IMG/VR virus record: IMGVR_UViG_3300021976_000025
Location: 1 to 48,454 of that record
Length of the DNA stretch: 48,454 nucleotides
Origin: a virus
Strand: one strand, 5' to 3'
Positions within the stretch are counted from its first letter, which is position 1, and every line of letters begins with the position of its first letter. Under the pieces are notes generated by a model that saw only the letters and a list, made by a program, of their open reading frames with translations, was not told where the DNA came from and made no database searches. The position numbers and the translations under genes were made by a program. Below, piece by piece: positions 1 through 48,454 of the stretch.

Positions 1-1516
1 GGCTTTCAATTCACCGAGACTCGGAAGCTTGATGGACCCGCTCGGAAAGATCATGGAGCCGAATGGAAGTCCTGCGCTAGGACAAACGATGAATCCGACC
101 AGTAGTATGCCGGTTCCACCGCCAAGTTTAGGACAAGTGGCACAACCAGCACCGCAGGTGGCAAGTGAGTCTCCGGCAGCGCCCAATACGCCGGAGTTTC
201 AGGATCGAGTCAAGAGGAATGAAAGCTTCTTGGCAGCGCCGGAAGTCCAGGCGGGATTGATGCAGTTCGCGATTAATATGCTCTCTGGTGGTGATCTCGG
301 TAACGCGATCGGTAGCGGATTCGAAGCCAGTGGCCGAGTTGCCAGCAATCGCGAGAACATGACAGAAGAGCAACGGAAAGCCGCGCTTGATGAGCGTCAG
401 ATGCAGGTTTCGGAGGGGAAGCTTGCGCTTGACGAACAAGAACTCGGTGTCAAAAAGAGAATTGCTGGGCAGACGAAGTATTCGAAGCTTGTTACGGGCG
501 ATTCCCCAATGGGTTTAGAACTCGGCATTCCCAAAGGTCAAAGAGCGAGAGTCGAGTTTACTGAAGACCAACAAGGCAATATTGTCAATGCGAGTCTTCA
601 AGACAATCCAATTGCGGGGAGTAAAACTAACGATACGAAAGTTACTCAATATTTGGATGAGGCAGCGCAAGCAGAACGCCTTGGTGATATACCCCGCGCG
701 AAACTGTTACGGGAGGCAGCAAATAGAGAGGCCACCGGCGCCAATATGCAAGGAACTCTTGATCCTGGAACACGACTTGTGCAAGATCCTGCTACAGGAG
801 AGCAAGTAGTCGAGACGATTCCGGGAAGCAAACTCGCTGGTGAGCAAACTGTGGCGGCGGGTATGAAGGAAACTAAACGAGTCGGCGAAATCCAGATGGC
901 GATGAATGTGAAGAGGGCAACTGATACTGCTCTCGCGACGATCACAAGTAGCAAATTCCCGGACTGGACTCTGACTGGGTTCGGAAGCTATCTCGAGAAT
1001 TTGCGCGGAACGGGAGCTAATGATCTTGCGAAAACTCTTGATACGGTCAAGGCAAATCTGGGCTTCATTAAGCTCCAAGATATTCGCGATGCCTCGAAGA
1101 CTGGTGGAGCACTTGGCGCTGTCTCTGATTTTGAAAATCGTCTGCTCCAAGCCACAGTCGCGAACCTCGAAAACTCACAGAACTCGGCGCAATTAGTTAG
1201 TAATTTGAAGTACGTCCGAGCGATGTTTACGGATGTGGAATTGCAAGGGAGACTGAGCAATATTGGTCATCGACTTGCAAACGGTGAGATTAACGAAGCG
1301 CAGGCAGTTGCGGAAGCAGGTGAGTATCTCGACACGATGGTCAAAGGAAAGGAAGCTGCGAATATTGCGGCGGAGAAGGATTTGACCTCGATTCCGCCTC
1401 CGATTCAGCCACCAGATAACGCCCCAGCGAATGTCAAAAAGACCTGGCATAATATGGACGACACGCAGAAACAGCGTGTGATGCAGTTATTAGACAAAGC
1501 TGCTCAACCCGAATAG
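1..1516 (+). CDS. Putative internal virion / DNA-ejection protein (5' end cut by window edge)
   Basis: The frame is open from base 2 and the window begins at the G of what should be the ATG; the second copy of this start at 48357 shows the full protein begins MAFNSPRLG, giving about 505 residues. The N-terminal 60 residues are Pro/Gln-rich and probably disordered. Residues ~75-110 hold a Gly/Ala helix (PEVQAGLMQFAINMLSGG, then GSGFEASGR), followed by a charged helical stretch at ~115-155. No enzyme motif is seen. On a circular map it lies directly after the virion lysozyme gene and before another large late gene, a place typical of podovirus ejection proteins. The function is inferred from position and composition; no named family was recognised. 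Confidence 0.6.
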   Translation, partial: AFNSPRLGSLMDPLGKIMEPNGSPALGQTMNPTSSMPVPPPSLGQVAQPAPQVASESPAAPNTPEFQDRVKRNESFLAAPEVQAGLMQFAINMLSGGDLGNAIGSGFEASGRVASNRENMTEEQRKAALDERQMQVSEGKLALDEQELGVKKRIAGQTKYSKLVTGDSPMGLELGIPKGQRARVEFTEDQQGNIVNASLQDNPIAGSKTNDTKVTQYLDEAAQAERLGDIPRAKLLREAANREATGANMQGTLDPGTRLVQDPATGEQVVETIPGSKLAGEQTVAAGMKETKRVGEIQMAMNVKRATDTALATITSSKFPDWTLTGFGSYLENLRGTGANDLAKTLDTVKANLGFIKLQDIRDASKTGGALGAVSDFENRLLQATVANLENSQNSAQLVSNLKYVRAMFTDVELQGRLSNIGHRLANGEINEAQAVAEAGEYLDTMVKGKEAANIAAEKDLTSIPPPIQPPDNAPANVKKTWHNMDDTQKQRVMQLLDKAAQPE

Positions 1517-1525
1517 GAGATTCTC

Positions 1526-3124
1526 ATGCCGCTTACAGATGCTGAACAAGCTGAATTGAATGCTCTGGTGGCAGCAGCAAGCAGTCAGAGAGCGAAAGCG
1601 GAAGACCCGAAAACGCCGGCGCCGTTGGAAAGTGCCATGGATCAAATGGACCCGGGAGGGAAGAATAATCAGCCACCACGAGTGGATGTAAAACCGCAAA
1701 CGGAGATTCCGGCAGGAGCGCCCCCGAGTGATGCGTTACCGGAGAAGCCGGGAATGATGGCGAGTATCGTACATGCAATGGGCGGACCAGCGCCGGAGTT
1801 GACGCCAGAGCAACAAGCTCAGAAAGCAGCGCTTCCGGAAGTGCCAGTAGGTAGTCAAGATCGAGTAATGCTCGATGCGCTTTCGCGTGGGTGGGCCGAT
1901 CATGCTATCGCAAAAGTTAAAGGAACGACGCTGGACGATGAGCGTGCGGCGACGGAGATTGCGAGATTGGATGCTGGAGATTCAGCTAGTCAATTTGACT
2001 TTGCGGGGAAAGTAGCTCCGTTCTTTATTCTCGGTGGACCAATAGGAGGACTTATCCGCTCTGCTGCAACTGGCGGTGCTATGATGCTCGGCGATAAAAT
2101 CGCTGACACAACTGGCCATGAGGATCGATTGCCCGATGCTGAAGAAGCAGTGGTTAGTACTGTATTCGGTATGGGAGGCGGCGCTGTCGGCAGTATCATT
2201 GGGAAAGGACTCGGTGGGTTGTATGCGAAAGTTACTCATGGAAAAGAAGTTCTTCCGGGGTACGTAATTCGTTCAACCCAACGCGCAGCGAAAGATATTG
2301 ACGCTGCTGGTAAAGCGATGGATGCGAGTGGGTTAACGGTTAAGACGGGATATTTGCAAAGACTCGGAAAAGCAGTGGACAAGAAAATCCAAGGCATTAC
2401 TCCGGAAGGGACTCCGAAAGCGTGGGCTGCATATCAGCGGTTCAAGAGCGGAATCGACAGCGGTAAGGATATGACTATCCGACAAGTGAATGAACTGCGG
2501 AGAGGAATTGGTGAAATCAAAGGAAAGAAATACGAGCAAAACTACATCGATGATATCAGTGGGGAGATAAATCGGTTTATGACGAACTTGCCCGGCAATC
2601 CTCAAGCGATCGCCAGCGGCGACGCGATGAAGGGAATTCAGGGCTGGCAGCAAATGAATACCCATTTTCAGAATAAGCTGAAGCTGGATAAAATGGCCGA
2701 GAAACTTGCACTAGCGGAGAATCGGGCAGCGACGGGAAAATCTACGTTCGATAAAGAATTGCAGAGTGAGTTCGCTAAATGGACTACGACAAAAGCAGGG
2801 ATTCGAGAGTTCGAGAATATCTTCACGAAGAAAGAACAGCAAGCGCTTCTGCCGCTGACCAAAGGCACGAATACTACCAGAGCATTCAATCAAATCGATA
2901 GGATGTTCGCCAAAGGATGGCTGGGTACGACGCTGAGAGCGATTAGAGCTAGTCTGGCTCATGCGCCGGCGGGTGCTCAAGCAAGAGCTGAATTTGGGCA
3001 GGGGTTTTCCGCACTCCCAGGTGGTATGGCTCCGCCAGCGATGACGCTTCCGGGAACTGCACAGAATGTTGCTGGAAGTGGGATTTTGGCGGGAACAGCG
3101 CCGGCAAATGAGCCTCAGCAGTGA
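1526..3124 (+). CDS. Putative internal virion protein with glycine-zipper membrane segments
   Basis: This 532-residue protein starts nine bases after the previous stop, with AGGAG six bases before ATG. The N-terminal ~150 residues are Pro/Ala-rich and polar. Residues ~160-245 contain two hydrophobic, glycine-rich stretches (VAPFFILGGPIGGLI and VFGMGGGAVGSIIGKGLGG) that could insert in or cross a membrane. The rest is Lys-rich and helical. That layout fits an ejection protein that leaves the capsid and helps DNA pass the host envelope. It is the last gene of the rightward late operon and faces the leftward operon with a five-base gap between stop codons. The role is inferred; no enzyme motif is visible. 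Confidence 0.6.
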   Translation: MPLTDAEQAELNALVAAASSQRAKAEDPKTPAPLESAMDQMDPGGKNNQPPRVDVKPQTEIPAGAPPSDALPEKPGMMASIVHAMGGPAPELTPEQQAQKAALPEVPVGSQDRVMLDALSRGWADHAIAKVKGTTLDDERAATEIARLDAGDSASQFDFAGKVAPFFILGGPIGGLIRSAATGGAMMLGDKIADTTGHEDRLPDAEEAVVSTVFGMGGGAVGSIIGKGLGGLYAKVTHGKEVLPGYVIRSTQRAAKDIDAAGKAMDASGLTVKTGYLQRLGKAVDKKIQGITPEGTPKAWAAYQRFKSGIDSGKDMTIRQVNELRRGIGEIKGKKYEQNYIDDISGEINRFMTNLPGNPQAIASGDAMKGIQGWQQMNTHFQNKLKLDKMAEKLALAENRAATGKSTFDKELQSEFAKWTTTKAGIREFENIFTKKEQQALLPLTKGTNTTRAFNQIDRMFAKGWLGTTLRAIRASLAHAPAGAQARAEFGQGFSALPGGMAPPAMTLPGTAQNVAGSGILAGTAPANEPQQ

Positions 3125-3129
3125 GATAG

Positions 3130-4371
3130 TTACTGCAAGGTTTGGGAGGTTTGTTCGACTCCCGTTGCGACGATATTGATAGTGCCGGCTTCGTTGACTA
3201 TGCGGATGAAGCCGGCGCGGACTAGCGAATCGATCGCTTCCGAAAACTCTTTCCACGACATTAAGCGGTAGCATTCCTGCCAAAGTTCTTGGTGGAGAAC
3301 GCGCTTATTTGCGCGAATATAAGACATGAGGACTTCCATATCGCGAGCGGCCTGGTGCATTCCGATTGAACGGAATACAATATGCATGTCACGCTCAACG
3401 CCGGACATTATCTCTAGCGCCATGCGCAAGTGTTCAGCTGTGATCGTGCGGGTGGAGGATTCCGAAGCGGAAAGCACCATTGCTAGTTTATGAATGTGAG
3501 TTTGTTTGCGGGCTACATAGCCTTGCAAGCGATCCGCTTTCAGATGATCTTCCAGATTCTGCCAGTGCTGCGCGTACCATTCAGTTCCGTACTTGATAGC
3601 TTCAGGAGTGATGATAAATTCTCCTGTCATAGCGGCGATATCTTCCAGATCATGGACGAGAGATTTCTCGAGTTCACTGTGCTCGTCGGAGTTTACGATA
3701 TCCTGGATATAAGGGATCAGATATTTTTTCTGGTCTGCATAGACGAATATAATACGCGAAGTCAACCCGCCTCCGATCATTGACTCTGGAAAATTCTCAT
3801 TAAGCCACGATGGAGTCGTTGCTCCAATAATGTTGATCCATGGATTCTCAACGGCTGTGTTTTCACTAGAGCGTAACCAACGTTCCCATTTGCCGTCGCG
3901 CCCATCCCACATATCGATAAGAACGGACATGAGAGTGGGGTCTCTAGGATCGAGCATGGTACCGAGTTCGCTAATCTCGCATGTAATAGCTGACATCGCA
4001 ATATATGACTTTGACATGACATCGAGAGGATCGCTTCCTTGAATGGGGACTAGACGCAGAGCGTCTTGCAAACCGCCAGTAAGCCCCTGCCAGGTGAGCG
4101 ACTGCGGCCCCATTACGATTCCATCGACTTGTTTTAGTAAGTTCATGCCGACGGACATGGTGGTGGATTTGGTTGCTACACCTGGAGGAGCTACAAACAC
4201 GATATAGAAATTGGGAGTCCATTTAAAACGGATTTGGTCTATCCAGACTCGGCGACGTAGCGCACCGGCAATTGTCGATACCCCGCTCCAGAAATTGAAT
4301 GTTTCTGGGGCTTCCGATACTTCGGTGTATTTGGCATAGGACGCCAGCCAGTTACTTAGCCGCCGAGTCAT
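3130..4371 (-). CDS. DUF3987-like ATPase, possible replicative helicase
   Basis: The 413-residue protein resembles phage DUF3987 proteins. A Walker-A-like loop APPGVATKST lies at residues 61-70, but the glycine normally preceding Lys is replaced by Thr. An acidic ISELG segment follows at ~130, then the family-like stretch around DMWDGRDGKWER and SRIIFVY at ~150-210. The C-terminal ~100 residues look like a winged helix (EFSEAIDSLVRAGFIRI). Relatives lie in phage replication modules and are thought to be primase/helicase-type ATPases. It is the last gene of the leftward operon. The start ATG at 4371 has no strong ribosome site. The family is fairly secure; helicase activity is inferred. Confidence 0.65.
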   Translation of the reverse strand: MTRRLSNWLASYAKYTEVSEAPETFNFWSGVSTIAGALRRRVWIDQIRFKWTPNFYIVFVAPPGVATKSTTMSVGMNLLKQVDGIVMGPQSLTWQGLTGGLQDALRLVPIQGSDPLDVMSKSYIAMSAITCEISELGTMLDPRDPTLMSVLIDMWDGRDGKWERWLRSSENTAVENPWINIIGATTPSWLNENFPESMIGGGLTSRIIFVYADQKKYLIPYIQDIVNSDEHSELEKSLVHDLEDIAAMTGEFIITPEAIKYGTEWYAQHWQNLEDHLKADRLQGYVARKQTHIHKLAMVLSASESSTRTITAEHLRMALEIMSGVERDMHIVFRSIGMHQAARDMEVLMSYIRANKRVLHQELWQECYRLMSWKEFSEAIDSLVRAGFIRIVNEAGTINIVATGVEQTSQTLQ

Positions 4372-4411
4372 TCAGTACACGCTAGTTTAGTGAAAAAGAC
4401 GGAGGCTTAGA

Positions 4412-4831
4412 TTAGATGCTGCGAGGAGAAACTGCGCCGCTGTTGGTAGAAGCTCCCACTTTCATACTGTCGACAAGAGCGGTAAGATCTTTGTCGAGTT
4501 GAGAGTGGTCAACAGTCGATCTTGTTGATTTTGACTGAGTAGTAGCTATACCGCCCGCTTGTTTTCCCGACATTTCAAGTTTATCGGCGATCGAACTGAG
4601 AAGATCGTGCGTGCGGTTCAAGGATTCGTCAGTACGAGATTGAATATTGATTAAGGCCATGAAGTAAGGAAGCTCGGCGATAGGAGCATCAGGTAGCCTA
4701 GTAGCCCGATCAGTTTTTTGCTCCGGTTGCGGGCCGAAAAGAAAATCATGGATACGAGTCAGATGGTCTTGTATAATTTCTGCGCTTTCATGCAGAGTTC
4801 TTGCGCGCTTGAGAGATTCAACAGTAGACAT
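4412..4831 (-). CDS. Hypothetical protein, element-controlled
   Basis: This 139-residue protein has no recognised family. Residues 1-40 and 55-90 look helical and amphipathic, and the C-terminal 45 residues are Ser/Thr-rich and probably flexible. It stands between the DNA polymerase and the DUF3987 ATPase in the replication operon, so an accessory replication role is possible. The ribosome site CGGAG lies about eight bases before ATG. Two copies of the 14-bp CGACACAC element sit directly upstream, in the space between this gene and the polymerase stop codon, suggesting it has its own control point inside the operon. Confidence 0.6.
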   Translation of the reverse strand: MSTVESLKRARTLHESAEIIQDHLTRIHDFLFGPQPEQKTDRATRLPDAPIAELPYFMALINIQSRTDESLNRTHDLLSSIADKLEMSGKQAGGIATTQSKSTRSTVDHSQLDKDLTALVDSMKVGASTNSGAVSPRSI

Positions 4832-4844
4832 TAGAGTTCTCCGA

Positions 4845-4881
4845 TTTTAAGTGTGTCGAGTTCTAGGAATAGAGTGTGTCG
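4845..4881 (-). repeat. Tandem pair of CGACACAC elements
   Basis: Two copies of the 14-bp element read on the minus strand, in the sense of the downstream gene: CGACACACTCTATT starting at 4881 and CGACACACTTAAAA starting at 4858. Their starts are 23 bp apart. They fill the 50-base gap between the polymerase stop and the next start codon, with the second copy running almost into the ribosome site. The same tandem spacing occurs at 26997/27020 and 45580/45603. Confidence 0.75.
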
Positions 4882-7515
4882 TTACCACTTAATAGGCTCT
4901 GCATCTCCCCAGGACTTCCTGGAAATCTTGCAGCCCCATGGGATGATGAGTGGGTCTTTATACGGAACTATAACTGAGTTTAGCGCTTTTTTTACTTCAT
5001 CGAGTCTATCTCCGTATCTGATTGGCCATTGAGCGATGAGAGAGTCGTGGACTTGGAGGAGTAATTCTACCCACGGACATTGATCGCGGAGAGCTAAAGC
5101 TCCCTTGTTGGTATTGATGGCGACAGTGGACTGAGGAAGCCACGCAAGAGCTTTGGTAAATAGATCGCCGATTCGATCAAAGTACACGATACGATATCCA
5201 AACTTATTACCAATCGTTCGCCCGAGTATTGCTCCACACTCAGTACATCCACGACCTCCGGAGGAAAGCGTGTTACAGCGCCAACATTGAATACCGGCCA
5301 GTTGTCGGTGGGTCCGATTATGCCACTCCTTGATACCGGGGTGAAGATAAAACCACCGCTCGTGGAACTCTTGCTCTTCAGCCAGAGAAGTGCGGAGCTT
5401 CGTAACAAATGTTGCAGGTTGAGCACCATAATTTGTGCCGTGGACTCGGCGCTTAGAATTATGATAGATACCGCCGTTATGGTCGGTGCGCTTGAGTTCT
5501 TCATCGGTCATGTCCTTAGTACGTTCGGGATATAGCATCCTCACGTTGTGGATGTGGAGCTTGAGATTGTTTCGGAATGCGGCTTTCAAATCGTCGTCAT
5601 TGGCTTCCCAGGCGACGGCTTGGGCGTCGGCTCCGGCAAGGTCGAATTCGGCAATTTCGTAGCCGGAGTCTGGAGTAAAAGCTTTACGCATATTAGGAAA
5701 GTCGTACTCATCTGACTCGTTTCCACTCGGAATGTTCTGCATGTTTCCGGCGCGGCCGTAGATGTTTTCCGAGGAAGATAAGCGAAAAGTATCAGTACCA
5801 GTAAGGTTGTAGCTACAACGCATACGAAGATCAGGGTCTGCTTCAGCTTCTGCGAATGTTGAATGGTAGACACCGAGAGACCTCCTGAATTCGAGTAAAT
5901 CAATTGCTTTCTTTACTATCGGTTCGCGTTGAGCAATGATAGGCAGCGCTTCCTTGTCGGTCGAGGTCCGCTTCAGGTCTTTATGGACTCCACGTTGGTT
6001 CTTGGCGTAGACGGGGGAGATGCCGAGGACGTCGTAGAAAAGAGTTTTCTGTTTGGTCGGTGAGCGGTACCAGGGCTTGGAGCCTTTTTTGCTAGGAATC
6101 AAGTCGGTTGAGACCATCGGAGCGAGACGAGTGTCGAGAGTTTCGAGTTCGTGAAGAAGTTCACTTGCAACTCGCTTCCGATCCTCGGGGTCAGTTCGTA
6201 TCCCGCGAGTCATCATGGGGAGGAGCATATCGTTGGCGACACGCATCTGAGTGTCAAATTGGTCTTGTAAACCGAAGCTAGAGATAAGATCTTGAAGTTC
6301 GAATTTGATCTCGAAAGTTTTAACTGCGTCTTTACAGTTGTAGTTCCATAGAACGTCTTCGGTTTCTTTAGTCCAATTCTTGCCTTCGTCTTTCCAGAAC
6401 ACATGGTGCTGACAATACAGAGAGGATAAGTTGAACAAAGCTTTCCGTTGAATGCCTTGAGTTGCAGCTTTCTCACTAGTCGGATCACCGCCGCCAGGCC
6501 AGACAGTATGGTGAGCAACCATCGTGTCGAATGTAATACGCGGCCGAACAAACATTTGATCGATCATGTATTGAATGTCATACAAGAAATTCTGGCCTAT
6601 TAAGCGCAGATTTGGATGCGCTAGGATTCTCCGAAGTAGCACCAGAATGACGAATTCTTCGTGAGCTGCCCAGTAACCGGCCTCGTTCTCTTCGCAAAGA
6701 AATGGAATGCAGATTGCTCGACGGGGGGAATCCGCAATACCAAGACACGCGATAAGTCCGTCTCTAGTTTCTTCGTCGAAGGCAAGTTCGAGTTCGCGGG
6801 TAGAAAGTTCTTCAAGGAAATATTCGAGCCGCTGAACAGTTTGTTCGAGATTTGGTCGGAGCGTAAAGTCATAGTCGGGTTCTCTCCAGAGATCGTTTTC
6901 GGTGCCGGAAGTGAATGCGAGTTTGACACGAGTTTTCAAGTCGTGTTTGATCATATAACGCCAAGGGAATGTTCTCAACCCTGCGGCTGGATGATATGTT
7001 GGTAGAAACGGAATTGAGCCCATATAAGGAGTGGTATAAAGTTGGGAGCCACGCCAATTACCGATACCGCTGGGTGCACGATATCCTCGTACATTGGAGA
7101 TTCCAAACGAACCATGAGTGAGAGCCCATAGCGTGTAATTTCCAAGTCCGATAATGATCTTGGGTTTGATAGCAAGAATTTGTTCGCGGAGATTAGAGAG
7201 GCCGATGAGTACGTTCTCATGGGGATAAAGTTGATTGGTGGATAAGAGCTTTGCACTTTTCGCCTCCTTCGTGGTGTAGAAGAAATTCGTCATTTCGTTG
7301 TTCGCGGGGCGTTCGTTGATGACGTTAGTGAAGAAACAATCGTGAGGGGATAAACCTGACTCGTAGAGCAAAGCGTCTAGGTCTTTGCCAGAGTCGCCGA
7401 CGAATGGGCGACCAGCGGCTTCTTCAGATCGGCCGTAGCTCTCGCCGACGATCATGATTTTTGAGGACCGGGAACCTTTAGTACCACGGAACGCTTGGGC
7501 GAGGTCGATTGTCAT
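4882..7515 (-). CDS. DNA polymerase family A with N-terminal uracil-DNA-glycosylase-like domain
   Basis: This 877-residue replicase has three domains. Residues ~15-230 form a family-4/5-like uracil-DNA-glycosylase fold (VGESYG, GRPFVGDSGK, late TYHPA), but the cysteines that hold the iron-sulfur cluster in family 4 are absent. Residues ~240-420 are a 3'-5' exonuclease with the three expected motifs: FDEE at ~247, NFLYD at ~311 and YNCKD at ~395. The polymerase domain has motif A (FDLAGADAQ, ~627), motif B (KRRVHGTNYG, ~690) and motif C (VHDSL, ~823). A CxxC-x9-CxxC zinc ribbon is inserted at ~744-762. All catalytic carboxylates appear present. The ATG overlaps the upstream stop (ATGA). SPO1-type phage polymerases are a known precedent for a UDG-like fusion. 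Confidence 0.93.
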   Translation of the reverse strand: MTIDLAQAFRGTKGSRSSKIMIVGESYGRSEEAAGRPFVGDSGKDLDALLYESGLSPHDCFFTNVINERPANNEMTNFFYTTKEAKSAKLLSTNQLYPHENVLIGLSNLREQILAIKPKIIIGLGNYTLWALTHGSFGISNVRGYRAPSGIGNWRGSQLYTTPYMGSIPFLPTYHPAAGLRTFPWRYMIKHDLKTRVKLAFTSGTENDLWREPDYDFTLRPNLEQTVQRLEYFLEELSTRELELAFDEETRDGLIACLGIADSPRRAICIPFLCEENEAGYWAAHEEFVILVLLRRILAHPNLRLIGQNFLYDIQYMIDQMFVRPRITFDTMVAHHTVWPGGGDPTSEKAATQGIQRKALFNLSSLYCQHHVFWKDEGKNWTKETEDVLWNYNCKDAVKTFEIKFELQDLISSFGLQDQFDTQMRVANDMLLPMMTRGIRTDPEDRKRVASELLHELETLDTRLAPMVSTDLIPSKKGSKPWYRSPTKQKTLFYDVLGISPVYAKNQRGVHKDLKRTSTDKEALPIIAQREPIVKKAIDLLEFRRSLGVYHSTFAEAEADPDLRMRCSYNLTGTDTFRLSSSENIYGRAGNMQNIPSGNESDEYDFPNMRKAFTPDSGYEIAEFDLAGADAQAVAWEANDDDLKAAFRNNLKLHIHNVRMLYPERTKDMTDEELKRTDHNGGIYHNSKRRVHGTNYGAQPATFVTKLRTSLAEEQEFHERWFYLHPGIKEWHNRTHRQLAGIQCWRCNTLSSGGRGCTECGAILGRTIGNKFGYRIVYFDRIGDLFTKALAWLPQSTVAINTNKGALALRDQCPWVELLLQVHDSLIAQWPIRYGDRLDEVKKALNSVIVPYKDPLIIPWGCKISRKSWGDAEPIKW

Positions 7516-7850
7516 TTCAGATAATCCTCGGGAAGCAAATACGTGGTGGGGAGATAAATCGAGTTGGCGAAAGTGATTTCTTCAGCAACGCCAACTGATT
7601 CTCGCCAGCCAGGAAGTTTCAGCACATATAGCCCGTCCGCTTTACGGAGGAAATCGATTGAGAACCGTTGCCAGTATTTGGCGTCTTTCGGGAGATCGTA
7701 GAGCACTGTCATTTCGTGGTTGTGAATAATCGGCGACCAGACAAACTTCCCTTGGCGAAGAAGTGCTGCAAGACACTTCATGGTTTGTCGAACTCGATCC
7801 TCGACGATTTCTTGAATAGGATGAGAGTAAGGTGATGCGAGATAGATCAT
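7512..7850 (-). CDS. DUF1937 family protein, deoxyribosyltransferase-like
   Basis: The 112-residue protein begins MIYLASPYS and contains SPIIHNHE, then W..FSIDFLRKADGLYVLKLPGW..SVGVAEEI. This is the pattern of DUF1937 proteins, related in fold to nucleoside 2-deoxyribosyltransferases, so a role in nucleotide metabolism is possible. I chose the ATG at 7850 over two upstream in-frame starts because GGAGG lies seven bases before it and it overlaps the stop of the small upstream zinc-ribbon gene (ATGA). The stop in turn overlaps the polymerase start. The substrate cannot be read from the sequence. Confidence 0.75.
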   Translation of the reverse strand: MIYLASPYSHPIQEIVEDRVRQTMKCLAALLRQGKFVWSPIIHNHEMTVLYDLPKDAKYWQRFSIDFLRKADGLYVLKLPGWRESVGVAEEITFANSIYLPTTYLLPEDYLK

Positions 7851-7972
7851 AACCATTCCTCCGCGCCGCATTTATAACAGCGATAGATTGTGAATACATT
7901 GCCGTGAATGACAATCGAACAAACGCACTCACCAGGCGGACATTGCGGTTTTGGTTTCGCTTTCTTCTTCAT
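7847..7972 (-). CDS. 41-residue zinc-ribbon protein
   Basis: This short frame reads MKKKAKPKPQCPPGECVCS then a TIYRCYKCGAEEWL end. It has a Lys-rich start and five cysteines (C11, C16, C18, C32, C35), which suits a zinc ribbon with a closing CYKCG knuckle. It begins three bases after the upstream stop and its own stop overlaps the DUF1937 start (ATGA), so it fits exactly into a chain of translationally coupled genes. The tight packing and cysteine pattern are the evidence that it is real. Function unknown; nucleic-acid binding is plausible. Confidence 0.75.
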   Translation of the reverse strand: MKKKAKPKPQCPPGECVCSIVIHGNVFTIYRCYKCGAEEWL

Positions 7973-7975
7973 GAT

Positions 7976-8173
7976 TCACTCTTCGTTCTCATCTTCGTTT
8001 GTTTTGGAGAGTATTCGAGCACAATCGGGACAGACCGTATACGGTCCGAAACCTCCGCCGGCCAAGCCATACATTGATTCGGGCAAAGCTTTTGGATGCT
8101 GCGGACACCGAATCTTTTGATCGAAGTCTGGAAGTCCTTTGCGCTTCTCACTGCTATCGATAAGTACACTCAT
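7976..8173 (-). CDS. Small Cys/His protein, hypothetical
   Basis: The 65-residue product has RCPQHP near residue 22 and VCPDCARIL near residue 47, a Cx2H...CxxC arrangement consistent with one bound zinc, then an acidic tail (NEDENEE). The start ATG overlaps the stop of the ParB-methyltransferase gene (ATGA), and the next gene begins three bases after its stop. No family was recognised. Confidence 0.7.
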   Translation of the reverse strand: MSVLIDSSEKRKGLPDFDQKIRCPQHPKALPESMYGLAGGGFGPYTVCPDCARILSKTNEDENEE

Positions 8174-9486
8174 AGCGCGTTTGTCTCCAATTCAACTAAA
8201 AGCTTCTTGCATATTTCAGAGTAATGCGGATCGTTCTCGATTCCAGTTGCAGACACTTTAACGGTTTGAGCTGCATGGAATATTGTCCCGGAGCCACAAC
8301 AGGGATCAAGAACCTCATCGTTTGCAAGACACGATAATTTGAGCAAAAGCTCATAGATCGCAACGGGTTTTTGCGCCGCATGGATTTTTTCGCCATCACG
8401 GGAAGAAATCGGGATAACATCTTGGAGCACTTGCGAAAGGCCTCGTGTATCGGATCGTTGGGCGAAGAGCAAGAGTTCTGATCCTCGTCGGATATTCGCT
8501 TTACGCAAGATATATCCAGTCGAACCTTTACTCCAGATGAGCGGAGTACGAAAGACGGTCCATCCATAGGATCGTGCCACTTTACGAAGTTCAAGGAAGA
8601 GTTCGATATCGCAGAACATCCATAAGTGCGCGTCATGAGTAGCAAGCTCCGAACAACGGTGAAAGAGCATTGAAGAGAATGCTAGAGCTGAGTCTATGTC
8701 GTCTTGGTATTTATGCAACTGCTCAGCTGGAGAGTTCCCAGGATGGAACGTATCCGCATCTATTCCGTAAGGTGGATCAATAATGAAACACCGGAATTTC
8801 TTCTTCTGCTTAATGAGCTTAGGAAGATGTTTTTCAGCGGAACCGTCGAGGATGGTGTGCCGAGACTTAACATTGCGCCCAAGCTTCTCGGCAAAGTCAT
8901 CCCGGAGGATTTGCGCAGCAGCGTTAAAAGCCCACCGTTCATTCTTAGCGGACCGGACTGCCGGGTGATCGAGAAACTCGCTCGTGACCATAGCACGGGA
9001 GATTTCGGCTTGAATGGTGCGCGAGTCGCCGCTCGCGGTCCTCGTGACGATCTCCTCGGCGGTTTTCTTATATGTTTGATCTGGATTGCGAGCAAGTCGC
9101 AGTTTATGGATTTCACTCTGCGCACGAACTTTATCCTGCCAAGATATATCTTCACGAATGAGGTTTTCGTCAAGCTCTTTCTCCATGGCATCGAGTACGT
9201 CGGTTGAGGTCACGTCAACAAACGGGATGCAATTCTCGGGGACGAGTTCGTTGTTGTAAGTGAAGGGAATATGGTCGACATGGAGCGCGATCATGGCTTG
9301 GAGTCTCCGCCAACCACCAACGAGAATGTGGCCTTCCCGGAGTATCGGAGCGTGGAATAACCCATGCTGCGCGATGGAGCGTTTCAGTTCGTCTAGGGCT
9401 TCTTGGGTGAAAGTTCTCCGCTGACGGTCTTGAATATCAATCATTATGATATTTATGAACCGTTGCGAGAATGAGGCTTTATTCAT
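8170..9486 (-). CDS. ParB-like domain fused to DNA methyltransferase
   Basis: The 438-residue protein has an N-terminal ParB/sulfiredoxin-like domain (residues ~12-115) with the GGWRRL box at 57-62, a helical middle region, and a C-terminal amino-methyltransferase of the beta order. In that order the catalytic DPPYG motif (~238) comes before the AdoMet-binding DPCCGSGT motif (~395). This predicts N6-adenine or N4-cytosine methylation. ParB-methyltransferase fusions are common as orphan enzymes in phages, usually to protect DNA from host restriction or mark it. No matching restriction enzyme is visible nearby. The start overlaps the upstream stop (ATGA). The target site cannot be read. Confidence 0.88.
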   Translation of the reverse strand: MNKASFSQRFINIIMIDIQDRQRRTFTQEALDELKRSIAQHGLFHAPILREGHILVGGWRRLQAMIALHVDHIPFTYNNELVPENCIPFVDVTSTDVLDAMEKELDENLIREDISWQDKVRAQSEIHKLRLARNPDQTYKKTAEEIVTRTASGDSRTIQAEISRAMVTSEFLDHPAVRSAKNERWAFNAAAQILRDDFAEKLGRNVKSRHTILDGSAEKHLPKLIKQKKKFRCFIIDPPYGIDADTFHPGNSPAEQLHKYQDDIDSALAFSSMLFHRCSELATHDAHLWMFCDIELFLELRKVARSYGWTVFRTPLIWSKGSTGYILRKANIRRGSELLLFAQRSDTRGLSQVLQDVIPISSRDGEKIHAAQKPVAIYELLLKLSCLANDEVLDPCCGSGTIFHAAQTVKVSATGIENDPHYSEICKKLLVELETNAL

Positions 9487-9650
9487 TTAAATAACTCCGA
9501 GATTTCACCGAGTGTTATCACATCCGTTGCGGTCTTGAACTTTTTCTTCTTTTGTTGTGCGTGAAGCGCTTTCAGAAATCTTTTCTGTTTCTCGCGTATG
9601 AGTTTATGATACGAGTTTTTTCCCTTACCAGATACGAAGAAACTTGTCAT
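9483..9650 (-). CDS. Small basic protein, hypothetical
   Basis: The frame is open from a GTG at 9680, but I prefer the ATG at 9650 because GAGG lies nine bases before it. This gives 55 residues, MTSFFVSGKGKNSYHK followed by a Lys/Arg-rich helix (REKQKRFLKALHAQQKKKKF) and a short tail. It is strongly basic, so nucleic-acid binding is possible. Its stop overlaps the start of the methyltransferase gene (ATGA), suggesting coupled translation. No family recognised. Confidence 0.65.
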   Translation of the reverse strand: MTSFFVSGKGKNSYHKLIREKQKRFLKALHAQQKKKKFKTATDVITLGEISELFK

Positions 9651-9784
9651 TATCAGAAACCTCAAAAAACGAAATGACACACGATTTTAAGGCCCGTCAG
9701 CGGCCGTTCTGGTATCCGGGGCAAGACCTACACGGTTTGCCCAAAACCCTCTAAAAACTAGACGAATGGCCCGGCATTTCGATT

Positions 9785-10525
9785 TTACCCAGCGACCCTA
9801 GCTTTTACGCTCTGTCCGTTAGCGTTCCAACTCGCCCATGCGAACCCGCGTGGAGTCTCGCTGCGAATAGTTTTGGTGCGTTCGCTCTTCCCACCGAGCT
9901 TGGCGAATGCGAGACTTCCGGTGTTGCCTTCGGAGTCAACATGCACTCGAGCCATAACAGGACGTGGAGTCGGCATTATAAACCCGTTGCCTGTCCAGAG
10001 ACAGGTGCGCTTGGTGTAAGCGTCTCTGGGAGGTATATACTCTGGATAGTGAGGATGCCGATCACAATCGCCAAGATAACCACCATAATCTCGAGGATCA
10101 AAATAGTAATCAGGAGTCCGCCATAGAGTAGCCAACCGCGATACAGGGTTTTCGATAAACCACGGACAGGAGACAGCATCGCCCACCAATTCGACAGTTC
10201 GGCATAAGTCGATGGCTTCGTCCTGGAAGTTGACATTAAGAAGGAATTTCGACGAGAAATGTTTCGCTCCCAGAACCGCCAGATGAGTGCAAGGAGGAAA
10301 GCCGAATAGAATATAAGGATTAAGCTTGCATATGATATAAAGGAGCTCGGAATTGTCATTGAGATTAGCTTTCAGAAAGATTACTTTTCCACCTGAAGAA
10401 TACTCTTCGACACGTTCGCGATCTTGGGCAAGGTCGAGAGCGTAGCAAGTATGCCCGTGGAAAGCCCAAGGAACACACATGTTCCCGGAATAATCAAACA
10501 TGCTGACGACGCTTCCCACGGGCAT
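9785..10525 (-). CDS. Cytosine-C5-methyltransferase-like protein
   Basis: The frame extends far upstream through the helicase gene, but the likely start is the ATG at 10525, seven bases after the helicase stop with GGAG ten bases upstream, giving 246 residues. It shows FDYSGNMCVPW (motif-I-like), FGFPPCTHLA with the catalytic-type PPC at 77-79, and FIENPVSRL at ~124 in place of the usual ENV of motif VI. These are the marks of phage proteins usually annotated as DNA cytosine methyltransferases. It is shorter than typical C5 enzymes and no clear target-recognition domain is visible, so specificity and even activity are uncertain. It is the second methyltransferase-type gene in this operon. Confidence 0.72.
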   Translation of the reverse strand: MPVGSVVSMFDYSGNMCVPWAFHGHTCYALDLAQDRERVEEYSSGGKVIFLKANLNDNSELLYIICKLNPYILFGFPPCTHLAVLGAKHFSSKFLLNVNFQDEAIDLCRTVELVGDAVSCPWFIENPVSRLATLWRTPDYYFDPRDYGGYLGDCDRHPHYPEYIPPRDAYTKRTCLWTGNGFIMPTPRPVMARVHVDSEGNTGSLAFAKLGGKSERTKTIRSETPRGFAWASWNANGQSVKARVAG

Positions 10526-10532
10526 GAGATAT

Positions 10533-11798
10533 TCACTCCGCGATGTAAATTGACTCAACCGCACGAGTGATGCCGGTATAAAGCCAGCGCTTGCGCTCCT
10601 CACGCTTCCAGACCAGGAACTTGTCGTCATAGACGAGCACGTTGTCCCACTGTGAGCCTTGGGCTTTGTGAACCGTGATAGCGTAGCCGAAGTCGAATTC
10701 GTCGCTATCTGCTCGCTCCCACCATTTGACATTATCCATCGCGTTCTTGTCGTAGTAGAAATCGAAATGAGCGCGAAGAGCACGAACAGTGACGAAAGGG
10801 AAGTTTGGCGGATCAGTCTCGCGCTTGATTTTGATCTCGATCGAGCTTTCAAGCAACTCGCCGACCTCCATCACTTCGCAGATCATGCCGTTGAACAACC
10901 CGCCGCCAGGAACGTTCAAATTGTTTTTCAGGCAGATGAGTTTTTCGCCAACCATCGGATACGGCGAGCTATCGAGACCCTTGAGTTTGCGGACGTTTTG
11001 ATTGAGCATCCGTCGCGTGTCGTTCTTCCCGACGAGGATTTGATCGAACGAGAGCACTTTCTCATCCGTGAGACGACTCTTCGGGACATGACCAGATTTG
11101 CCATGTTCCATGAACGGAAGATAAATTCCGTTGCGAGCCCGTGTCGCGTAATCGATGATCGGGTTCCCGGAAGCTTGCCGATGGATTTCAGTGAGCATAA
11201 TGTCCGGGTCGACACCGGTAAGCGCTCCTTCGCCATCGATAGGAGGAAGCTGGCCCGGATCACCAAGAACAAGCATGGGGACTCGGAAAGTAAGCAAGTC
11301 TTGCAGCATGTCATTCGAGACCATGGAACACTCGTCAAGCACAAGCAGCTGCGCATGAGAGAGTTCTGTTTCGTCGTCTTCACGGAGATGGAAAGATACC
11401 TTGCTGGCTTCACCGAGTTCTTTACGCAAACGTTTCTTTTCGTCGGGGTCGGTTTCTTGCGTGAGGAGTTTCTGAAGCTTCTCGCATACATCTTTGTTCG
11501 GCTCCATCGGTTTATAGATCATGGAGTGAATGGTGCGACCGGGAAGGCCCGCTTTCCGCATTACCATCGCGGCTTTGCCAGTATACGCGCCGAAGAGAAC
11601 ATCGGTGCCGAAGTTCAACCCCAACTCCGCGAGTAGAGCGCGAATAGTCGTGGTTTTGCCAGTTCCTGCGTAACCGAAGAGCCGAAAGATCGGCCGCAGA
11701 GGATCGACTTCGCCATTGTTAAACCAGGCTTCGACTTGTTTCTTCGCAGCAAGTTGTGATCCGCTCAGATCGAATTGAATAGATTGGTCAAGTGCCAT
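10533..11798 (-). CDS. Superfamily 1 DNA helicase, Dda/RecD-like
   Basis: The 421-residue protein has the SF1B helicase motifs in order: Walker A GYAGTGKTT (42-50), motif Ia AYTGKAA (71-77), motif II LVLDECSMV (152-160), motif III GDPGQLPP (179-186), then AITVHKAQGSQW and LYTGITRA near the C terminus. The size and motif order match Dda of T4 and RecD2-type 5'-3' helicases. It would unwind DNA at replication or recombination intermediates. It lies between the methyltransferase-like gene and a small membrane-protein gene. Confidence in the family is high; the exact role is inferred. Confidence 0.92.
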   Translation of the reverse strand: MALDQSIQFDLSGSQLAAKKQVEAWFNNGEVDPLRPIFRLFGYAGTGKTTTIRALLAELGLNFGTDVLFGAYTGKAAMVMRKAGLPGRTIHSMIYKPMEPNKDVCEKLQKLLTQETDPDEKKRLRKELGEASKVSFHLREDDETELSHAQLLVLDECSMVSNDMLQDLLTFRVPMLVLGDPGQLPPIDGEGALTGVDPDIMLTEIHRQASGNPIIDYATRARNGIYLPFMEHGKSGHVPKSRLTDEKVLSFDQILVGKNDTRRMLNQNVRKLKGLDSSPYPMVGEKLICLKNNLNVPGGGLFNGMICEVMEVGELLESSIEIKIKRETDPPNFPFVTVRALRAHFDFYYDKNAMDNVKWWERADSDEFDFGYAITVHKAQGSQWDNVLVYDDKFLVWKREERKRWLYTGITRAVESIYIAE

Positions 11799-11850
11799 GA
11801 GTGTGAACCTTATTTTTGAGTTGATGAGTTGTTTATGTCACATGTAGTTT

Positions 11851-11946
11851 CTAGCAGATATGCACGCTAGCTATGAGATAAAGAATAGTGAAACCGGAAC
11901 CGATTATGATTCCGTATAATAACATTCCCCATTCGCCGCGTGTCAT
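11851..11946 (-). CDS. 31-residue single-pass membrane protein
   Basis: This frame begins MTRGEWG and continues as one hydrophobic helix (MLLYGIIIGSGFTILYLIA) ending in VHIC. GAAGG lies eight bases before its ATG, overlapping the stop region of the upstream gene. It fills the otherwise empty 160-base space before the helicase gene. The ribosome site, the membrane helix and the fit in the operon support it as real. Its job is unknown; small phage membrane proteins often act on the host envelope or exclude other phages. Confidence 0.6.
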   Translation of the reverse strand: MTRGEWGMLLYGIIIGSGFTILYLIASVHIC

Positions 11947-11959
11947 TATAGCGCCCTTC

Positions 11960-12403
11960 TCAGAAGGGAATTTCGTCATCGAGCTTTTGTTTGTTTTTAT
12001 ATTCAGCGATAAGCTCTTCCGTGGTCAGTCCGCGCTCAGTGGCTTTATCGCGATTCGAAAGCTCGTTGGCTTCTTCTTGAGAAAGCTCGTCGCCGATGAC
12101 AGTAGTGGGAGTATTGCCGCTAAGCGGCGCGTGTGGAGGCGTCTCGATATGATGCTCGATCATCGGCATTCCAAGATGCTTGCCGAGTTGGCCATCAAGA
12201 AACTGATGCCATTTGTCGTAAGCTTCGCGAACGAGAGGAAGAAATTCTTCATTCGAAAGGCTGATAGAGAACTTCACGCCGTCTTCGGCTTTTTCGATAT
12301 CGAGATAGTATCTTGCAGTAGTATAGACACGAAGACTGACTTTAGCGTTATGAAGCTCATCGAGCATTTCACTTGCTGATAATCCGTAAGAGTTCTTGGG
12401 CAT
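11960..12403 (-). CDS. Hypothetical protein ending in an SSB-type acidic tail (DDEIPF)
   Basis: The start ATG at 12403 is chosen because AGGAG lies seven bases upstream; the longer frame has no such site. The 147-residue protein has a compact N-terminal half (residues ~5-85, mixed strands and helices), a Pro/His-rich linker, a Glu-rich helix, and ends KLDDEIPF. This matches the acidic C-terminal tip of bacterial SSB (DDDIPF), the docking peptide for replication and repair partners such as helicases, exonucleases and polymerase subunits. The body does not look clearly like an OB fold. It lies two genes downstream of an SSB-like gene that lacks such a tail. It could recruit host or phage partners to ssDNA; that is inference. 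Confidence 0.7.
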   Translation of the reverse strand: MPKNSYGLSASEMLDELHNAKVSLRVYTTARYYLDIEKAEDGVKFSISLSNEEFLPLVREAYDKWHQFLDGQLGKHLGMPMIEHHIETPPHAPLSGNTPTTVIGDELSQEEANELSNRDKATERGLTTEELIAEYKNKQKLDDEIPF

Positions 12404-12438
12404 ATAAATCTCCTGTTGAATTGAGAGTTGGAAAGTGG

Positions 12439-12669
12439 TTAGTATTGCAGCCCGATTTCGTTCGCCATCCATTCAGCGATAGATAATTCAAACTCATCCC
12501 CTCGATCAAGTTGACCGACTGCGGTGTCACAGCTGAATGAGAGAGTGCTACGAGGAACCCATTCAATGTCTTCGCCAGAGTTGAATTCGATCCGGATTGC
12601 TTTGTCAGTGCGAGCTTTTAGCACTGCCGGAGCTTTGACGTAAGTTTCTTTATGATACTTAGCAACCAT
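12439..12669 (-). CDS. Small hypothetical protein
   Basis: The start at 12669 is set by GGAGG eight bases upstream, giving 76 residues (MVAKYHKETYVKAP...). The middle reads AIRIEF then EDIEWVPRSTLSF, a strand pattern with a WVPRS motif often seen in small phage proteins of unknown function. The C terminus is acidic with a short helix. It sits between the SSB-like gene and the acidic-tail protein, after a strong stem-loop, and probably belongs to the replication set. No function assigned. Confidence 0.65.
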   Translation of the reverse strand: MVAKYHKETYVKAPAVLKARTDKAIRIEFNSGEDIEWVPRSTLSFSCDTAVGQLDRGDEFELSIAEWMANEIGLQY

Positions 12670-12691
12670 TGAATGTTCCTCCAAAATAAGT

Positions 12692-12730
12692 GGCCGGAGA
12701 GAGCTGAGGGGTGATCGACTCTCTCCGGCC
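12692..12730. terminator. Perfect 12-bp stem-loop between ssb-like gene and next gene
   Basis: GGCCGGAGAGAG at 12692-12703 is matched exactly by CTCTCTCCGGCC at 12719-12730 with a 15-base loop. Read in the direction of transcription (leftward) it is followed by an ACTTATTTTG stretch, a weak U-rich tail. It could be a leaky terminator that lowers transcription past the SSB-like gene, or a stabilising mRNA 3' structure. Confidence 0.65.
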
Positions 12731-12742
12731 TTCAATCGCGTG

Positions 12743-12791
12743 GTTAACTACAAGTCCGGCGAGTTAACCGGGTCGGGGGAACGGAGTTAAC
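12743..12791. repeat. Three GTTAAC palindromes at 20-23 bp spacing
   Basis: GTTAAC occurs at 12743-12748, 12763-12768 and 12786-12791, the last overlapping the stop codon of the SSB-like gene, with a related TTAACC just beyond. GTGGTTAA near the first and TTAACCAC at the far side also form an inverted repeat. The regular spacing of about two helical turns suggests a protein-binding array, but this could be chance. Confidence 0.4.
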
Positions 12792-13233
12792 CCGCCTTAA
12801 CCACACGATCGATCTGAGCGAACGGCCCTTCGCCGGTCGTCTTGTTGTAGCGATGCGAGACCTTGAGTAGCACAGGCCCGCCGCCGCGAAGCATGTTGAA
12901 GTTCCACGGCTTCTTCGGGTCGTTCTGACCGACAGCTTCCCGAGTACGACCGAGCCGGACGTTCTTGTTGGGGCCGAAGGAGAGCGAACCGTCCTTCTCG
13001 ACGTCCAAAAAGATACGGTCTTGCACGGTCGGCTTGTCGAGACCGAGAGTCTTCTTCAGGTTCTCGTCCAGAAGCGCATACACGACCACGAGGATAGGCG
13101 TATCTTCATACGCATCCGTGTCGAGATCGTCGATGAAGCCCTGGTATTCGCCGATTGGAACCGGTGTATACTTGACTTCATTCGCACCTTTGAGTTCCTG
13201 ATTCAGGAAGGTGTCTTTATCGAATACACTCAC
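12787..13233 (-). CDS. Putative single-stranded DNA-binding protein
   Basis: The 148-residue protein begins MSVFDKDTFLNQELKGANEV, then YTPVPIGEYQGFIDDL, followed by alternating strands (ILVVVYALLD, DRIFLDV) and a C-terminal GGGPVLLKVSHRYNKTTGEGPFAQIDRV segment. This resembles phage proteins annotated as ssDNA-binding or DUF669-like, and it sits beside the Sak4-like ATPase, as such proteins often do. It ends in VVKAG and lacks an acidic SSB tail. GGAG lies upstream of the ATG. The OB fold is inferred from pattern only. Confidence 0.6.
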   Translation of the reverse strand: MSVFDKDTFLNQELKGANEVKYTPVPIGEYQGFIDDLDTDAYEDTPILVVVYALLDENLKKTLGLDKPTVQDRIFLDVEKDGSLSFGPNKNVRLGRTREAVGQNDPKKPWNFNMLRGGGPVLLKVSHRYNKTTGEGPFAQIDRVVKAG

Positions 13234-13291
13234 TTGAGTTCTCCATTTGTTTGAATACGTTTGACTGGATAGTGATTGGAATTTGGCTGAA

Positions 13292-14230
13292 TTATACTGT
13301 CTGTTTCTTTAGCAACTCCTCCACGTTGATTCCTGCTTTCTCACAGCGGCGCTTCCAGGCGTCGACCATTTGGCCGAAATCCGGTCGCAAACCATCTGCG
13401 ATTGGGAGCGCCCGGTTCTTCAGGTCAACGTTAGTTTGTGCAGTTGACCATGTGAACTTGTTCCCGTCCTTCATAGCGAGAACGACGTCCGAGAACGAGC
13501 GGGGAAGCTTAGGCGCAAGTTTCGATCCCAGAGCCCCGACCATTTGCTGCGGGACTCCGGTTAGTAAGTTAGGTTCCTTGTCGAGATGAGCCGTGACGAC
13601 AAGGAAGCATTTCAGGTTCGAGCAGAGAGTGAGAATGAGTTTCTCCTCCATCGACATCGCCACACCGTACTCGCCTTGGTGAGCGGTAGGTTTGCCGCCG
13701 ATCATGAGATCGAGCGCCATAACGTTGACGCCAGTGAGAGAGTCGATAGCTAAACACCGCATTTGATCAGGCGTCCACTCGTCCGTCGCGCCAAAAGATT
13801 TGTGACAATGCTCGCAAGTGAAGTTCGCGAGAGTGTCAAGCACGTCGAGATATTGGCGATACAAATGTTTGTTCGGCGCCATCTTGATTTCGGTGACGTC
13901 CTTGTAGCTCATCATACCGACTTTCGTCGCGGCGTCTTTAAGCGCTTCCCAGGAAGGCGAACCAGCAGGAATGTATCGGTAGTGGAGTCGATCCATCGGA
14001 AGGTTATTCTCTTCCATAGCGTCGAGGAGGGATTCCTCAAAGCCAGGATCAGTGCCGATGACGAACAACTCCCCGCCGGCTTTGATGAAAGTGATCAGCG
14101 AGGTGGTTTTGCCGGAGCCAGGAGGACCGAGGAGCAAAGTCTTCGATCCTTTAGGAATGACGGCTTGAGCAGGTTCGTCATTGGCTGCCGCGCCGATTGT
14201 GTCCGCAGACTCGATTGGATAGCCGGTCAT
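13292..14230 (-). CDS. RecA-like ATPase (AAA_24 / Sak4-like)
   Basis: This 312-residue protein has a Walker A loop GPPGSGKTT at 35-43 and a Walker B strand LAIDSLTG at 160-167, the compact RecA core typical of phage Sak4/AAA_24 proteins. A CEHCHKSF zinc-knuckle-like pair is inserted at 139-145. Sak4 proteins promote strand annealing and recombination with an SSB partner. That fits its neighbours: an SSB-like gene downstream and a Cas4-like nuclease upstream. The ATG is coupled to the upstream stop (ATGA). Phages use such modules for recombination-dependent replication. Confidence 0.82.
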   Translation of the reverse strand: MTGYPIESADTIGAAANDEPAQAVIPKGSKTLLLGPPGSGKTTSLITFIKAGGELFVIGTDPGFEESLLDAMEENNLPMDRLHYRYIPAGSPSWEALKDAATKVGMMSYKDVTEIKMAPNKHLYRQYLDVLDTLANFTCEHCHKSFGATDEWTPDQMRCLAIDSLTGVNVMALDLMIGGKPTAHQGEYGVAMSMEEKLILTLCSNLKCFLVVTAHLDKEPNLLTGVPQQMVGALGSKLAPKLPRSFSDVVLAMKDGNKFTWSTAQTNVDLKNRALPIADGLRPDFGQMVDAWKRRCEKAGINVEELLKKQTV

Positions 14231-14499
14231 GGGTGAGAGACTTCCAGTTCTTCCAATCGCTCAACAAGACCGCCCCAAGTCCAAGGGAGCTTGCCGGCAA
14301 CGATCTCGATTGGGATAAAAGTGCGTTTCATCTGCTCGGAAGAACCTACAAGCCCCACAAGATCGGCGTATTGTTCTCCAAGCCCAAGCGTTTCCGCGAA
14401 CTGAGCACAAGCACAGACATACCGATCCATGTAGTCGTATGCTTCCTCCGGAGGTTTTGAGCGTGCGAAGTCCAGAAACTGGCCAGTGATGGTTTTCAT
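14227..14499 (-). CDS. Hypothetical protein in recombination cluster
   Basis: A 90-residue, mostly helical protein (MKTITGQFLDFARSKPPEEA...) with a VCACAQF segment and no recognised family. AAGGAG lies eight bases before the ATG. It stands between the Cas4-like nuclease and the Sak4-like ATPase, with its stop overlapping the ATPase start, so it is probably co-translated with it. Confidence 0.65.
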   Translation of the reverse strand: MKTITGQFLDFARSKPPEEAYDYMDRYVCACAQFAETLGLGEQYADLVGLVGSSEQMKRTFIPIEIVAGKLPWTWGGLVERLEELEVSHP

Positions 14500-14534
14500 T
14501 TCACTTTCTCCTTCTAGTTAAACCTTGAGTGAGT

Positions 14535-15470
14535 TCAATCAGTGCCATGCACAATACCCTTGTGCAGCGGGTTCCACTCGAACCGAGCGAAAGTGTCAAA
14601 CCAATTCTCGGGATGCTCGCTAGTGCATAAGTCCATCATTTCGCATCCACCGTACGAGCCGCAGATATCCCCGTAGTTCATCGGGAACTCTTTCAGCTTC
14701 CAGCACGTGACGAGGAACTGGACCTTCTGGAGCATTTCCATATACCAGCGATCGACTTGCCATTGAGGATAAGAGAAGATCGCTTCTAGGTGCTTGATTG
14801 CGCGTTGTTGGATGGCGATCCCTCGCACCACGCAAAGATTCACCGGCATTTCGTATTGCTGAGCCGCCCAGGTGTAGCCGAGAAACTGTCCACGCATAGC
14901 GAACACTCGCGACCAGTCGGCGTTAAAGCTATAGGTCGTTTTCTCGTCGACGATCGCTAGCAGATTGGATTGCTGAGTGAGTTGGCCTACCATATCGCAT
15001 CTTCCAGCATAGATAAGGGGCTCGCCGGTATCGGGATGCATAATAGGCAGAGGGATGGAGAAAGTGAACTCGACTGCTGGAGAACCGTCAGCTTTGCGGA
15101 AGGGTTGGATATGGTCAGTCTCGGGATTGTAAGTCTGGAAGTAGTCGAACACAGCTGCGAGTACGTTGCAGAAATCCTTGTAGCTGCCAGACGGCGCATC
15201 GTATTCGCCCCAATATTTGATGAATTCTCGCATACCTTCGAGCAAGGCGCGATCAAGCCCGGCGTCGTCGCGATAAAACTTCTCGCGGACTGTTTGCATA
15301 GCTTGGGCGAATGCGCCTCCGGCGTGGAGGTGAATTGATTTCTGACTTGGAGCTAAATGAAAGCAGTGTTTATAAAAGAACTTTGTCGGGCAGGCAGTTG
15401 TCAGCAAAATACTCGAGTCGAGCACTGAAGGAAACTTCGCCTCGGCGAGGACTTTATCAGAGAACTTCAT
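14535..15470 (-). CDS. Cas4/RecB-like PD-(D/E)XK exonuclease with iron-sulfur cysteines
   Basis: The 311-residue protein carries the RecB-type nuclease core: HAGGAF at 49-54, YAGRCDMVG with Asp159, VDEKTT with Glu176-Lys177, then QFLGYTWAAQQ at ~195-205. Cysteines at residue 27 and in a C-terminal cluster DICGSYGGCEMMDLC (~265-280) match the iron-sulfur ligands of Cas4/AddB-type enzymes. Expected activity is 5'-end resection of DNA to load the SSB/Sak4 recombination proteins encoded just downstream. No cas1/cas2 or repeat array is present, so this is a phage recombination nuclease and not an adaptation gene. Confidence 0.85.
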   Translation of the reverse strand: MKFSDKVLAEAKFPSVLDSSILLTTACPTKFFYKHCFHLAPSQKSIHLHAGGAFAQAMQTVREKFYRDDAGLDRALLEGMREFIKYWGEYDAPSGSYKDFCNVLAAVFDYFQTYNPETDHIQPFRKADGSPAVEFTFSIPLPIMHPDTGEPLIYAGRCDMVGQLTQQSNLLAIVDEKTTYSFNADWSRVFAMRGQFLGYTWAAQQYEMPVNLCVVRGIAIQQRAIKHLEAIFSYPQWQVDRWYMEMLQKVQFLVTCWKLKEFPMNYGDICGSYGGCEMMDLCTSEHPENWFDTFARFEWNPLHKGIVHGTD

Positions 15471-15483
15471 TATAATAACCTCT

Positions 15484-15606
15484 TCAAGGAAATTCGTGAT
15501 GAATTGTCGTCCACGGGTCGCCGGGAGGATGAGTGGTAATGTCGCAGCCGATGACGAGAGCGAGGATGAAACCGCAAGCTATGAGCACTTCTACCCAGGC
15601 TCGCAT
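15484..15606 (-). CDS. 40-residue membrane protein, possible lipoprotein
   Basis: The frame reads MRAWVEVLIACGFILALVIGC followed by DITTHPPGDPWTTIHHEFP. The first 21 residues form a membrane helix ending in LVIGC, which resembles a lipoprotein cleavage box, and the tail is polar with Pro and His. It starts five bases after the upstream stop and fills a 140-base gap otherwise empty of genes. The ribosome site is weak. A role at the host membrane is likely; nothing more can be said. Confidence 0.5.
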   Translation of the reverse strand: MRAWVEVLIACGFILALVIGCDITTHPPGDPWTTIHHEFP

Positions 15607-15611
15607 AGCGG

Positions 15612-15830
15612 TTAGAACCCCAAATCGCTCAAGGACTTCCCCGCATCGATGTTTTTCTCGGCAGCGGAGCCTTTGCCGCCTGCTCGCATAGTGCGGACAG
15701 TAGCGAGCAACGAAATCCCTTCCTTCAATTCACTGTCGGAAAGATCAGTCCCGCTCAACTGCTTGGTGCGAAGCTCATTAATCCGCGCGATGCAGTCGTT
15801 GATATCGAGTTGAGTTGCAGCGGCAACCAT
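15612..15830 (-). CDS. Hypothetical protein
   Basis: A 72-residue protein with AGGAG seven bases before ATG. Residues 8-50 form a predicted helical hairpin (DINDCIARINELRTKQL, then ELKEGISLLATVRTMRAG), and the tail KNIDAGKSLSDLGF is polar. This pattern recurs in small phage proteins near recombination genes, but I do not recognise a named family. Confidence 0.65.
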   Translation of the reverse strand: MVAAATQLDINDCIARINELRTKQLSGTDLSDSELKEGISLLATVRTMRAGGKGSAAEKNIDAGKSLSDLGF

Positions 15831-15831
15831 G

Positions 15832-16143
15832 TTATTTCTCCTTGTTCTGTTTCAAAATAGCGAGTTGGTGTTCGAGAAGAGTAATGAAATCGCTGTCGCC
15901 GTTTGTGACGAAACTGGCAGCAGCATCGATTTCATGGAATGGATAGCAGATAAGCACGAAACCGATTTCGCGATAGTCTCCGCGAAGATCGCCATTCATG
16001 GCTTCATCAAGCCCGCGAGCGATAGACTGGAAAGCCTGATATTGAGCTTTCATGATCTCGACCGCATCGTCGGCGGCTTGGTTGAGCATGTGCTCGGCGC
16101 CCGTTTTGCGAATATTAAGAATAGTTGTTTTCTTCTCATCCAC
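15832..16143 (-). CDS. Hypothetical protein with GTG start
   Basis: A 103-residue protein (MDEKKTTILNIRKTGAEHM...) with a helical N-terminal half and a strand-rich centre (YREIGFVLICYPFHEI). The start is a GTG with GGAGG about eleven bases upstream, overlapping the end of the ribbon-helix-helix gene by eight bases, so translation is probably coupled. No family recognised. Confidence 0.6.
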   Translation of the reverse strand: MDEKKTTILNIRKTGAEHMLNQAADDAVEIMKAQYQAFQSIARGLDEAMNGDLRGDYREIGFVLICYPFHEIDAAASFVTNGDSDFITLLEHQLAILKQNKEK

Positions 16144-16345
16144 GGGATTTCTTGCCTCCGGCTCCGGTGATTTTGATTTTATCGAGGTGTTCTTTGAGCG
16201 CGGTGTTGACGATATCGCTCAACACACCGTATTGAGGTTTTCCCCGCGCAGGATCGAAGTAATGGATTTGCAATTCAGTTAGCAAATCCTCTTTGATGTA
16301 GAGATTGATGCGTTTGCGAGCATCGCCATGTGCGCGTCTTCCCAT
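16136..16345 (-). CDS. Ribbon-helix-helix (CopG/Arc-like) DNA-binding protein
   Basis: The start ATG at 16345 has AAGGA nine bases upstream; the frame is open further up but without a start signal. The 69-residue protein begins MGRRAHGDARKRINLYI, a basic beta strand typical of the ribbon, then two helices (KEDLLTELQIHYF and YGVLSDIVNTALKEHL) and a basic tail. This is the size and pattern of Arc, Mnt and CopG repressors, which bind as dimers of dimers to tandem operators. Three copies of the CGACACA element lie 50-107 bases upstream at 21 and 23 bp spacing, making it the best candidate in this genome for the protein that binds that element. It may repress its own operon. Confidence 0.7.
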   Translation of the reverse strand: MGRRAHGDARKRINLYIKEDLLTELQIHYFDPARGKPQYGVLSDIVNTALKEHLDKIKITGAGGKKSRG

Positions 16346-16394
16346 GAAGCTAATTCCTTTAGTGGAAGTTGGACGGAGAAACGAGACACCATAC

Positions 16395-16452
16395 CGACAC
16401 AATTTATCCGCCCAACGACACATTTTAAACCACGCAGACGACACAATGCAAG
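16395..16452 (+). repeat. Three tandem CGACACA elements upstream of the ribbon-helix-helix gene
   Basis: CGACACAATTTATC at 16395, CGACACATTTTAAA at 16416 and CGACACAATGCAAG at 16439, all read on the plus strand, which is antisense to the surrounding leftward operon. Starts are 21 and 23 bp apart. The stretch 16346-16488 holds no other gene. Tandem arrays in front of a small DNA-binding protein gene are typical of autoregulation. Confidence 0.7.
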
Positions 16453-16488
16453 CTTTATCGTGCAGGGTGGTTTATCTCTCCCGATGCG

Positions 16489-16926
16489 TTAAAGTATTTG
16501 CATCAGTCGTTTCAACTCCGTCGCCATGCCGAGAGTTTCCTCGTCACTGATATTGAGCGACTTGATCTTCTCGAAGATCGACATTTCCGCTAGGCGGCGC
16601 TCGAGGTTCGCTTTCAGCGTTGCGATCTTCTGCTTCTGGATCGCGTGCGCGACGAACTCGTCCATGCCGAAAGCGAGAACGAGCCGTTTCAAATCACCGT
16701 AGTAGTGCTGTTCGATGAGCGGTCGAAATTCGCGAATAAAAACGACCTGGAGACGAGTGATCAGGCGTTTGGTTTTGGCGATACCGGCGTCTTCTTCGCA
16801 TGCATCGCTGAGAGTAACGGCGTATTTGTAGTTCTCGAGAATAGCGTCGTCCGGAAGTTCGCACAGATACTCGTACTGATTCTCGGACTTGCCGAACTCG
16901 CAAACTGCGATAAGTTTCTGAGTCAT
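16489..16926 (-). CDS. Hypothetical protein
   Basis: A 145-residue protein with AGGAG six bases before ATG. The N-terminal third has strands (KLIAVCEFG, YEYLCEL) and the C-terminal half is a long charged helix (ATLKANLERRLAEM...) that could form a coiled coil. No family recognised. It follows the HTH protein in the leftward operon. Confidence 0.65.
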   Translation of the reverse strand: MTQKLIAVCEFGKSENQYEYLCELPDDAILENYKYAVTLSDACEEDAGIAKTKRLITRLQVVFIREFRPLIEQHYYGDLKRLVLAFGMDEFVAHAIQKQKIATLKANLERRLAEMSIFEKIKSLNISDEETLGMATELKRLMQIL

Positions 16927-16973
16927 GATAGTCTCCTAAGAGTTTGAGTTTGAAGTTTGAGTTGTAACTGCAA

Positions 16974-17234
16974 TTACGCGATAATGCCAAGTGCCCGCGC
17001 AGCATATTCTGCGCAGAGACCTTTCTTTTGAAAGAGCTTATAATCTGCAAGAAGCTCTTCTGGAATCACCCAGCCTCGACGAAACTCTGCCGCGACTTTA
17101 GGTGTACGAGTAACGCCCATCTTGTGGGCTGTTACTTTAACAGATGCAACAGAGCAGTTAAGCTCCGCTGCGATTTGCTTCAACGGAATGTTGTTAGCGT
17201 AGCCGTCGAAGATTATTTTCCGCCGCTCGTTCAT
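16974..17234 (-). CDS. Helix-turn-helix protein
   Basis: An 86-residue protein whose first 45 residues read NERRKIIFDGYANNIPLKQIAAELNCS then SVKVTAHKMGVTR. The segment LKQIAAELNCSVASVKVTAHKMG is a clear helix-turn-helix of the sigma-4/transposase-like kind. The rest is basic. It may regulate early phage genes. The ribosome site is weak (AAGAAAG about ten bases upstream). Neighbours are small unknown genes. Confidence 0.65.
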   Translation of the reverse strand: MNERRKIIFDGYANNIPLKQIAAELNCSVASVKVTAHKMGVTRTPKVAAEFRRGWVIPEELLADYKLFQKKGLCAEYAARALGIIA

Positions 17235-17276
17235 AAAAGTTTTCTTTCTTGAAATGTGAGTGAGAGTGTGAGTGTT

Positions 17277-17597
17277 TCAGCAGTCGTTTACTTGAATCTC
17301 TGGTGGGTAAGCCTCCACAATTTGAGAGAAATTGAGTTCGTAGTGTTCTGCCATCGGAGAGGGGGCCACTCCGCTAACGAGTTGATGACCGCAGTCGGGA
17401 CACTCCCATAAATCCCCCCGCCAGAGTTTATAAGGTTTCCAATGTTCAGGGTGACGAAGTCCGCGAATACCGTCTTCGCCTTCAATCGTCATGGGATTGT
17501 TCACCATTGGCATTCCTTCCATGAACATGTAACCGTTCTTCTCGCAACGATAGAAGCACCGGCAGTTCACGCAAATGGGTTTAAGCGGGCTACTCAT
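17277..17597 (-). CDS. Zinc-binding hypothetical protein
   Basis: A 106-residue protein with two cysteine clusters: ICVNCRCFYRCEKNG near residues 8-22 and LWECPDCGHQLVSG near 63-76. These could bind one or two zinc ions. The middle is Met/Pro-rich. The start overlaps the upstream stop (ATGA). No known family or function recognised. Confidence 0.65.
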   Translation of the reverse strand: MSSPLKPICVNCRCFYRCEKNGYMFMEGMPMVNNPMTIEGEDGIRGLRHPEHWKPYKLWRGDLWECPDCGHQLVSGVAPSPMAEHYELNFSQIVEAYPPEIQVNDC

Positions 17598-18091
17598 GGC
17601 TTCTTTTCCTCCTCAGCTTCTGCTTCCGCCAATGCGCGAGTGCGAGCCGCGAGCTGGATCGTCGAAAGCACTTCATGCCTTAAACAAACCAGGATCGATT
17701 CGATCGCGTACTCGACGTCGATTGCATTGACGACATGCTGCTCAATATATGAGCCAAACGCCATGCCGAACCCTCGAAGCGCGAGGTGCGAAATTTCCTC
17801 CATGACGTCAGGATCTTTCCCGCCGAGTGCAAGGAATCCCAGAACGGGGATCGCGATCTGCTCGCACGCCATACCGTCGAGGTCGGAGACGCTTTTCGCT
17901 ATCGGAAGGGTAGTTATGATCGATTTCTCCGTGATATCCGTTCGAGCATTGTAGTCAAGTCGAGGATCGTCGGCAGCGAGATAGAGTTTCTTAACGCTCT
18001 CGCGATGTTCGCGTTTCTTGGCGTCTTCTATTTCGAAGCCTATAGATTTGAGAAGTTCTACGAGCGAGGCGACTTGTGCTTCTTTAGACAT
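17594..18091 (-). CDS. Hypothetical protein
   Basis: A 165-residue, mostly helical protein with AGGAG seven bases before ATG. Central segment DLDGMACEQIAIPVLGFLALGGKDPDVMEEI is moderately hydrophobic, and the C terminus is a charged Ala/Glu-rich helix (ALAEAEAEEEKKP). No signal peptide or enzyme motif seen. Linked downstream to the zinc-binding gene by ATGA. Confidence 0.65.
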   Translation of the reverse strand: MSKEAQVASLVELLKSIGFEIEDAKKREHRESVKKLYLAADDPRLDYNARTDITEKSIITTLPIAKSVSDLDGMACEQIAIPVLGFLALGGKDPDVMEEISHLALRGFGMAFGSYIEQHVVNAIDVEYAIESILVCLRHEVLSTIQLAARTRALAEAEAEEEKKP

Positions 18092-18120
18092 AGTAATTCT
18101 CCTTTAGAGTTTAAGTTGAA

Positions 18121-18450
18121 TCATTTCTGTGGATTGTAAAGATCGTCGGGGTTGCCGACTTCGGACTTGACCTCCTCCTTTTTGAACTTCTGAGCGTTCA
18201 TTGCGATTTGCGCGGCACGCTTCTCATCGACTTTCAGCTTCGCTGCATCGAGTACAGCCAGCACAAAGTCCAGCGCTGTGCCTTCGATGATAGTGACATT
18301 AGCACGGCGATTGCGCGGCGAGCGGGGATCAATCTCCAGCGCCATCGACGCAGCAGTGGCCATTTCGGGAGTCTCGTCGACCGACATGAGTTCCCCCTTG
18401 CGGTTGAACGTACCGATCCAATGGTCGAAGATATTGATAGTTTTTGTCAT
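18121..18450 (-). CDS. Hypothetical protein
   Basis: A 109-residue protein with GGGAG six bases before ATG. It has a strand-rich N terminus (INIFDHWIGTFNRKGELMSV), a central VTIIEGTALDFVLAVLDAAKL and a Lys-rich tail. The start is joined to the stop of the upstream HTH-like gene (ATGA). No family recognised. Confidence 0.62.
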   Translation of the reverse strand: MTKTINIFDHWIGTFNRKGELMSVDETPEMATAASMALEIDPRSPRNRRANVTIIEGTALDFVLAVLDAAKLKVDEKRAAQIAMNAQKFKKEEVKSEVGNPDDLYNPQK

Positions 18451-18716
18451 TTAAATCTCCCATTAATTTTCGGACGCAATACTAACTCATAACCAATAGC
18501 GTTCGCGATCCGGGCGATTTTACCTATTCCCGGATCGGCAGTAGGTCTTCGGCGGAGGACAGAGAGGAAACTGTCAGCTACGTCTGCCTCCATCGTGATA
18601 ACGTAGTCTTTATGCCCATGAGTTAGCTGCAAGATTTCCGCAACTAATGGGATTGAGTGATCGCCGACGATAAGTCTCGGGCGGCCGGCACGACCACCTC
18701 TAGCCTTCCGTCCCAT
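18447..18716 (-). CDS. Small XRE-like DNA-binding protein
   Basis: The ATG at 18716 gives 89 residues, starting MGRKARGGRAGRPRL (very basic) and continuing with VADSFLSVLRRRPTADPGIGKIARIANAIGYELVL. The end resembles the helix pair of XRE/HigA-type helix-turn-helix proteins. The start lies inside the end of the preceding gene (17-base overlap). It is one of four candidate DNA-binding regulators in this operon. Target unknown. Confidence 0.55.
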   Translation of the reverse strand: MGRKARGGRAGRPRLIVGDHSIPLVAEILQLTHGHKDYVITMEADVADSFLSVLRRRPTADPGIGKIARIANAIGYELVLRPKINGRFK

Positions 18717-18939
18717 TGTCGCTCTCACTGTCGCTCTCATTGGCACTCTCGTCGACGAGCTTGAACGTAATCAACCACTTGTCTGCATGGATTTCGTATT
18801 GGGAATAAGCAATACGGAGGGTTTTGTCTTCACCGTTCTCGCCGCGATAAATAAACTCGATTTTGGTAGCGAGCTTCTCGGTTCCTTCCTTCGAGTGCCA
18901 AACTTTTTCGAACAGAGCGATGAATGTATGGAGTTGCAT
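18700..18939 (-). CDS. Hypothetical protein with acidic tail
   Basis: A 79-residue protein (MQLHTFIALFEKVWHSKEG...) with strands in the centre (KIEFIYRGENGEDKTLRIAY, KWLITFKLV) and a Ser/Asp/Glu-rich tail. The start overlaps the previous stop as TGATG. No family recognised. Confidence 0.6.
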   Translation of the reverse strand: MQLHTFIALFEKVWHSKEGTEKLATKIEFIYRGENGEDKTLRIAYSQYEIHADKWLITFKLVDESANESDSESDNGTEG

Positions 18940-19265
18940 CAGAACATATCCTTCAAATCTTGAGTTGAAAGCGGTTCAGTTGTCGGAGAGGATTTTATCA
19001 TCCGGCCTTCACGCGTGCGGCCGTCAAGCTCTTTCGGCTTCAACATCTGCCGGACTTCCTTCATGCGGCCAATCTCGAGTCCGGAGTTGAATTTCAAGAG
19101 CATGTCAGCGTTCGCTTCCTCGATAGTTTTCCCTCTACCGACATACCACCGAAGATCGATGATGCACCAATTTGTCCACTGGCCGAACACGAAGCCAAAA
19201 TCGCACCGAGAAGCGCCGTCGGGGATGGTGATGTTAGCTGTGATGAACTCACCAGTCGGTGTCAT
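18939..19265 (-). CDS. Hypothetical protein
   Basis: A 108-residue protein with strand-rich N terminus (GEFITANITIPDGASRCDFGFVFGQW) and an amphipathic helix (KTIEEANADMLLKFNSGLEIGRM), then a basic Pro-rich end. It overlaps the upstream zinc-binding gene by 17 bases. No family recognised. Confidence 0.6.
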   Translation of the reverse strand: MTPTGEFITANITIPDGASRCDFGFVFGQWTNWCIIDLRWYVGRGKTIEEANADMLLKFNSGLEIGRMKEVRQMLKPKELDGRTREGRMIKSSPTTEPLSTQDLKDMF

Positions 19266-19527
19266 CGGTAGGTTCCTCCTTCTTGAGCATGTGCTCGGGC
19301 CAGAAGCCAGGCCAGGGATAGTCGAGCACTTTAATATACTTCAGCTCCGACTTCCAGTACTGAGTGTTGCCGCAGCCTGGTTTAGGACAAGTGTGGGCGA
19401 GCTTGTAGCTCACATCATCCCCTGGACGCGGATGCGACCAAGTGGAGTGGCATTGCGAGCACTGATGAATGTGCAATCCCTCCGCCGTGCAGACTTCGCC
19501 GTCGGAGTCTTTATGCGTAAAGATCAT
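19249..19527 (-). CDS. Zinc-ribbon hypothetical protein
   Basis: A 92-residue protein with HQCSQCHSTW near residues 21-30 and HTCPKPGCGNTQYW near 45-58, a two-knuckle zinc ribbon. The C terminus is acidic (KKEEPTDDTDW). GGAGC lies seven bases before ATG and the start overlaps the stop of the small upstream gene (ATGA). Possible nucleic-acid binding; function unknown. Confidence 0.65.
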   Translation of the reverse strand: MIFTHKDSDGEVCTAEGLHIHQCSQCHSTWSHPRPGDDVSYKLAHTCPKPGCGNTQYWKSELKYIKVLDYPWPGFWPEHMLKKEEPTDDTDW

Positions 19528-19688
19528 TTCTGTTGCTCCTTCCGTTGGTCAGGTTTACGAAGCGCATCGAGCAGACGCTTTTTGGTGAGTTGGTAACGAA
19601 GCTCGATCGAGTGATGTTCTTCCGGTGGTTGTGATCCTTTCCAGGACAACTCCACTGCCGCTTGCTCGAAATCATTGACAAGTTTCAT
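19524..19688 (-). CDS. 54-residue hypothetical protein
   Basis: Reads MKLVNDFEQAAVELSWKG then a charged helix with LRYQLTKKRLLDALRKP. It starts immediately after the TAG of the gene upstream (TAGATG), with GGGAGG ten bases before ATG, and its stop overlaps the next start (ATGA). The exact fit between coupled genes supports it. Function unknown. Confidence 0.65.
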   Translation of the reverse strand: MKLVNDFEQAAVELSWKGSQPPEEHHSIELRYQLTKKRLLDALRKPDQRKEQQK

Positions 19689-19841
19689 CTAGTCCTCCCA
19701 GCGATCGCGCGAGTTGTCGTATTCCTCTTGCGCAATGACTTCGCGCATGAGAGTTTTCAAAGCATCCCGCACTCGTTGGTCCTTACCATCGAGCTGGAGC
19801 ACATACAGAAGAGTTTCAACGAAATCTTCGATATTGATCAT
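19689..19841 (-). CDS. 50-residue hypothetical protein
   Basis: Reads MINIEDFVETLLYVLQLDGK then LKTLMREVIAQEEYDN and ends DRWED, an acidic two-helix protein. Its ATG overlaps the stop of the DUF6011 gene (ATGA) and the next gene starts right after its TAG. No family recognised. Confidence 0.65.
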   Translation of the reverse strand: MINIEDFVETLLYVLQLDGKDQRVRDALKTLMREVIAQEEYDNSRDRWED

Positions 19842-20266
19842 GCGAATAACTCCGCTACATCCTGTTTACTAGCCAGTTTCTGTGCGCACTCGGGACCGAT
19901 GCCCCGAGCGATACTGATCGGATCAGTGAGCGGCCGATTGCACATTCCGCATTTGCCAACGTGCCAGATTTCGACCTGCTCGTCAGCGAGGTGTTTGAGC
20001 CACCACTTGAACGCGAGGATATACTGCGAGTCTTCTCCCATACCATAGCGCGGAGTGAACTTCAAATCCTCGAGCGTGCCGATACATCCCCAGCCGATAC
20101 CGGCGTTCACAAAGTATCGACTAGGAGCAGTATGAGCGATGTATCGAACTCGGAAAGCAAGGTGTTTGTCAGTCTTGCGAGAAACAAGCGTAAACTCGGC
20201 TTTCCCCGCCAGTAAGAACTGCTTGATAGCAGTCGACTCACGGAGTTGTTTTACTGGCGTTGGCAT
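19838..20266 (-). CDS. DUF6011-type zinc-knuckle protein
   Basis: The start at 20266 is set by AAGGAG seven bases upstream, giving 142 residues. The C terminus has VGKCGMCNRPLTDPISIARGIGPECAQKL, the signature of DUF6011, where three or four cysteines form a zinc knuckle. The N-terminal 100 residues contain strands (AEFTLVSR, LAFRVRYI) and a WGCIG segment. This family is widespread in actinobacterial and proteobacterial phages; its function is not known to me. Confidence 0.72.
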   Translation of the reverse strand: MPTPVKQLRESTAIKQFLLAGKAEFTLVSRKTDKHLAFRVRYIAHTAPSRYFVNAGIGWGCIGTLEDLKFTPRYGMGEDSQYILAFKWWLKHLADEQVEIWHVGKCGMCNRPLTDPISIARGIGPECAQKLASKQDVAELFA

Positions 20267-20624
20267 TTCGCTTCTCCTTCTTGTCTTGACGGCCGGTTCC
20301 TTTGCGCGCGGTTGCCAGGGCCTTACCGAGCACGTCGCGGTATTTCGCATCCGTCGACGGCTGAGCCAGGAGCGTCGAGCCTTGAACCTTGAACGTGACA
20401 CGTTCTGCTATCGCTAGCAATGGATGCGCGTGCCTCCGCATCTGTTTGCGAATATGATGCAGCTTAAAGCGGAGAGTTTCCGCTTCAGCAATGGTTTTCA
20501 GGTTGATGATCAACCGCTCGTTGCTTGCTGTCCGGAAGAGGTTCAAATACTCATCCGCGATTTCGAGTCCGACATTGCCAGAGACAGCAAGCTCCGGCAC
20601 AGGGATTTTATTAAGCGAAGTCAT
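20238..20624 (-). CDS. Hypothetical basic protein
   Basis: With the ATG at 20624 the product is 128 residues. AGGAG lies eleven bases upstream; a GTG at 20657 is an alternative start. Residues ~30-75 form a charged helix (LIINLKTIAEAETLRFKLHHIRKQMRRHAH) and the C-terminal 30 residues are Lys/Arg-rich. It overlaps the DUF6011 gene by 29 bases. Nucleic-acid binding is possible but unproven. Confidence 0.6.
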   Translation of the reverse strand: MTSLNKIPVPELAVSGNVGLEIADEYLNLFRTASNERLIINLKTIAEAETLRFKLHHIRKQMRRHAHPLLAIAERVTFKVQGSTLLAQPSTDAKYRDVLGKALATARKGTGRQDKKEKRNANASKTTP

Positions 20625-20940
20625 TTGCGAGTTTACTCCTTTGAATGAACCGCTCACGTACCGGCGGCTGGAGAGAATGAGGGTGCACCTGTTCGAGATG
20701 GAACGGAGATATAGGTCTGTATCCCATTTCGAGCAGAGAATAGTTTTTATCTGGGCCAGGAATATGACACCTCTGATCCGCGAGTGCGATCTTGATGCTC
20801 CCGCTTCCGCTTAGCGGCTCATCACTCCCGATTTCATAGAACTTGCGGACCGGGATGCCGAAGACAGAAACACTGAAACGGGCAGTTTGCCCATTGGGGT
20901 CGAGGATTCCGACTCGGACGACTGTAGTGTCTATTGCCAT
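20611..20940 (-). CDS. Hypothetical protein
   Basis: A 109-residue protein with a strand-rich first half (TTVVRVGILDPNGQTARFSVSVFG) and a Pro/Gly-rich second half. GGAA lies nine bases before ATG. It overlaps the next gene by 14 bases. No family recognised. Confidence 0.6.
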   Translation of the reverse strand: MAIDTTVVRVGILDPNGQTARFSVSVFGIPVRKFYEIGSDEPLSGSGSIKIALADQRCHIPGPDKNYSLLEMGYRPISPFHLEQVHPHSLQPPVRERFIQRSKLANDFA

Positions 20941-20944
20941 TGTT

Positions 20945-21187
20945 TTAGTTTCCTTTCATGTTGATGAGCTTAAAGACTTTGTTCCCTTCGCCGTGGTCAG
21001 GGAACACAATGCGATTCAGAGCGAACGACCGCCGATTGTTCTTGTCGTGGTCGTATCCTGAAACGAACCACCCAGGCTGGTAGCCATAGCCGGGAGCGTG
21101 GTGGAATTCCACCGAATCAACATCGACAGTGCGCACGCGAGTCTCCCCGCGATGGTTGATGTATTGAAACTCAATTGTGAGTGGCAT
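20945..21187 (-). CDS. Small WYL-like protein
   Basis: The ATG at 21187 (GGAG ten bases upstream) gives 80 residues. The order of strands, with VDVDSVEFHH, a GWFVSGYDHDKN turn and RSFALNRIVF, resembles the core of WYL domains, ligand sensors often found in phage-related regulators. The match is by eye only and weak. The start overlaps the end of the upstream helix-turn-helix gene by 17 bases, so the two may work together. Confidence 0.55.
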   Translation of the reverse strand: MPLTIEFQYINHRGETRVRTVDVDSVEFHHAPGYGYQPGWFVSGYDHDKNNRRSFALNRIVFPDHGEGNKVFKLINMKGN

Positions 21188-21398
21188 GGACGTATAACTC
21201 CGTTCTCCGTTGGTTTGTAGAAGAGGGGAAGAGATGAGTGTGACTCCCTCTTTTATAAACCATCGACAACCACCGAACATACGCAGACGACACTCGATTC
21301 CGACGAGCGATAATGCCGGAGGATTTACCGAGAAGAAACTCCTCGACCATATCAATCCGTTCGTCGCAAGTGAGTTGCCGTCCACGTTGTCGAGCCAT
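21171..21398 (-). CDS. Helix-turn-helix protein
   Basis: A 75-residue protein starting MARQRGRQLTCDERIDMVEEF, then LLGKSSGIIARRNRVSSAYVRWL. The segment from GKSSGIIARRNRV to SSAYVRWL is a transposase/Trp-repressor-like helix-turn-helix. The start follows the upstream stop by two bases. A candidate early regulator; the target is unknown. Confidence 0.62.
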   Translation of the reverse strand: MARQRGRQLTCDERIDMVEEFLLGKSSGIIARRNRVSSAYVRWLSMVYKRGSHTHLFPSSTNQRRTELYVHATHN

Positions 21399-21400
21399 GA

Positions 21401-21628
21401 CTAGATGACTTTCTTGTAGCCAAGATGTTCTTGGCGGAACCGCATGATCGCTATCACAACCGGCTTCAGGTTACACATAGCGCGATTGAGAGTGATCGGA
21501 TGACCGAGATCGTCTTTCCAGTTCCCCTTCAGGAGTTGGTCGAACACTTCTGTAATCGCGTCGCCAGTGAACGAGAGTAGTTCCTCAAGCTGAGCTTGAG
21601 TGTAAGTGGGTTTCTCGATCATTTTCAT
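21401..21628 (-). CDS. Hypothetical protein
   Basis: A 75-residue helical protein (MKMIEKPTYTQAQLEELLSF...). The ATG at 21628 overlaps the upstream stop (ATGA); a second ATG at 21622 sits at better distance (nine bases) from GAGG, so either could be used. Contains a PITLNRAMCNLKPVVIAIMRF segment. No family recognised. Confidence 0.62.
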   Translation of the reverse strand: MKMIEKPTYTQAQLEELLSFTGDAITEVFDQLLKGNWKDDLGHPITLNRAMCNLKPVVIAIMRFRQEHLGYKKVI

Positions 21629-21819
21629 TTTCCTCGCAGTATTCCATCGAGTTGACACCAGAGCAACGCACCACCATAAGTATGGAAAGGAAATACGTCA
21701 CCAGAAGCGTGACGCTCTGCGATGAATAACGGATTGCCGAAGCGATCCACGTCGTGATATATAACTCCAGCCTTAATAGTGCGAAGCTTGTGCGTGACGG
21801 TAACGTGAGTTTCGATCAT
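21625..21819 (-). CDS. Hypothetical protein
   Basis: A 64-residue, strand-rich protein (IETHVTVTHKLRTIKAGVIYHDVD...) with GGAG eight bases before ATG. Its start overlaps the previous stop and its stop the next start, both as ATGA. No family recognised. Confidence 0.6.
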   Translation of the reverse strand: MIETHVTVTHKLRTIKAGVIYHDVDRFGNPLFIAERHASGDVFPFHTYGGALLWCQLDGILRGK

Positions 21820-21953
21820 TGTTCAAACTCCTTTTCAATTGGCAAGCAAAGATCGCTTGCGTCGCTAGAGCAAGCTCCGCACAGAACGCACATATAGTGC
21901 TTCGTTGCGAAGAAGTTCTTGAGAAAGCGAAGACTAGAGATGAATCTGCACAT
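21816..21953 (-). CDS. 45-residue cysteine-rich protein
   Basis: The ATG at 21953, with AGGAG six bases upstream, gives MCRFISSLRFLKNFF then CVLCGACSS and DLCLPIEKEFEQ. Five cysteines could bind metal. It begins within the last 20 bases of the upstream gene and ends in an ATGA overlap. A longer frame upstream lacks a ribosome site. Function unknown. Confidence 0.55.
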   Translation of the reverse strand: MCRFISSLRFLKNFFATKHYMCVLCGACSSDASDLCLPIEKEFEQ

Positions 21954-22266
21954 TGCCCTCTCCTTCGTAAGCGTCTTCATGTTCCCAAACTCCGAAATCA
22001 GCGCCATCGTTAGGATGCGCCCCGAAATAGTATCCGTTCGGACAAAGATCATCCAGGCGCTTCGAAAGCGCGTCGATGAGCATTTGTGCGTCATCAATCT
22101 GCTCATCCGTCCAAGCAGAGCTATTCGTCTTGGCCATGACTAGCGCGTCGTCGATGACTCCCTTGTTGCCGTCGTGCTTGTGGAGTGCAAGAACATGAGC
22201 AAATTCACGGAGTAAATCATCCAGACGCAAAGTCCCAGATATAATAGAACCAGGAGATAGCCGCAT
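21934..22266 (-). CDS. Hypothetical protein with GYYFGAHPNDGADFG motif
   Basis: A 110-residue protein. The N-terminal part is helical (LDDLLREFAHVLALHKH), and the C terminus contains LCPNGYYFGAHPNDGADFGVWE, a motif I associate with small phage proteins of unknown function. AAGG lies eight bases before ATG. It is followed in coupled fashion by the cysteine-rich gene. Confidence 0.62.
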   Translation of the reverse strand: MRLSPGSIISGTLRLDDLLREFAHVLALHKHDGNKGVIDDALVMAKTNSSAWTDEQIDDAQMLIDALSKRLDDLCPNGYYFGAHPNDGADFGVWEHEDAYEGEGNVQIHL

Positions 22267-22279
22267 AGTATTACCTTTC

Positions 22280-22533
22280 TCATTGTTGTTCCCATTTAGG
22301 ATTAGTTTCGATATCGTGAAGAAGAACGTAAGCGTCTAGTGCTCCGCGATCCCACTCGGGATTGATACCGTATCATCCGCCATTGCGAGATTAGAAATGT
22401 TCTCCCAGATAAACTCGAGTGAATGGCGATAGAGAAAGCGGTTCAATAAGACAGTTGAATAACCGTTCTCGTAGTGGCGGAGCGCTCGAGCCTTCTGCCA
22501 TCGAAGAATATAAGCGAGAAGAGGTTTAATCAT
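22280..22533 (-). CDS. Small basic protein, probably extended by a -1 frameshift
   Basis: Conventional reading from ATG 22533 (GGGAGG nine bases upstream) gives 65 residues ending DDTVSIPSGIAEH at 22336. The -1 frame just past GATGAT at ~22372 continues without any usable start codon for 30 further residues, YGINPEWDRGALDAYVLLHD then IETNPKWEQQ, to a stop at 22280. That extension looks like genuine protein and removes the only stretch without a gene here. Either a programmed or sequence-level frameshift joins them (85 residues), or one base was lost in this copy. The site is not a classic slippery heptamer. Confidence 0.5.
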
Positions 22534-22792
22534 CGCGGTTTGCCTCCCGCATTGCTTTATAGTAAATGCAGCGCATAAGTTCAGCACGTGCTGCATCGTA
22601 GCAGTCTCTTATGAGCATCCGTGTGAACGGCATTGCTTGATAAGCAAGAGGGAGTTTTTGCCAGTTCTCCCACTGCATTTGTGCTTCAATCTGAAGCGTC
22701 GAAGCATGAGCTTCTATTTGCGGAAGCATCTCGTCAACCTGCTTTATCCACTCGCGCCGTTCGTGAGCGTATTGCATCCGATTATAAGGCAA
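22526..22792 (-). CDS. Hypothetical protein with TTG start
   Basis: An 88-residue helical protein. I use the TTG at 22792 because GGAGG lies eight bases before it; the first ATG is five codons later with no site of its own. Trp/Gln-rich centre (QMQWENWQKLPLAYQAM), then a helix with Cys. The start lies within the end of a small membrane-protein gene (11-base overlap). No family recognised. Confidence 0.6.
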   Translation of the reverse strand: MPYNRMQYAHERREWIKQVDEMLPQIEAHASTLQIEAQMQWENWQKLPLAYQAMPFTRMLIRDCYDAARAELMRCIYYKAMREANRDD

Positions 22793-22901
22793 GATAAAGC
22801 CCTCCTAGTAATGCAAGAGTAAGTAGACTTGTGAAGATTGGAAACTCTTCGCTCATGATGATAATGAGCAAGAGAACGAGGATTCCGATCACGAAGGGCA
22901 T
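22782..22901 (-). CDS. 39-residue two-helix membrane protein
   Basis: Reads MPFVIGILVLLLIIIMSEEF then PIFTSLLTLALLGGLYLAL: two hydrophobic helices around a short acidic loop, giving a hairpin with both ends on the same side. It starts inside the last codons of the upstream gene and ends inside the next. No strong ribosome site of its own, so it may be translated by coupling. Two-helix hairpins of this kind include small holin-like and host-membrane-acting phage proteins; the role is unknown. Confidence 0.55.
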   Translation of the reverse strand: MPFVIGILVLLLIIIMSEEFPIFTSLLTLALLGGLYLAL

Positions 22902-23074
22902 AATAGTCTCCGATACACTTCATCCCGTAAATGTTTTGGGAGACGGAACAAATCCGTGTTGAATTCCGCTGCGCCGCTTGCGCGACACTCGGTCTCGATG
23001 CGTTCTAAAAGCGCCATAGTCCGCGCCTGGGAAGCTTCGGGTGATAGATAGTGAGAGTAAGCGTAGGTTTTCAT
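22889..23074 (-). CDS. Hypothetical protein
   Basis: The ATG at 23074, with AGGA eight bases upstream, gives 61 residues (MKTYAYSHYLSPEASQARTM...), a helical protein with LERIETECRASG and a C-terminal LPKHLRDEVYRRLL. The longer frame has no start signal. No family recognised. Confidence 0.6.
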   Translation of the reverse strand: MKTYAYSHYLSPEASQARTMALLERIETECRASGAAEFNTDLFRLPKHLRDEVYRRLLCPS

Positions 23075-23075
23075 T

Positions 23076-23201
23076 TCAATCTTCCTTTTCTTCTTTGAGA
23101 GCCCGCCAAGCTTGATGTTCGAAATTGAATGGACCGAGGACACGAGTCCGCCCGTAGGCAAACCATTGTCCCATTATTTTCACAACACGATTCATTTTCA
23201 T
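23076..23201 (-). CDS. 41-residue hypothetical protein
   Basis: Reads MKMNRVVKIMGQWFAYGRTR then VLGPFNFEHQAWRALKEEKED. Two ATGs, at 23201 and 23195; AGGAG is three and nine bases before them, so the second (39 residues) is more likely. It is basic and Trp-containing at the N terminus, acidic at the end. It exactly fills the space between its neighbours, stopping two bases before the next ATG. Confidence 0.6.
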   Translation of the reverse strand: MKMNRVVKIMGQWFAYGRTRVLGPFNFEHQAWRALKEEKED

Positions 23202-23265
23202 TTACTCCTCTAAATACTTCTCACTATCGCCAGCGAAAGTGCTCCCCAGCGATAGGAAGCTGCAT

Positions 23266-24036
23266 TTACTTGAGCAAACGTTGCGACCGGTCTTCATCGC
23301 GACTAACGGGCCGATTGAAAGTAACGCCGTCGCCAGCGCGATTGCCATCCGCATAAGCATCTTGGTTCATAACGCGGAAGCTTTGAGCGGAATTGCTAAT
23401 AAGCGAAATTCCAAGAGTCGCAAAGCGTTCGTTAATCATTGCGTTCTTGAGCGGGACTAGATCACGGCCCGTTGACTGCAAGCGGTTCGCTTTCCGCTTA
23501 TCGATTTCTTCCTTGAGCCGCGCATTGATCCGATCGATACAGCCAGTCGTGAAGTCTTCCGCGTCTTGTGCTGTGCCGCAGAAGTCTCCGAACATATAGC
23601 TCATTTCTCTTCCGCTGACATAGCTAGTCAACGCCGCCATCAGCCACTCGGCGAAGTCAGCATCCGAGCGTATTCCGATGAAATTGATCTTGGTGTATTC
23701 TTCGCCGGCCGGGATTTTCTTTTCTTTCTTGCCGACTTTGATGTATTTAAAGACCGGCCGTAGTTCACTCTTCCAGACTTTACACTCGCAATACTGCCCA
23801 ACGCGAACACTCATCCGCATTGCGATGTGATCCAGGGTTTGAGTGACATGGTGAGTGCCTTCTTCTCGCAAGTCCAAATCACTCAGTGAAAGCTGGTGGG
23901 CTTCAAGCAACTTGTGAGCGAGTGTAAAAGCCGACATAGCTTCAGCTTCGGAAGCGCCTGCCTCGACAGTTTTAGCCAGGAGAGCCTTTATCTTCCGTGT
24001 GATGTTCTTGAGATCGATTTGCTTTTGAGTTTCCAT
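23266..24036 (-). CDS. DUF2786 domain protein
   Basis: A 256-residue protein whose first 55 residues (ITRKIKALLAKTVEAGASEA, then AMSAFTLAHKLLEAHQLSLSDL) match the DUF2786 helical domain. The larger second half has LTSYVSGREMSYMFG and DFTTGCIDRINARLKEE, as in the companion domain usually found with DUF2786 in phages. GGAG lies eight bases before ATG. It is the second gene of the leftward operon, so expressed early. No biochemical role is known to me. Confidence 0.75.
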   Translation of the reverse strand: METQKQIDLKNITRKIKALLAKTVEAGASEAEAMSAFTLAHKLLEAHQLSLSDLDLREEGTHHVTQTLDHIAMRMSVRVGQYCECKVWKSELRPVFKYIKVGKKEKKIPAGEEYTKINFIGIRSDADFAEWLMAALTSYVSGREMSYMFGDFCGTAQDAEDFTTGCIDRINARLKEEIDKRKANRLQSTGRDLVPLKNAMINERFATLGISLISNSAQSFRVMNQDAYADGNRAGDGVTFNRPVSRDEDRSQRLLK

Positions 24037-24084
24037 TTCCGTTTCTCCAGTTTTTGACCTGTGGATTTTCTCTAGTAGTGGTTT

Positions 24085-24390
24085 TCAGAAACAAGCCAGG
24101 ACTTCATCGTCCTTGCGCTTATCATCCTCTCGCTTCGTTATCGCGTCGGTTTCTTTCTTGTTCGCAAGCCATTGCTCGATGACATGTTGAGTAGGATTGC
24201 CGTCTTGGCCGAGTTGTGTTTGTCCGCGACCGCGTGAGGATAAAATCCAGTTGAGAAGCGCTAGACCGCGTTCGCTGTTTGGCAACTCGATGCTATGCGA
24301 CCGTGCGGGAAGATTATCCACATCCGCTCGCCAAAACGTAAGCCGCAGTTTGCCGCTTGATGCTAGGCCGATTGTAGGTTCGCTTGCCAT
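24085..24390 (-). CDS. First gene of the leftward early operon, hypothetical
   Basis: The ATG at 24390 is chosen for the GGAG eight bases upstream; the longer frame has none and would overlap the promoter. The 101-residue product has RLTFWRADVDNLPARSHSIEL and GLALLNWILSSRGRGQTQLGQDG, then a long charged tail. It lies about 90 bases downstream of the proposed leftward promoter. No family recognised; early position suggests host takeover or regulation. Confidence 0.65.
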   Translation of the reverse strand: MASEPTIGLASSGKLRLTFWRADVDNLPARSHSIELPNSERGLALLNWILSSRGRGQTQLGQDGNPTQHVIEQWLANKKETDAITKREDDKRKDDEVLACF

Positions 24391-24478
24391 GATAGATGCT
24401 CCACAACCAATTGAGTAAGGACACAACCTATGCGTGTAGAAAAGAGCAACGGTTGTCCTAGGCGGTTTGCCCGTCCAA

Positions 24479-24508
24479 ATCATACCACGCGTCCAAGGGT
24501 ACAAGCAA
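24479..24508 (-). promoter_or_regulatory. Candidate sigma-70 promoter for leftward operon
   Basis: On the minus strand TTGCTT (24508-24503) and TATGAT (24484-24479) are separated by 18 bases. The -10 box matches five of six consensus bases. It lies upstream of the first leftward gene in the 534-base gap between divergent genes (24391-24924). Confidence 0.5.
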
Positions 24509-24522
24509 GGCGACCTGCACAA

Positions 24523-24551
24523 TTCAATGTGTCGATTGCCGTATATATAAT
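24523..24551 (+). promoter_or_regulatory. Candidate rightward promoter P1, overlapped by a CGACACA element
   Basis: TTCAAT (24523-24528) and a perfect TATAAT (24546-24551) with a 17-base spacer. A copy of the repeated element, CGACACATTGAATT on the minus strand (24534-24521), covers the -35 box. If the element is an operator, its binding protein would block this promoter. Confidence 0.5.
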
Positions 24552-24687
24552 GCGTCCTTTAAAGCGTGTTTCGCGCGGGCGGCATGATCCTATGGCCCTA
24601 GCGCGTGGCACTGCCTAGCAAGGCTGACAGGGGCGATTGCGCGGCGATTCGCGGGCGATCCTAGCCAGCGATCAATGTACCTGGCAC

Positions 24688-24720
24688 AAAGCGAGGTGCA
24701 TTCGGGAACACCTCGCTTTT
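24688..24720. terminator. Strong hairpin between rightward promoter P1 and the early gene
   Basis: AAAGCGAGGTG (24688-24698) pairs perfectly with CACCTCGCTTT (24709-24719) around a 10-base loop, followed by one more T. It could terminate transcription in either direction: a leader attenuator for P1, or a shield keeping divergent transcripts apart. Confidence 0.6.
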
Positions 24721-24750
24721 GGGGATATGCAATTATTTTCAAACTCTGGC

Positions 24751-24779
24751 TTGCAATGTGCGCCTTGCGCGCGTATATC
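24751..24779 (+). promoter_or_regulatory. Candidate rightward promoter P2
   Basis: TTGCAA (24751-24756), 17-base spacer, TATATC (24774-24779), downstream of the hairpin and about 145 bases before the early gene's ATG. The leader that follows contains short inverted repeats such as CGGTTATCCG. Matches are moderate, so this is a prediction from sequence only. Confidence 0.4.
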
Positions 24780-24924
24780 TGTTGGCAAGGCGGTTATCCG
24801 CTGACTTTTGGCCAAGCGCGTGGTGCGCCGCCTGTTCTTTGAACCTGCGAATCTGTGATACTAAACCGCCCGGTAATGCCGTGGCGACTATCACCATTCG
24901 CAAACATTAAGAGGAATTTCTATC

Positions 24925-25554
24925 ATGGCTAAGAACACACAGACTGTCGGCAACATGTCGGCAACTGCTATCGCCGCAACTGCGACTCCTGCCGCCGACG
25001 ACAAGAAGCGCAATGCTTCCAAGTCGCTTTATGTCGACAGCAAGGGCGAAACAACCCGGAGCCCGACAGCGGAGACTGAAATCGTTCGTTTCGTTTTCGA
25101 CGGTTTCGAGAACAGCCCGGTTGATCTCGTGATCGCTGATATCAGCGCTGCGATTTCTCATCTGGCAGTTTGCCAAGGGCTGAACATCAAGCTTCAGCGG
25201 TCTTACAACACCGCGAAGGGCAATGCCGCGCAGATGCGCGACGAATGCGAGGCGACTCGCGACAATCTCCTGAACGACGTCTGGACAAGCGAACGCGAAG
25301 GCGGCTTGCGTATCGGCGATCTTGCCGACGCAATCAAGGCGACACTTACCGACGAAGGCGAGTCCGTCGATGACGAACGCTTTGCCCGCATCAAGGAAAC
25401 GTTGAAGGACGAGTCCAAGCGCGACAAGGCAAAGGCGAGCCCGAAGGTGCAAGCGCACTTGACTCGCATCATGGCCGAAAAGGCAGCTGAACGCGCGAAG
25501 GTCGCGGGCGAAGCTGCCAGCAAGACGACTGAAAGCGGCTTGACGGACTTCTAA
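24925..25554 (+). CDS. Early rightward gene, hypothetical, highly expressed type
   Basis: A 209-residue protein with GAGGA nine bases before ATG, its own promoter region and a clear terminator behind it: a single-gene transcript. The N-terminal 30 residues are Ala/Thr-rich, the middle has EIVRFVFDGFENSPVDLVIADISAAI, and residues ~85-200 are charged and helical. Codon choice differs from its neighbours: it strongly favours AAG, GAC, GGC and CGC, as in highly expressed or host-like genes. No family recognised. Isolation as a monocistronic unit, plus codon use, suggests an abundant early protein or a recently acquired gene. Confidence 0.75.
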   Translation: MAKNTQTVGNMSATAIAATATPAADDKKRNASKSLYVDSKGETTRSPTAETEIVRFVFDGFENSPVDLVIADISAAISHLAVCQGLNIKLQRSYNTAKGNAAQMRDECEATRDNLLNDVWTSEREGGLRIGDLADAIKATLTDEGESVDDERFARIKETLKDESKRDKAKASPKVQAHLTRIMAEKAAERAKVAGEAASKTTESGLTDF

Positions 25555-25570
25555 CAGACTCTCGACTATC

Positions 25571-25608
25571 AACCCCACTAGGCTTTAACCGGCTTAGTGG
25601 GGTTTTTT
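25571..25608 (+). terminator. Rho-independent terminator
   Basis: AACCCCACTA (25571-25580) pairs with TAGTGGGGTT (25595-25604) around a 14-base loop and runs into six Ts. It closes the early rightward gene. This is the clearest terminator in the window. Confidence 0.9.
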
Positions 25609-25661
25609 CGTTCGCGCTACGCTTTCAGTGTTCACCAAATCGCGAGTTTTAGCGAAAGAGC

Positions 25662-25735
25662 GTTCACGTGAACAGACAGTGAAAACCGTGCGAGGCGCTT
25701 CCAGCTATGAAACTGGCTTGAATGTGCTGGAAGCG
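25662..25735. repeat. Palindrome and 10-bp stem-loop in the gap 25609-25779
   Basis: The gap between the terminator and the end of the leftward gene contains no convincing gene. It holds the perfect 12-bp palindrome GTTCACGTGAAC (25662-25673), a possible operator, and an inverted repeat CGCTTCCAGC / GCTGGAAGCG (25696-25705 and 25726-25735). The latter may end the leftward transcript, though it has no T-run. Confidence 0.45.
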
Positions 25736-25779
25736 TCCAGCGGGCTTGTATGGGGCGAACAGCGACTATCAGTCTTTTA

Positions 25780-26295
25780 TCAATCTTTTTTCATACCTCG
25801 CTTGAATATCTCCATCGCGTTTGGCGTTGGATCATGCGGCATTGACCCCAGACCGCTAGTCGGTAGCTTAGATGACTCTGGCACGTCAGGCGCGCGATAG
25901 CTTGCCATTGCCGCGCTTTCCTCTTTCTGGCTTTGTAACGTCCCTTGACTTGCCTCTTCAGCTAAAGCCGCATTGATCATGCTCGCAAAGCCTTGCGCTT
26001 TGGGTTGTACAATCAAAGTACAAGGTTCAAACATTCCCGCTTCCCGCTTCTCTTTAAAGTCTTTTGCATTGAACGCGATAGGCAAGCCATCTTTGTCAAC
26101 TATTCGCACCTCGATTTCTCTTTCAGCTTTAATTCCTGCCAAGTCTATCTTGTTAGTCTTTTCTGTTTTGAGAATTTGTGTTCTTTCGCCATAGATTTGT
26201 TGCCGGAGCCTTATCGCCTCTTTCAATGAAGCGAACGGGAATTCTCTAGGTTTGCTTGCCGCCGCGATAATCAAGTCTCGTAATACTTTCGCCAT
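25780..26295 (-). CDS. Hypothetical protein divergent from terminase operon
   Basis: A 171-residue protein, MAKVLRDLIIAAASKPREF at the start, a helical segment with RLRQQIYGERTQIL, then strands (REIEVRIVDKDGLPIAF) and a Ser/Pro-rich tail. It is the only leftward gene in this part. Its leader matches that of the terminase gene on the other strand: a CGACACACTTTATC element, then AGGAGAAACTCCCATGGC. So it is probably switched together with the late operon. No family recognised. Confidence 0.65.
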   Translation of the reverse strand: MAKVLRDLIIAAASKPREFPFASLKEAIRLRQQIYGERTQILKTEKTNKIDLAGIKAEREIEVRIVDKDGLPIAFNAKDFKEKREAGMFEPCTLIVQPKAQGFASMINAALAEEASQGTLQSQKEESAAMASYRAPDVPESSKLPTSGLGSMPHDPTPNAMEIFKRGMKKD

Positions 26296-26309
26296 GGGAG
26301 TTTCTCCTG

Positions 26310-26323
26310 GATAAAGTGTGTCG
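26310..26323 (-). repeat. CGACACAC element upstream of the leftward gene
   Basis: CGACACACTTTATC read on the minus strand, ending about five bases before the AGGAG ribosome site of the gene starting at 26295. It is identical to the copy at 26997 in front of the terminase small-subunit gene. Confidence 0.75.
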
Positions 26324-26366
26324 TTTACTTGGTTAGTCTAGCGTGATCTAGGTTAGATCGCAATGG

Positions 26367-26710
26367 GTCTAGTGTTTGACTAGCATTCTCTAGCGTTCTC
26401 TAGTTTATCTAGAAAGTGAAGCTATGGCCCTATTGCTTTTGGATTTTCTCCTGACCCTATGTGTTGATTGCTTTTCTGGTTAGTGTTTGCGAGTATTGTA
26501 TATTTGTATTTCAGTAGTTAGGAAAAAAAAAAAAACAAAAGAGAACGAACCAAGTACGACACAATGTATTATCGTCTACTCCCATTAAATACATATGCTC
26601 AACAGTATAGCTGAAAGGTAATTTAGCTTTGGGTCAGGAGGTTTTGCGGAACCAATAGGGCCGTCAACGTCAAATCTAGATAAACTAGAGATTGCTAGAA
26701 AACACTAGAC
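26367..26710. repeat. Large phased inverted repeat around an AT-rich core (divergent control region or origin)
   Basis: The left arm (26457 down to 26367, minus strand) and right arm (26631-26710, plus strand) share four blocks in order: GGGTCAGGAG, CAATAGGGCC, a 16-17 bp TCTAGATAAACTAGAG(A) block, and AAACACTAGAC. The first three start at 0, +22 and +44 in both arms exactly; the fourth is 11 bp further out on the left. The 173-base core is AT-rich, with a run of 13 As (26523-26535) and one CGACACA element (26557-26570). No gene is seen from 26296 to 27043. Phased blocks at two helical turns suggest cooperative protein binding at divergent promoters or an origin. Confidence 0.75.
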
Positions 26711-26956
26711 TAAGTATAGACGTGTTCGGCTGAACCCTAGACTAATGGGCCTGGCTGATAGTATGGGCCTGACTATACATGCTCTATGCTTGCCTCGGGA
26801 GCAGCGTGCTCGCATGGGAGTAGGTACCCAGCGCCACCCCCAGGCGGACGGCGGGAAACGCCCACGTACTACCTTTCGGAAAACCTATGCAGTTAGCTGG
26901 AACGACACACTTAATCCGCCGAAGGCGCAACCTTCCAGTGATCCATGCATTATATA

Positions 26957-26985
26957 TTGACTAGCAGATGCAATGCTCGTAAGAT
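26957..26985 (+). promoter_or_regulatory. Candidate sigma-70 promoter of the late operon
   Basis: TTGACT (26957-26962), 17-base spacer, TAAGAT (26980-26985). The -35 box matches five of six consensus bases and the -10 box four of six. Transcription would begin near 26992, just upstream of the tandem element pair, so a protein bound there could act as a roadblock or repressor. Confidence 0.55.
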
Positions 26986-26996
26986 CGACGGCAAGA

Positions 26997-27033
26997 CGAC
27001 ACACTTTATCGTTGGAAGTCGACACACTTAAAG
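26997..27033 (+). repeat. Tandem pair of CGACACAC elements before terminase gene
   Basis: CGACACACTTTATC at 26997-27010 and CGACACACTTAAAG at 27020-27033, starts 23 bp apart, ending ten bases before the ATG. A further single copy, CGACACACTTAATC, is at 26903-26916. Confidence 0.75.
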
Positions 27034-27043
27034 AGAAAACTCC

Positions 27044-27823
27044 ATGGCGCAGAGCGATCAGATTCAAAGCGTGAAAGCTTGGCATGAAGAGCTGATGGAT
27101 TTTATGCTCGCGCAGCCACGTGCGGGGTTGAAAGAGACCTCGGAGTACTTCGGGGTTAGCATGTCGTGGTTGAGTGTCGTTAAGAACTCCGATGCGTTTA
27201 AGGACGCCTGGGAGAAGCGAAGAGAGAATCATTCGAGTGCTGTCAGTGTCAGCCTCGTGCAGAGAGTGGAGGCGTTGGCGGAAGTCGCGCTGGAGACAAT
27301 GACGCAGAAGTTGGAACGGGAAGGCGAGTCGATCGGCCTCAGCACCCTGCGCGAGGTGAGCGAAACTGCGCTGCGGTCGCTGGGGTTCGGAATGCGGGAG
27401 TCGCCGCGTGCGGGGCAGAACGCTCAGACCATCACGAACAACAACATGATCGTTGTGGATCGTGAGACTCTCGCTCGTGCGCGGGATGCTCGTGCGCGTA
27501 TGCAACTCGGTGAGCATACTACGCCCAGTTCCTCACTCGAATCCGCTACGATTGAGCAGACCGCGCTCTTGGGTGGACTTCGGGACCGCGAAGACCGCGA
27601 CGCTTCGCGGGAAATTCCGTCGAGTGAGGTATCGCCCTCCGAGAATCAGTCAGTTCGCCATGAGCTTGACCTCTCGGAGGGCGAGATTCTCGCAAAATCT
27701 CCTGATCCTCCGCGGAAAATTCAGGTGATAGACAATATTCCGCCGAAAAGGTTCGGAAATCCGGCGGATCAGACGGTGCTCGAGCTTTTTAGTGACGCTA
27801 TGAAAGGAAAAGTGACTCGATGA
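27044..27823 (+). CDS. terS: Terminase small subunit (putative)
   Basis: A 259-residue protein starting the late operon two genes before the large terminase. Residues ~20-60 form a helix-turn-helix (GLKETSEYFGVSMSWLSVV, then NSDAFKDAWEKRREN), as in small-subunit DNA-recognition domains. Residues ~70-115 are a helical oligomerisation-type segment (VQRVEALAEVALETMTQKL). The C-terminal half is Ser/Pro/Glu-rich and probably disordered. It would select phage DNA for packaging. The assignment rests on the HTH, the size and the position, so it is good but not certain. Confidence 0.72.
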   Translation: MAQSDQIQSVKAWHEELMDFMLAQPRAGLKETSEYFGVSMSWLSVVKNSDAFKDAWEKRRENHSSAVSVSLVQRVEALAEVALETMTQKLEREGESIGLSTLREVSETALRSLGFGMRESPRAGQNAQTITNNNMIVVDRETLARARDARARMQLGEHTTPSSSLESATIEQTALLGGLRDREDRDASREIPSSEVSPSENQSVRHELDLSEGEILAKSPDPPRKIQVIDNIPPKRFGNPADQTVLELFSDAMKGKVTR

Positions 27824-28416
27824 AGCGGAACAAGACGATTCCTGCGGGGAAAGTGGTCGAGGCGAAGCTCGCTTCTCACGCTCCTTCGTTTATACGGCCA
27901 AGCAAAATGAGTGAATCGCGCAAAGCCGGGTTGAGATACGAGTCGAAGGCGCAAAATCACTTGAAGCAGATAGTTGATTTGGGAATGAAACTGAATCCGA
28001 AGCTGAGATCACTCCCCGCTCCGTGGTTAGTGTTTAGAAGCGACACCGACGCGCCGGATTTCGTCCGGTACTGTCAACCGGATCATGTTCTGTTCGATGA
28101 TGAGTTGATGAAGCTGACTATTATCGAGATAAAACTCCAACATTGCTTGGAAGCGTACGAGCAAGTCAGATTGCTGTATGAACCAGTGCTTCGTTTTATG
28201 TTTCCTCAATACGAAATCGCGGCGATCGAGTTGGTTCTTTGGCACGATCCACATGTTCAGTTCCCAGAGAGGTTTTACTTCGAACCAAATATGCTCCAAG
28301 CGGAAGCGGGGAAGTTCGGAATCCATATTTGGAATCCTCGCTACGACAAGGCGAAAAGTGGAAGCTCTCCTGCATCAGCGACTCGGCCGACAAACAGTTC
28401 TCCTCCTCTGGGTTGA
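27820..28416 (+). CDS. PD-(D/E)XK-like nuclease inserted between terminase subunits
   Basis: A 198-residue protein whose ATG overlaps the terminase small-subunit stop (ATGA). The motif set AGLRYESKAQ (~45), YCQPDHVLF (Asp ~90) and LTIIEIKLQH (Glu-x-Lys ~103) matches the PD-(D/E)XK nuclease core, followed by an AYEQVRLLYEPVLRF helix. The C terminus is Ser/Pro-rich. A nuclease between terS and terL could assist DNA packaging or cut host or competitor DNA. I infer the fold from motifs only. The stretch 28417-28484 after it holds no gene. Confidence 0.65.
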   Translation: MKRNKTIPAGKVVEAKLASHAPSFIRPSKMSESRKAGLRYESKAQNHLKQIVDLGMKLNPKLRSLPAPWLVFRSDTDAPDFVRYCQPDHVLFDDELMKLTIIEIKLQHCLEAYEQVRLLYEPVLRFMFPQYEIAAIELVLWHDPHVQFPERFYFEPNMLQAEAGKFGIHIWNPRYDKAKSGSSPASATRPTNSSPPLG

Positions 28417-28484
28417 GAGTTTGTGAAAGTTCTCGCCAGGACTTAGCAAACTGCTGATGCTTATAGAAAGTGAAAGGCGAGTAA

Positions 28485-30035
28485 ATGTTGCAAGTGGAAC
28501 GCAAACTCGTCTATCCCGGAGATCAGCAGGTATTGCTGACCCCGCAGGAGATGGTTGAGCTTGGCGCAGTGGACTCGATGTTCTTCGCCGAGACTTTCTT
28601 TCCGAAGACTATGCGACAATCCTCGCCGATGTTCCACGGGAAGATTTGGGAGAAATTAGACTCCACGTCGCGGTTAGTAAGTCTCCAAGTTTTTCGTGGC
28701 GGGGCGAAGACTTCCATCTGTCGAGTGTTTGGCGCAAAGCGAATCGCTTATGGGTATTCTCATACTGTTCTCTGGGTCGGTAAATCCCAGGAGCATGCGA
28801 TACATTCCGTTAAGTGGTTGCGCAAGCAGATTGAATATAATCGCAGGTTCGCCGAAACATTCCAGCTTCGTCCTGGATCGAAGTGGCAAGATGTCGAGTG
28901 TGAGATTATCCACGGCATCGATGAGTATCCGATTACGATACTTGCGCTAGGCGTGACGGGTAGTGTTCGCGGAGTGAACATCGATGATTATCGCCCGGAC
29001 TTAATTATCCTCGATGATATACTCGATGAGGAAAACACGTCGACTCCAGTCCAGCGAAAGAAAACCGAAGACTTGGTGTATGGTGCTCTCAAAGAATCAT
29101 TGACTCCAAGAAGCGAAAACCCCGACGCCAAGATGGTTATGCTTCAGACTCCGCATAACAGCGATGACGTGTCGATGAAATCTCTTAAAGATTCGGAGTG
29201 GGATAGTGCGAGGTTCGGTATCTGGACTCCAGAAACTGAAAATCTTCAGCTTGCTGAACAAGAAAGTGCTTGGGAGATTCGGCACCCGACGCTCGAAGTG
29301 CGGGGAGAAAAGCAAGCAGCGATTAGTCGCAATCAACTCTCGATATTTACACGAGAGAAAGAATGTAAGATCATCTCACAGGAGACTTCAACATTCCTAG
29401 CGCGGTGGTTGAATTACTATGATCTGTCGCCTCCGCGCAACGAGATGCAGATCGTTATGGCGATCGATCCGGTTCCGCCGCCGAGTGAGGTGGAGCTAGC
29501 GAAGGGGCTGAAGGGTAAAGATTCGGAAGCGCTGACGGTTGTCGGACGCTATAAGCAGGATTTCTATCTGCTCGAGTACGCGGTTAAAACCGGTCATGAT
29601 CCGAGCTGGACCATTATGGAGTTCTTTCGGCTTGCGAGAAAGTGGCGGCCGCAGAAGATCATCGTTGAGACCATCGCGTATCAGAGGACTCTCGCTTGGT
29701 TGTTACGCCGGGCGATGGAAGCCGAGCGTCAGTATTTCGTGATACATGAGAACAGCGACAAGAGAAGCAAATACACGAAGATCGTGGATGGGTTGAGTGG
29801 AGTCGCGTCTAATGGGCATTTATTCTGCAAGGTCGAGCACGGGGATTTCATTCAACAGTTTACGGAATACCCCGACGTCCAGCACGAGGACGTACTCGAG
29901 ACTGTGGCTATTTGCTGTTCCGCTCTCCAAGGCGTGATGTACGAAGACACTTCCGAAGAAGCGAGCATCGAGAACATGCTCAAAGAAGAAGAGAAAACTG
30001 TTAAGAGATTGAGTGATTATCGAGGAGCTCCCTGA
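28485..30035 (+). CDS. terL: Terminase large subunit
   Basis: A 516-residue packaging motor. The ATPase has an atypical Walker A, VFRGGAKTS (69-77), and Walker B with catalytic acid LIILDDILDEEN (173-184), followed by the coupling-type MVMLQTPH. The nuclease domain shows MAIDPV (~324), VETIAYQ (~395) and HEDVLE (~467), three acidic positions expected of the RNase-H-like fold. It cuts concatemeric DNA and drives it into the prohead through the portal encoded next. The stop overlaps the portal start (TGATG). Confidence 0.93.
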   Translation: MLQVERKLVYPGDQQVLLTPQEMVELGAVDSMFFAETFFPKTMRQSSPMFHGKIWEKLDSTSRLVSLQVFRGGAKTSICRVFGAKRIAYGYSHTVLWVGKSQEHAIHSVKWLRKQIEYNRRFAETFQLRPGSKWQDVECEIIHGIDEYPITILALGVTGSVRGVNIDDYRPDLIILDDILDEENTSTPVQRKKTEDLVYGALKESLTPRSENPDAKMVMLQTPHNSDDVSMKSLKDSEWDSARFGIWTPETENLQLAEQESAWEIRHPTLEVRGEKQAAISRNQLSIFTREKECKIISQETSTFLARWLNYYDLSPPRNEMQIVMAIDPVPPPSEVELAKGLKGKDSEALTVVGRYKQDFYLLEYAVKTGHDPSWTIMEFFRLARKWRPQKIIVETIAYQRTLAWLLRRAMEAERQYFVIHENSDKRSKYTKIVDGLSGVASNGHLFCKVEHGDFIQQFTEYPDVQHEDVLETVAICCSALQGVMYEDTSEEASIENMLKEEEKTVKRLSDYRGAP

Positions 30036-31969
30036 TGCCTAGCTTAACACTAGACGTCAAGCCGAAAGGATCGCTCGAGAAGAAGATTCTCGAAGCGGTT
30101 CGTGAGCGTGTGCAGTCAAGCAAGAACCTGTACGATCAGAAGCATGAGAAGTGGCGGGAGGCCGAAGACAAAGCGGTTGGATATATTCACGAGCGAGATA
30201 TCGACAAGCTCAAAAAGAATGAGCGGAAAGACGGGGTGCCGATCTATACGACGATCCATGTGCCATACTCATACGGAGTCTTGATGGCCTCGCATACTTA
30301 TTGGACCACGGTCTTCATGTCTCGCTCGCCTGTCATGCAGTTCGCCGGCAGGCATGGTGAGAGTGAGAACCAAATCCAAGCTCTCGAAGCAATGATGGAC
30401 TATCAGGTCCAAGTCGGAGAGATGATGGTGCCGTGGTATTGCTGGTTATACGACGTCGGGAAATACGGCGTTGGCATAATCGGGAACTATTGGGATGAGC
30501 AGTTCTCGAACGTCAGTGAAATAGTAGAGCGAGAGGAAATGTTTCTGGGGCTGTTAAAGACCGGGAATATGAAGAAGGTGAAAACCACTCGCAGAGTCAA
30601 GGGCTACAACGGAAATAAAATTTATAACATCCGTCCGTTCGATTTCTATCCTGATCCGCGAGTGACGATAGCGGACTTCCAGCAGGGAGAGTTTGCAGCA
30701 GTGGCGCGGAAACTTGGCTGGAACCAAGTCCTGAAGCGCAAAGAGCAAGGTTATTATACGAACATCGATTTGGTTAAGCCGGGCCGAGTCGCGGGCCAAC
30801 ATGACGAGAATGGGTCGAGTGCGTTTCTCAATACCGACCAGACTACTTCGTTTGCGCTCGAGAATAACAAAGGCAAGCAAGACAAGGGCGAGAACCAGAT
30901 CATTCCGATCATCGAGTGCTATATCGAGATCATTCCTAGTGAGTGGAGACTCGGCGAAAGTGATATGCCTGAGAAGTGGGTGTTTACGACAGATGCTAAA
31001 TTTACTGTGGTGATCGGAGCGCAGCCTTTAGGTGCGAACCATGACAAGTTCCCGTTCAATGTTATCGAACTCGAACCCGAAAGCTATAGCGTCGTCACAC
31101 GTGGGATGCCCGAGATTCTGGAGCCTGTTCAGAATACCATCGACTGGTTGATAAACTCCCATTTCTACAACGTCCGGAAAATTCTCAATGGTCAGTATAT
31201 TGTCGATCCCTCGCGGATCACAATGCTTGACATGCTCGATCCTCAACCTGGCGGAGTCGTCCGGCTTAAACCCGCTGGATATGGAACAAACCCGAATGAC
31301 GCCTATGCTCAAATTCAAGCCACGGACGTTACGCAGTCCCATATTCGCGACATGCAGACAATGCTTGAAATCGGTCAGCGAGCGGTCGGTGTCAATGATC
31401 AGCTTATGGGAGTGCTTCAAGGATCAGGGAGAAAAACAGCTACCGAAGTCCGCTCAGCTTCAACTTTCGGAGTTAATCGACTAAAGACAAATGCGGAGTT
31501 CTTCTCCGCTATGGGATGGAGCCCCATGGGGCAAATGTTCGTGCAGAACAGTCAGCAATATTATGACAGCTCTATGAAGTTCCGACTTGTCGGCGATCTT
31601 GCCGCTGACGCAGGAGAGAAGTTTATCAACGTCTCTCCGGATGAAATAGGAGGTTTTTATGACTTTGTTCCAGTGGACGGCGTTCTTCCTATTGATCGCT
31701 TCGCACAGGCCAATCTTTGGAAGGAGATATTCGCTAGTCTCAAACAGATGCCGGAAGTAGCTGCTGGATACGATCTCATTAAGATGTTCGCCTGGGTTGC
31801 GCAACTGGCAGGGTTGAAAAACATCAACCAGTTTAAGATCAAGACGAATGTCATGGCACCAGGAGTTGCGGGCCAGCAAGAACAGGCAGGGAATATCGTG
31901 CCTATTCCGAAAGGCCCGCAAAACTTGGCTGAGCCGAGACAGATACCGAATTTGGGCGCAACAGGCTGA
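30035..31969 (+). CDS. Portal protein
   Basis: A 644-residue protein directly after the large terminase, the usual place and a usual length for a podovirus portal. The N-terminal ~60 residues are helical and charged; IHVPYSYGVLMASHTYWTTVF, YDVGKYGVGIIGNYWDE and FDFYPDPRV are typical of the portal wing; the middle has PVQNTIDWLINSHFYNVRK, and the C-terminal region a GVNDQLMGVLQGSGRKTATEV segment seen in phage portals. It forms the dodecameric ring at the capsid vertex through which DNA passes. Confidence 0.88.
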   Translation: MPSLTLDVKPKGSLEKKILEAVRERVQSSKNLYDQKHEKWREAEDKAVGYIHERDIDKLKKNERKDGVPIYTTIHVPYSYGVLMASHTYWTTVFMSRSPVMQFAGRHGESENQIQALEAMMDYQVQVGEMMVPWYCWLYDVGKYGVGIIGNYWDEQFSNVSEIVEREEMFLGLLKTGNMKKVKTTRRVKGYNGNKIYNIRPFDFYPDPRVTIADFQQGEFAAVARKLGWNQVLKRKEQGYYTNIDLVKPGRVAGQHDENGSSAFLNTDQTTSFALENNKGKQDKGENQIIPIIECYIEIIPSEWRLGESDMPEKWVFTTDAKFTVVIGAQPLGANHDKFPFNVIELEPESYSVVTRGMPEILEPVQNTIDWLINSHFYNVRKILNGQYIVDPSRITMLDMLDPQPGGVVRLKPAGYGTNPNDAYAQIQATDVTQSHIRDMQTMLEIGQRAVGVNDQLMGVLQGSGRKTATEVRSASTFGVNRLKTNAEFFSAMGWSPMGQMFVQNSQQYYDSSMKFRLVGDLAADAGEKFINVSPDEIGGFYDFVPVDGVLPIDRFAQANLWKEIFASLKQMPEVAAGYDLIKMFAWVAQLAGLKNINQFKIKTNVMAPGVAGQQEQAGNIVPIPKGPQNLAEPRQIPNLGATG

Positions 31970-31985
31970 AACGGGGTGAATAGAA

Positions 31986-32408
31986 ATGGATCAGGAAGAA
32001 ATCAACCATGAACGGGAAAAGCTTCTTGCTCAAGCTCGCTTACAGAAGAGCTCAATGGTCAGACTATTGGACTCCACGGATTGGAAGACGCTTGCCAGCG
32101 AACTCCAGGCACAGATTGATAGACGGTTCCTCGAAATGCTCACGATGCCGTTGGGGGCCGATGACGTTATCAAGAAGACGTACATTGCTGGTGAGTTAGC
32201 GGGGTTGAAAGTAGCACTGGACTATCCGCAAGTCCTTATAGATTATGCGCAGTCGAGCATTGATAGTGCTCGTATTCAAGAGGAGAATGTACATGGCCAA
32301 GAAACCAAACCAGACGCCGGGGCCGGAAACGCCGGAAGAACCAGCTTCGAACTCGACGACGACTACGACAACACCGACTTCGCAGGAAGAGGAAGATCAG
32401 CGCCCTAA
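31986..32408 (+). CDS. Hypothetical head-module protein overlapping the scaffold gene
   Basis: A 140-residue protein. Residues 1-100 are helical (HEREKLLAQARLQKSSMVRLL...), and the C-terminal 40 residues are Gly/Asp-rich. It shares 116 bases with the following scaffold gene in another frame, far longer than normal coupling overlaps. Its tail may therefore be an unconstrained by-product of the scaffold's sequence. Position between portal and scaffold suggests a head-assembly role. No family recognised. Confidence 0.6.
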   Translation: MDQEEINHEREKLLAQARLQKSSMVRLLDSTDWKTLASELQAQIDRRFLEMLTMPLGADDVIKKTYIAGELAGLKVALDYPQVLIDYAQSSIDSARIQEENVHGQETKPDAGAGNAGRTSFELDDDYDNTDFAGRGRSAP

Positions 32409-33351
32409 TAGCCAGCCTGATACGGCAGAGCAAACGGCGGCTGCGAAAGTCCAGAGCGATTTCATCGATGATTTTGACTCGGATGAGGAAGACCTCGGCG
32501 AAGACCCGTTCGAGGAAGGTAAGCCTGTAAAACAGACTCCAGCGGAAGGTGGCACGACGCCGACTCCTGCTCAGAGCCGTGAGGCCAGCACTGTTCCGCA
32601 GCTTGATGCAAACGGAAACCCGGTTGTCCCGCAGGTTCCCCCTGTGCAGACTCCGGTTGTTCCGCCAGCACAGACTACTGAGCAGAAACCTACACAGCCG
32701 GCGACGACGATTCCGAGCGCGGAGACAGCGCCTGTCGAGGAGACAGTTACGCAAGTTCCTGCTCGGACTGCTGAGGAAGTTCAAGGCGACTATCGCACAT
32801 GGAGAGGGCAGACGGAAGGGCTGCTGGCGACTCACCATTACAAACTGACTCAGGAGGAATTGGATCAATTGGATGAGAACCCTGGCGAGTTCATCCCGAA
32901 AATTATGTCGAAGGTATATCTCGATGCAGTTACTGCGACGCTCTCGCAAGTAGTTCAGTATATGCCGCAGATGGTGAGGCAGGTTAACGAACAATCGACT
33001 CGCAGCACCAAAACGGAAGATAAGTTCTACGAAGCGTGGCCGGATTTGCGCAACCATCATGCGACGGTTGTTCGGATCGGGCAGGTTTATCGCAATCTCA
33101 ACCCGAATGCGAGTGTTGAAGACTTCATTAACGAAGTCGGCGCTCAAACGATGGTTGCGTTGCGGATGCAGCCGCCGGCTCAGACTCCGGCAGCGAAGCC
33201 GAATGGAAATGCAGCGCAAGCGCAAGCAGCACGCGCGGCTCCGTTCAGACCTGCGGCAGTTTCTCCAGCGGGAGCGCCTCCGAAAGCTGAACCCCGCAAT
33301 GTCTTCGACCAACTTACCTCTGATTTTGAGGAAGTTATGGACGAAGATTAG
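32293..33351 (+). CDS. Putative scaffolding protein
   Basis: The ATG at 32293 has AGGAG seven bases upstream; the longer frame to 32245 does not. The 352-residue product is very acidic and rich in Pro, Thr, Gln and Ala, with a low-complexity Thr run near the start, FIDDFDSDEEDLGEDPFEE near 60, a helical part (~170-275) and a short basic/acidic C-terminal end (SDFEEVMDED). This composition, plus its place just before the major capsid gene, is typical of scaffolding proteins. Identified by context and composition, not by sequence family. Confidence 0.65.
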   Translation: MAKKPNQTPGPETPEEPASNSTTTTTTPTSQEEEDQRPNSQPDTAEQTAAAKVQSDFIDDFDSDEEDLGEDPFEEGKPVKQTPAEGGTTPTPAQSREASTVPQLDANGNPVVPQVPPVQTPVVPPAQTTEQKPTQPATTIPSAETAPVEETVTQVPARTAEEVQGDYRTWRGQTEGLLATHHYKLTQEELDQLDENPGEFIPKIMSKVYLDAVTATLSQVVQYMPQMVRQVNEQSTRSTKTEDKFYEAWPDLRNHHATVVRIGQVYRNLNPNASVEDFINEVGAQTMVALRMQPPAQTPAAKPNGNAAQAQAARAAPFRPAAVSPAGAPPKAEPRNVFDQLTSDFEEVMDED

Positions 33352-33366
33352 ACATAGGAGATTAAA

Positions 33367-34617
33367 ATGGCAGTTGCTGGCCTGAGAGGCACTGGTGACT
33401 GGAGCGCCGATGAGCGCCCTAAGAACTTCAGGGAATTGATTCTCTGGAGGAACCCGAATGGAATGACGCCGATCTTTGCGCTTTCAGCCCGGATTGGCAA
33501 AGAAAGCACTGACGATCCGGAATTTGCTTGGTGGACGGAGCCTAACGATATCGTCCGCTTGCAGATCAACGGCGCGATTCTGGCGGCGGCGACTACTGTC
33601 GTTGTCAACTCGGCCGATCCGGATGTGGCGAACCCCACTCTCAATTGGGGCACTGCTACTCACTTGAAGGAAGGTGATCAGCTGATGGTGGAGCCGGCAG
33701 CGGATGCTGCTGTGTTTGCGCCGGAGATCATGCGTGTGGTGAGTGTGGCAAGTGCGACGACTTTCACGGTTGTTCGTGGAACCGCTGGCACTACAGCCGC
33801 CAACATCGCCGACGATGTGTTCTTGCTGCTGATCGGCTCGAGCTACGCTGAAGGAACGCGGGCGCCGCTGTCCAACAGCAGAAATCCTGTCAAGTACTCA
33901 AACTATACGCAGATCTTCAAGGATACGTATGAACTTACCGGCACTGCGACGGAGACGAAGCTCCGTACCGGCGATCCGGTCAAGAACGACAAGAAGCGGA
34001 AGGCGTTCGACCACGCTCGCGCGATCGAGATGTCTCTGCTTTTCGGCCAGAAGTCGGAAGTCGTTGGGGCGAATGGAAAGCCTCAACGGACGTTTGATGG
34101 TATCCGGAAGTTTATCGCGGCGCAGAATACGAAAGTGTTTACTGCTCCGTATAATCTGAACGATTTCATCAATGCGATCTCGCCGGTGTTCGACTTCGAT
34201 ACGGAAGCGGGCGACACGCGGATTGCCTTCGTTGGCAACGGCGTGCTCAACGCACTCAACTATCGCATGGTGAACTCGGTCGGGCAGACTGCTCTTCGGA
34301 TCAACTACGATGCGAAGGCGACTGCCTGGGGGATGAACTTCACTGAGGTGATTCTGCCGCAGGGCAGGATTCTCATGAAGTCTCATCCGCTCATGAACCG
34401 CCACGCGATGTATCGGAATTCCATGCTCATTATGGATTTCTCGGCGCTCAAGTGGCGCCCGATGCGGAATCGCGACACGAAGTTCAAGGACAACGTGCAG
34501 CTTCCTGATGAGGATACGAAGAAGGGCTATTGGCAGACGGAGGCTGGACTGGAAGTCTGGCACGGTGGCCTGACGCTCGGATGGATCGGCGGCATGGATC
34601 AGGGAGTGCCGGCTTAG
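33367..34617 (+). CDS. Major capsid protein (SU10/DUF5309-like)
   Basis: A 416-residue protein with AGGAG seven bases before ATG. It begins MAVAGLRGTGDWSADERPKN, then a beta-rich insertion (~60-150: ILAAATTVVVNSA, HLKEGDQLMVEP, TFTVVRGTAG). It continues with KYSNYTQIFKDTYELTGTA and RAIEMSLLFGQKS, typical of the DUF5309/SU10-type HK97-fold capsid proteins. The C terminus has IDQ-like turns (GLTLGWIGGMDQG). It forms the icosahedral shell. The beta insertion between residues ~60 and 150 may be an Ig-like or I-domain extension. Confidence 0.85.
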   Translation: MAVAGLRGTGDWSADERPKNFRELILWRNPNGMTPIFALSARIGKESTDDPEFAWWTEPNDIVRLQINGAILAAATTVVVNSADPDVANPTLNWGTATHLKEGDQLMVEPAADAAVFAPEIMRVVSVASATTFTVVRGTAGTTAANIADDVFLLLIGSSYAEGTRAPLSNSRNPVKYSNYTQIFKDTYELTGTATETKLRTGDPVKNDKKRKAFDHARAIEMSLLFGQKSEVVGANGKPQRTFDGIRKFIAAQNTKVFTAPYNLNDFINAISPVFDFDTEAGDTRIAFVGNGVLNALNYRMVNSVGQTALRINYDAKATAWGMNFTEVILPQGRILMKSHPLMNRHAMYRNSMLIMDFSALKWRPMRNRDTKFKDNVQLPDEDTKKGYWQTEAGLEVWHGGLTLGWIGGMDQGVPA

Positions 34618-34654
34618 TCAATCAAAACTAGCCGCATTATTCCACATACCGCTA

Positions 34655-34691
34655 GCTGGCGGGGGTTCTTGGGAGTCTTGCTCCCGCCAGC
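34655..34691 (+). terminator. Stem-loop after the capsid gene with a competing inner hairpin
   Basis: GCTGGCGGG (34655-34663) pairs with CCCGCCAGC (34683-34691). A competing hairpin, GGGAG (34671-34675) with CTCCC (34681-34685), shares part of the right arm. There is no T-run. It may partly terminate or protect the abundant capsid mRNA, placing the next genes at lower level. Confidence 0.6.
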
Positions 34692-34724
34692 ATTTCCCAA
34701 ATTATAAGGAAGGAGGTGAGTTGT

Positions 34725-34826
34725 ATGGCCAAGTCAAGCAAAGGCGGGAAGGGCAATCCTTTCGGCAAGGGCGGAAAGGGCGGCAAGGACGATAAGTCCT
34801 CGAAGGGCGGCAAGAAGGGATACTGA
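34725..34826 (+). CDS. 33-residue Gly/Lys-rich peptide with a strong ribosome site
   Basis: The frame reads MAKSSKGGKGNPFGKGGKGG then KDDKSSKGGKKGY: 10 Lys and 11 Gly of 33 residues, no hydrophobic core. An almost perfect Shine-Dalgarno (AAGGAGGTGA) lies at ideal distance, so it should be made in quantity. It sits between the capsid stem-loop and the next head gene. Such a basic, flexible peptide could coat or condense DNA in the head, or decorate the capsid. No family recognised; the strong ribosome site and placement make it real. Confidence 0.78.
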   Translation: MAKSSKGGKGNPFGKGGKGGKDDKSSKGGKKGY

Positions 34827-34828
34827 GC

Positions 34829-35140
34829 ATGAGTTCCGTGATTGAAATCAGCGATATGGATAGCGCGAGTGGAAGTGATCGCGAGATCGATACTCAACGG
34901 TTCGATATCAGTGAGAGCGACATTAAGAGGCTCAAGATCGGCCAGTACGTGGAAGTTACAGTTTGCGGCGTTGTTGGCAATCTGAGCATTCCGCCAATGG
35001 GCGGTCAACCTTCGCTGCATCTTAGGGTCGATACTCGGAAGATTTCGATCATTAGCTCCGCTCAGGAGAAAGGAATCCGTTCACTGTCGGATGATACAGA
35101 CGATGAAGAAGACAGCATCGACTTGAGCGGAGGAGACTGA
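34829..35140 (+). CDS. Hypothetical head protein
   Basis: A 103-residue protein starting two bases after the Gly/Lys peptide, with AAGGGA eight bases before ATG. Residues ~25-75 form a strand-rich core (FDISESDIKRLKIGQYVEVTV, LHLRVDTRKISI), flanked by acidic Ser/Asp tails (DDTDDEEDSID). The position suggests a capsid-associated or connector protein. No named family recognised. Confidence 0.6.
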   Translation: MSSVIEISDMDSASGSDREIDTQRFDISESDIKRLKIGQYVEVTVCGVVGNLSIPPMGGQPSLHLRVDTRKISIISSAQEKGIRSLSDDTDDEEDSIDLSGGD

Positions 35141-35141
35141 A

Positions 35142-35762
35142 ATGACACGGGATGAAGCGAGACAGCAAATCCAAGACATGCTCGGATTTCGAAAGGATTT
35201 GATTGATCCAATCGAACGCTCGCTTCGTTTCGCGCAGAATGAGCTTGAGAGTGAGGCGACTCTGCCGTGGTTTTTAAGAAAAGTGGACGTCTCGCTCTCA
35301 ACTTCGATCGGAAGTGATGTGTTGCCACGACCGAATGATTATATTCGGCTCTGGCACGAAGACCCGATTTCGTTACTTGTCGGAGAGTCGATTGTCAAGC
35401 TCGTAAGCGGGCCGCTTACTCTTCTTCGCAATCGGTTCACTGGATATGAGTCGCCGAAAGGTTATGCTGAAATCGGTGAAGTGTTTCAGATGTATCCAGT
35501 TCCCACGGATGTTTATCCGGTTACTTTCACGTACTATGCGAAGGACGTGGCGCTTACCGCAAACGTTGAGAATCTATGGCTGAAGTATCTTCCTGGTTTG
35601 ATGATCGGTCGGGCAGGATTTATCGTCGCGAGCAGTATTCGCGACCAAAACGCGCAGACTCTGTTCGGTGCTATGGCTGCGGCAGGGACTGAAAAGCTTA
35701 ACCAGATGTCAACTGCTCAGGACGAAGACGGCGGGAAGCCGGTCATTGGCGGAGAAGATTGA
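35142..35762 (+). CDS. Head-tail adaptor (putative)
   Basis: A 206-residue protein with GGAG six bases before ATG. It starts with a helical bundle (EARQQIQDMLGFRKDLIDPIERSLRFAQNELE), then LPWFLRKVDVSLSTSIGSDVLPRPNDYIRL, a central beta part (EVFQMYPVPTDVYPVTFTYYAKDV) and a helical end. This layout matches the adaptor proteins that dock under the portal in podoviruses (P22 gp4 / T7 gp11-like in role). Position after the capsid genes agrees. Function inferred. Confidence 0.68.
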   Translation: MTRDEARQQIQDMLGFRKDLIDPIERSLRFAQNELESEATLPWFLRKVDVSLSTSIGSDVLPRPNDYIRLWHEDPISLLVGESIVKLVSGPLTLLRNRFTGYESPKGYAEIGEVFQMYPVPTDVYPVTFTYYAKDVALTANVENLWLKYLPGLMIGRAGFIVASSIRDQNAQTLFGAMAAAGTEKLNQMSTAQDEDGGKPVIGGED

Positions 35763-36541
35763 TGGCACTCGAAGTCGGAACGTATATCAGTGATTTAGTC
35801 ATCACCAATCCAGTTGGAGCGACTGATACAAAAGCGCAGGGTGATGATCATATTCGATTGATCAAAGCGGCGTTGAAAGCTACGTTCCCAAATATAACCG
35901 GCGCCATGACGAAGACGCACACTCAGTTGAACGATCCACAAGTTGTCACACTTCCAGTTGGCACCAAAATGCTATTCGTGCAAACAGCGGCTCCGGCAGG
36001 GTGGACGAAGGACGTTGTGCATAACGACAAAGCACTCAGGATCGTGAGTGGAGCCGCAGGTAGCGGCGGCACAGTTGCGTTCACCACCGCGTTTATGAGT
36101 AAAGCGGTGACAGGTAGTAATTCGGGCACCGCGATCACTCTCGCCAATTTGCCATCCCACACACATACTCAAAATGGTACTTTTGTTTCAGGTGGTGAAA
36201 GCGCCGACCACACGCATGGTGTGAATATCGTAACAGATGTTCAAGGGAACCACCAACATTTTCTTAACGGTAATACAGCGACTGGAGGTACCGGCGCAGT
36301 TGCCGTTTGGGGAAACGGTAATAGAACCGATTGTGGTAATACTACTCAATTTGCGGGAAGTCACGCACATAACGTTGTTGGTAATACGGCAGGACGTAGT
36401 GCAGCACATTCTCACAACACGACAATATTCGGTGAGACTGGTGCGGTGGGATCGAATACTACTCACACACATACGTTCACGGGTACGAATATCGATCTTG
36501 CGGTTCAGTACGTGGATTGTATTATATGTACGAAGACTTAA
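35762..36541 (+). CDS. Tail-collar / short fibre-like protein rich in HxH motifs
   Basis: A 259-residue protein; its ATG overlaps the previous stop (TGATG). Residues 1-60 hold the usual fibre-base pattern (GDDHIRLIKAALKATFPNI, then VTLPVGTKMLFVQTAAPAGWTK) of phage tail-collar proteins. Residues ~135-250 contain repeated HxH pairs (HTHT, HTHG, HQH, HAH, HSH, HTHT) between short Gly/Thr turns. In T4-type fibre tips such HxH motifs bind iron in a trimeric needle. It is a likely receptor-binding or adhesin tip. It is placed away from the main tail-fibre genes. Confidence 0.75.
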   Translation: MALEVGTYISDLVITNPVGATDTKAQGDDHIRLIKAALKATFPNITGAMTKTHTQLNDPQVVTLPVGTKMLFVQTAAPAGWTKDVVHNDKALRIVSGAAGSGGTVAFTTAFMSKAVTGSNSGTAITLANLPSHTHTQNGTFVSGGESADHTHGVNIVTDVQGNHQHFLNGNTATGGTGAVAVWGNGNRTDCGNTTQFAGSHAHNVVGNTAGRSAAHSHNTTIFGETGAVGSNTTHTHTFTGTNIDLAVQYVDCIICTKT

Positions 36542-36561
36542 GACTCTGAGGAGATAATTAT

Positions 36562-36858
36562 ATGGTACAGATTCAACCAAGTGAAACTTACTGCCCTCTC
36601 ATTCAAGGAGAGTGTTTGCAACTGAAGTGTTCGTGGTTCATTAAGCTTGTCGGAACTGACACGAATACCGGTAAGCCCATCGAAGATTGGGGATGTGCGA
36701 TTCGGTGGATACCGACTTTGCTCGTGGAGAATTCCCAAATGCAGCGACAAACCGGTGCGGCGGTGGAGAGTTTCCGCAACGAGATGATGAAGGCGAACAA
36801 TCCGAACCAGCTTGCGCTTGCGATTAGTGAAATGTTTCCAAGGAGTGAAACGCCATGA
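36562..36858 (+). CDS. Hypothetical protein next to the collar gene
   Basis: A 98-residue protein with GAGGAG eight bases before ATG. Four early cysteines (YCPLIQGECLQLKC, and DWGCAIRW) and three Trp. The C-terminal half is helical. Small proteins of this pattern often accompany tail-collar genes in phages; I do not know a function. It is linked to the endolysin gene by an ATGA overlap. Confidence 0.6.
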   Translation: MVQIQPSETYCPLIQGECLQLKCSWFIKLVGTDTNTGKPIEDWGCAIRWIPTLLVENSQMQRQTGAAVESFRNEMMKANNPNQLALAISEMFPRSETP

Positions 36859-37562
36859 TGACGCTCAAGCAAATACAGACGATGTTGAAGACCCAAGGAT
36901 TCGATCCTGGGCCGATCGATGGGCTGATCGGGCGCCGAACAATTGCGGCCGTGAAGGCATTTCAAATTCAGAATCCTCCGCTGGTAGTTGACGGAATTCC
37001 AGGACCACGGACGATCGCCGTGCTCTTCAAAGGACATTCGGAACTTGTGACGGAGCCGGTTGATAAACTCCTTTCGTATCCCTGGCTAGACTTGGCAATT
37101 ACGAAGAAGGGACTCAATGAACACAACGATAACGCGGAGCTTCGAAAGTTCTTGAAGTCCGATGGCGGCACGATCGGTGATCCTGCTATGATTCCGTGGT
37201 GTGGGGATTTCGTTGAGACCTGTATCGCGCTCACATTGCCGAATGAGAACTTGCCTACCAATCCGTATCTCGCGCGGAACTGGGAACGATTCGGTCAACA
37301 AGTCAAACCGACATTCGCCGCAGTTGGAGCGTTTTATCGAGGAGATCGCGATCATGGAATTCAAGGCCATGTTGCGTTTCTGGTTGGCCAGGCGAAAGGA
37401 CTTTTCTATATCCTCGGCGGCAATCAGTCGAATTCTGTCAGTATTACGAGTATTGCACAAGATAGACTACTTTCCGCCCGGTGGCCGTTGTCGGTTGCGC
37501 TTCCGACAGCGATCAAGCTTCCTTCTATGATCGGAGGGAAACTTTCTATCAACGAAGCGTGA
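36855..37562 (+). CDS. Endolysin: peptidoglycan-binding plus NlpC/P60-type peptidase
   Basis: A 235-residue lysis enzyme. Residues 4-60 form a peptidoglycan-binding domain (KQIQTMLKTQGFDPGPIDGLIG, ...VVDGIPGPRTI). Residues ~75-215 match the TIGR02594-type NlpC/P60 cysteine peptidase, with the catalytic Cys116 in PWCGDFVET, His172 in GHVAFLVG, and GGNQSN at ~189. It should cleave cell-wall peptides at the end of infection. No signal peptide, so it depends on the holin encoded immediately downstream. Confidence 0.87.
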   Translation: MMTLKQIQTMLKTQGFDPGPIDGLIGRRTIAAVKAFQIQNPPLVVDGIPGPRTIAVLFKGHSELVTEPVDKLLSYPWLDLAITKKGLNEHNDNAELRKFLKSDGGTIGDPAMIPWCGDFVETCIALTLPNENLPTNPYLARNWERFGQQVKPTFAAVGAFYRGDRDHGIQGHVAFLVGQAKGLFYILGGNQSNSVSITSIAQDRLLSARWPLSVALPTAIKLPSMIGGKLSINEA

Positions 37563-37574
37563 AGGAGAGCAGTC

Positions 37575-37829
37575 ATGAATATGGAACAGATTGCTTCGAT
37601 TGTTCGTCAAATCCTGCTCGCTGTCGGCGGGTTCATCGTCGGCAAAGGTTGGGTGGACAACGAAACTATGATTCAGATTGCCGGAGCGATTTCGGTTCTG
37701 ATTGGCTCGGCCTGGGCACTTTGGTCGCGTACCGACAAGAATATTGTTGCGTCGGCAGCGGCGAAGGTTCCAGTTCCGGCGTCGAGTCAGGAACAGGCGG
37801 GAATCACTACGCCTGTTAAACCGGCATAG
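37575..37829 (+). CDS. Holin (Pam3-gp28-like)
   Basis: An 84-residue membrane protein with AGGAG seven bases before ATG. Two hydrophobic helices (QILLAVGGFIVGKGWV and MIQIAGAISVLIGSAWALW) joined by a short VDNE turn, then a polar Pro/Ala tail. This is the pattern of the Pam3-gp28 holin family. It would make membrane holes that release or activate the endolysin, whose gene stops 12 bases upstream. Confidence 0.82.
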   Translation: MNMEQIASIVRQILLAVGGFIVGKGWVDNETMIQIAGAISVLIGSAWALWSRTDKNIVASAAAKVPVPASSQEQAGITTPVKPA

Positions 37830-37950
37830 CACTCGCAGTTTAATTCAACCCAGAGGAGGATAGGAGGTGACGAAAAAAGAGAATTTCAGAGACTTCCGAA
37901 AACGTTTTATACTCAAGCGCATTTTGCGCCTAACCGAAAGGATTTTCAGA

Positions 37951-38253
37951 ATGACTAAAGAAACTCAGGACGCGATCGACGAACTGCGTGCGCAAGTTCA
38001 GCGGAATACCACTGTGACTCAGGGCGTGCAGACGCTGATCGCCAGTCTCGCCTCGCAGATCGAACAAGCCGCAGATGATCCGGAAGAAGTCCGTGCGCTT
38101 GCGGCGGAATTGCGGACTTCGACGGATGGCCTGGCGGCGGCAGTTGCGGCGAACACTTCGCCTTCGACTCCGCCAACGGAACCGGCGCCAGAAGAAGAGC
38201 CGGAAACAACTCCGGAACCTCCGCCTGCCGGCGACGACACAGACGCCGAGTAG
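37951..38253 (+). CDS. Coiled-coil hypothetical protein with alternative start
   Basis: From ATG 37951 (AAGGA eight bases upstream) this is 100 residues: a helical coiled coil (QDAIDELRAQVQRNTTVTQGVQTLI...AADDPEEVRALAAELRTST) ending in a Pro/Glu-rich acidic tail. An in-frame GTG at 37867, itself preceded by GAGGAGG, would add 28 very basic residues. Both starts have good ribosome sites. The pattern belongs to a common phage family of unknown function found near lysis and tail genes. Confidence 0.62.
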   Translation: MTKETQDAIDELRAQVQRNTTVTQGVQTLIASLASQIEQAADDPEEVRALAAELRTSTDGLAAAVAANTSPSTPPTEPAPEEEPETTPEPPPAGDDTDAE

Positions 38254-38291
38254 ACTGCTTGTCTGCTCTTCTAACAATAGGAGTATTTGAA

Positions 38292-38696
38292 ATGCCTGAT
38301 ACAAAAGCTACGACTGGTGCGACTGGTGCGACCACGACTGCTCCGACAACGCCGACGACCAATACCGAAACTCTTCCGCTGACTGCGGCAGAACGTCGGC
38401 CGGAAGAAGAGCAGACGCAGACGCAAGAAATTCAGGACCATCGCGAGAAGATGCAGGAGCGTCATGACGACGTGATCCAAGCGGCTCGCGCTGGTGAAGA
38501 AGCTTCGTTCGAAGGTGCCCGGCCGGAGTTCGAACCGCTTCCTGGTGAAGCGAAAGGCTCGATCCCTGATGGGCTCACGATCGGCGGACCGGTGCTGACG
38601 TTGGAAGAACAAGACCGGATCGCTCGCTCGCGCGGGAAGGAAGGTTCGCCGGTTCCGACCGGGAAGACGAAGAACCAGCAAACTAGCAACACTTGA
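38292..38696 (+). CDS. Hypothetical low-complexity protein
   Basis: A 134-residue protein starting at 38292 with AGGAG eight bases upstream. The first 30 residues are Thr/Ala/Pro-rich, the middle is a Glu/Gln-rich helix (EEEQTQTQEIQDHREKMQER), and the end is Gly/Pro-rich. Probably flexible or coiled-coil. No family recognised. Confidence 0.58.
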   Translation: MPDTKATTGATGATTTAPTTPTTNTETLPLTAAERRPEEEQTQTQEIQDHREKMQERHDDVIQAARAGEEASFEGARPEFEPLPGEAKGSIPDGLTIGGPVLTLEEQDRIARSRGKEGSPVPTGKTKNQQTSNT

Positions 38697-38709
38697 CGAT
38701 CGAGATTGC

Positions 38710-38729
38710 CGGGAGCGCAAATGCTCCCG
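38710..38729 (+). terminator. Short hairpin before the spanin genes
   Basis: CGGGAGC (38710-38716) pairs with GCTCCCG (38723-38729) around a six-base loop, followed by CTTTCCT. A weak terminator or mRNA structure at the boundary of the lysis genes. Confidence 0.45.
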
Positions 38730-38752
38730 CTTTCCTGCGGAGATTGATTGTC

Positions 38753-39001
38753 ATGTCAACTTATCTCTTGCTTATCGCTAGTATACTCAAGATAATTCCT
38801 CTGATCTTGGAGATGATCCGTGACGGAAGAATTCGGGAAGCGACAACAACGGAAGTCCTGGCTGCATTCGAAGCGGAATTTCTCATGCGTTGGAATAAGC
38901 GCATTGCTGATGCTCGTGCTGCTAGTGGCGTGTCAGACGAACTTGACCCAAACGACCGTGCAACCGGCCGTAAAGAAACTGGAGCAGACAGTAGTAAGTG
39001 A
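38753..39001 (+). CDS. Small membrane protein enclosing the start of the outer spanin
   Basis: An 82-residue protein with GGAG ten bases before ATG. The first 20 residues are a membrane helix (MSTYLLLIASILKIIPLILE), followed by a charged helical part (VLAAFEAEFLMRWNKRIADAR) and a polar tail. Its second half overlaps the lipoprotein gene in another frame. It may be the inner spanin subunit or an accessory lysis protein. Confidence 0.58.
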   Translation: MSTYLLLIASILKIIPLILEMIRDGRIREATTTEVLAAFEAEFLMRWNKRIADARAASGVSDELDPNDRATGRKETGADSSK

Positions 39002-39119
39002 CGTTTGTTCCATTTGGGTTCAACTGTCTTATGACAGTCAGTTTGACACAACTTTAACTGTCGCCGGGATCAGAGACAACAACGCAAAGAGAAAGGCGTT
39101 TTGTCATGACACTCCATGA
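38820..39119 (+). CDS. Outer-spanin-like lipoprotein (Rz1-like)
   Basis: Starts with GTG at 38820, GGAG seven bases upstream, 99 residues. A basic N-terminal region is followed by the hydrophobic VGISALLMLVLLVAC, with lipobox LVAC, then a short periplasmic part with SDVCSIWVQLSYDSQFDTTL and GIRDNNAKRKAFC. The conserved C-terminal block (Cys, Asp-Thr, Asn-Asn, final Cys) is common in phage outer-membrane lysis lipoproteins. It largely overlaps the previous gene in a different frame and the next by 14 bases, as spanin genes commonly do. It would link the outer membrane to an inner spanin at lysis. Confidence 0.7.
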   Translation: MTEEFGKRQQRKSWLHSKRNFSCVGISALLMLVLLVACQTNLTQTTVQPAVKKLEQTVVSDVCSIWVQLSYDSQFDTTLTVAGIRDNNAKRKAFCHDTP

Positions 39120-39567
39120 AAATACGATATTCAAGAAAGATCAGGTCAATCTCAACACGATAGTTGCGGTTGTAGGGTTTTTGAGCATGTTTGCGACTGT
39201 GATCGCAACGTGGTCGAGTGTGCAGTACAAACAGACCGCGACGGAAAATTGGCAGGCGAATCACGAGGAACTTCACGCGACGTTGAAAGCAGAATCCTCA
39301 GCGTCGCGTTCAGCTTATAATGTTCGCCTCGATGGAATTGCCGACACTATCAATAAAATTGCGTCGAAACTTGAGAGTATAGATTATCGGTTGACGAATG
39401 CCGAAAAGGGAATTGACAATAGCGATGTTCGTACGAGCCGCGTGGTCGAATCCTACGGTAATCAGTTCACCGAGATTCGCGGGCAGTTGGCGGTGTTAAA
39501 TACTCAGGTTGCGCTTGCAAATGATTCACTAAAGCGCCTTGAGAATATAGATCGTACTCCGAGATAA
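39106..39567 (+). CDS. Membrane-anchored coiled-coil protein, candidate inner spanin
   Basis: A 153-residue protein: an N-terminal membrane helix (TIVAVVGFLSMFATVIATW, residues ~18-36) followed by about 110 residues of periplasmic coiled coil (NWQANHEELHATLKAESSAS, IADTINKIASKLESIDYRL). This N-in, long-helix layout is that of inner spanins (Rz-like), and it directly follows and overlaps the lipoprotein gene. The previous membrane protein is the other candidate for this role. Confidence 0.6.
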   Translation: MTLHENTIFKKDQVNLNTIVAVVGFLSMFATVIATWSSVQYKQTATENWQANHEELHATLKAESSASRSAYNVRLDGIADTINKIASKLESIDYRLTNAEKGIDNSDVRTSRVVESYGNQFTEIRGQLAVLNTQVALANDSLKRLENIDRTPR

Positions 39568-39586
39568 CTTTAAAGAGAGTGAAACT

Positions 39587-41194
39587 ATGCCTAATCTTCC
39601 GTTTTATATGGCTGGTGAAGCAGGCATCGTTAAAGATATCGCGCCGCATGAGTTGCCGCCGCTGACCTGGAGTGATGGAGAGAATGTGATATTCCGTGAC
39701 GGCAAAGTCACGCGGCGCGATGGACAGATTCAGAAATATGCGGGAAATCTAACACGTGTGTATTATGTACAGTTGGCGTATACTCCAACAAACGTGTTTT
39801 GGATTTATGCGGGTAATAATAATTTATCCGCCACAAACGGAGGTCAACACGCAGATATCACTCGATTGAGTGGGAATTACGCTCAACTCGATTATAATCG
39901 TTTGTGGGACGGGGGAATGTTTCAGGGGATTCCGGTTTTGACGAATGGGAAGGATATCCCTCAAGCTTGGACGACAGTCAGTTTGACTAATCGTATGGTT
40001 AATTTTCCTGCTTGGCCGGTGGGGTATGTTGCACGAGTTATGCGGCCGTTCAAGAACTTTTTAGTCGCAATGTATATCTCGCGGGGTGGGAATACTTACC
40101 CTAATATGATTTTGTGGAGCGATGCTGCTGATCCTGGTTCGATGCCGACAACTTGGGACGTAGCTGATCCGAATAATCTCGCAGGTGAAAGAGATTTGGT
40201 TGATGAATATCCGGGGGGTATCCGTGGAGCACTGGCGCTTAGAGATATTCTGATTATCTACAAAGACAATGCTGTGTGGGGAATGCAGTTCATTGGCGGA
40301 ACGCAAATTATGCGGACGTACCAGATTCTAGGGGGAATCGGAATGCTCGGAGCGCATTGTGTTGCGACGATCGATAAAGGCCAGAAGCACGTGTTCGCGA
40401 CATCGGATGATTTGATTGTTTTTGATGGGCAGAGTTCAGCAAGTGTTCTAGATAAGAAATGGAAGAAGTATCTCGCAGCGAATATCGATGCTACTACCGG
40501 CGAAAGAAGCTTTGTTATTGCTCGTGAGAAAACCACCGAAGTTTGGTTTTGTTATCCCGAAACTGGAAATGAATTTCCGAACGTCGCACTGATTTGGAAT
40601 TGGGCCGATGGCACAGTTTCGCATCGTAATTTAGGAGTACCGTTGAGTTCGGCTGCTGTTGGACCGGTTATCGACTCCGGTGATCCTTGGGATTTAGACA
40701 CTACAACTTGGGATACAGATACAACTATTTGGGACGCAGCGAATTTCCGTCCGGCGAATTTTGATATACTAGCAGCGGTGCCTAGTATATTAAGCGCTCC
40801 TTTAGAATCAAGTATGATGCTTCAACTAGAAGTTAGTCAGCAATATGTTGGAGGAGAGTATTCTGCGTATGTTGAACGGACGGATTTGGCTATCGGAGGT
40901 CAAAATCCTGATGGATCGCTCAAAGCTGATTTCGAAATGCGAAAGCTCGCGAAGAGAATTTGGCCTCATATTGAGGGAAGTCCTGTTCAGATACAGCTAG
41001 GTGCGCGTGAGTACGTAGACGAATCGACTCCGATAATTTGGGACGTTGCGCAGACGTTCACTCCAGGAGTGGATAAGTATCTGGACTTTACCGTCAATGG
41101 GAGGTTTATTTCAGTCCGCGTTCAGTCCGACATTGCCGGAGTTTGGAAATTCGAAGGCTACAATATGGAAATTGAGCCTCTAGGGAACTTATAA
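39587..41194 (+). CDS. Tail nozzle / stabilisation protein (P22 gp10-like in role)
   Basis: A 535-residue beta-rich protein. The opening WSDGENVIFRDGKVTRRDG is characteristic of the phage tail nozzle family, followed by many repeated blades (NNLSATNGGQ, YNRLWDGGMFQGIPVLTNG, TWDVADPNNLAG, HVFATSDDLIVFDGQS, IWNWADGTVSHR). The C-terminal part has DSGDPWDLDTTTWDTDTTIWD and a beta domain. It would form the tube below the adaptor in a short tail. Its presence, with no tape-measure gene, is the main support for podovirus morphology. AGAGAG lies seven bases before ATG. Confidence 0.78.
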   Translation: MPNLPFYMAGEAGIVKDIAPHELPPLTWSDGENVIFRDGKVTRRDGQIQKYAGNLTRVYYVQLAYTPTNVFWIYAGNNNLSATNGGQHADITRLSGNYAQLDYNRLWDGGMFQGIPVLTNGKDIPQAWTTVSLTNRMVNFPAWPVGYVARVMRPFKNFLVAMYISRGGNTYPNMILWSDAADPGSMPTTWDVADPNNLAGERDLVDEYPGGIRGALALRDILIIYKDNAVWGMQFIGGTQIMRTYQILGGIGMLGAHCVATIDKGQKHVFATSDDLIVFDGQSSASVLDKKWKKYLAANIDATTGERSFVIAREKTTEVWFCYPETGNEFPNVALIWNWADGTVSHRNLGVPLSSAAVGPVIDSGDPWDLDTTTWDTDTTIWDAANFRPANFDILAAVPSILSAPLESSMMLQLEVSQQYVGGEYSAYVERTDLAIGGQNPDGSLKADFEMRKLAKRIWPHIEGSPVQIQLGAREYVDESTPIIWDVAQTFTPGVDKYLDFTVNGRFISVRVQSDIAGVWKFEGYNMEIEPLGNL

Positions 41195-42358
41195 ATGCCT
41201 GCTTATACGCCAGAACCGATTCCGTTAAGTATTGATCCAGTACTTGCTGAGTACTTGAACCGTGAACTCATGCGGATCAGTAACACATTTATTGGTGGCG
41301 ATGAAGTTGTTGATGCGTTTGACTATCAACCGCACGATGCGGATTTAGATGCGATCAGTGTACTCGTGACGCAAGCGTATGGCAGGAATTTCCTTACATA
41401 TGCGAACGAAGCTGCGTTCAAAGCAAGTGTGAATTTGGAGGCGAATATAGATTTTGATCCCGCAGTTCACTTACAAGCAGCTAAAGTAACTCCGGTTAAT
41501 GCTGATGAATTAGGTATAGCGGATAGCGCTGCTAGTTTTGTTTGGAAGCGGGTGACTTGGGCAAATATCAAAGCTGCTATTACGACCATTGCGAATACTT
41601 GGAGTGCGCTTCAGACATTTACAGCTAACGTTACAATATCAGGTAACGCACCGACGATTAATTTTACAGATACAGACGCTCTAGCACATGATTATTTAGT
41701 ACACGCGAATAGTAATAATTTTTATATACTTGTGGATCGTAATGGTGATGGTGCGCATGAAGCTCCTTATCCTGTAATATTAGATTCTGTCAATAATATT
41801 GGATACATATTTGGAGATCAGGTTTGGACTACGGGAAATGATGGTACTGGAAGCGGTCTCGATGCGGATGTACTTGACGGATTGCAATCAACAACTGCGG
41901 CGACTGCTAATACTATTTCTGCACGCGATGGAGCAGCGGATTTAACAGCGCGATTACATCGTACAGAATGGACAGGACTTGGCTGGAATGGAACACATCT
42001 TATCGGCATAAATGCAAATGGCGGAGTTGGCACTGATAACTACATGCGGCCGGTAACAGTAGCGAACGCGATTTCAGCTTTGATTCCCGCTTATGGCGCC
42101 GTTGGAAGCTATATATTTGGCTATATTGTACCAAGCTCTTTTGGTGGTACAAATATAATTGAGAACGGGAATTATGCTGGTAATTTAATTCAACCGGCTA
42201 GTGTTTTTGCGGGTAGTATTGGCGATGATGGTAATGGCGGAACTCAGAGTCGCACTAAAGGTGGAAGTGTGCTGGCAGGAACCTGGCGAGCATTGGGGCG
42301 GTATAATACAGCTGTTTCTACTAATGGTGTATTGACACTATTCCAAAGGATAGCATAA
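41195..42358 (+). CDS. Tail fibre protein
   Basis: A 387-residue fibre: N-terminal virion-anchoring part (residues 1-110), a central region with WSALQTFTANVTISGNAPTI and a domain carrying DRNGDGAHEAPYP, then the repeat signature GSGLDADVLDG and a C-terminal SYIFGYIVPSS...GGSVLAGTWRALGRYN, typical of fibre tips. Its middle is more AT-rich than its neighbours, suggesting recent exchange, as is common for host-range genes. The stop and next start overlap (TAATG). Confidence 0.8.
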   Translation: MPAYTPEPIPLSIDPVLAEYLNRELMRISNTFIGGDEVVDAFDYQPHDADLDAISVLVTQAYGRNFLTYANEAAFKASVNLEANIDFDPAVHLQAAKVTPVNADELGIADSAASFVWKRVTWANIKAAITTIANTWSALQTFTANVTISGNAPTINFTDTDALAHDYLVHANSNNFYILVDRNGDGAHEAPYPVILDSVNNIGYIFGDQVWTTGNDGTGSGLDADVLDGLQSTTAATANTISARDGAADLTARLHRTEWTGLGWNGTHLIGINANGGVGTDNYMRPVTVANAISALIPAYGAVGSYIFGYIVPSSFGGTNIIENGNYAGNLIQPASVFAGSIGDDGNGGTQSRTKGGSVLAGTWRALGRYNTAVSTNGVLTLFQRIA

Positions 42359-42723
42359 TGGCGTTCGAGGTTAGAAATCTTCGCTATACTCTTCGCAATA
42401 CGATTGATTGTGAGTACAATCATCCAGTTTTAGGTTGGATTCCCTACAGTGCTGATCCAGATGATGTAGAAGAGTTTGGACGGGAACTGTATCAAGAGAT
42501 CAAGGATAGAAATGATATTCAACCATATGTTCCACCCCCGCTTCCGAATTTGAATGCGATCGATCTTGCAGAGATCAACGACGCACTTGCTCAACCTGGA
42601 AGTATAGTGCGTGCGCTGGGCTTAGTGACATTCCAGGAGATAAACAAACTGCGCGTGAAAGCCGCGCTCCCGCAATACACGATGGATCAGTTCATCGCAG
42701 CTTTGAAAGCGAACATCAGATGA
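42358..42723 (+). CDS. Tail fibre assembly-type protein (putative)
   Basis: A 121-residue protein directly coupled to the fibre gene. It has TIDCEYNHPVLGWIPYSADPDD and a C-terminal helical part (VTFQEINKLRVKAALPQYTMDQF). The first motif is common in small proteins encoded next to fibres, often assembly chaperones. It is followed by the acetyltransferase-like gene with an ATGA overlap. Confidence 0.6.
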   Translation: MAFEVRNLRYTLRNTIDCEYNHPVLGWIPYSADPDDVEEFGRELYQEIKDRNDIQPYVPPPLPNLNAIDLAEINDALAQPGSIVRALGLVTFQEINKLRVKAALPQYTMDQFIAALKANIR

Positions 42724-43211
42724 CAAACGTGAACATTTCTCCTGTCGGTTATCACAGGGTTATCAACGGCGTTATCACGATGATTACGCTCGATGTGTTG
42801 GATACTATCTGGCCTAAGTGTGTTCCACTGTTCGAAAAGGCTAGATCGTGGTGGGATATGTACTATGAGTTGGAAGATATCCTGCATTACGTGCGTACGG
42901 GAGATATGCAGCTATGGGTGGGAGTCGACAAGAGTGAAATATTCGCTGTCGGGCTGACTAGCATTGTTGAGTATCCCAAATGTCGAAAGCTCCAATGCAT
43001 ATTCTTAGCTGGACGTGATGCGAAGACGATCTTGCCTTGTGTGAAAGAGATCGAACAATGGGCCGCGATGTATGGGTGCTCGCGATCCGAAATTATAGGC
43101 CGCGATGCCTGGTTGAGACTAGGCGTACCCATGGGCTACACAAAACAGAGTGTGGTCATGGTGAAGCAGCTTTACCCTACGAACATTCCTGGAAGTGAAA
43201 GGAAACACTGA
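42720..43211 (+). CDS. GNAT-like protein of phage tail modules
   Basis: A 163-residue protein with the order WDMYYELEDILHYVRTGDMQLW, FAVGLTSIVEYP, LQCIFLAGR, EIEQWAAMYGCSRSEIIGRDAW then MGYTKQSVVMVKQL. This matches the small GNAT-fold proteins found among podovirus tail genes; the AdoMet/acetyl-CoA loop is not obvious, so it may be structural. Sits between the fibre-assembly gene and the S74-tailed protein. Confidence 0.62.
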   Translation: MTNVNISPVGYHRVINGVITMITLDVLDTIWPKCVPLFEKARSWWDMYYELEDILHYVRTGDMQLWVGVDKSEIFAVGLTSIVEYPKCRKLQCIFLAGRDAKTILPCVKEIEQWAAMYGCSRSEIIGRDAWLRLGVPMGYTKQSVVMVKQLYPTNIPGSERKH

Positions 43212-44539
43212 TGGGTGGCGGCGGCACAACTACTCAAACCACGACGCAAGAGCTTTCGCCGGAGCAAAGAAAGCTTCTGGAACCAGTGATTCCGATCGCA
43301 ACGGACATACTCAAACCCGGTGCGGTGCAACTGTATCCGGGAAGCACGATCGCGAATCAAACTCCTGCCGAGCAACAAGCTCAGCAGATGGCATTGCAGG
43401 CAGCGGGCGGCATGCAGAGCGTTACGAGCCAGCTTCCGGGGCAGATCAGCAATATTCAGAATGGCCAAGCGGGGAATGTGAATCAAGTCGGGCAGCAAGC
43501 TCAGGCTGGTCAGAGCCAGCTTATGCAGATGATTGCTGCGATGATGGGAGGAACTACAGGTCAGATTCAACAAGGAAATGCTGCGACCCAGCCGGCGCTC
43601 AGCACGTTGATGGACCCAAACATTCTCAACGCTGACAGCAATCCATATCTGCAATCGTATATGTCAGCGGCGTTGCATCCGCTTCAGGATCAATACAACA
43701 CGCAGATCATGCCAGGAATTGCGGGTGATGCGATCACGGCGGGCGGGTTTGGCGGCTCTCGACAGGGAATAGCAGAGGGATTAGCATCGAAGGGCTTGAG
43801 TCAGGCTAGCGGAGATGTAGTTTCGAAAATGGCCAGCGAAGGCTATGGCCAAGGCTTGACCGCGATGTTGGGAGGTGTTAACGCTGCAAATACTCAGCAG
43901 GGCAATACGCTAAATGCGCTGGGTACTATGTTCGGTCAGGGTATTAGCGGAGTCAACGCGAACACGGCAAATAACTTGACCGCAAGTGGCCAACAAGCAA
44001 GTACGTTGGCTCAGATGATGCAGGGGTTGAGTGCGACGCCAGATATTCTTGCCAGTATGACGAAACCGGCAGAGGTGGTAAGTGCTGTGGGCTCGCAGCA
44101 ACGAGCGGAGGAGCAAGCGAAGCTTACAGAAGCTGTTCAGAAGTTCTCTTCGCAACAGATGCTGCCGTTTACGCTTGCTCAACAGGTCGCTCAGATGGCG
44201 TTCGGTATGCCAGGAGGAACGACTACTAGCACTGGCACAACTACCGGAGGAAACCAAACTCTCGGCCAGATTATGGGCGGAGTGAGCGCACTTCCAGCTT
44301 TGTTAGGGCTATTCGGCCTCAGCGACCGTCGGTTGAAAGAAAACCTTGAGTTTGTGACTGCGCTTCCCGATGGGTTGCGTGTTTACAAATACAACTTTAT
44401 CGGGAGCAAAATTCCACGAGTCGGTTTGATGGCGGATGAGGTGCTTGAGCACTATCCCGATGCTGTTATGCGTGGTGATGATGGATATTTGCGAGTTAAT
44501 TATCTCGCTGTTCCGTCATGGGTAGAGGAGTTTAAGTGA
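43211..44539 (+). CDS. Structural protein with C-terminal Peptidase S74 chaperone domain
   Basis: A 442-residue protein. The N-terminal 320 residues are rich in Gln, Ala, Gly and Thr, largely helical and repetitive (AEQQAQQMALQAAGG, VNQVGQQAQAGQSQLMQM). Residues ~371-442 form the intramolecular chaperone: LSDRRLKENLEFV with the Ser/Lys catalytic pair, YKYNFIGSKIPRVGLMADEVLEHYPDAV, VNYLAVPS. This domain trimerises and usually cuts itself off. It is unusual on such a low-complexity, ejection-protein-like body. The TGATG overlap couples it to the gene before. Confidence 0.8.
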   Translation: MGGGGTTTQTTTQELSPEQRKLLEPVIPIATDILKPGAVQLYPGSTIANQTPAEQQAQQMALQAAGGMQSVTSQLPGQISNIQNGQAGNVNQVGQQAQAGQSQLMQMIAAMMGGTTGQIQQGNAATQPALSTLMDPNILNADSNPYLQSYMSAALHPLQDQYNTQIMPGIAGDAITAGGFGGSRQGIAEGLASKGLSQASGDVVSKMASEGYGQGLTAMLGGVNAANTQQGNTLNALGTMFGQGISGVNANTANNLTASGQQASTLAQMMQGLSATPDILASMTKPAEVVSAVGSQQRAEEQAKLTEAVQKFSSQQMLPFTLAQQVAQMAFGMPGGTTTSTGTTTGGNQTLGQIMGGVSALPALLGLFGLSDRRLKENLEFVTALPDGLRVYKYNFIGSKIPRVGLMADEVLEHYPDAVMRGDDGYLRVNYLAVPSWVEEFK

Positions 44540-44874
44540 TGGACATGCAAGCGCTAATGCAGATGCTTATGCAGGCAGGCGGAATGGGAGGAATGGGGCC
44601 GCCCCAGTCTCAGCTTCCTGTCATGCCGCAGATGCAGGCAATGCAGCCTCCTCCTGGAATGGGAATTCCGATGCCATTCCAAATGCCTGGGATGCCTCAG
44701 CAAACTCCGTTATTCACGCTTCCGCCGAAACCAGTTGTGCCGGCAGTTGCGCCGCCAGTTACGGCACCGACGAAGAGAACGCCTCGGACGGATGATCTTA
44801 CTCGTGGCGGAAATGGTGGTGGTGCGCGTGGAGCAAGCTCCGGCGGCAACGGCAACGGCTTCGGAGGGCATTAA
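44539..44874 (+). CDS. Met/Pro/Gly-rich low-complexity protein
   Basis: The ATG at 44539 has GAGGAG eight bases upstream; a GTG three bases earlier is less likely. The 111-residue product is Met/Gln/Pro-rich at first (MDMQALMQMLMQAGGMGGMG), then Pro-rich, then a Gly/Asn/Ser tail with TKRTPRTDDLTRGG. Disordered throughout, likely a minor virion component. No family recognised. Confidence 0.6.
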   Translation: MDMQALMQMLMQAGGMGGMGPPQSQLPVMPQMQAMQPPPGMGIPMPFQMPGMPQQTPLFTLPPKPVVPAVAPPVTAPTKRTPRTDDLTRGGNGGGARGASSGGNGNGFGGH

Positions 44875-44876
44875 TT

Positions 44877-45302
44877 ATGTGGGAACAACTCATGCAGATG
44901 CTTTCGGCACTTCCACAACAGGGAGTTCCGGGACCGACAGGAGGGGGAGCAGCTCAGCCAGTAGCAGCAGCGGCGCCTCCAGGAATACCACAGCAACTTG
45001 CGGACGTGTCGAAGGCGTTTCAGAAGGGAGTCAATTCTGTGCCCGCAAGTGCGCCTCCGCAAGTGTCGACTCCACAAGCACCTCGCCCGCAGCCATATCA
45101 ACCTGGCCAGACACCGGGAGGTCTCGGTAGTGGAGGCGGAGGGGACATTACTCAGATGCTGCTAGGACTGCCGGGAATGGCTGCGATGCTCGGTCAAGGT
45201 GCTGGCGGTGGGATGCCGCAGAACGTTACGGGACTTGGCCAACAAGCTGGCGCCGGAGTTCCAAGTTTAGGCGAATTAATGTCAATGCAAAGGAGACAGT
45301 AA
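44877..45302 (+). CDS. Gly/Pro/Ala-rich low-complexity protein
   Basis: A 141-residue protein with GGAGG nine bases before ATG. Residues 1-13 resemble the start of the preceding protein (MWEQLMQMLSALP). A Pro/Ala/Gln-rich middle, then GGGGDITQMLLGLPGMAAMLGQGAGGGM and a basic end. It is likely a flexible minor structural protein, possibly a diverged duplicate of its upstream neighbour. Confidence 0.58.
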   Translation: MWEQLMQMLSALPQQGVPGPTGGGAAQPVAAAAPPGIPQQLADVSKAFQKGVNSVPASAPPQVSTPQAPRPQPYQPGQTPGGLGSGGGGDITQMLLGLPGMAAMLGQGAGGGMPQNVTGLGQQAGAGVPSLGELMSMQRRQ

Positions 45303-45303
45303 G

Positions 45304-45582
45304 ATGGCTTTAACTCCCACTCCGCTCGATCTTGGACGGGCAATGAATGCACTGATCGGGGCGCAGAAATTGAGTGTCGTGACGCCTCACGCGACAAATG
45401 AGTTAGCAAACGGCGTGTGTGATGCACTCTGGATCGGAGTCGCTGGTGATGTTGCAGTAATAGCCGAGAACGATTCCGTTGCGGTGACGCTTGTGGGTGT
45501 TCCGGTCGGCGTGCTTAATGTACGTACGAAGAGAGTTCTTGCAGTCGGAACAACGGCAACGAACATTGTCGCGATGAACTGA
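45304..45582 (+). CDS. Spike base protein (RCAP_Rcc01079-like)
   Basis: A 92-residue protein: VTPHATNELANGVCDALWIGVAGDVAVIAEN, then VTLVGVPVGVLNVRTKRVLAVGTTATNIVAM. The GVAGDVAV and the VGTTATNIVA end are characteristic of the spike-base family first seen in the Rhodobacter capsulatus gene transfer agent head spikes. It would form the trimeric base holding the spike tip encoded next. It starts one base after the previous stop, with AAGGAG seven bases before ATG. Confidence 0.75.
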   Translation: MALTPTPLDLGRAMNALIGAQKLSVVTPHATNELANGVCDALWIGVAGDVAVIAENDSVAVTLVGVPVGVLNVRTKRVLAVGTTATNIVAMN

Positions 45583-45612
45583 CACACTTTATCTAGAGGA
45601 GACGACACAATG
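45580..45612 (+). repeat. Tandem pair of CGACACA elements around the esterase start
   Basis: TGACACACTTTATC at 45580-45593 overlaps the stop of the spike-base gene; CGACACAATG begins at 45603 and runs into the ATG at 45610. Starts are 23 bp apart. The GAGGAG ribosome site lies between the copies, so a protein bound here, on DNA or mRNA, could control start of translation of the esterase. Confidence 0.7.
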
Positions 45613-46860
45613 CCTCGGATTGGTCTTGGAATTGGGCTGGGAAACTCACGTAGTCGCCGAGAAGGTGAGGAGTTTTTCGGCTCAAGTTATGTCGGTCCGG
45701 TGGCGACACGGTGTGGAATGCCCACTAATCGGAGCTCGACTGCAAAAACGGGGAATGCACGGACGTATCATAAAACTACGGAAGCGCTGACAGCGATTCA
45801 AGTAGTGTTGCCGAATTGGTATTGGCCGAGAGCTACGACAGGCCCGGAAGCGGGAAGTGGCGGGGCGATTACGTACGAAGCCGCGATTGAGAAACTTGAT
45901 GGGACGTTCACGCGAATCACTTTCGCAGGAGCAAATACAATCGTTGTCGCTGACGGGAACAACGGCACTAGCGATATGGTTCCTATTAATATACCGGAAA
46001 ACTCAGGATTTTATCTACGAGTTTTCGGAAACGCAGCTGTGAACGCTGTGTTCTCGGACGGTAATGCTTCGCCGGCGTCCTGGCAGGTAGATTTTGCTAA
46101 TGGCGAAGCTTACGAATATGCTGCGAGCGGGTTAACTAGCAAAGTAATGGGAGGGACTATTACTCATAATCTTGGTGTAGTACCACAAGCAAGTATTTTG
46201 CGGCCGATTGCGATACTTGGGAATACCAAGAAAGCGACAGTTGGTATACTCGGTGACAGCCGCGATTGGGGGTTCGGCGATAATTTCGATAACGATGGCG
46301 GTGTTGGTGATATCGCACGGAGTTTAGCGAAATTAAAGCTTGCTTATGTAAATATGGGCTCGGCAAGTGACACGTTGACGGCGTTTATTGCGGCTCACGC
46401 GAAACGAGTAACGGCGTTAAGCTTCTGCTCGCATATTATTATCGGCGACGTGATTAATGCGTTAAGAAGTGGGGGCGGAAATCAAACTGGAGCGGCAACG
46501 CTCGCGCAACTTGACACTGTGATGGGATATTTTCCGACGAAGAGAATACTACTCACGACTCTCGGCGGGCCGAATTCCTCCAGTGCAAATAGTTTCATCA
46601 ACTCGACGCAGACGGTTAACACGAACCAGGCGCAGATGAACGTGTACAATGATGCGATTCGAGCAGGGCGTTCACCAGCTATAGGCTTTATCGAGATCGA
46701 TGACTTGCTGAATGACGCGAGGAATAGTGGAAAGTGGTGGACTAATGGAGTTGCGTTTGGCACTACAGTCGACGGATTGCATAGTTCACAATTGAGCTAT
46801 CAGAGAATTCGCGATAGCGGTGCTTTCAAGGCTTCGATGTTTAGCCGCGTTGGTTTATAG
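45610..46860 (+). CDS. SGNH/GDSL-type esterase, spike or tail decoration
   Basis: A 416-residue protein. Residues 1-200 are a beta-rich attachment part (GLGIGLGNSRSRREGEEFFG, ...TYEAAIEKLDGTFTRI). From ~205 it has the SGNH hydrolase blocks: VGILGDSRDWG (Ser in GDS, ~214), a central HIIIGDVINAL, and VDGLHSS with the Asp-x-x-His pair near 386. This predicts removal of acetyl or acyl groups from host surface polysaccharide. It is next to the spike-base gene, so both likely form one surface-degrading spike. Confidence 0.8.
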   Translation: MPRIGLGIGLGNSRSRREGEEFFGSSYVGPVATRCGMPTNRSSTAKTGNARTYHKTTEALTAIQVVLPNWYWPRATTGPEAGSGGAITYEAAIEKLDGTFTRITFAGANTIVVADGNNGTSDMVPINIPENSGFYLRVFGNAAVNAVFSDGNASPASWQVDFANGEAYEYAASGLTSKVMGGTITHNLGVVPQASILRPIAILGNTKKATVGILGDSRDWGFGDNFDNDGGVGDIARSLAKLKLAYVNMGSASDTLTAFIAAHAKRVTALSFCSHIIIGDVINALRSGGGNQTGAATLAQLDTVMGYFPTKRILLTTLGGPNSSSANSFINSTQTVNTNQAQMNVYNDAIRAGRSPAIGFIEIDDLLNDARNSGKWWTNGVAFGTTVDGLHSSQLSYQRIRDSGAFKASMFSRVGL

Positions 46861-46872
46861 GAGCAAAATATC

Positions 46873-48357
46873 ATGGCTGGATTATTTGATTTTTTTAATC
46901 TCACGGACTTGGCCACGCGGATGGCCGAGGCGAACATTCATCCCGAAGCGATTACGCAGGCGATCACGAGTAATTCGCCACGGATCGGGGATTTGGCGCA
47001 ACCGGGAGGAGTGCTTGAGCCTCCTAGTCAAGCGGGAAGGAATCGTGATCTGAAAAACATCGATAACACGATGCAGGGGTTTTTTGAGAATCTTCGCAAT
47101 GGTACTGGACCGTTCGAGCCTCCGAGTGTAGGAGGGCTCAAGCGAGATTTCGATGCCGGAAACAACGGTATGATGAGCATCATGCACGCGTTGACTGGCG
47201 GAATGGGGCAAGAGCCGATTCAAGGCACTCCGCCTCAAGCTGGAACGTCTATGGCTCCGCCTGTTGCGCCTCCAGTTCCGCCAGCAGATTTGTCTTCGCT
47301 TATGACGGGTGCGGCACGGCCGGGAGTCCCAGGAAGTAACGGTAACGGACTCCCGGTTGGAATGCCGAGGCCTGAAGGTCCGGTGCTGGCGATGCCAGGA
47401 GTGCCTCAAGCGCCAGTGCCTCCAGGACCGTTACAGATGCCGACTGAGAACGTCCCGATTATGGCGCCGAGTACAGTTGCACAGCCGCTTATCGAAAGCG
47501 GTATGGCTCAACCAATGCAGCCAAATCGGCCAGGAATTGAGCGTCCAGAGAGTGCTACGAGTCCGCATATGAATGCAGATGCGACAGGAGTTAAGAACAC
47601 TGTTATGCAGACATTCTATGCTGGTGGTGTTACGAATCCATTTGGGTTAGCGGCGTTGGCTAGTACCGGAAAGCACGAGAGCGGATTTTCTCCGAAGAAT
47701 TTAGCTCGAAGCTGGTCTGATCCTAGCGAAAGCGGTCAGCAAGGCACTAGCGGTGGGCTGTTCTCGTTTAGAAACGAACGGCTCAAGGCTTTGCGCGATT
47801 TTGCCGCTGCTAATGGTGAAGAAGGTAACGGCTCCCCAGCTACGCAAGCGAAGTTCTTCATGCAGGAAGACCCGCAGTTGATTCAGAAACTGAACTCGGC
47901 AAAAAGTGTTGAGGAAGCACAATCGTTGCTCAATCAGAATATTGCTTTCGCTGGGTATAATCGTGAAGGCGGCGAAGCGGGACGGAGATTGCAGACGGCG
48001 AGAGTCGAATTGCCAGGTATGGAAGCTATGGTCGGTGCTCCGCCGAGTCCTGTCACAGAGACAACAACGCCTGCGGCGGATGCGGGAGCGCCTCCGGTTG
48101 CTGGCGCTGCGCCTGGGACGACAGTGACTCCTCCGAAGAGCTTTGCGGATCGCTTGGGCGAACTCGGCAAATCGATCAAAGCCCCGCCGCCGAATGATAA
48201 TCTCAAGCCGCCAAGTGGAACGGCACCGTTGCCGCAACCAGGAAGCTTGACGCCGAATCCTGCTACAATGCAGATGATTCTCAGCATGATTGGTGGAACT
48301 GGTGGAAGTGTTCCGCAAGTGGCGCCGACGTTGGCACAATTATTGGGAGGCAAATAA
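46873..48357 (+). CDS. Virion-associated lysozyme with long disordered regions
   Basis: A 494-residue protein. The N-terminal ~240 residues are mostly Pro/Gly/Met-rich after a short helical start. Residues ~245-385 form a phage tail lysozyme-like domain: GGVTNPFGLAALASTGKHESGF with Glu near 269, then a GTSGGLFSFRNERLKALRDFA segment and NQNIAFAGYNREGGEAG. The C-terminal 110 residues are Pro/Gly-rich again. It should locally open peptidoglycan during DNA entry. AGGAGC lies eight bases before ATG. Its stop overlaps the start of the next gene (TAATG), which continues across the window end. Confidence 0.78.
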   Translation: MAGLFDFFNLTDLATRMAEANIHPEAITQAITSNSPRIGDLAQPGGVLEPPSQAGRNRDLKNIDNTMQGFFENLRNGTGPFEPPSVGGLKRDFDAGNNGMMSIMHALTGGMGQEPIQGTPPQAGTSMAPPVAPPVPPADLSSLMTGAARPGVPGSNGNGLPVGMPRPEGPVLAMPGVPQAPVPPGPLQMPTENVPIMAPSTVAQPLIESGMAQPMQPNRPGIERPESATSPHMNADATGVKNTVMQTFYAGGVTNPFGLAALASTGKHESGFSPKNLARSWSDPSESGQQGTSGGLFSFRNERLKALRDFAAANGEEGNGSPATQAKFFMQEDPQLIQKLNSAKSVEEAQSLLNQNIAFAGYNREGGEAGRRLQTARVELPGMEAMVGAPPSPVTETTTPAADAGAPPVAGAAPGTTVTPPKSFADRLGELGKSIKAPPPNDNLKPPSGTAPLPQPGSLTPNPATMQMILSMIGGTGGSVPQVAPTLAQLLGGK

Positions 48358-48454
48358 TGGCTTTCAATTCACCCAGACTCGGAAGCTTGATGGACCCGCT
48401 CGGGAAGATTATGGAACCGAATGGTGCGCCTGCGCTCGGTCAGACAATGAATCC
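48357..48454 (+). CDS. Start of the ejection-protein gene (partial, second copy)
   Basis: An open frame from ATG 48357 to the window edge, MAFNSPRLGSLMDPLGKIME followed by PNGAPALGQTMN. It is the same protein start as the gene at base 1, differing by one residue (Ala for Ser). Shows what the true first codons of that gene are. Coupled to the lysozyme stop by TAATG. Confidence 0.8.
   Translation, partial: MAFNSPRLGSLMDPLGKIMEPNGAPALGQTMN
48359..48454. repeat. Imperfect terminal direct repeat with bases 1-96
   Basis: Bases 48359-48454 align without gaps to 1-96 with 12 differences (84/96). Nine are silent third-position changes, and the other three fall in one codon (AGT versus GCG, Ser to Ala). 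Either a circular genome assembled from two strains, or two diverged copies of one gene. Confidence 0.9.

Follow-up and report, generated by a model that had tools for sequence, protein, structure and literature searches.

The conserved inverted repeats (CIR) of phage phiC31 are bound by the c repressors. Immunity groups of the cluster A mycobacteriophages are defined by the best-known dispersed, phage-specific operator sets. In phages of this cluster, such as L5 and TipsytheTRex, short asymmetric stoperators are dispersed over promoters and short intergenic spaces, mostly oriented along transcription, and the site sequence varies among related phages (PMC9283540, PMC6550527). A repeated, phage-specific sequence near start codons (SAS) was described for cluster K mycobacteriophages such as TM4, its extended form (ESAS) adding inverted repeats of 17 bp and a spacer (PMC3203893). 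In phage tf and in phiKMV-like and T5-like phages, localized nick sites lie on one strand and have consensus sequences other than the one described here (PMC3517423).

The stretch analysed here, referred to as the window (48,454 nt of viral DNA, IMG/VR record IMGVR_UViG_3300021976_000025), contains 13 copies of a short element that shares features with these systems. Like the phiC31 repeats it is present in many dispersed copies in gaps, with the difference that the CIR are many dispersed operators of lytic-region gaps that are palindromic and belong to another repressor family. It resembles the stoperators in being a dispersed set of asymmetric 13–14-bp sites in promoters and gaps, SAS and ESAS in being repeated, phage-specific and near start codons, and the nick sites in being a dispersed short consensus, those phages being podoviruses of similar size. 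The genome-wide regulon proposed in the preliminary description was found to be the best reading of the sequence, and the 13 copies are predicted to be operators for one phage-encoded, sequence-specific transcription regulator, with a small ribbon-helix-helix (RHH)-like protein as the leading candidate (probability about 0.65).

The site set in the window

All 13 copies of the 14-bp element reported earlier were confirmed, their coordinates being the starts of a seven-base core. The core is CGACACA in 12 sites and TGACACA in one, at 45580. Conservation over 14 bp had been overstated, since only two copies (26323 on the minus strand and 26997 on the plus strand) match the 14-mer CGACACACTTTATC exactly and most others diverge in the 3′ half. 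Position-by-position comparison of the 13 sites gave the consensus YGACACA-N-T-N-N-A-W, in which GACACA is invariant, T at position 8 is present in 13/13 sites, A at position 11 in 12/13 and A or T at position 12 in 13/13. A weak dyad centred on position 7 (46% complementary) does not suffice to class the site as palindromic. The sites and the features around them are as follows.

4845–4858, minus strand: site, second of a direct pair with 23-bp spacing; begins 27 nt before the ATG of gene 4412–4831
4868–4881, minus strand: site, first of the pair with 4858; starts directly after the stop codon of the DNA polymerase gene 4882–7515
16136–16345, minus strand: gene of the small RHH-like protein (69 aa, Arc-like), candidate regulator, with homologues in relatives
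16395–16408, plus strand: site 1 of a triple (spacings 21 and 23), antisense to the RHH gene and located in its upstream gap
16416–16429, plus strand: site 2 of this triple
16439–16452, plus strand: site 3 of this triple
24521–24534, minus strand: site heading the main leftward (replication) operon, adjoining an extended −10 promoter-like sequence
24544–24557, minus strand: degenerate partner GACGCATTATA of the 24534 site, lying 23 bp upstream
26310–26323, minus strand: single site, starting 28 nt upstream of the ATG of the leftward gene 25780–26295
26557–26570, plus strand: single site in the divergent control region, with a counterpart at L111:22
26903–26916, plus strand: single site upstream of the late promoter, with a counterpart at L111:288–303 (16 nt identical)
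26957–26985, plus strand: sigma-70-like late promoter, TTGACT-17-TAAGAT
26997–27010, plus strand: site, first of a direct pair with 23-bp spacing; begins 11 bp beyond the −10 hexamer, at the expected transcription start
27020–27033, plus strand: site, second of the pair with 26997; begins 24 nt upstream of the ATG of the small-terminase-like gene 27044–27823
45580–45593, plus strand: site (TGACACA), first of a 23-bp pair in the late operon; overlaps the stop codon of 45304–45582
45603–45616, plus strand: site, second of the pair with 45580; overlaps the esterase start codon (gene 45610–46860)

The most over-represented 8-mer was ACGACACA (observed 9, expected 0.78). A weight matrix of 16 positions picked exactly the 13 sites, with scores of 17.4–25.0 bits and a next-best score of 13.1; as it was derived from the same sites, the independent tests are this score gap and the relatives. 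Order-2 Markov sequences (n = 100) gave a mean best score of 13.3 and a maximum of 20.8. A 14th CGACACA, at 38235, is intragenic and lacks the 3′ half. The possibility raised earlier, that such sites are equally frequent in coding or random sequence, was not borne out. The claim that nearly all copies are non-coding held for the 10 of 13 that fall within or border on called gaps, in a window with a non-coding share of about 8.4%; the sites at 16395 and 16416 fall within a doubtful 5′ extension of an ORF, and that at 26903 within an ORF of 71 aa lacking conservation in L111, the nearest relative.

Nine of the 13 sites form four pairs or triples with a spacing of 23 bp (4858/4881, 16416/16439, 26997/27020 and 45580/45603), or once 21 bp (16395/16416), and a tenth, at 24534, has its degenerate partner at 23 bp. 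This spacing and the degenerate partner were absent from the preliminary description. With the spacing fixed and the spacer letters unconserved, it appears that half-sites were kept, rather than copied recently.

When the surroundings of the 13 sites were scanned for promoters, the only 9/12 promoter was found near 26997/27020, outside the element, along with one extended −10 near 24534. The element as a sigma-70 promoter was rejected, given that it does not itself supply the −35 and −10 hexamers. No promoter-like sequence in the sense direction was found at the in-operon sites 4858 and 45580.

Site sets of related phages

A matrix scan of 2.59 Mb of related loci returned three further sites only, all in L111, upstream of the same small-terminase-like (TerS) gene and in the order and orientation of the window. 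The sites are conserved in a related phage, at matching positions, a point that the preliminary description had left to be checked. No DNA-level match to the control region was found in phage records. Exact 14-mer matches in viral contigs (about 100, one per contig) were at chance level. Paired-pattern matches in 14 viral contigs yielded no regulatory relatives: one was a lone match and 13 share one conserved stretch, which is most likely coding, with an identical sequence context in each. Repeats found in L126, L130 and L168 were low-complexity coding repeats and were set aside.

Three further phages of the clade (G001, G002 and G003) each have their own dispersed two-part intergenic element, unlike the window's in sequence. 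The G001 element, TACTTGTA, forms direct pairs of exactly 23 bp, in mixed orientation, at 3661, 11153, 13663, 21621 and 37627 (one mismatch allowed per copy). In G002 the element ATTGTAAAA-N15-TTTTACAAT is inverted with a spacing of 24 bp, at 8265, 24275, 32432 and, with one mismatch, 40604, with singles at 939 and 40360; nine exact half-sites were counted, against 0 in the control. The G003 element, ACTATATnnTGTGCA, is also inverted, with ACTATATnnTGTGYA pairs at 3233, 7262, 13573, 25688 and 38081 and singles at 2382, 6411 and 8887, and its half-sites at 2382 (upstream of the RHH gene) and 6411 lie inside near-consensus sigma-70 promoters (TTGACA-17-TACAAT). The same search yielded at most 3 loci in any of 160 Markov-simulated genomes, compared with the observed 5, 5, 4–5 and 4. 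The positions recur, comprising the early/late control region, late-operon gaps and the polymerase-primase region, often beside the small RHH gene; the G001 pair at 37627 and the window's 4858/4881 pair are both placed between polymerase and primase genes. No element was detected in L106 and L107, in which an RHH homologue is present. The repeats are direct in two phages and inverted in two, an arrangement that one protein family need not explain.

Candidate regulator and alternative explanations

The RHH protein is the leading candidate for a regulator acting at the sites, an assignment based on a weak Arc-like family match and on gene position. The PHROG match was weak (E = 0.021), as were the Pfam RHH_1 match of one relative's homologue (E = 0.11) and the best PDB hit by profile search, to a CopG/Arc/MetJ antidote chain (E = 0.14). 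The AlphaFold models were of low confidence, too poor for use, and gave no PDB fold match. Homologues were located solely via neighbouring genes, a single-sequence search of viral contigs and phage records having returned none, and they are present in all four genomes. A DP...G..S pattern is invariant across eight homologues, and the homologues of the four genomes differ in the beta-strand expected to read DNA, as would be expected if the target sequences differ. With regard to its own gene, the window has the triple in the upstream gap and G003 a half-site inside the promoter upstream, while in G002 a pair lies downstream of the gene and in G001 no pair adjoins it.

We infer that a protein binds the sites, that it is phage-encoded and that it is the RHH protein. 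Such a regulator would bind half-sites of the form YGACACA-N-T-N-N-A-W, usually two at once, 23 bp or about two helical turns apart. Its predicted positions are the divergent control region, where it would cover the late promoter start and lie close to the leftward starts, and selected in-operon gaps (polymerase-primase region, RHH gene and esterase), where it may set the level or timing of genes. The overlap of sites with promoter starts suggests that it represses, and the triple in the upstream gap of the RHH gene implies that the protein would control its own gene.

An RNA element of the kind proposed for start-associated sequences, whose copies in mRNA leaders near ribosome binding sites would be the target of a translation regulator, is unlikely. 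Sites start 24–30 nt upstream of the start codon at four genes, 26997 and 27020 lie where the late transcript is expected to begin, and 10 of the 13 sites read in the sense of the next gene. This last count, also given earlier, is true but weak alone. The weight placed on orientation finds no support: the triple at 16395–16452 is antisense to its operon and the G001 pairs are mixed, observations that speak for sites in double-stranded DNA and against an RNA or polar element. In addition, 26903 lies upstream of the late promoter, the G003 half-sites inside promoters would not be transcribed from those promoters, no Rfam match or consistent fold was found, with only one of five leaders folding better than shuffles, and the core, unlike SAS, which includes the Shine-Dalgarno sequence, is without AGGAG and occurs also in antisense to genes and ahead of promoters.

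It is decidedly unlikely that the copies are bound by a host protein, or that they serve a structural role (DNA condensation, partition, replication or site-specific nicking) and are intergenic because only gaps tolerate them. Their dispersal, partly mixed orientation and direct repeats about two helical turns apart are consistent with such a role, but they are concentrated in the control region and at promoters, and, unless the hosts differ, a single host protein is hard to reconcile with the differences in sequence between relatives. Known nick sites are on one strand only, whereas the window's copies are on both, and the consensus of the tf/LUZ24 group (TACTRTGMC) had 0 matches in the window. 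No ParA or ParM gene was found, and a ParB-like domain occurs only within a methyltransferase-like protein.

Polar stoperators, at which a repressor on oriented sites blocks elongating RNA polymerase as in the cluster A mycobacteriophages, are very unlikely, for although asymmetric 13–14-bp sites, mostly along transcription, that occupy promoter regions or overlap stop and start codons in short gaps are the arrangement described for L5 (PMC9283540, PMC6550527), 3/13 sites are antisense, the relatives have inverted pairs or mixed orientation, and neither an integrase nor a lambda-type or L5-type immunity repressor (HTH plus stoperator domain) was found among the proteins searched in PHROGs/Pfam, which covered a subset of the small ORFs.

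Significance for the clade

As operators of a phage-encoded regulator, the copies may nevertheless work like the cluster A stoperators, a likeness that does not establish membership. The window's sites are fewer, mostly paired at 23 bp and antisense in three cases, inverted pairs occur in its relatives, its clade is an unrelated one, and a 69-aa RHH-like protein, not a two-domain repressor of 183 residues, is the candidate regulator. The sets of the three relatives are new here, and with the window's they make four different putative site sets at recurring positions in one clade of uncultured phages. It is tentatively proposed that control across this clade of environmental podovirus-like phages might rest on one small autoregulated RHH protein and paired operators at recurring positions, the operator sequence and its direct or inverted arrangement being replaced between phages. 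If true, each phage would owe a regulatory specificity of its own, perhaps one that excludes superinfection, to fast turnover of the whole site set. The four sets, with their recurring positions and shared small candidate regulator, would form a natural series in which a regulator and its dozen sites change together, and a possible route to predicting regulatory specificity from sequence alone.

Definition and placement of the element

A 14-bp element in thirteen copies had been claimed in the preliminary description; all 13 coordinates were found to be correct when rechecked in the window, but the exact 14-mer occurs there only twice. With up to three mismatches allowed, it gave 12 matches in the window against 3.6 expected, and the core is more sharply defined than this test reveals. 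The top over-represented 8-mer of the window is ACGACACA (9 observed, 0.78 expected), and a weight matrix built from the same 13 copies, scanned over both strands of the window, scored the copies at 17.4–25.0 bits, compared with 13.1 for the next best place and an average best score of 13.3 in random sequences of the same composition. The site consensus is Y GACACA H T, followed by two loose positions and A W.

Layout of the window and position of the sites
Rightward late block: small-terminase-like (TerS) gene at 27044, terminase at 28485, portal at 30035, capsid at 33367 onward
Leftward replication block, 24522 down to 3130: exonuclease, Sak4-like, Dda-like helicase, polymerase and primase genes
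Control region between the late and replication blocks: sites 24534, 26323, 26557, 26903, 26997 and 27020
Gap upstream of the small ribbon-helix-helix (RHH)-like gene: sites 16395, 16416 and 16439, antisense
Gap after the polymerase gene: sites 4881 and 4858
Gap before the esterase gene: sites 45580 and 45603

Adjacent copies are spaced by 23 bp in four cases and by 21 in one, and site 24534 has a weaker partner copy, likewise at 23 bp; since the spacer letters differ, the pairs are not fresh duplications. The pair 26997/27020 starts 11 bp past the -10 hexamer of a sigma-70-like promoter (TTGACT-17-TAAGAT), a position at which protein binding would be predicted to impede RNA polymerase.

Other features of the window were also recorded. 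The region 26330-26750 holds 12 of the 102 CTAG tetramers of the genome, and two 67-nt arms (26347-26413 and 26675-26741, 72% complementary) lie in the divergent control region; together these may represent a second set of operators or an origin. A long A homopolymer tract (26524-26536) has counterparts in the control regions of the relatives G002 (L301, about 40404-40425) and L117 (1091-1128). The ribosome binding site of gene 25780-26295 lies in GGAG-AAA-CTCC (26290-26310), which may fold into a small hairpin (z -2.1); similar sequences occur at TerS (GAGAAAACTC) and at 4412-4831 (GAGAACTC). The latter is a 139-aa gene between the polymerase and primase genes, for which a search detected no homologue; it is absent from the relative L106, where primase directly follows polymerase. 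Inside the leftward region, 24925-25604 holds a rightward gene and, after it, a strong terminator (25571-25604); the gene has homologues near TerS in L114, L118 and L119, and inverted in L124 and L138. At 8170-9486, part of a DNA methyltransferase is fused to a ParB-like N-terminal part.

Conservation and analogous elements in relatives

The 9.3-kb locus of the nearest relative, L111 (73% identity in the large terminase, 81% in the capsid), retains three sites ahead of TerS, at 22, 290 and 415. These follow the same order and point the same way as 26557, 26903 and 26997/27020 in the window, and one of them is a 16-base identity amid poorly conserved non-coding DNA. The matrix scan of 2.59 Mb of relatives' loci gave no site beyond these three. 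Upstream of the late promoter, a non-coding block (GGTACCCxGCxCCACCCCC...AACGCCCxCG) is also conserved (window 26820-26880, L111 205-260), with no match in an Rfam search.

When relatives were screened for short words recurring as direct or inverted pairs at fixed spacing, three other phages were picked out: G001 (IMGVR_UViG_3300012984_000002), G002 (IMGVR_UViG_3300025122_000045) and G003 (IMGVR_UViG_3300005253_000341). Simulated genomes (160 trials) contained at most three such loci each, and many other relatives, some of them fragments, gave no clear set in this screen. G001 carries TACTTGTA-like pairs at exactly 23 bp (3661, 11153, 13663, 21621 and 37627), the last between the polymerase and primase genes, the position of 4858/4881 in the window. 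G003 carries inverted pairs of ACTATATnnTGTGYA at 3233, 7262, 13573 (between two late genes), 25688 and 38081, and single copies at 2382, 6411 and 8887. The G002 element is ATTGTAAAA-N15-TTTTACAAT.

Placement of the G002 element
Pair: directly 3' of the capsid gene
Pair: within the interrupted polymerase gene
Pair: downstream of the RHH gene
Pair with one mismatch: control region
Single copies: near the TerS promoter; control region

The G002 polymerase gene (L207, 11605-15899) is split by a small gene and an operator-like copy, its C-terminal part resuming at 15054-15899.

Candidate regulator and nature of the system

The elements are most likely operators of a phage-encoded transcription regulator. 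The leading candidate is the RHH-like protein (16136-16345, 69 aa), whose gene has the three sites in its upstream gap. Its homologues are shared by all four phages and also occur in further relatives, L106 and L107 among them, where they lie close to a homologue of the window's neighbouring gene 15612-15830. A half-site inside a promoter is the classical repressor position, and in G003 one lies within a TTGACA-17-TACAAT promoter that precedes the RHH gene, which suggests from sequence that the protein may control its own gene; a second promoter of this kind likewise holds a half-site. No pair adjoins the RHH gene in G001. Among the phages, the strand presumed to read DNA varies in its residues. 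The assignment to the RHH fold is tentative, with weak family matches and poor structure models.

A polar stoperator mechanism is possible for the copies within operons, where no sense promoter is obvious, but the inverted and mixed arrangements oppose polarity as a general rule. Readings as host-protein, partition or nick sites are possible, though less favoured. The copies are less likely to be an RNA element, since some are antisense or lie ahead of a promoter, orientations in G001 are mixed, a search for a common fold found none and the G003 half-sites lie within promoters.

As phage-encoded operators, the sites would form a system that works similarly to the operators and stoperators of cluster A mycobacteriophages (PMC9283540, PMC6550527), and in its near-start position the element resembles SAS/ESAS (PMC3203893). 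However, the defining repressor of the cluster A system was not found among the proteins searched, and the defining sequence features of SAS/ESAS, where testable, are not shared.
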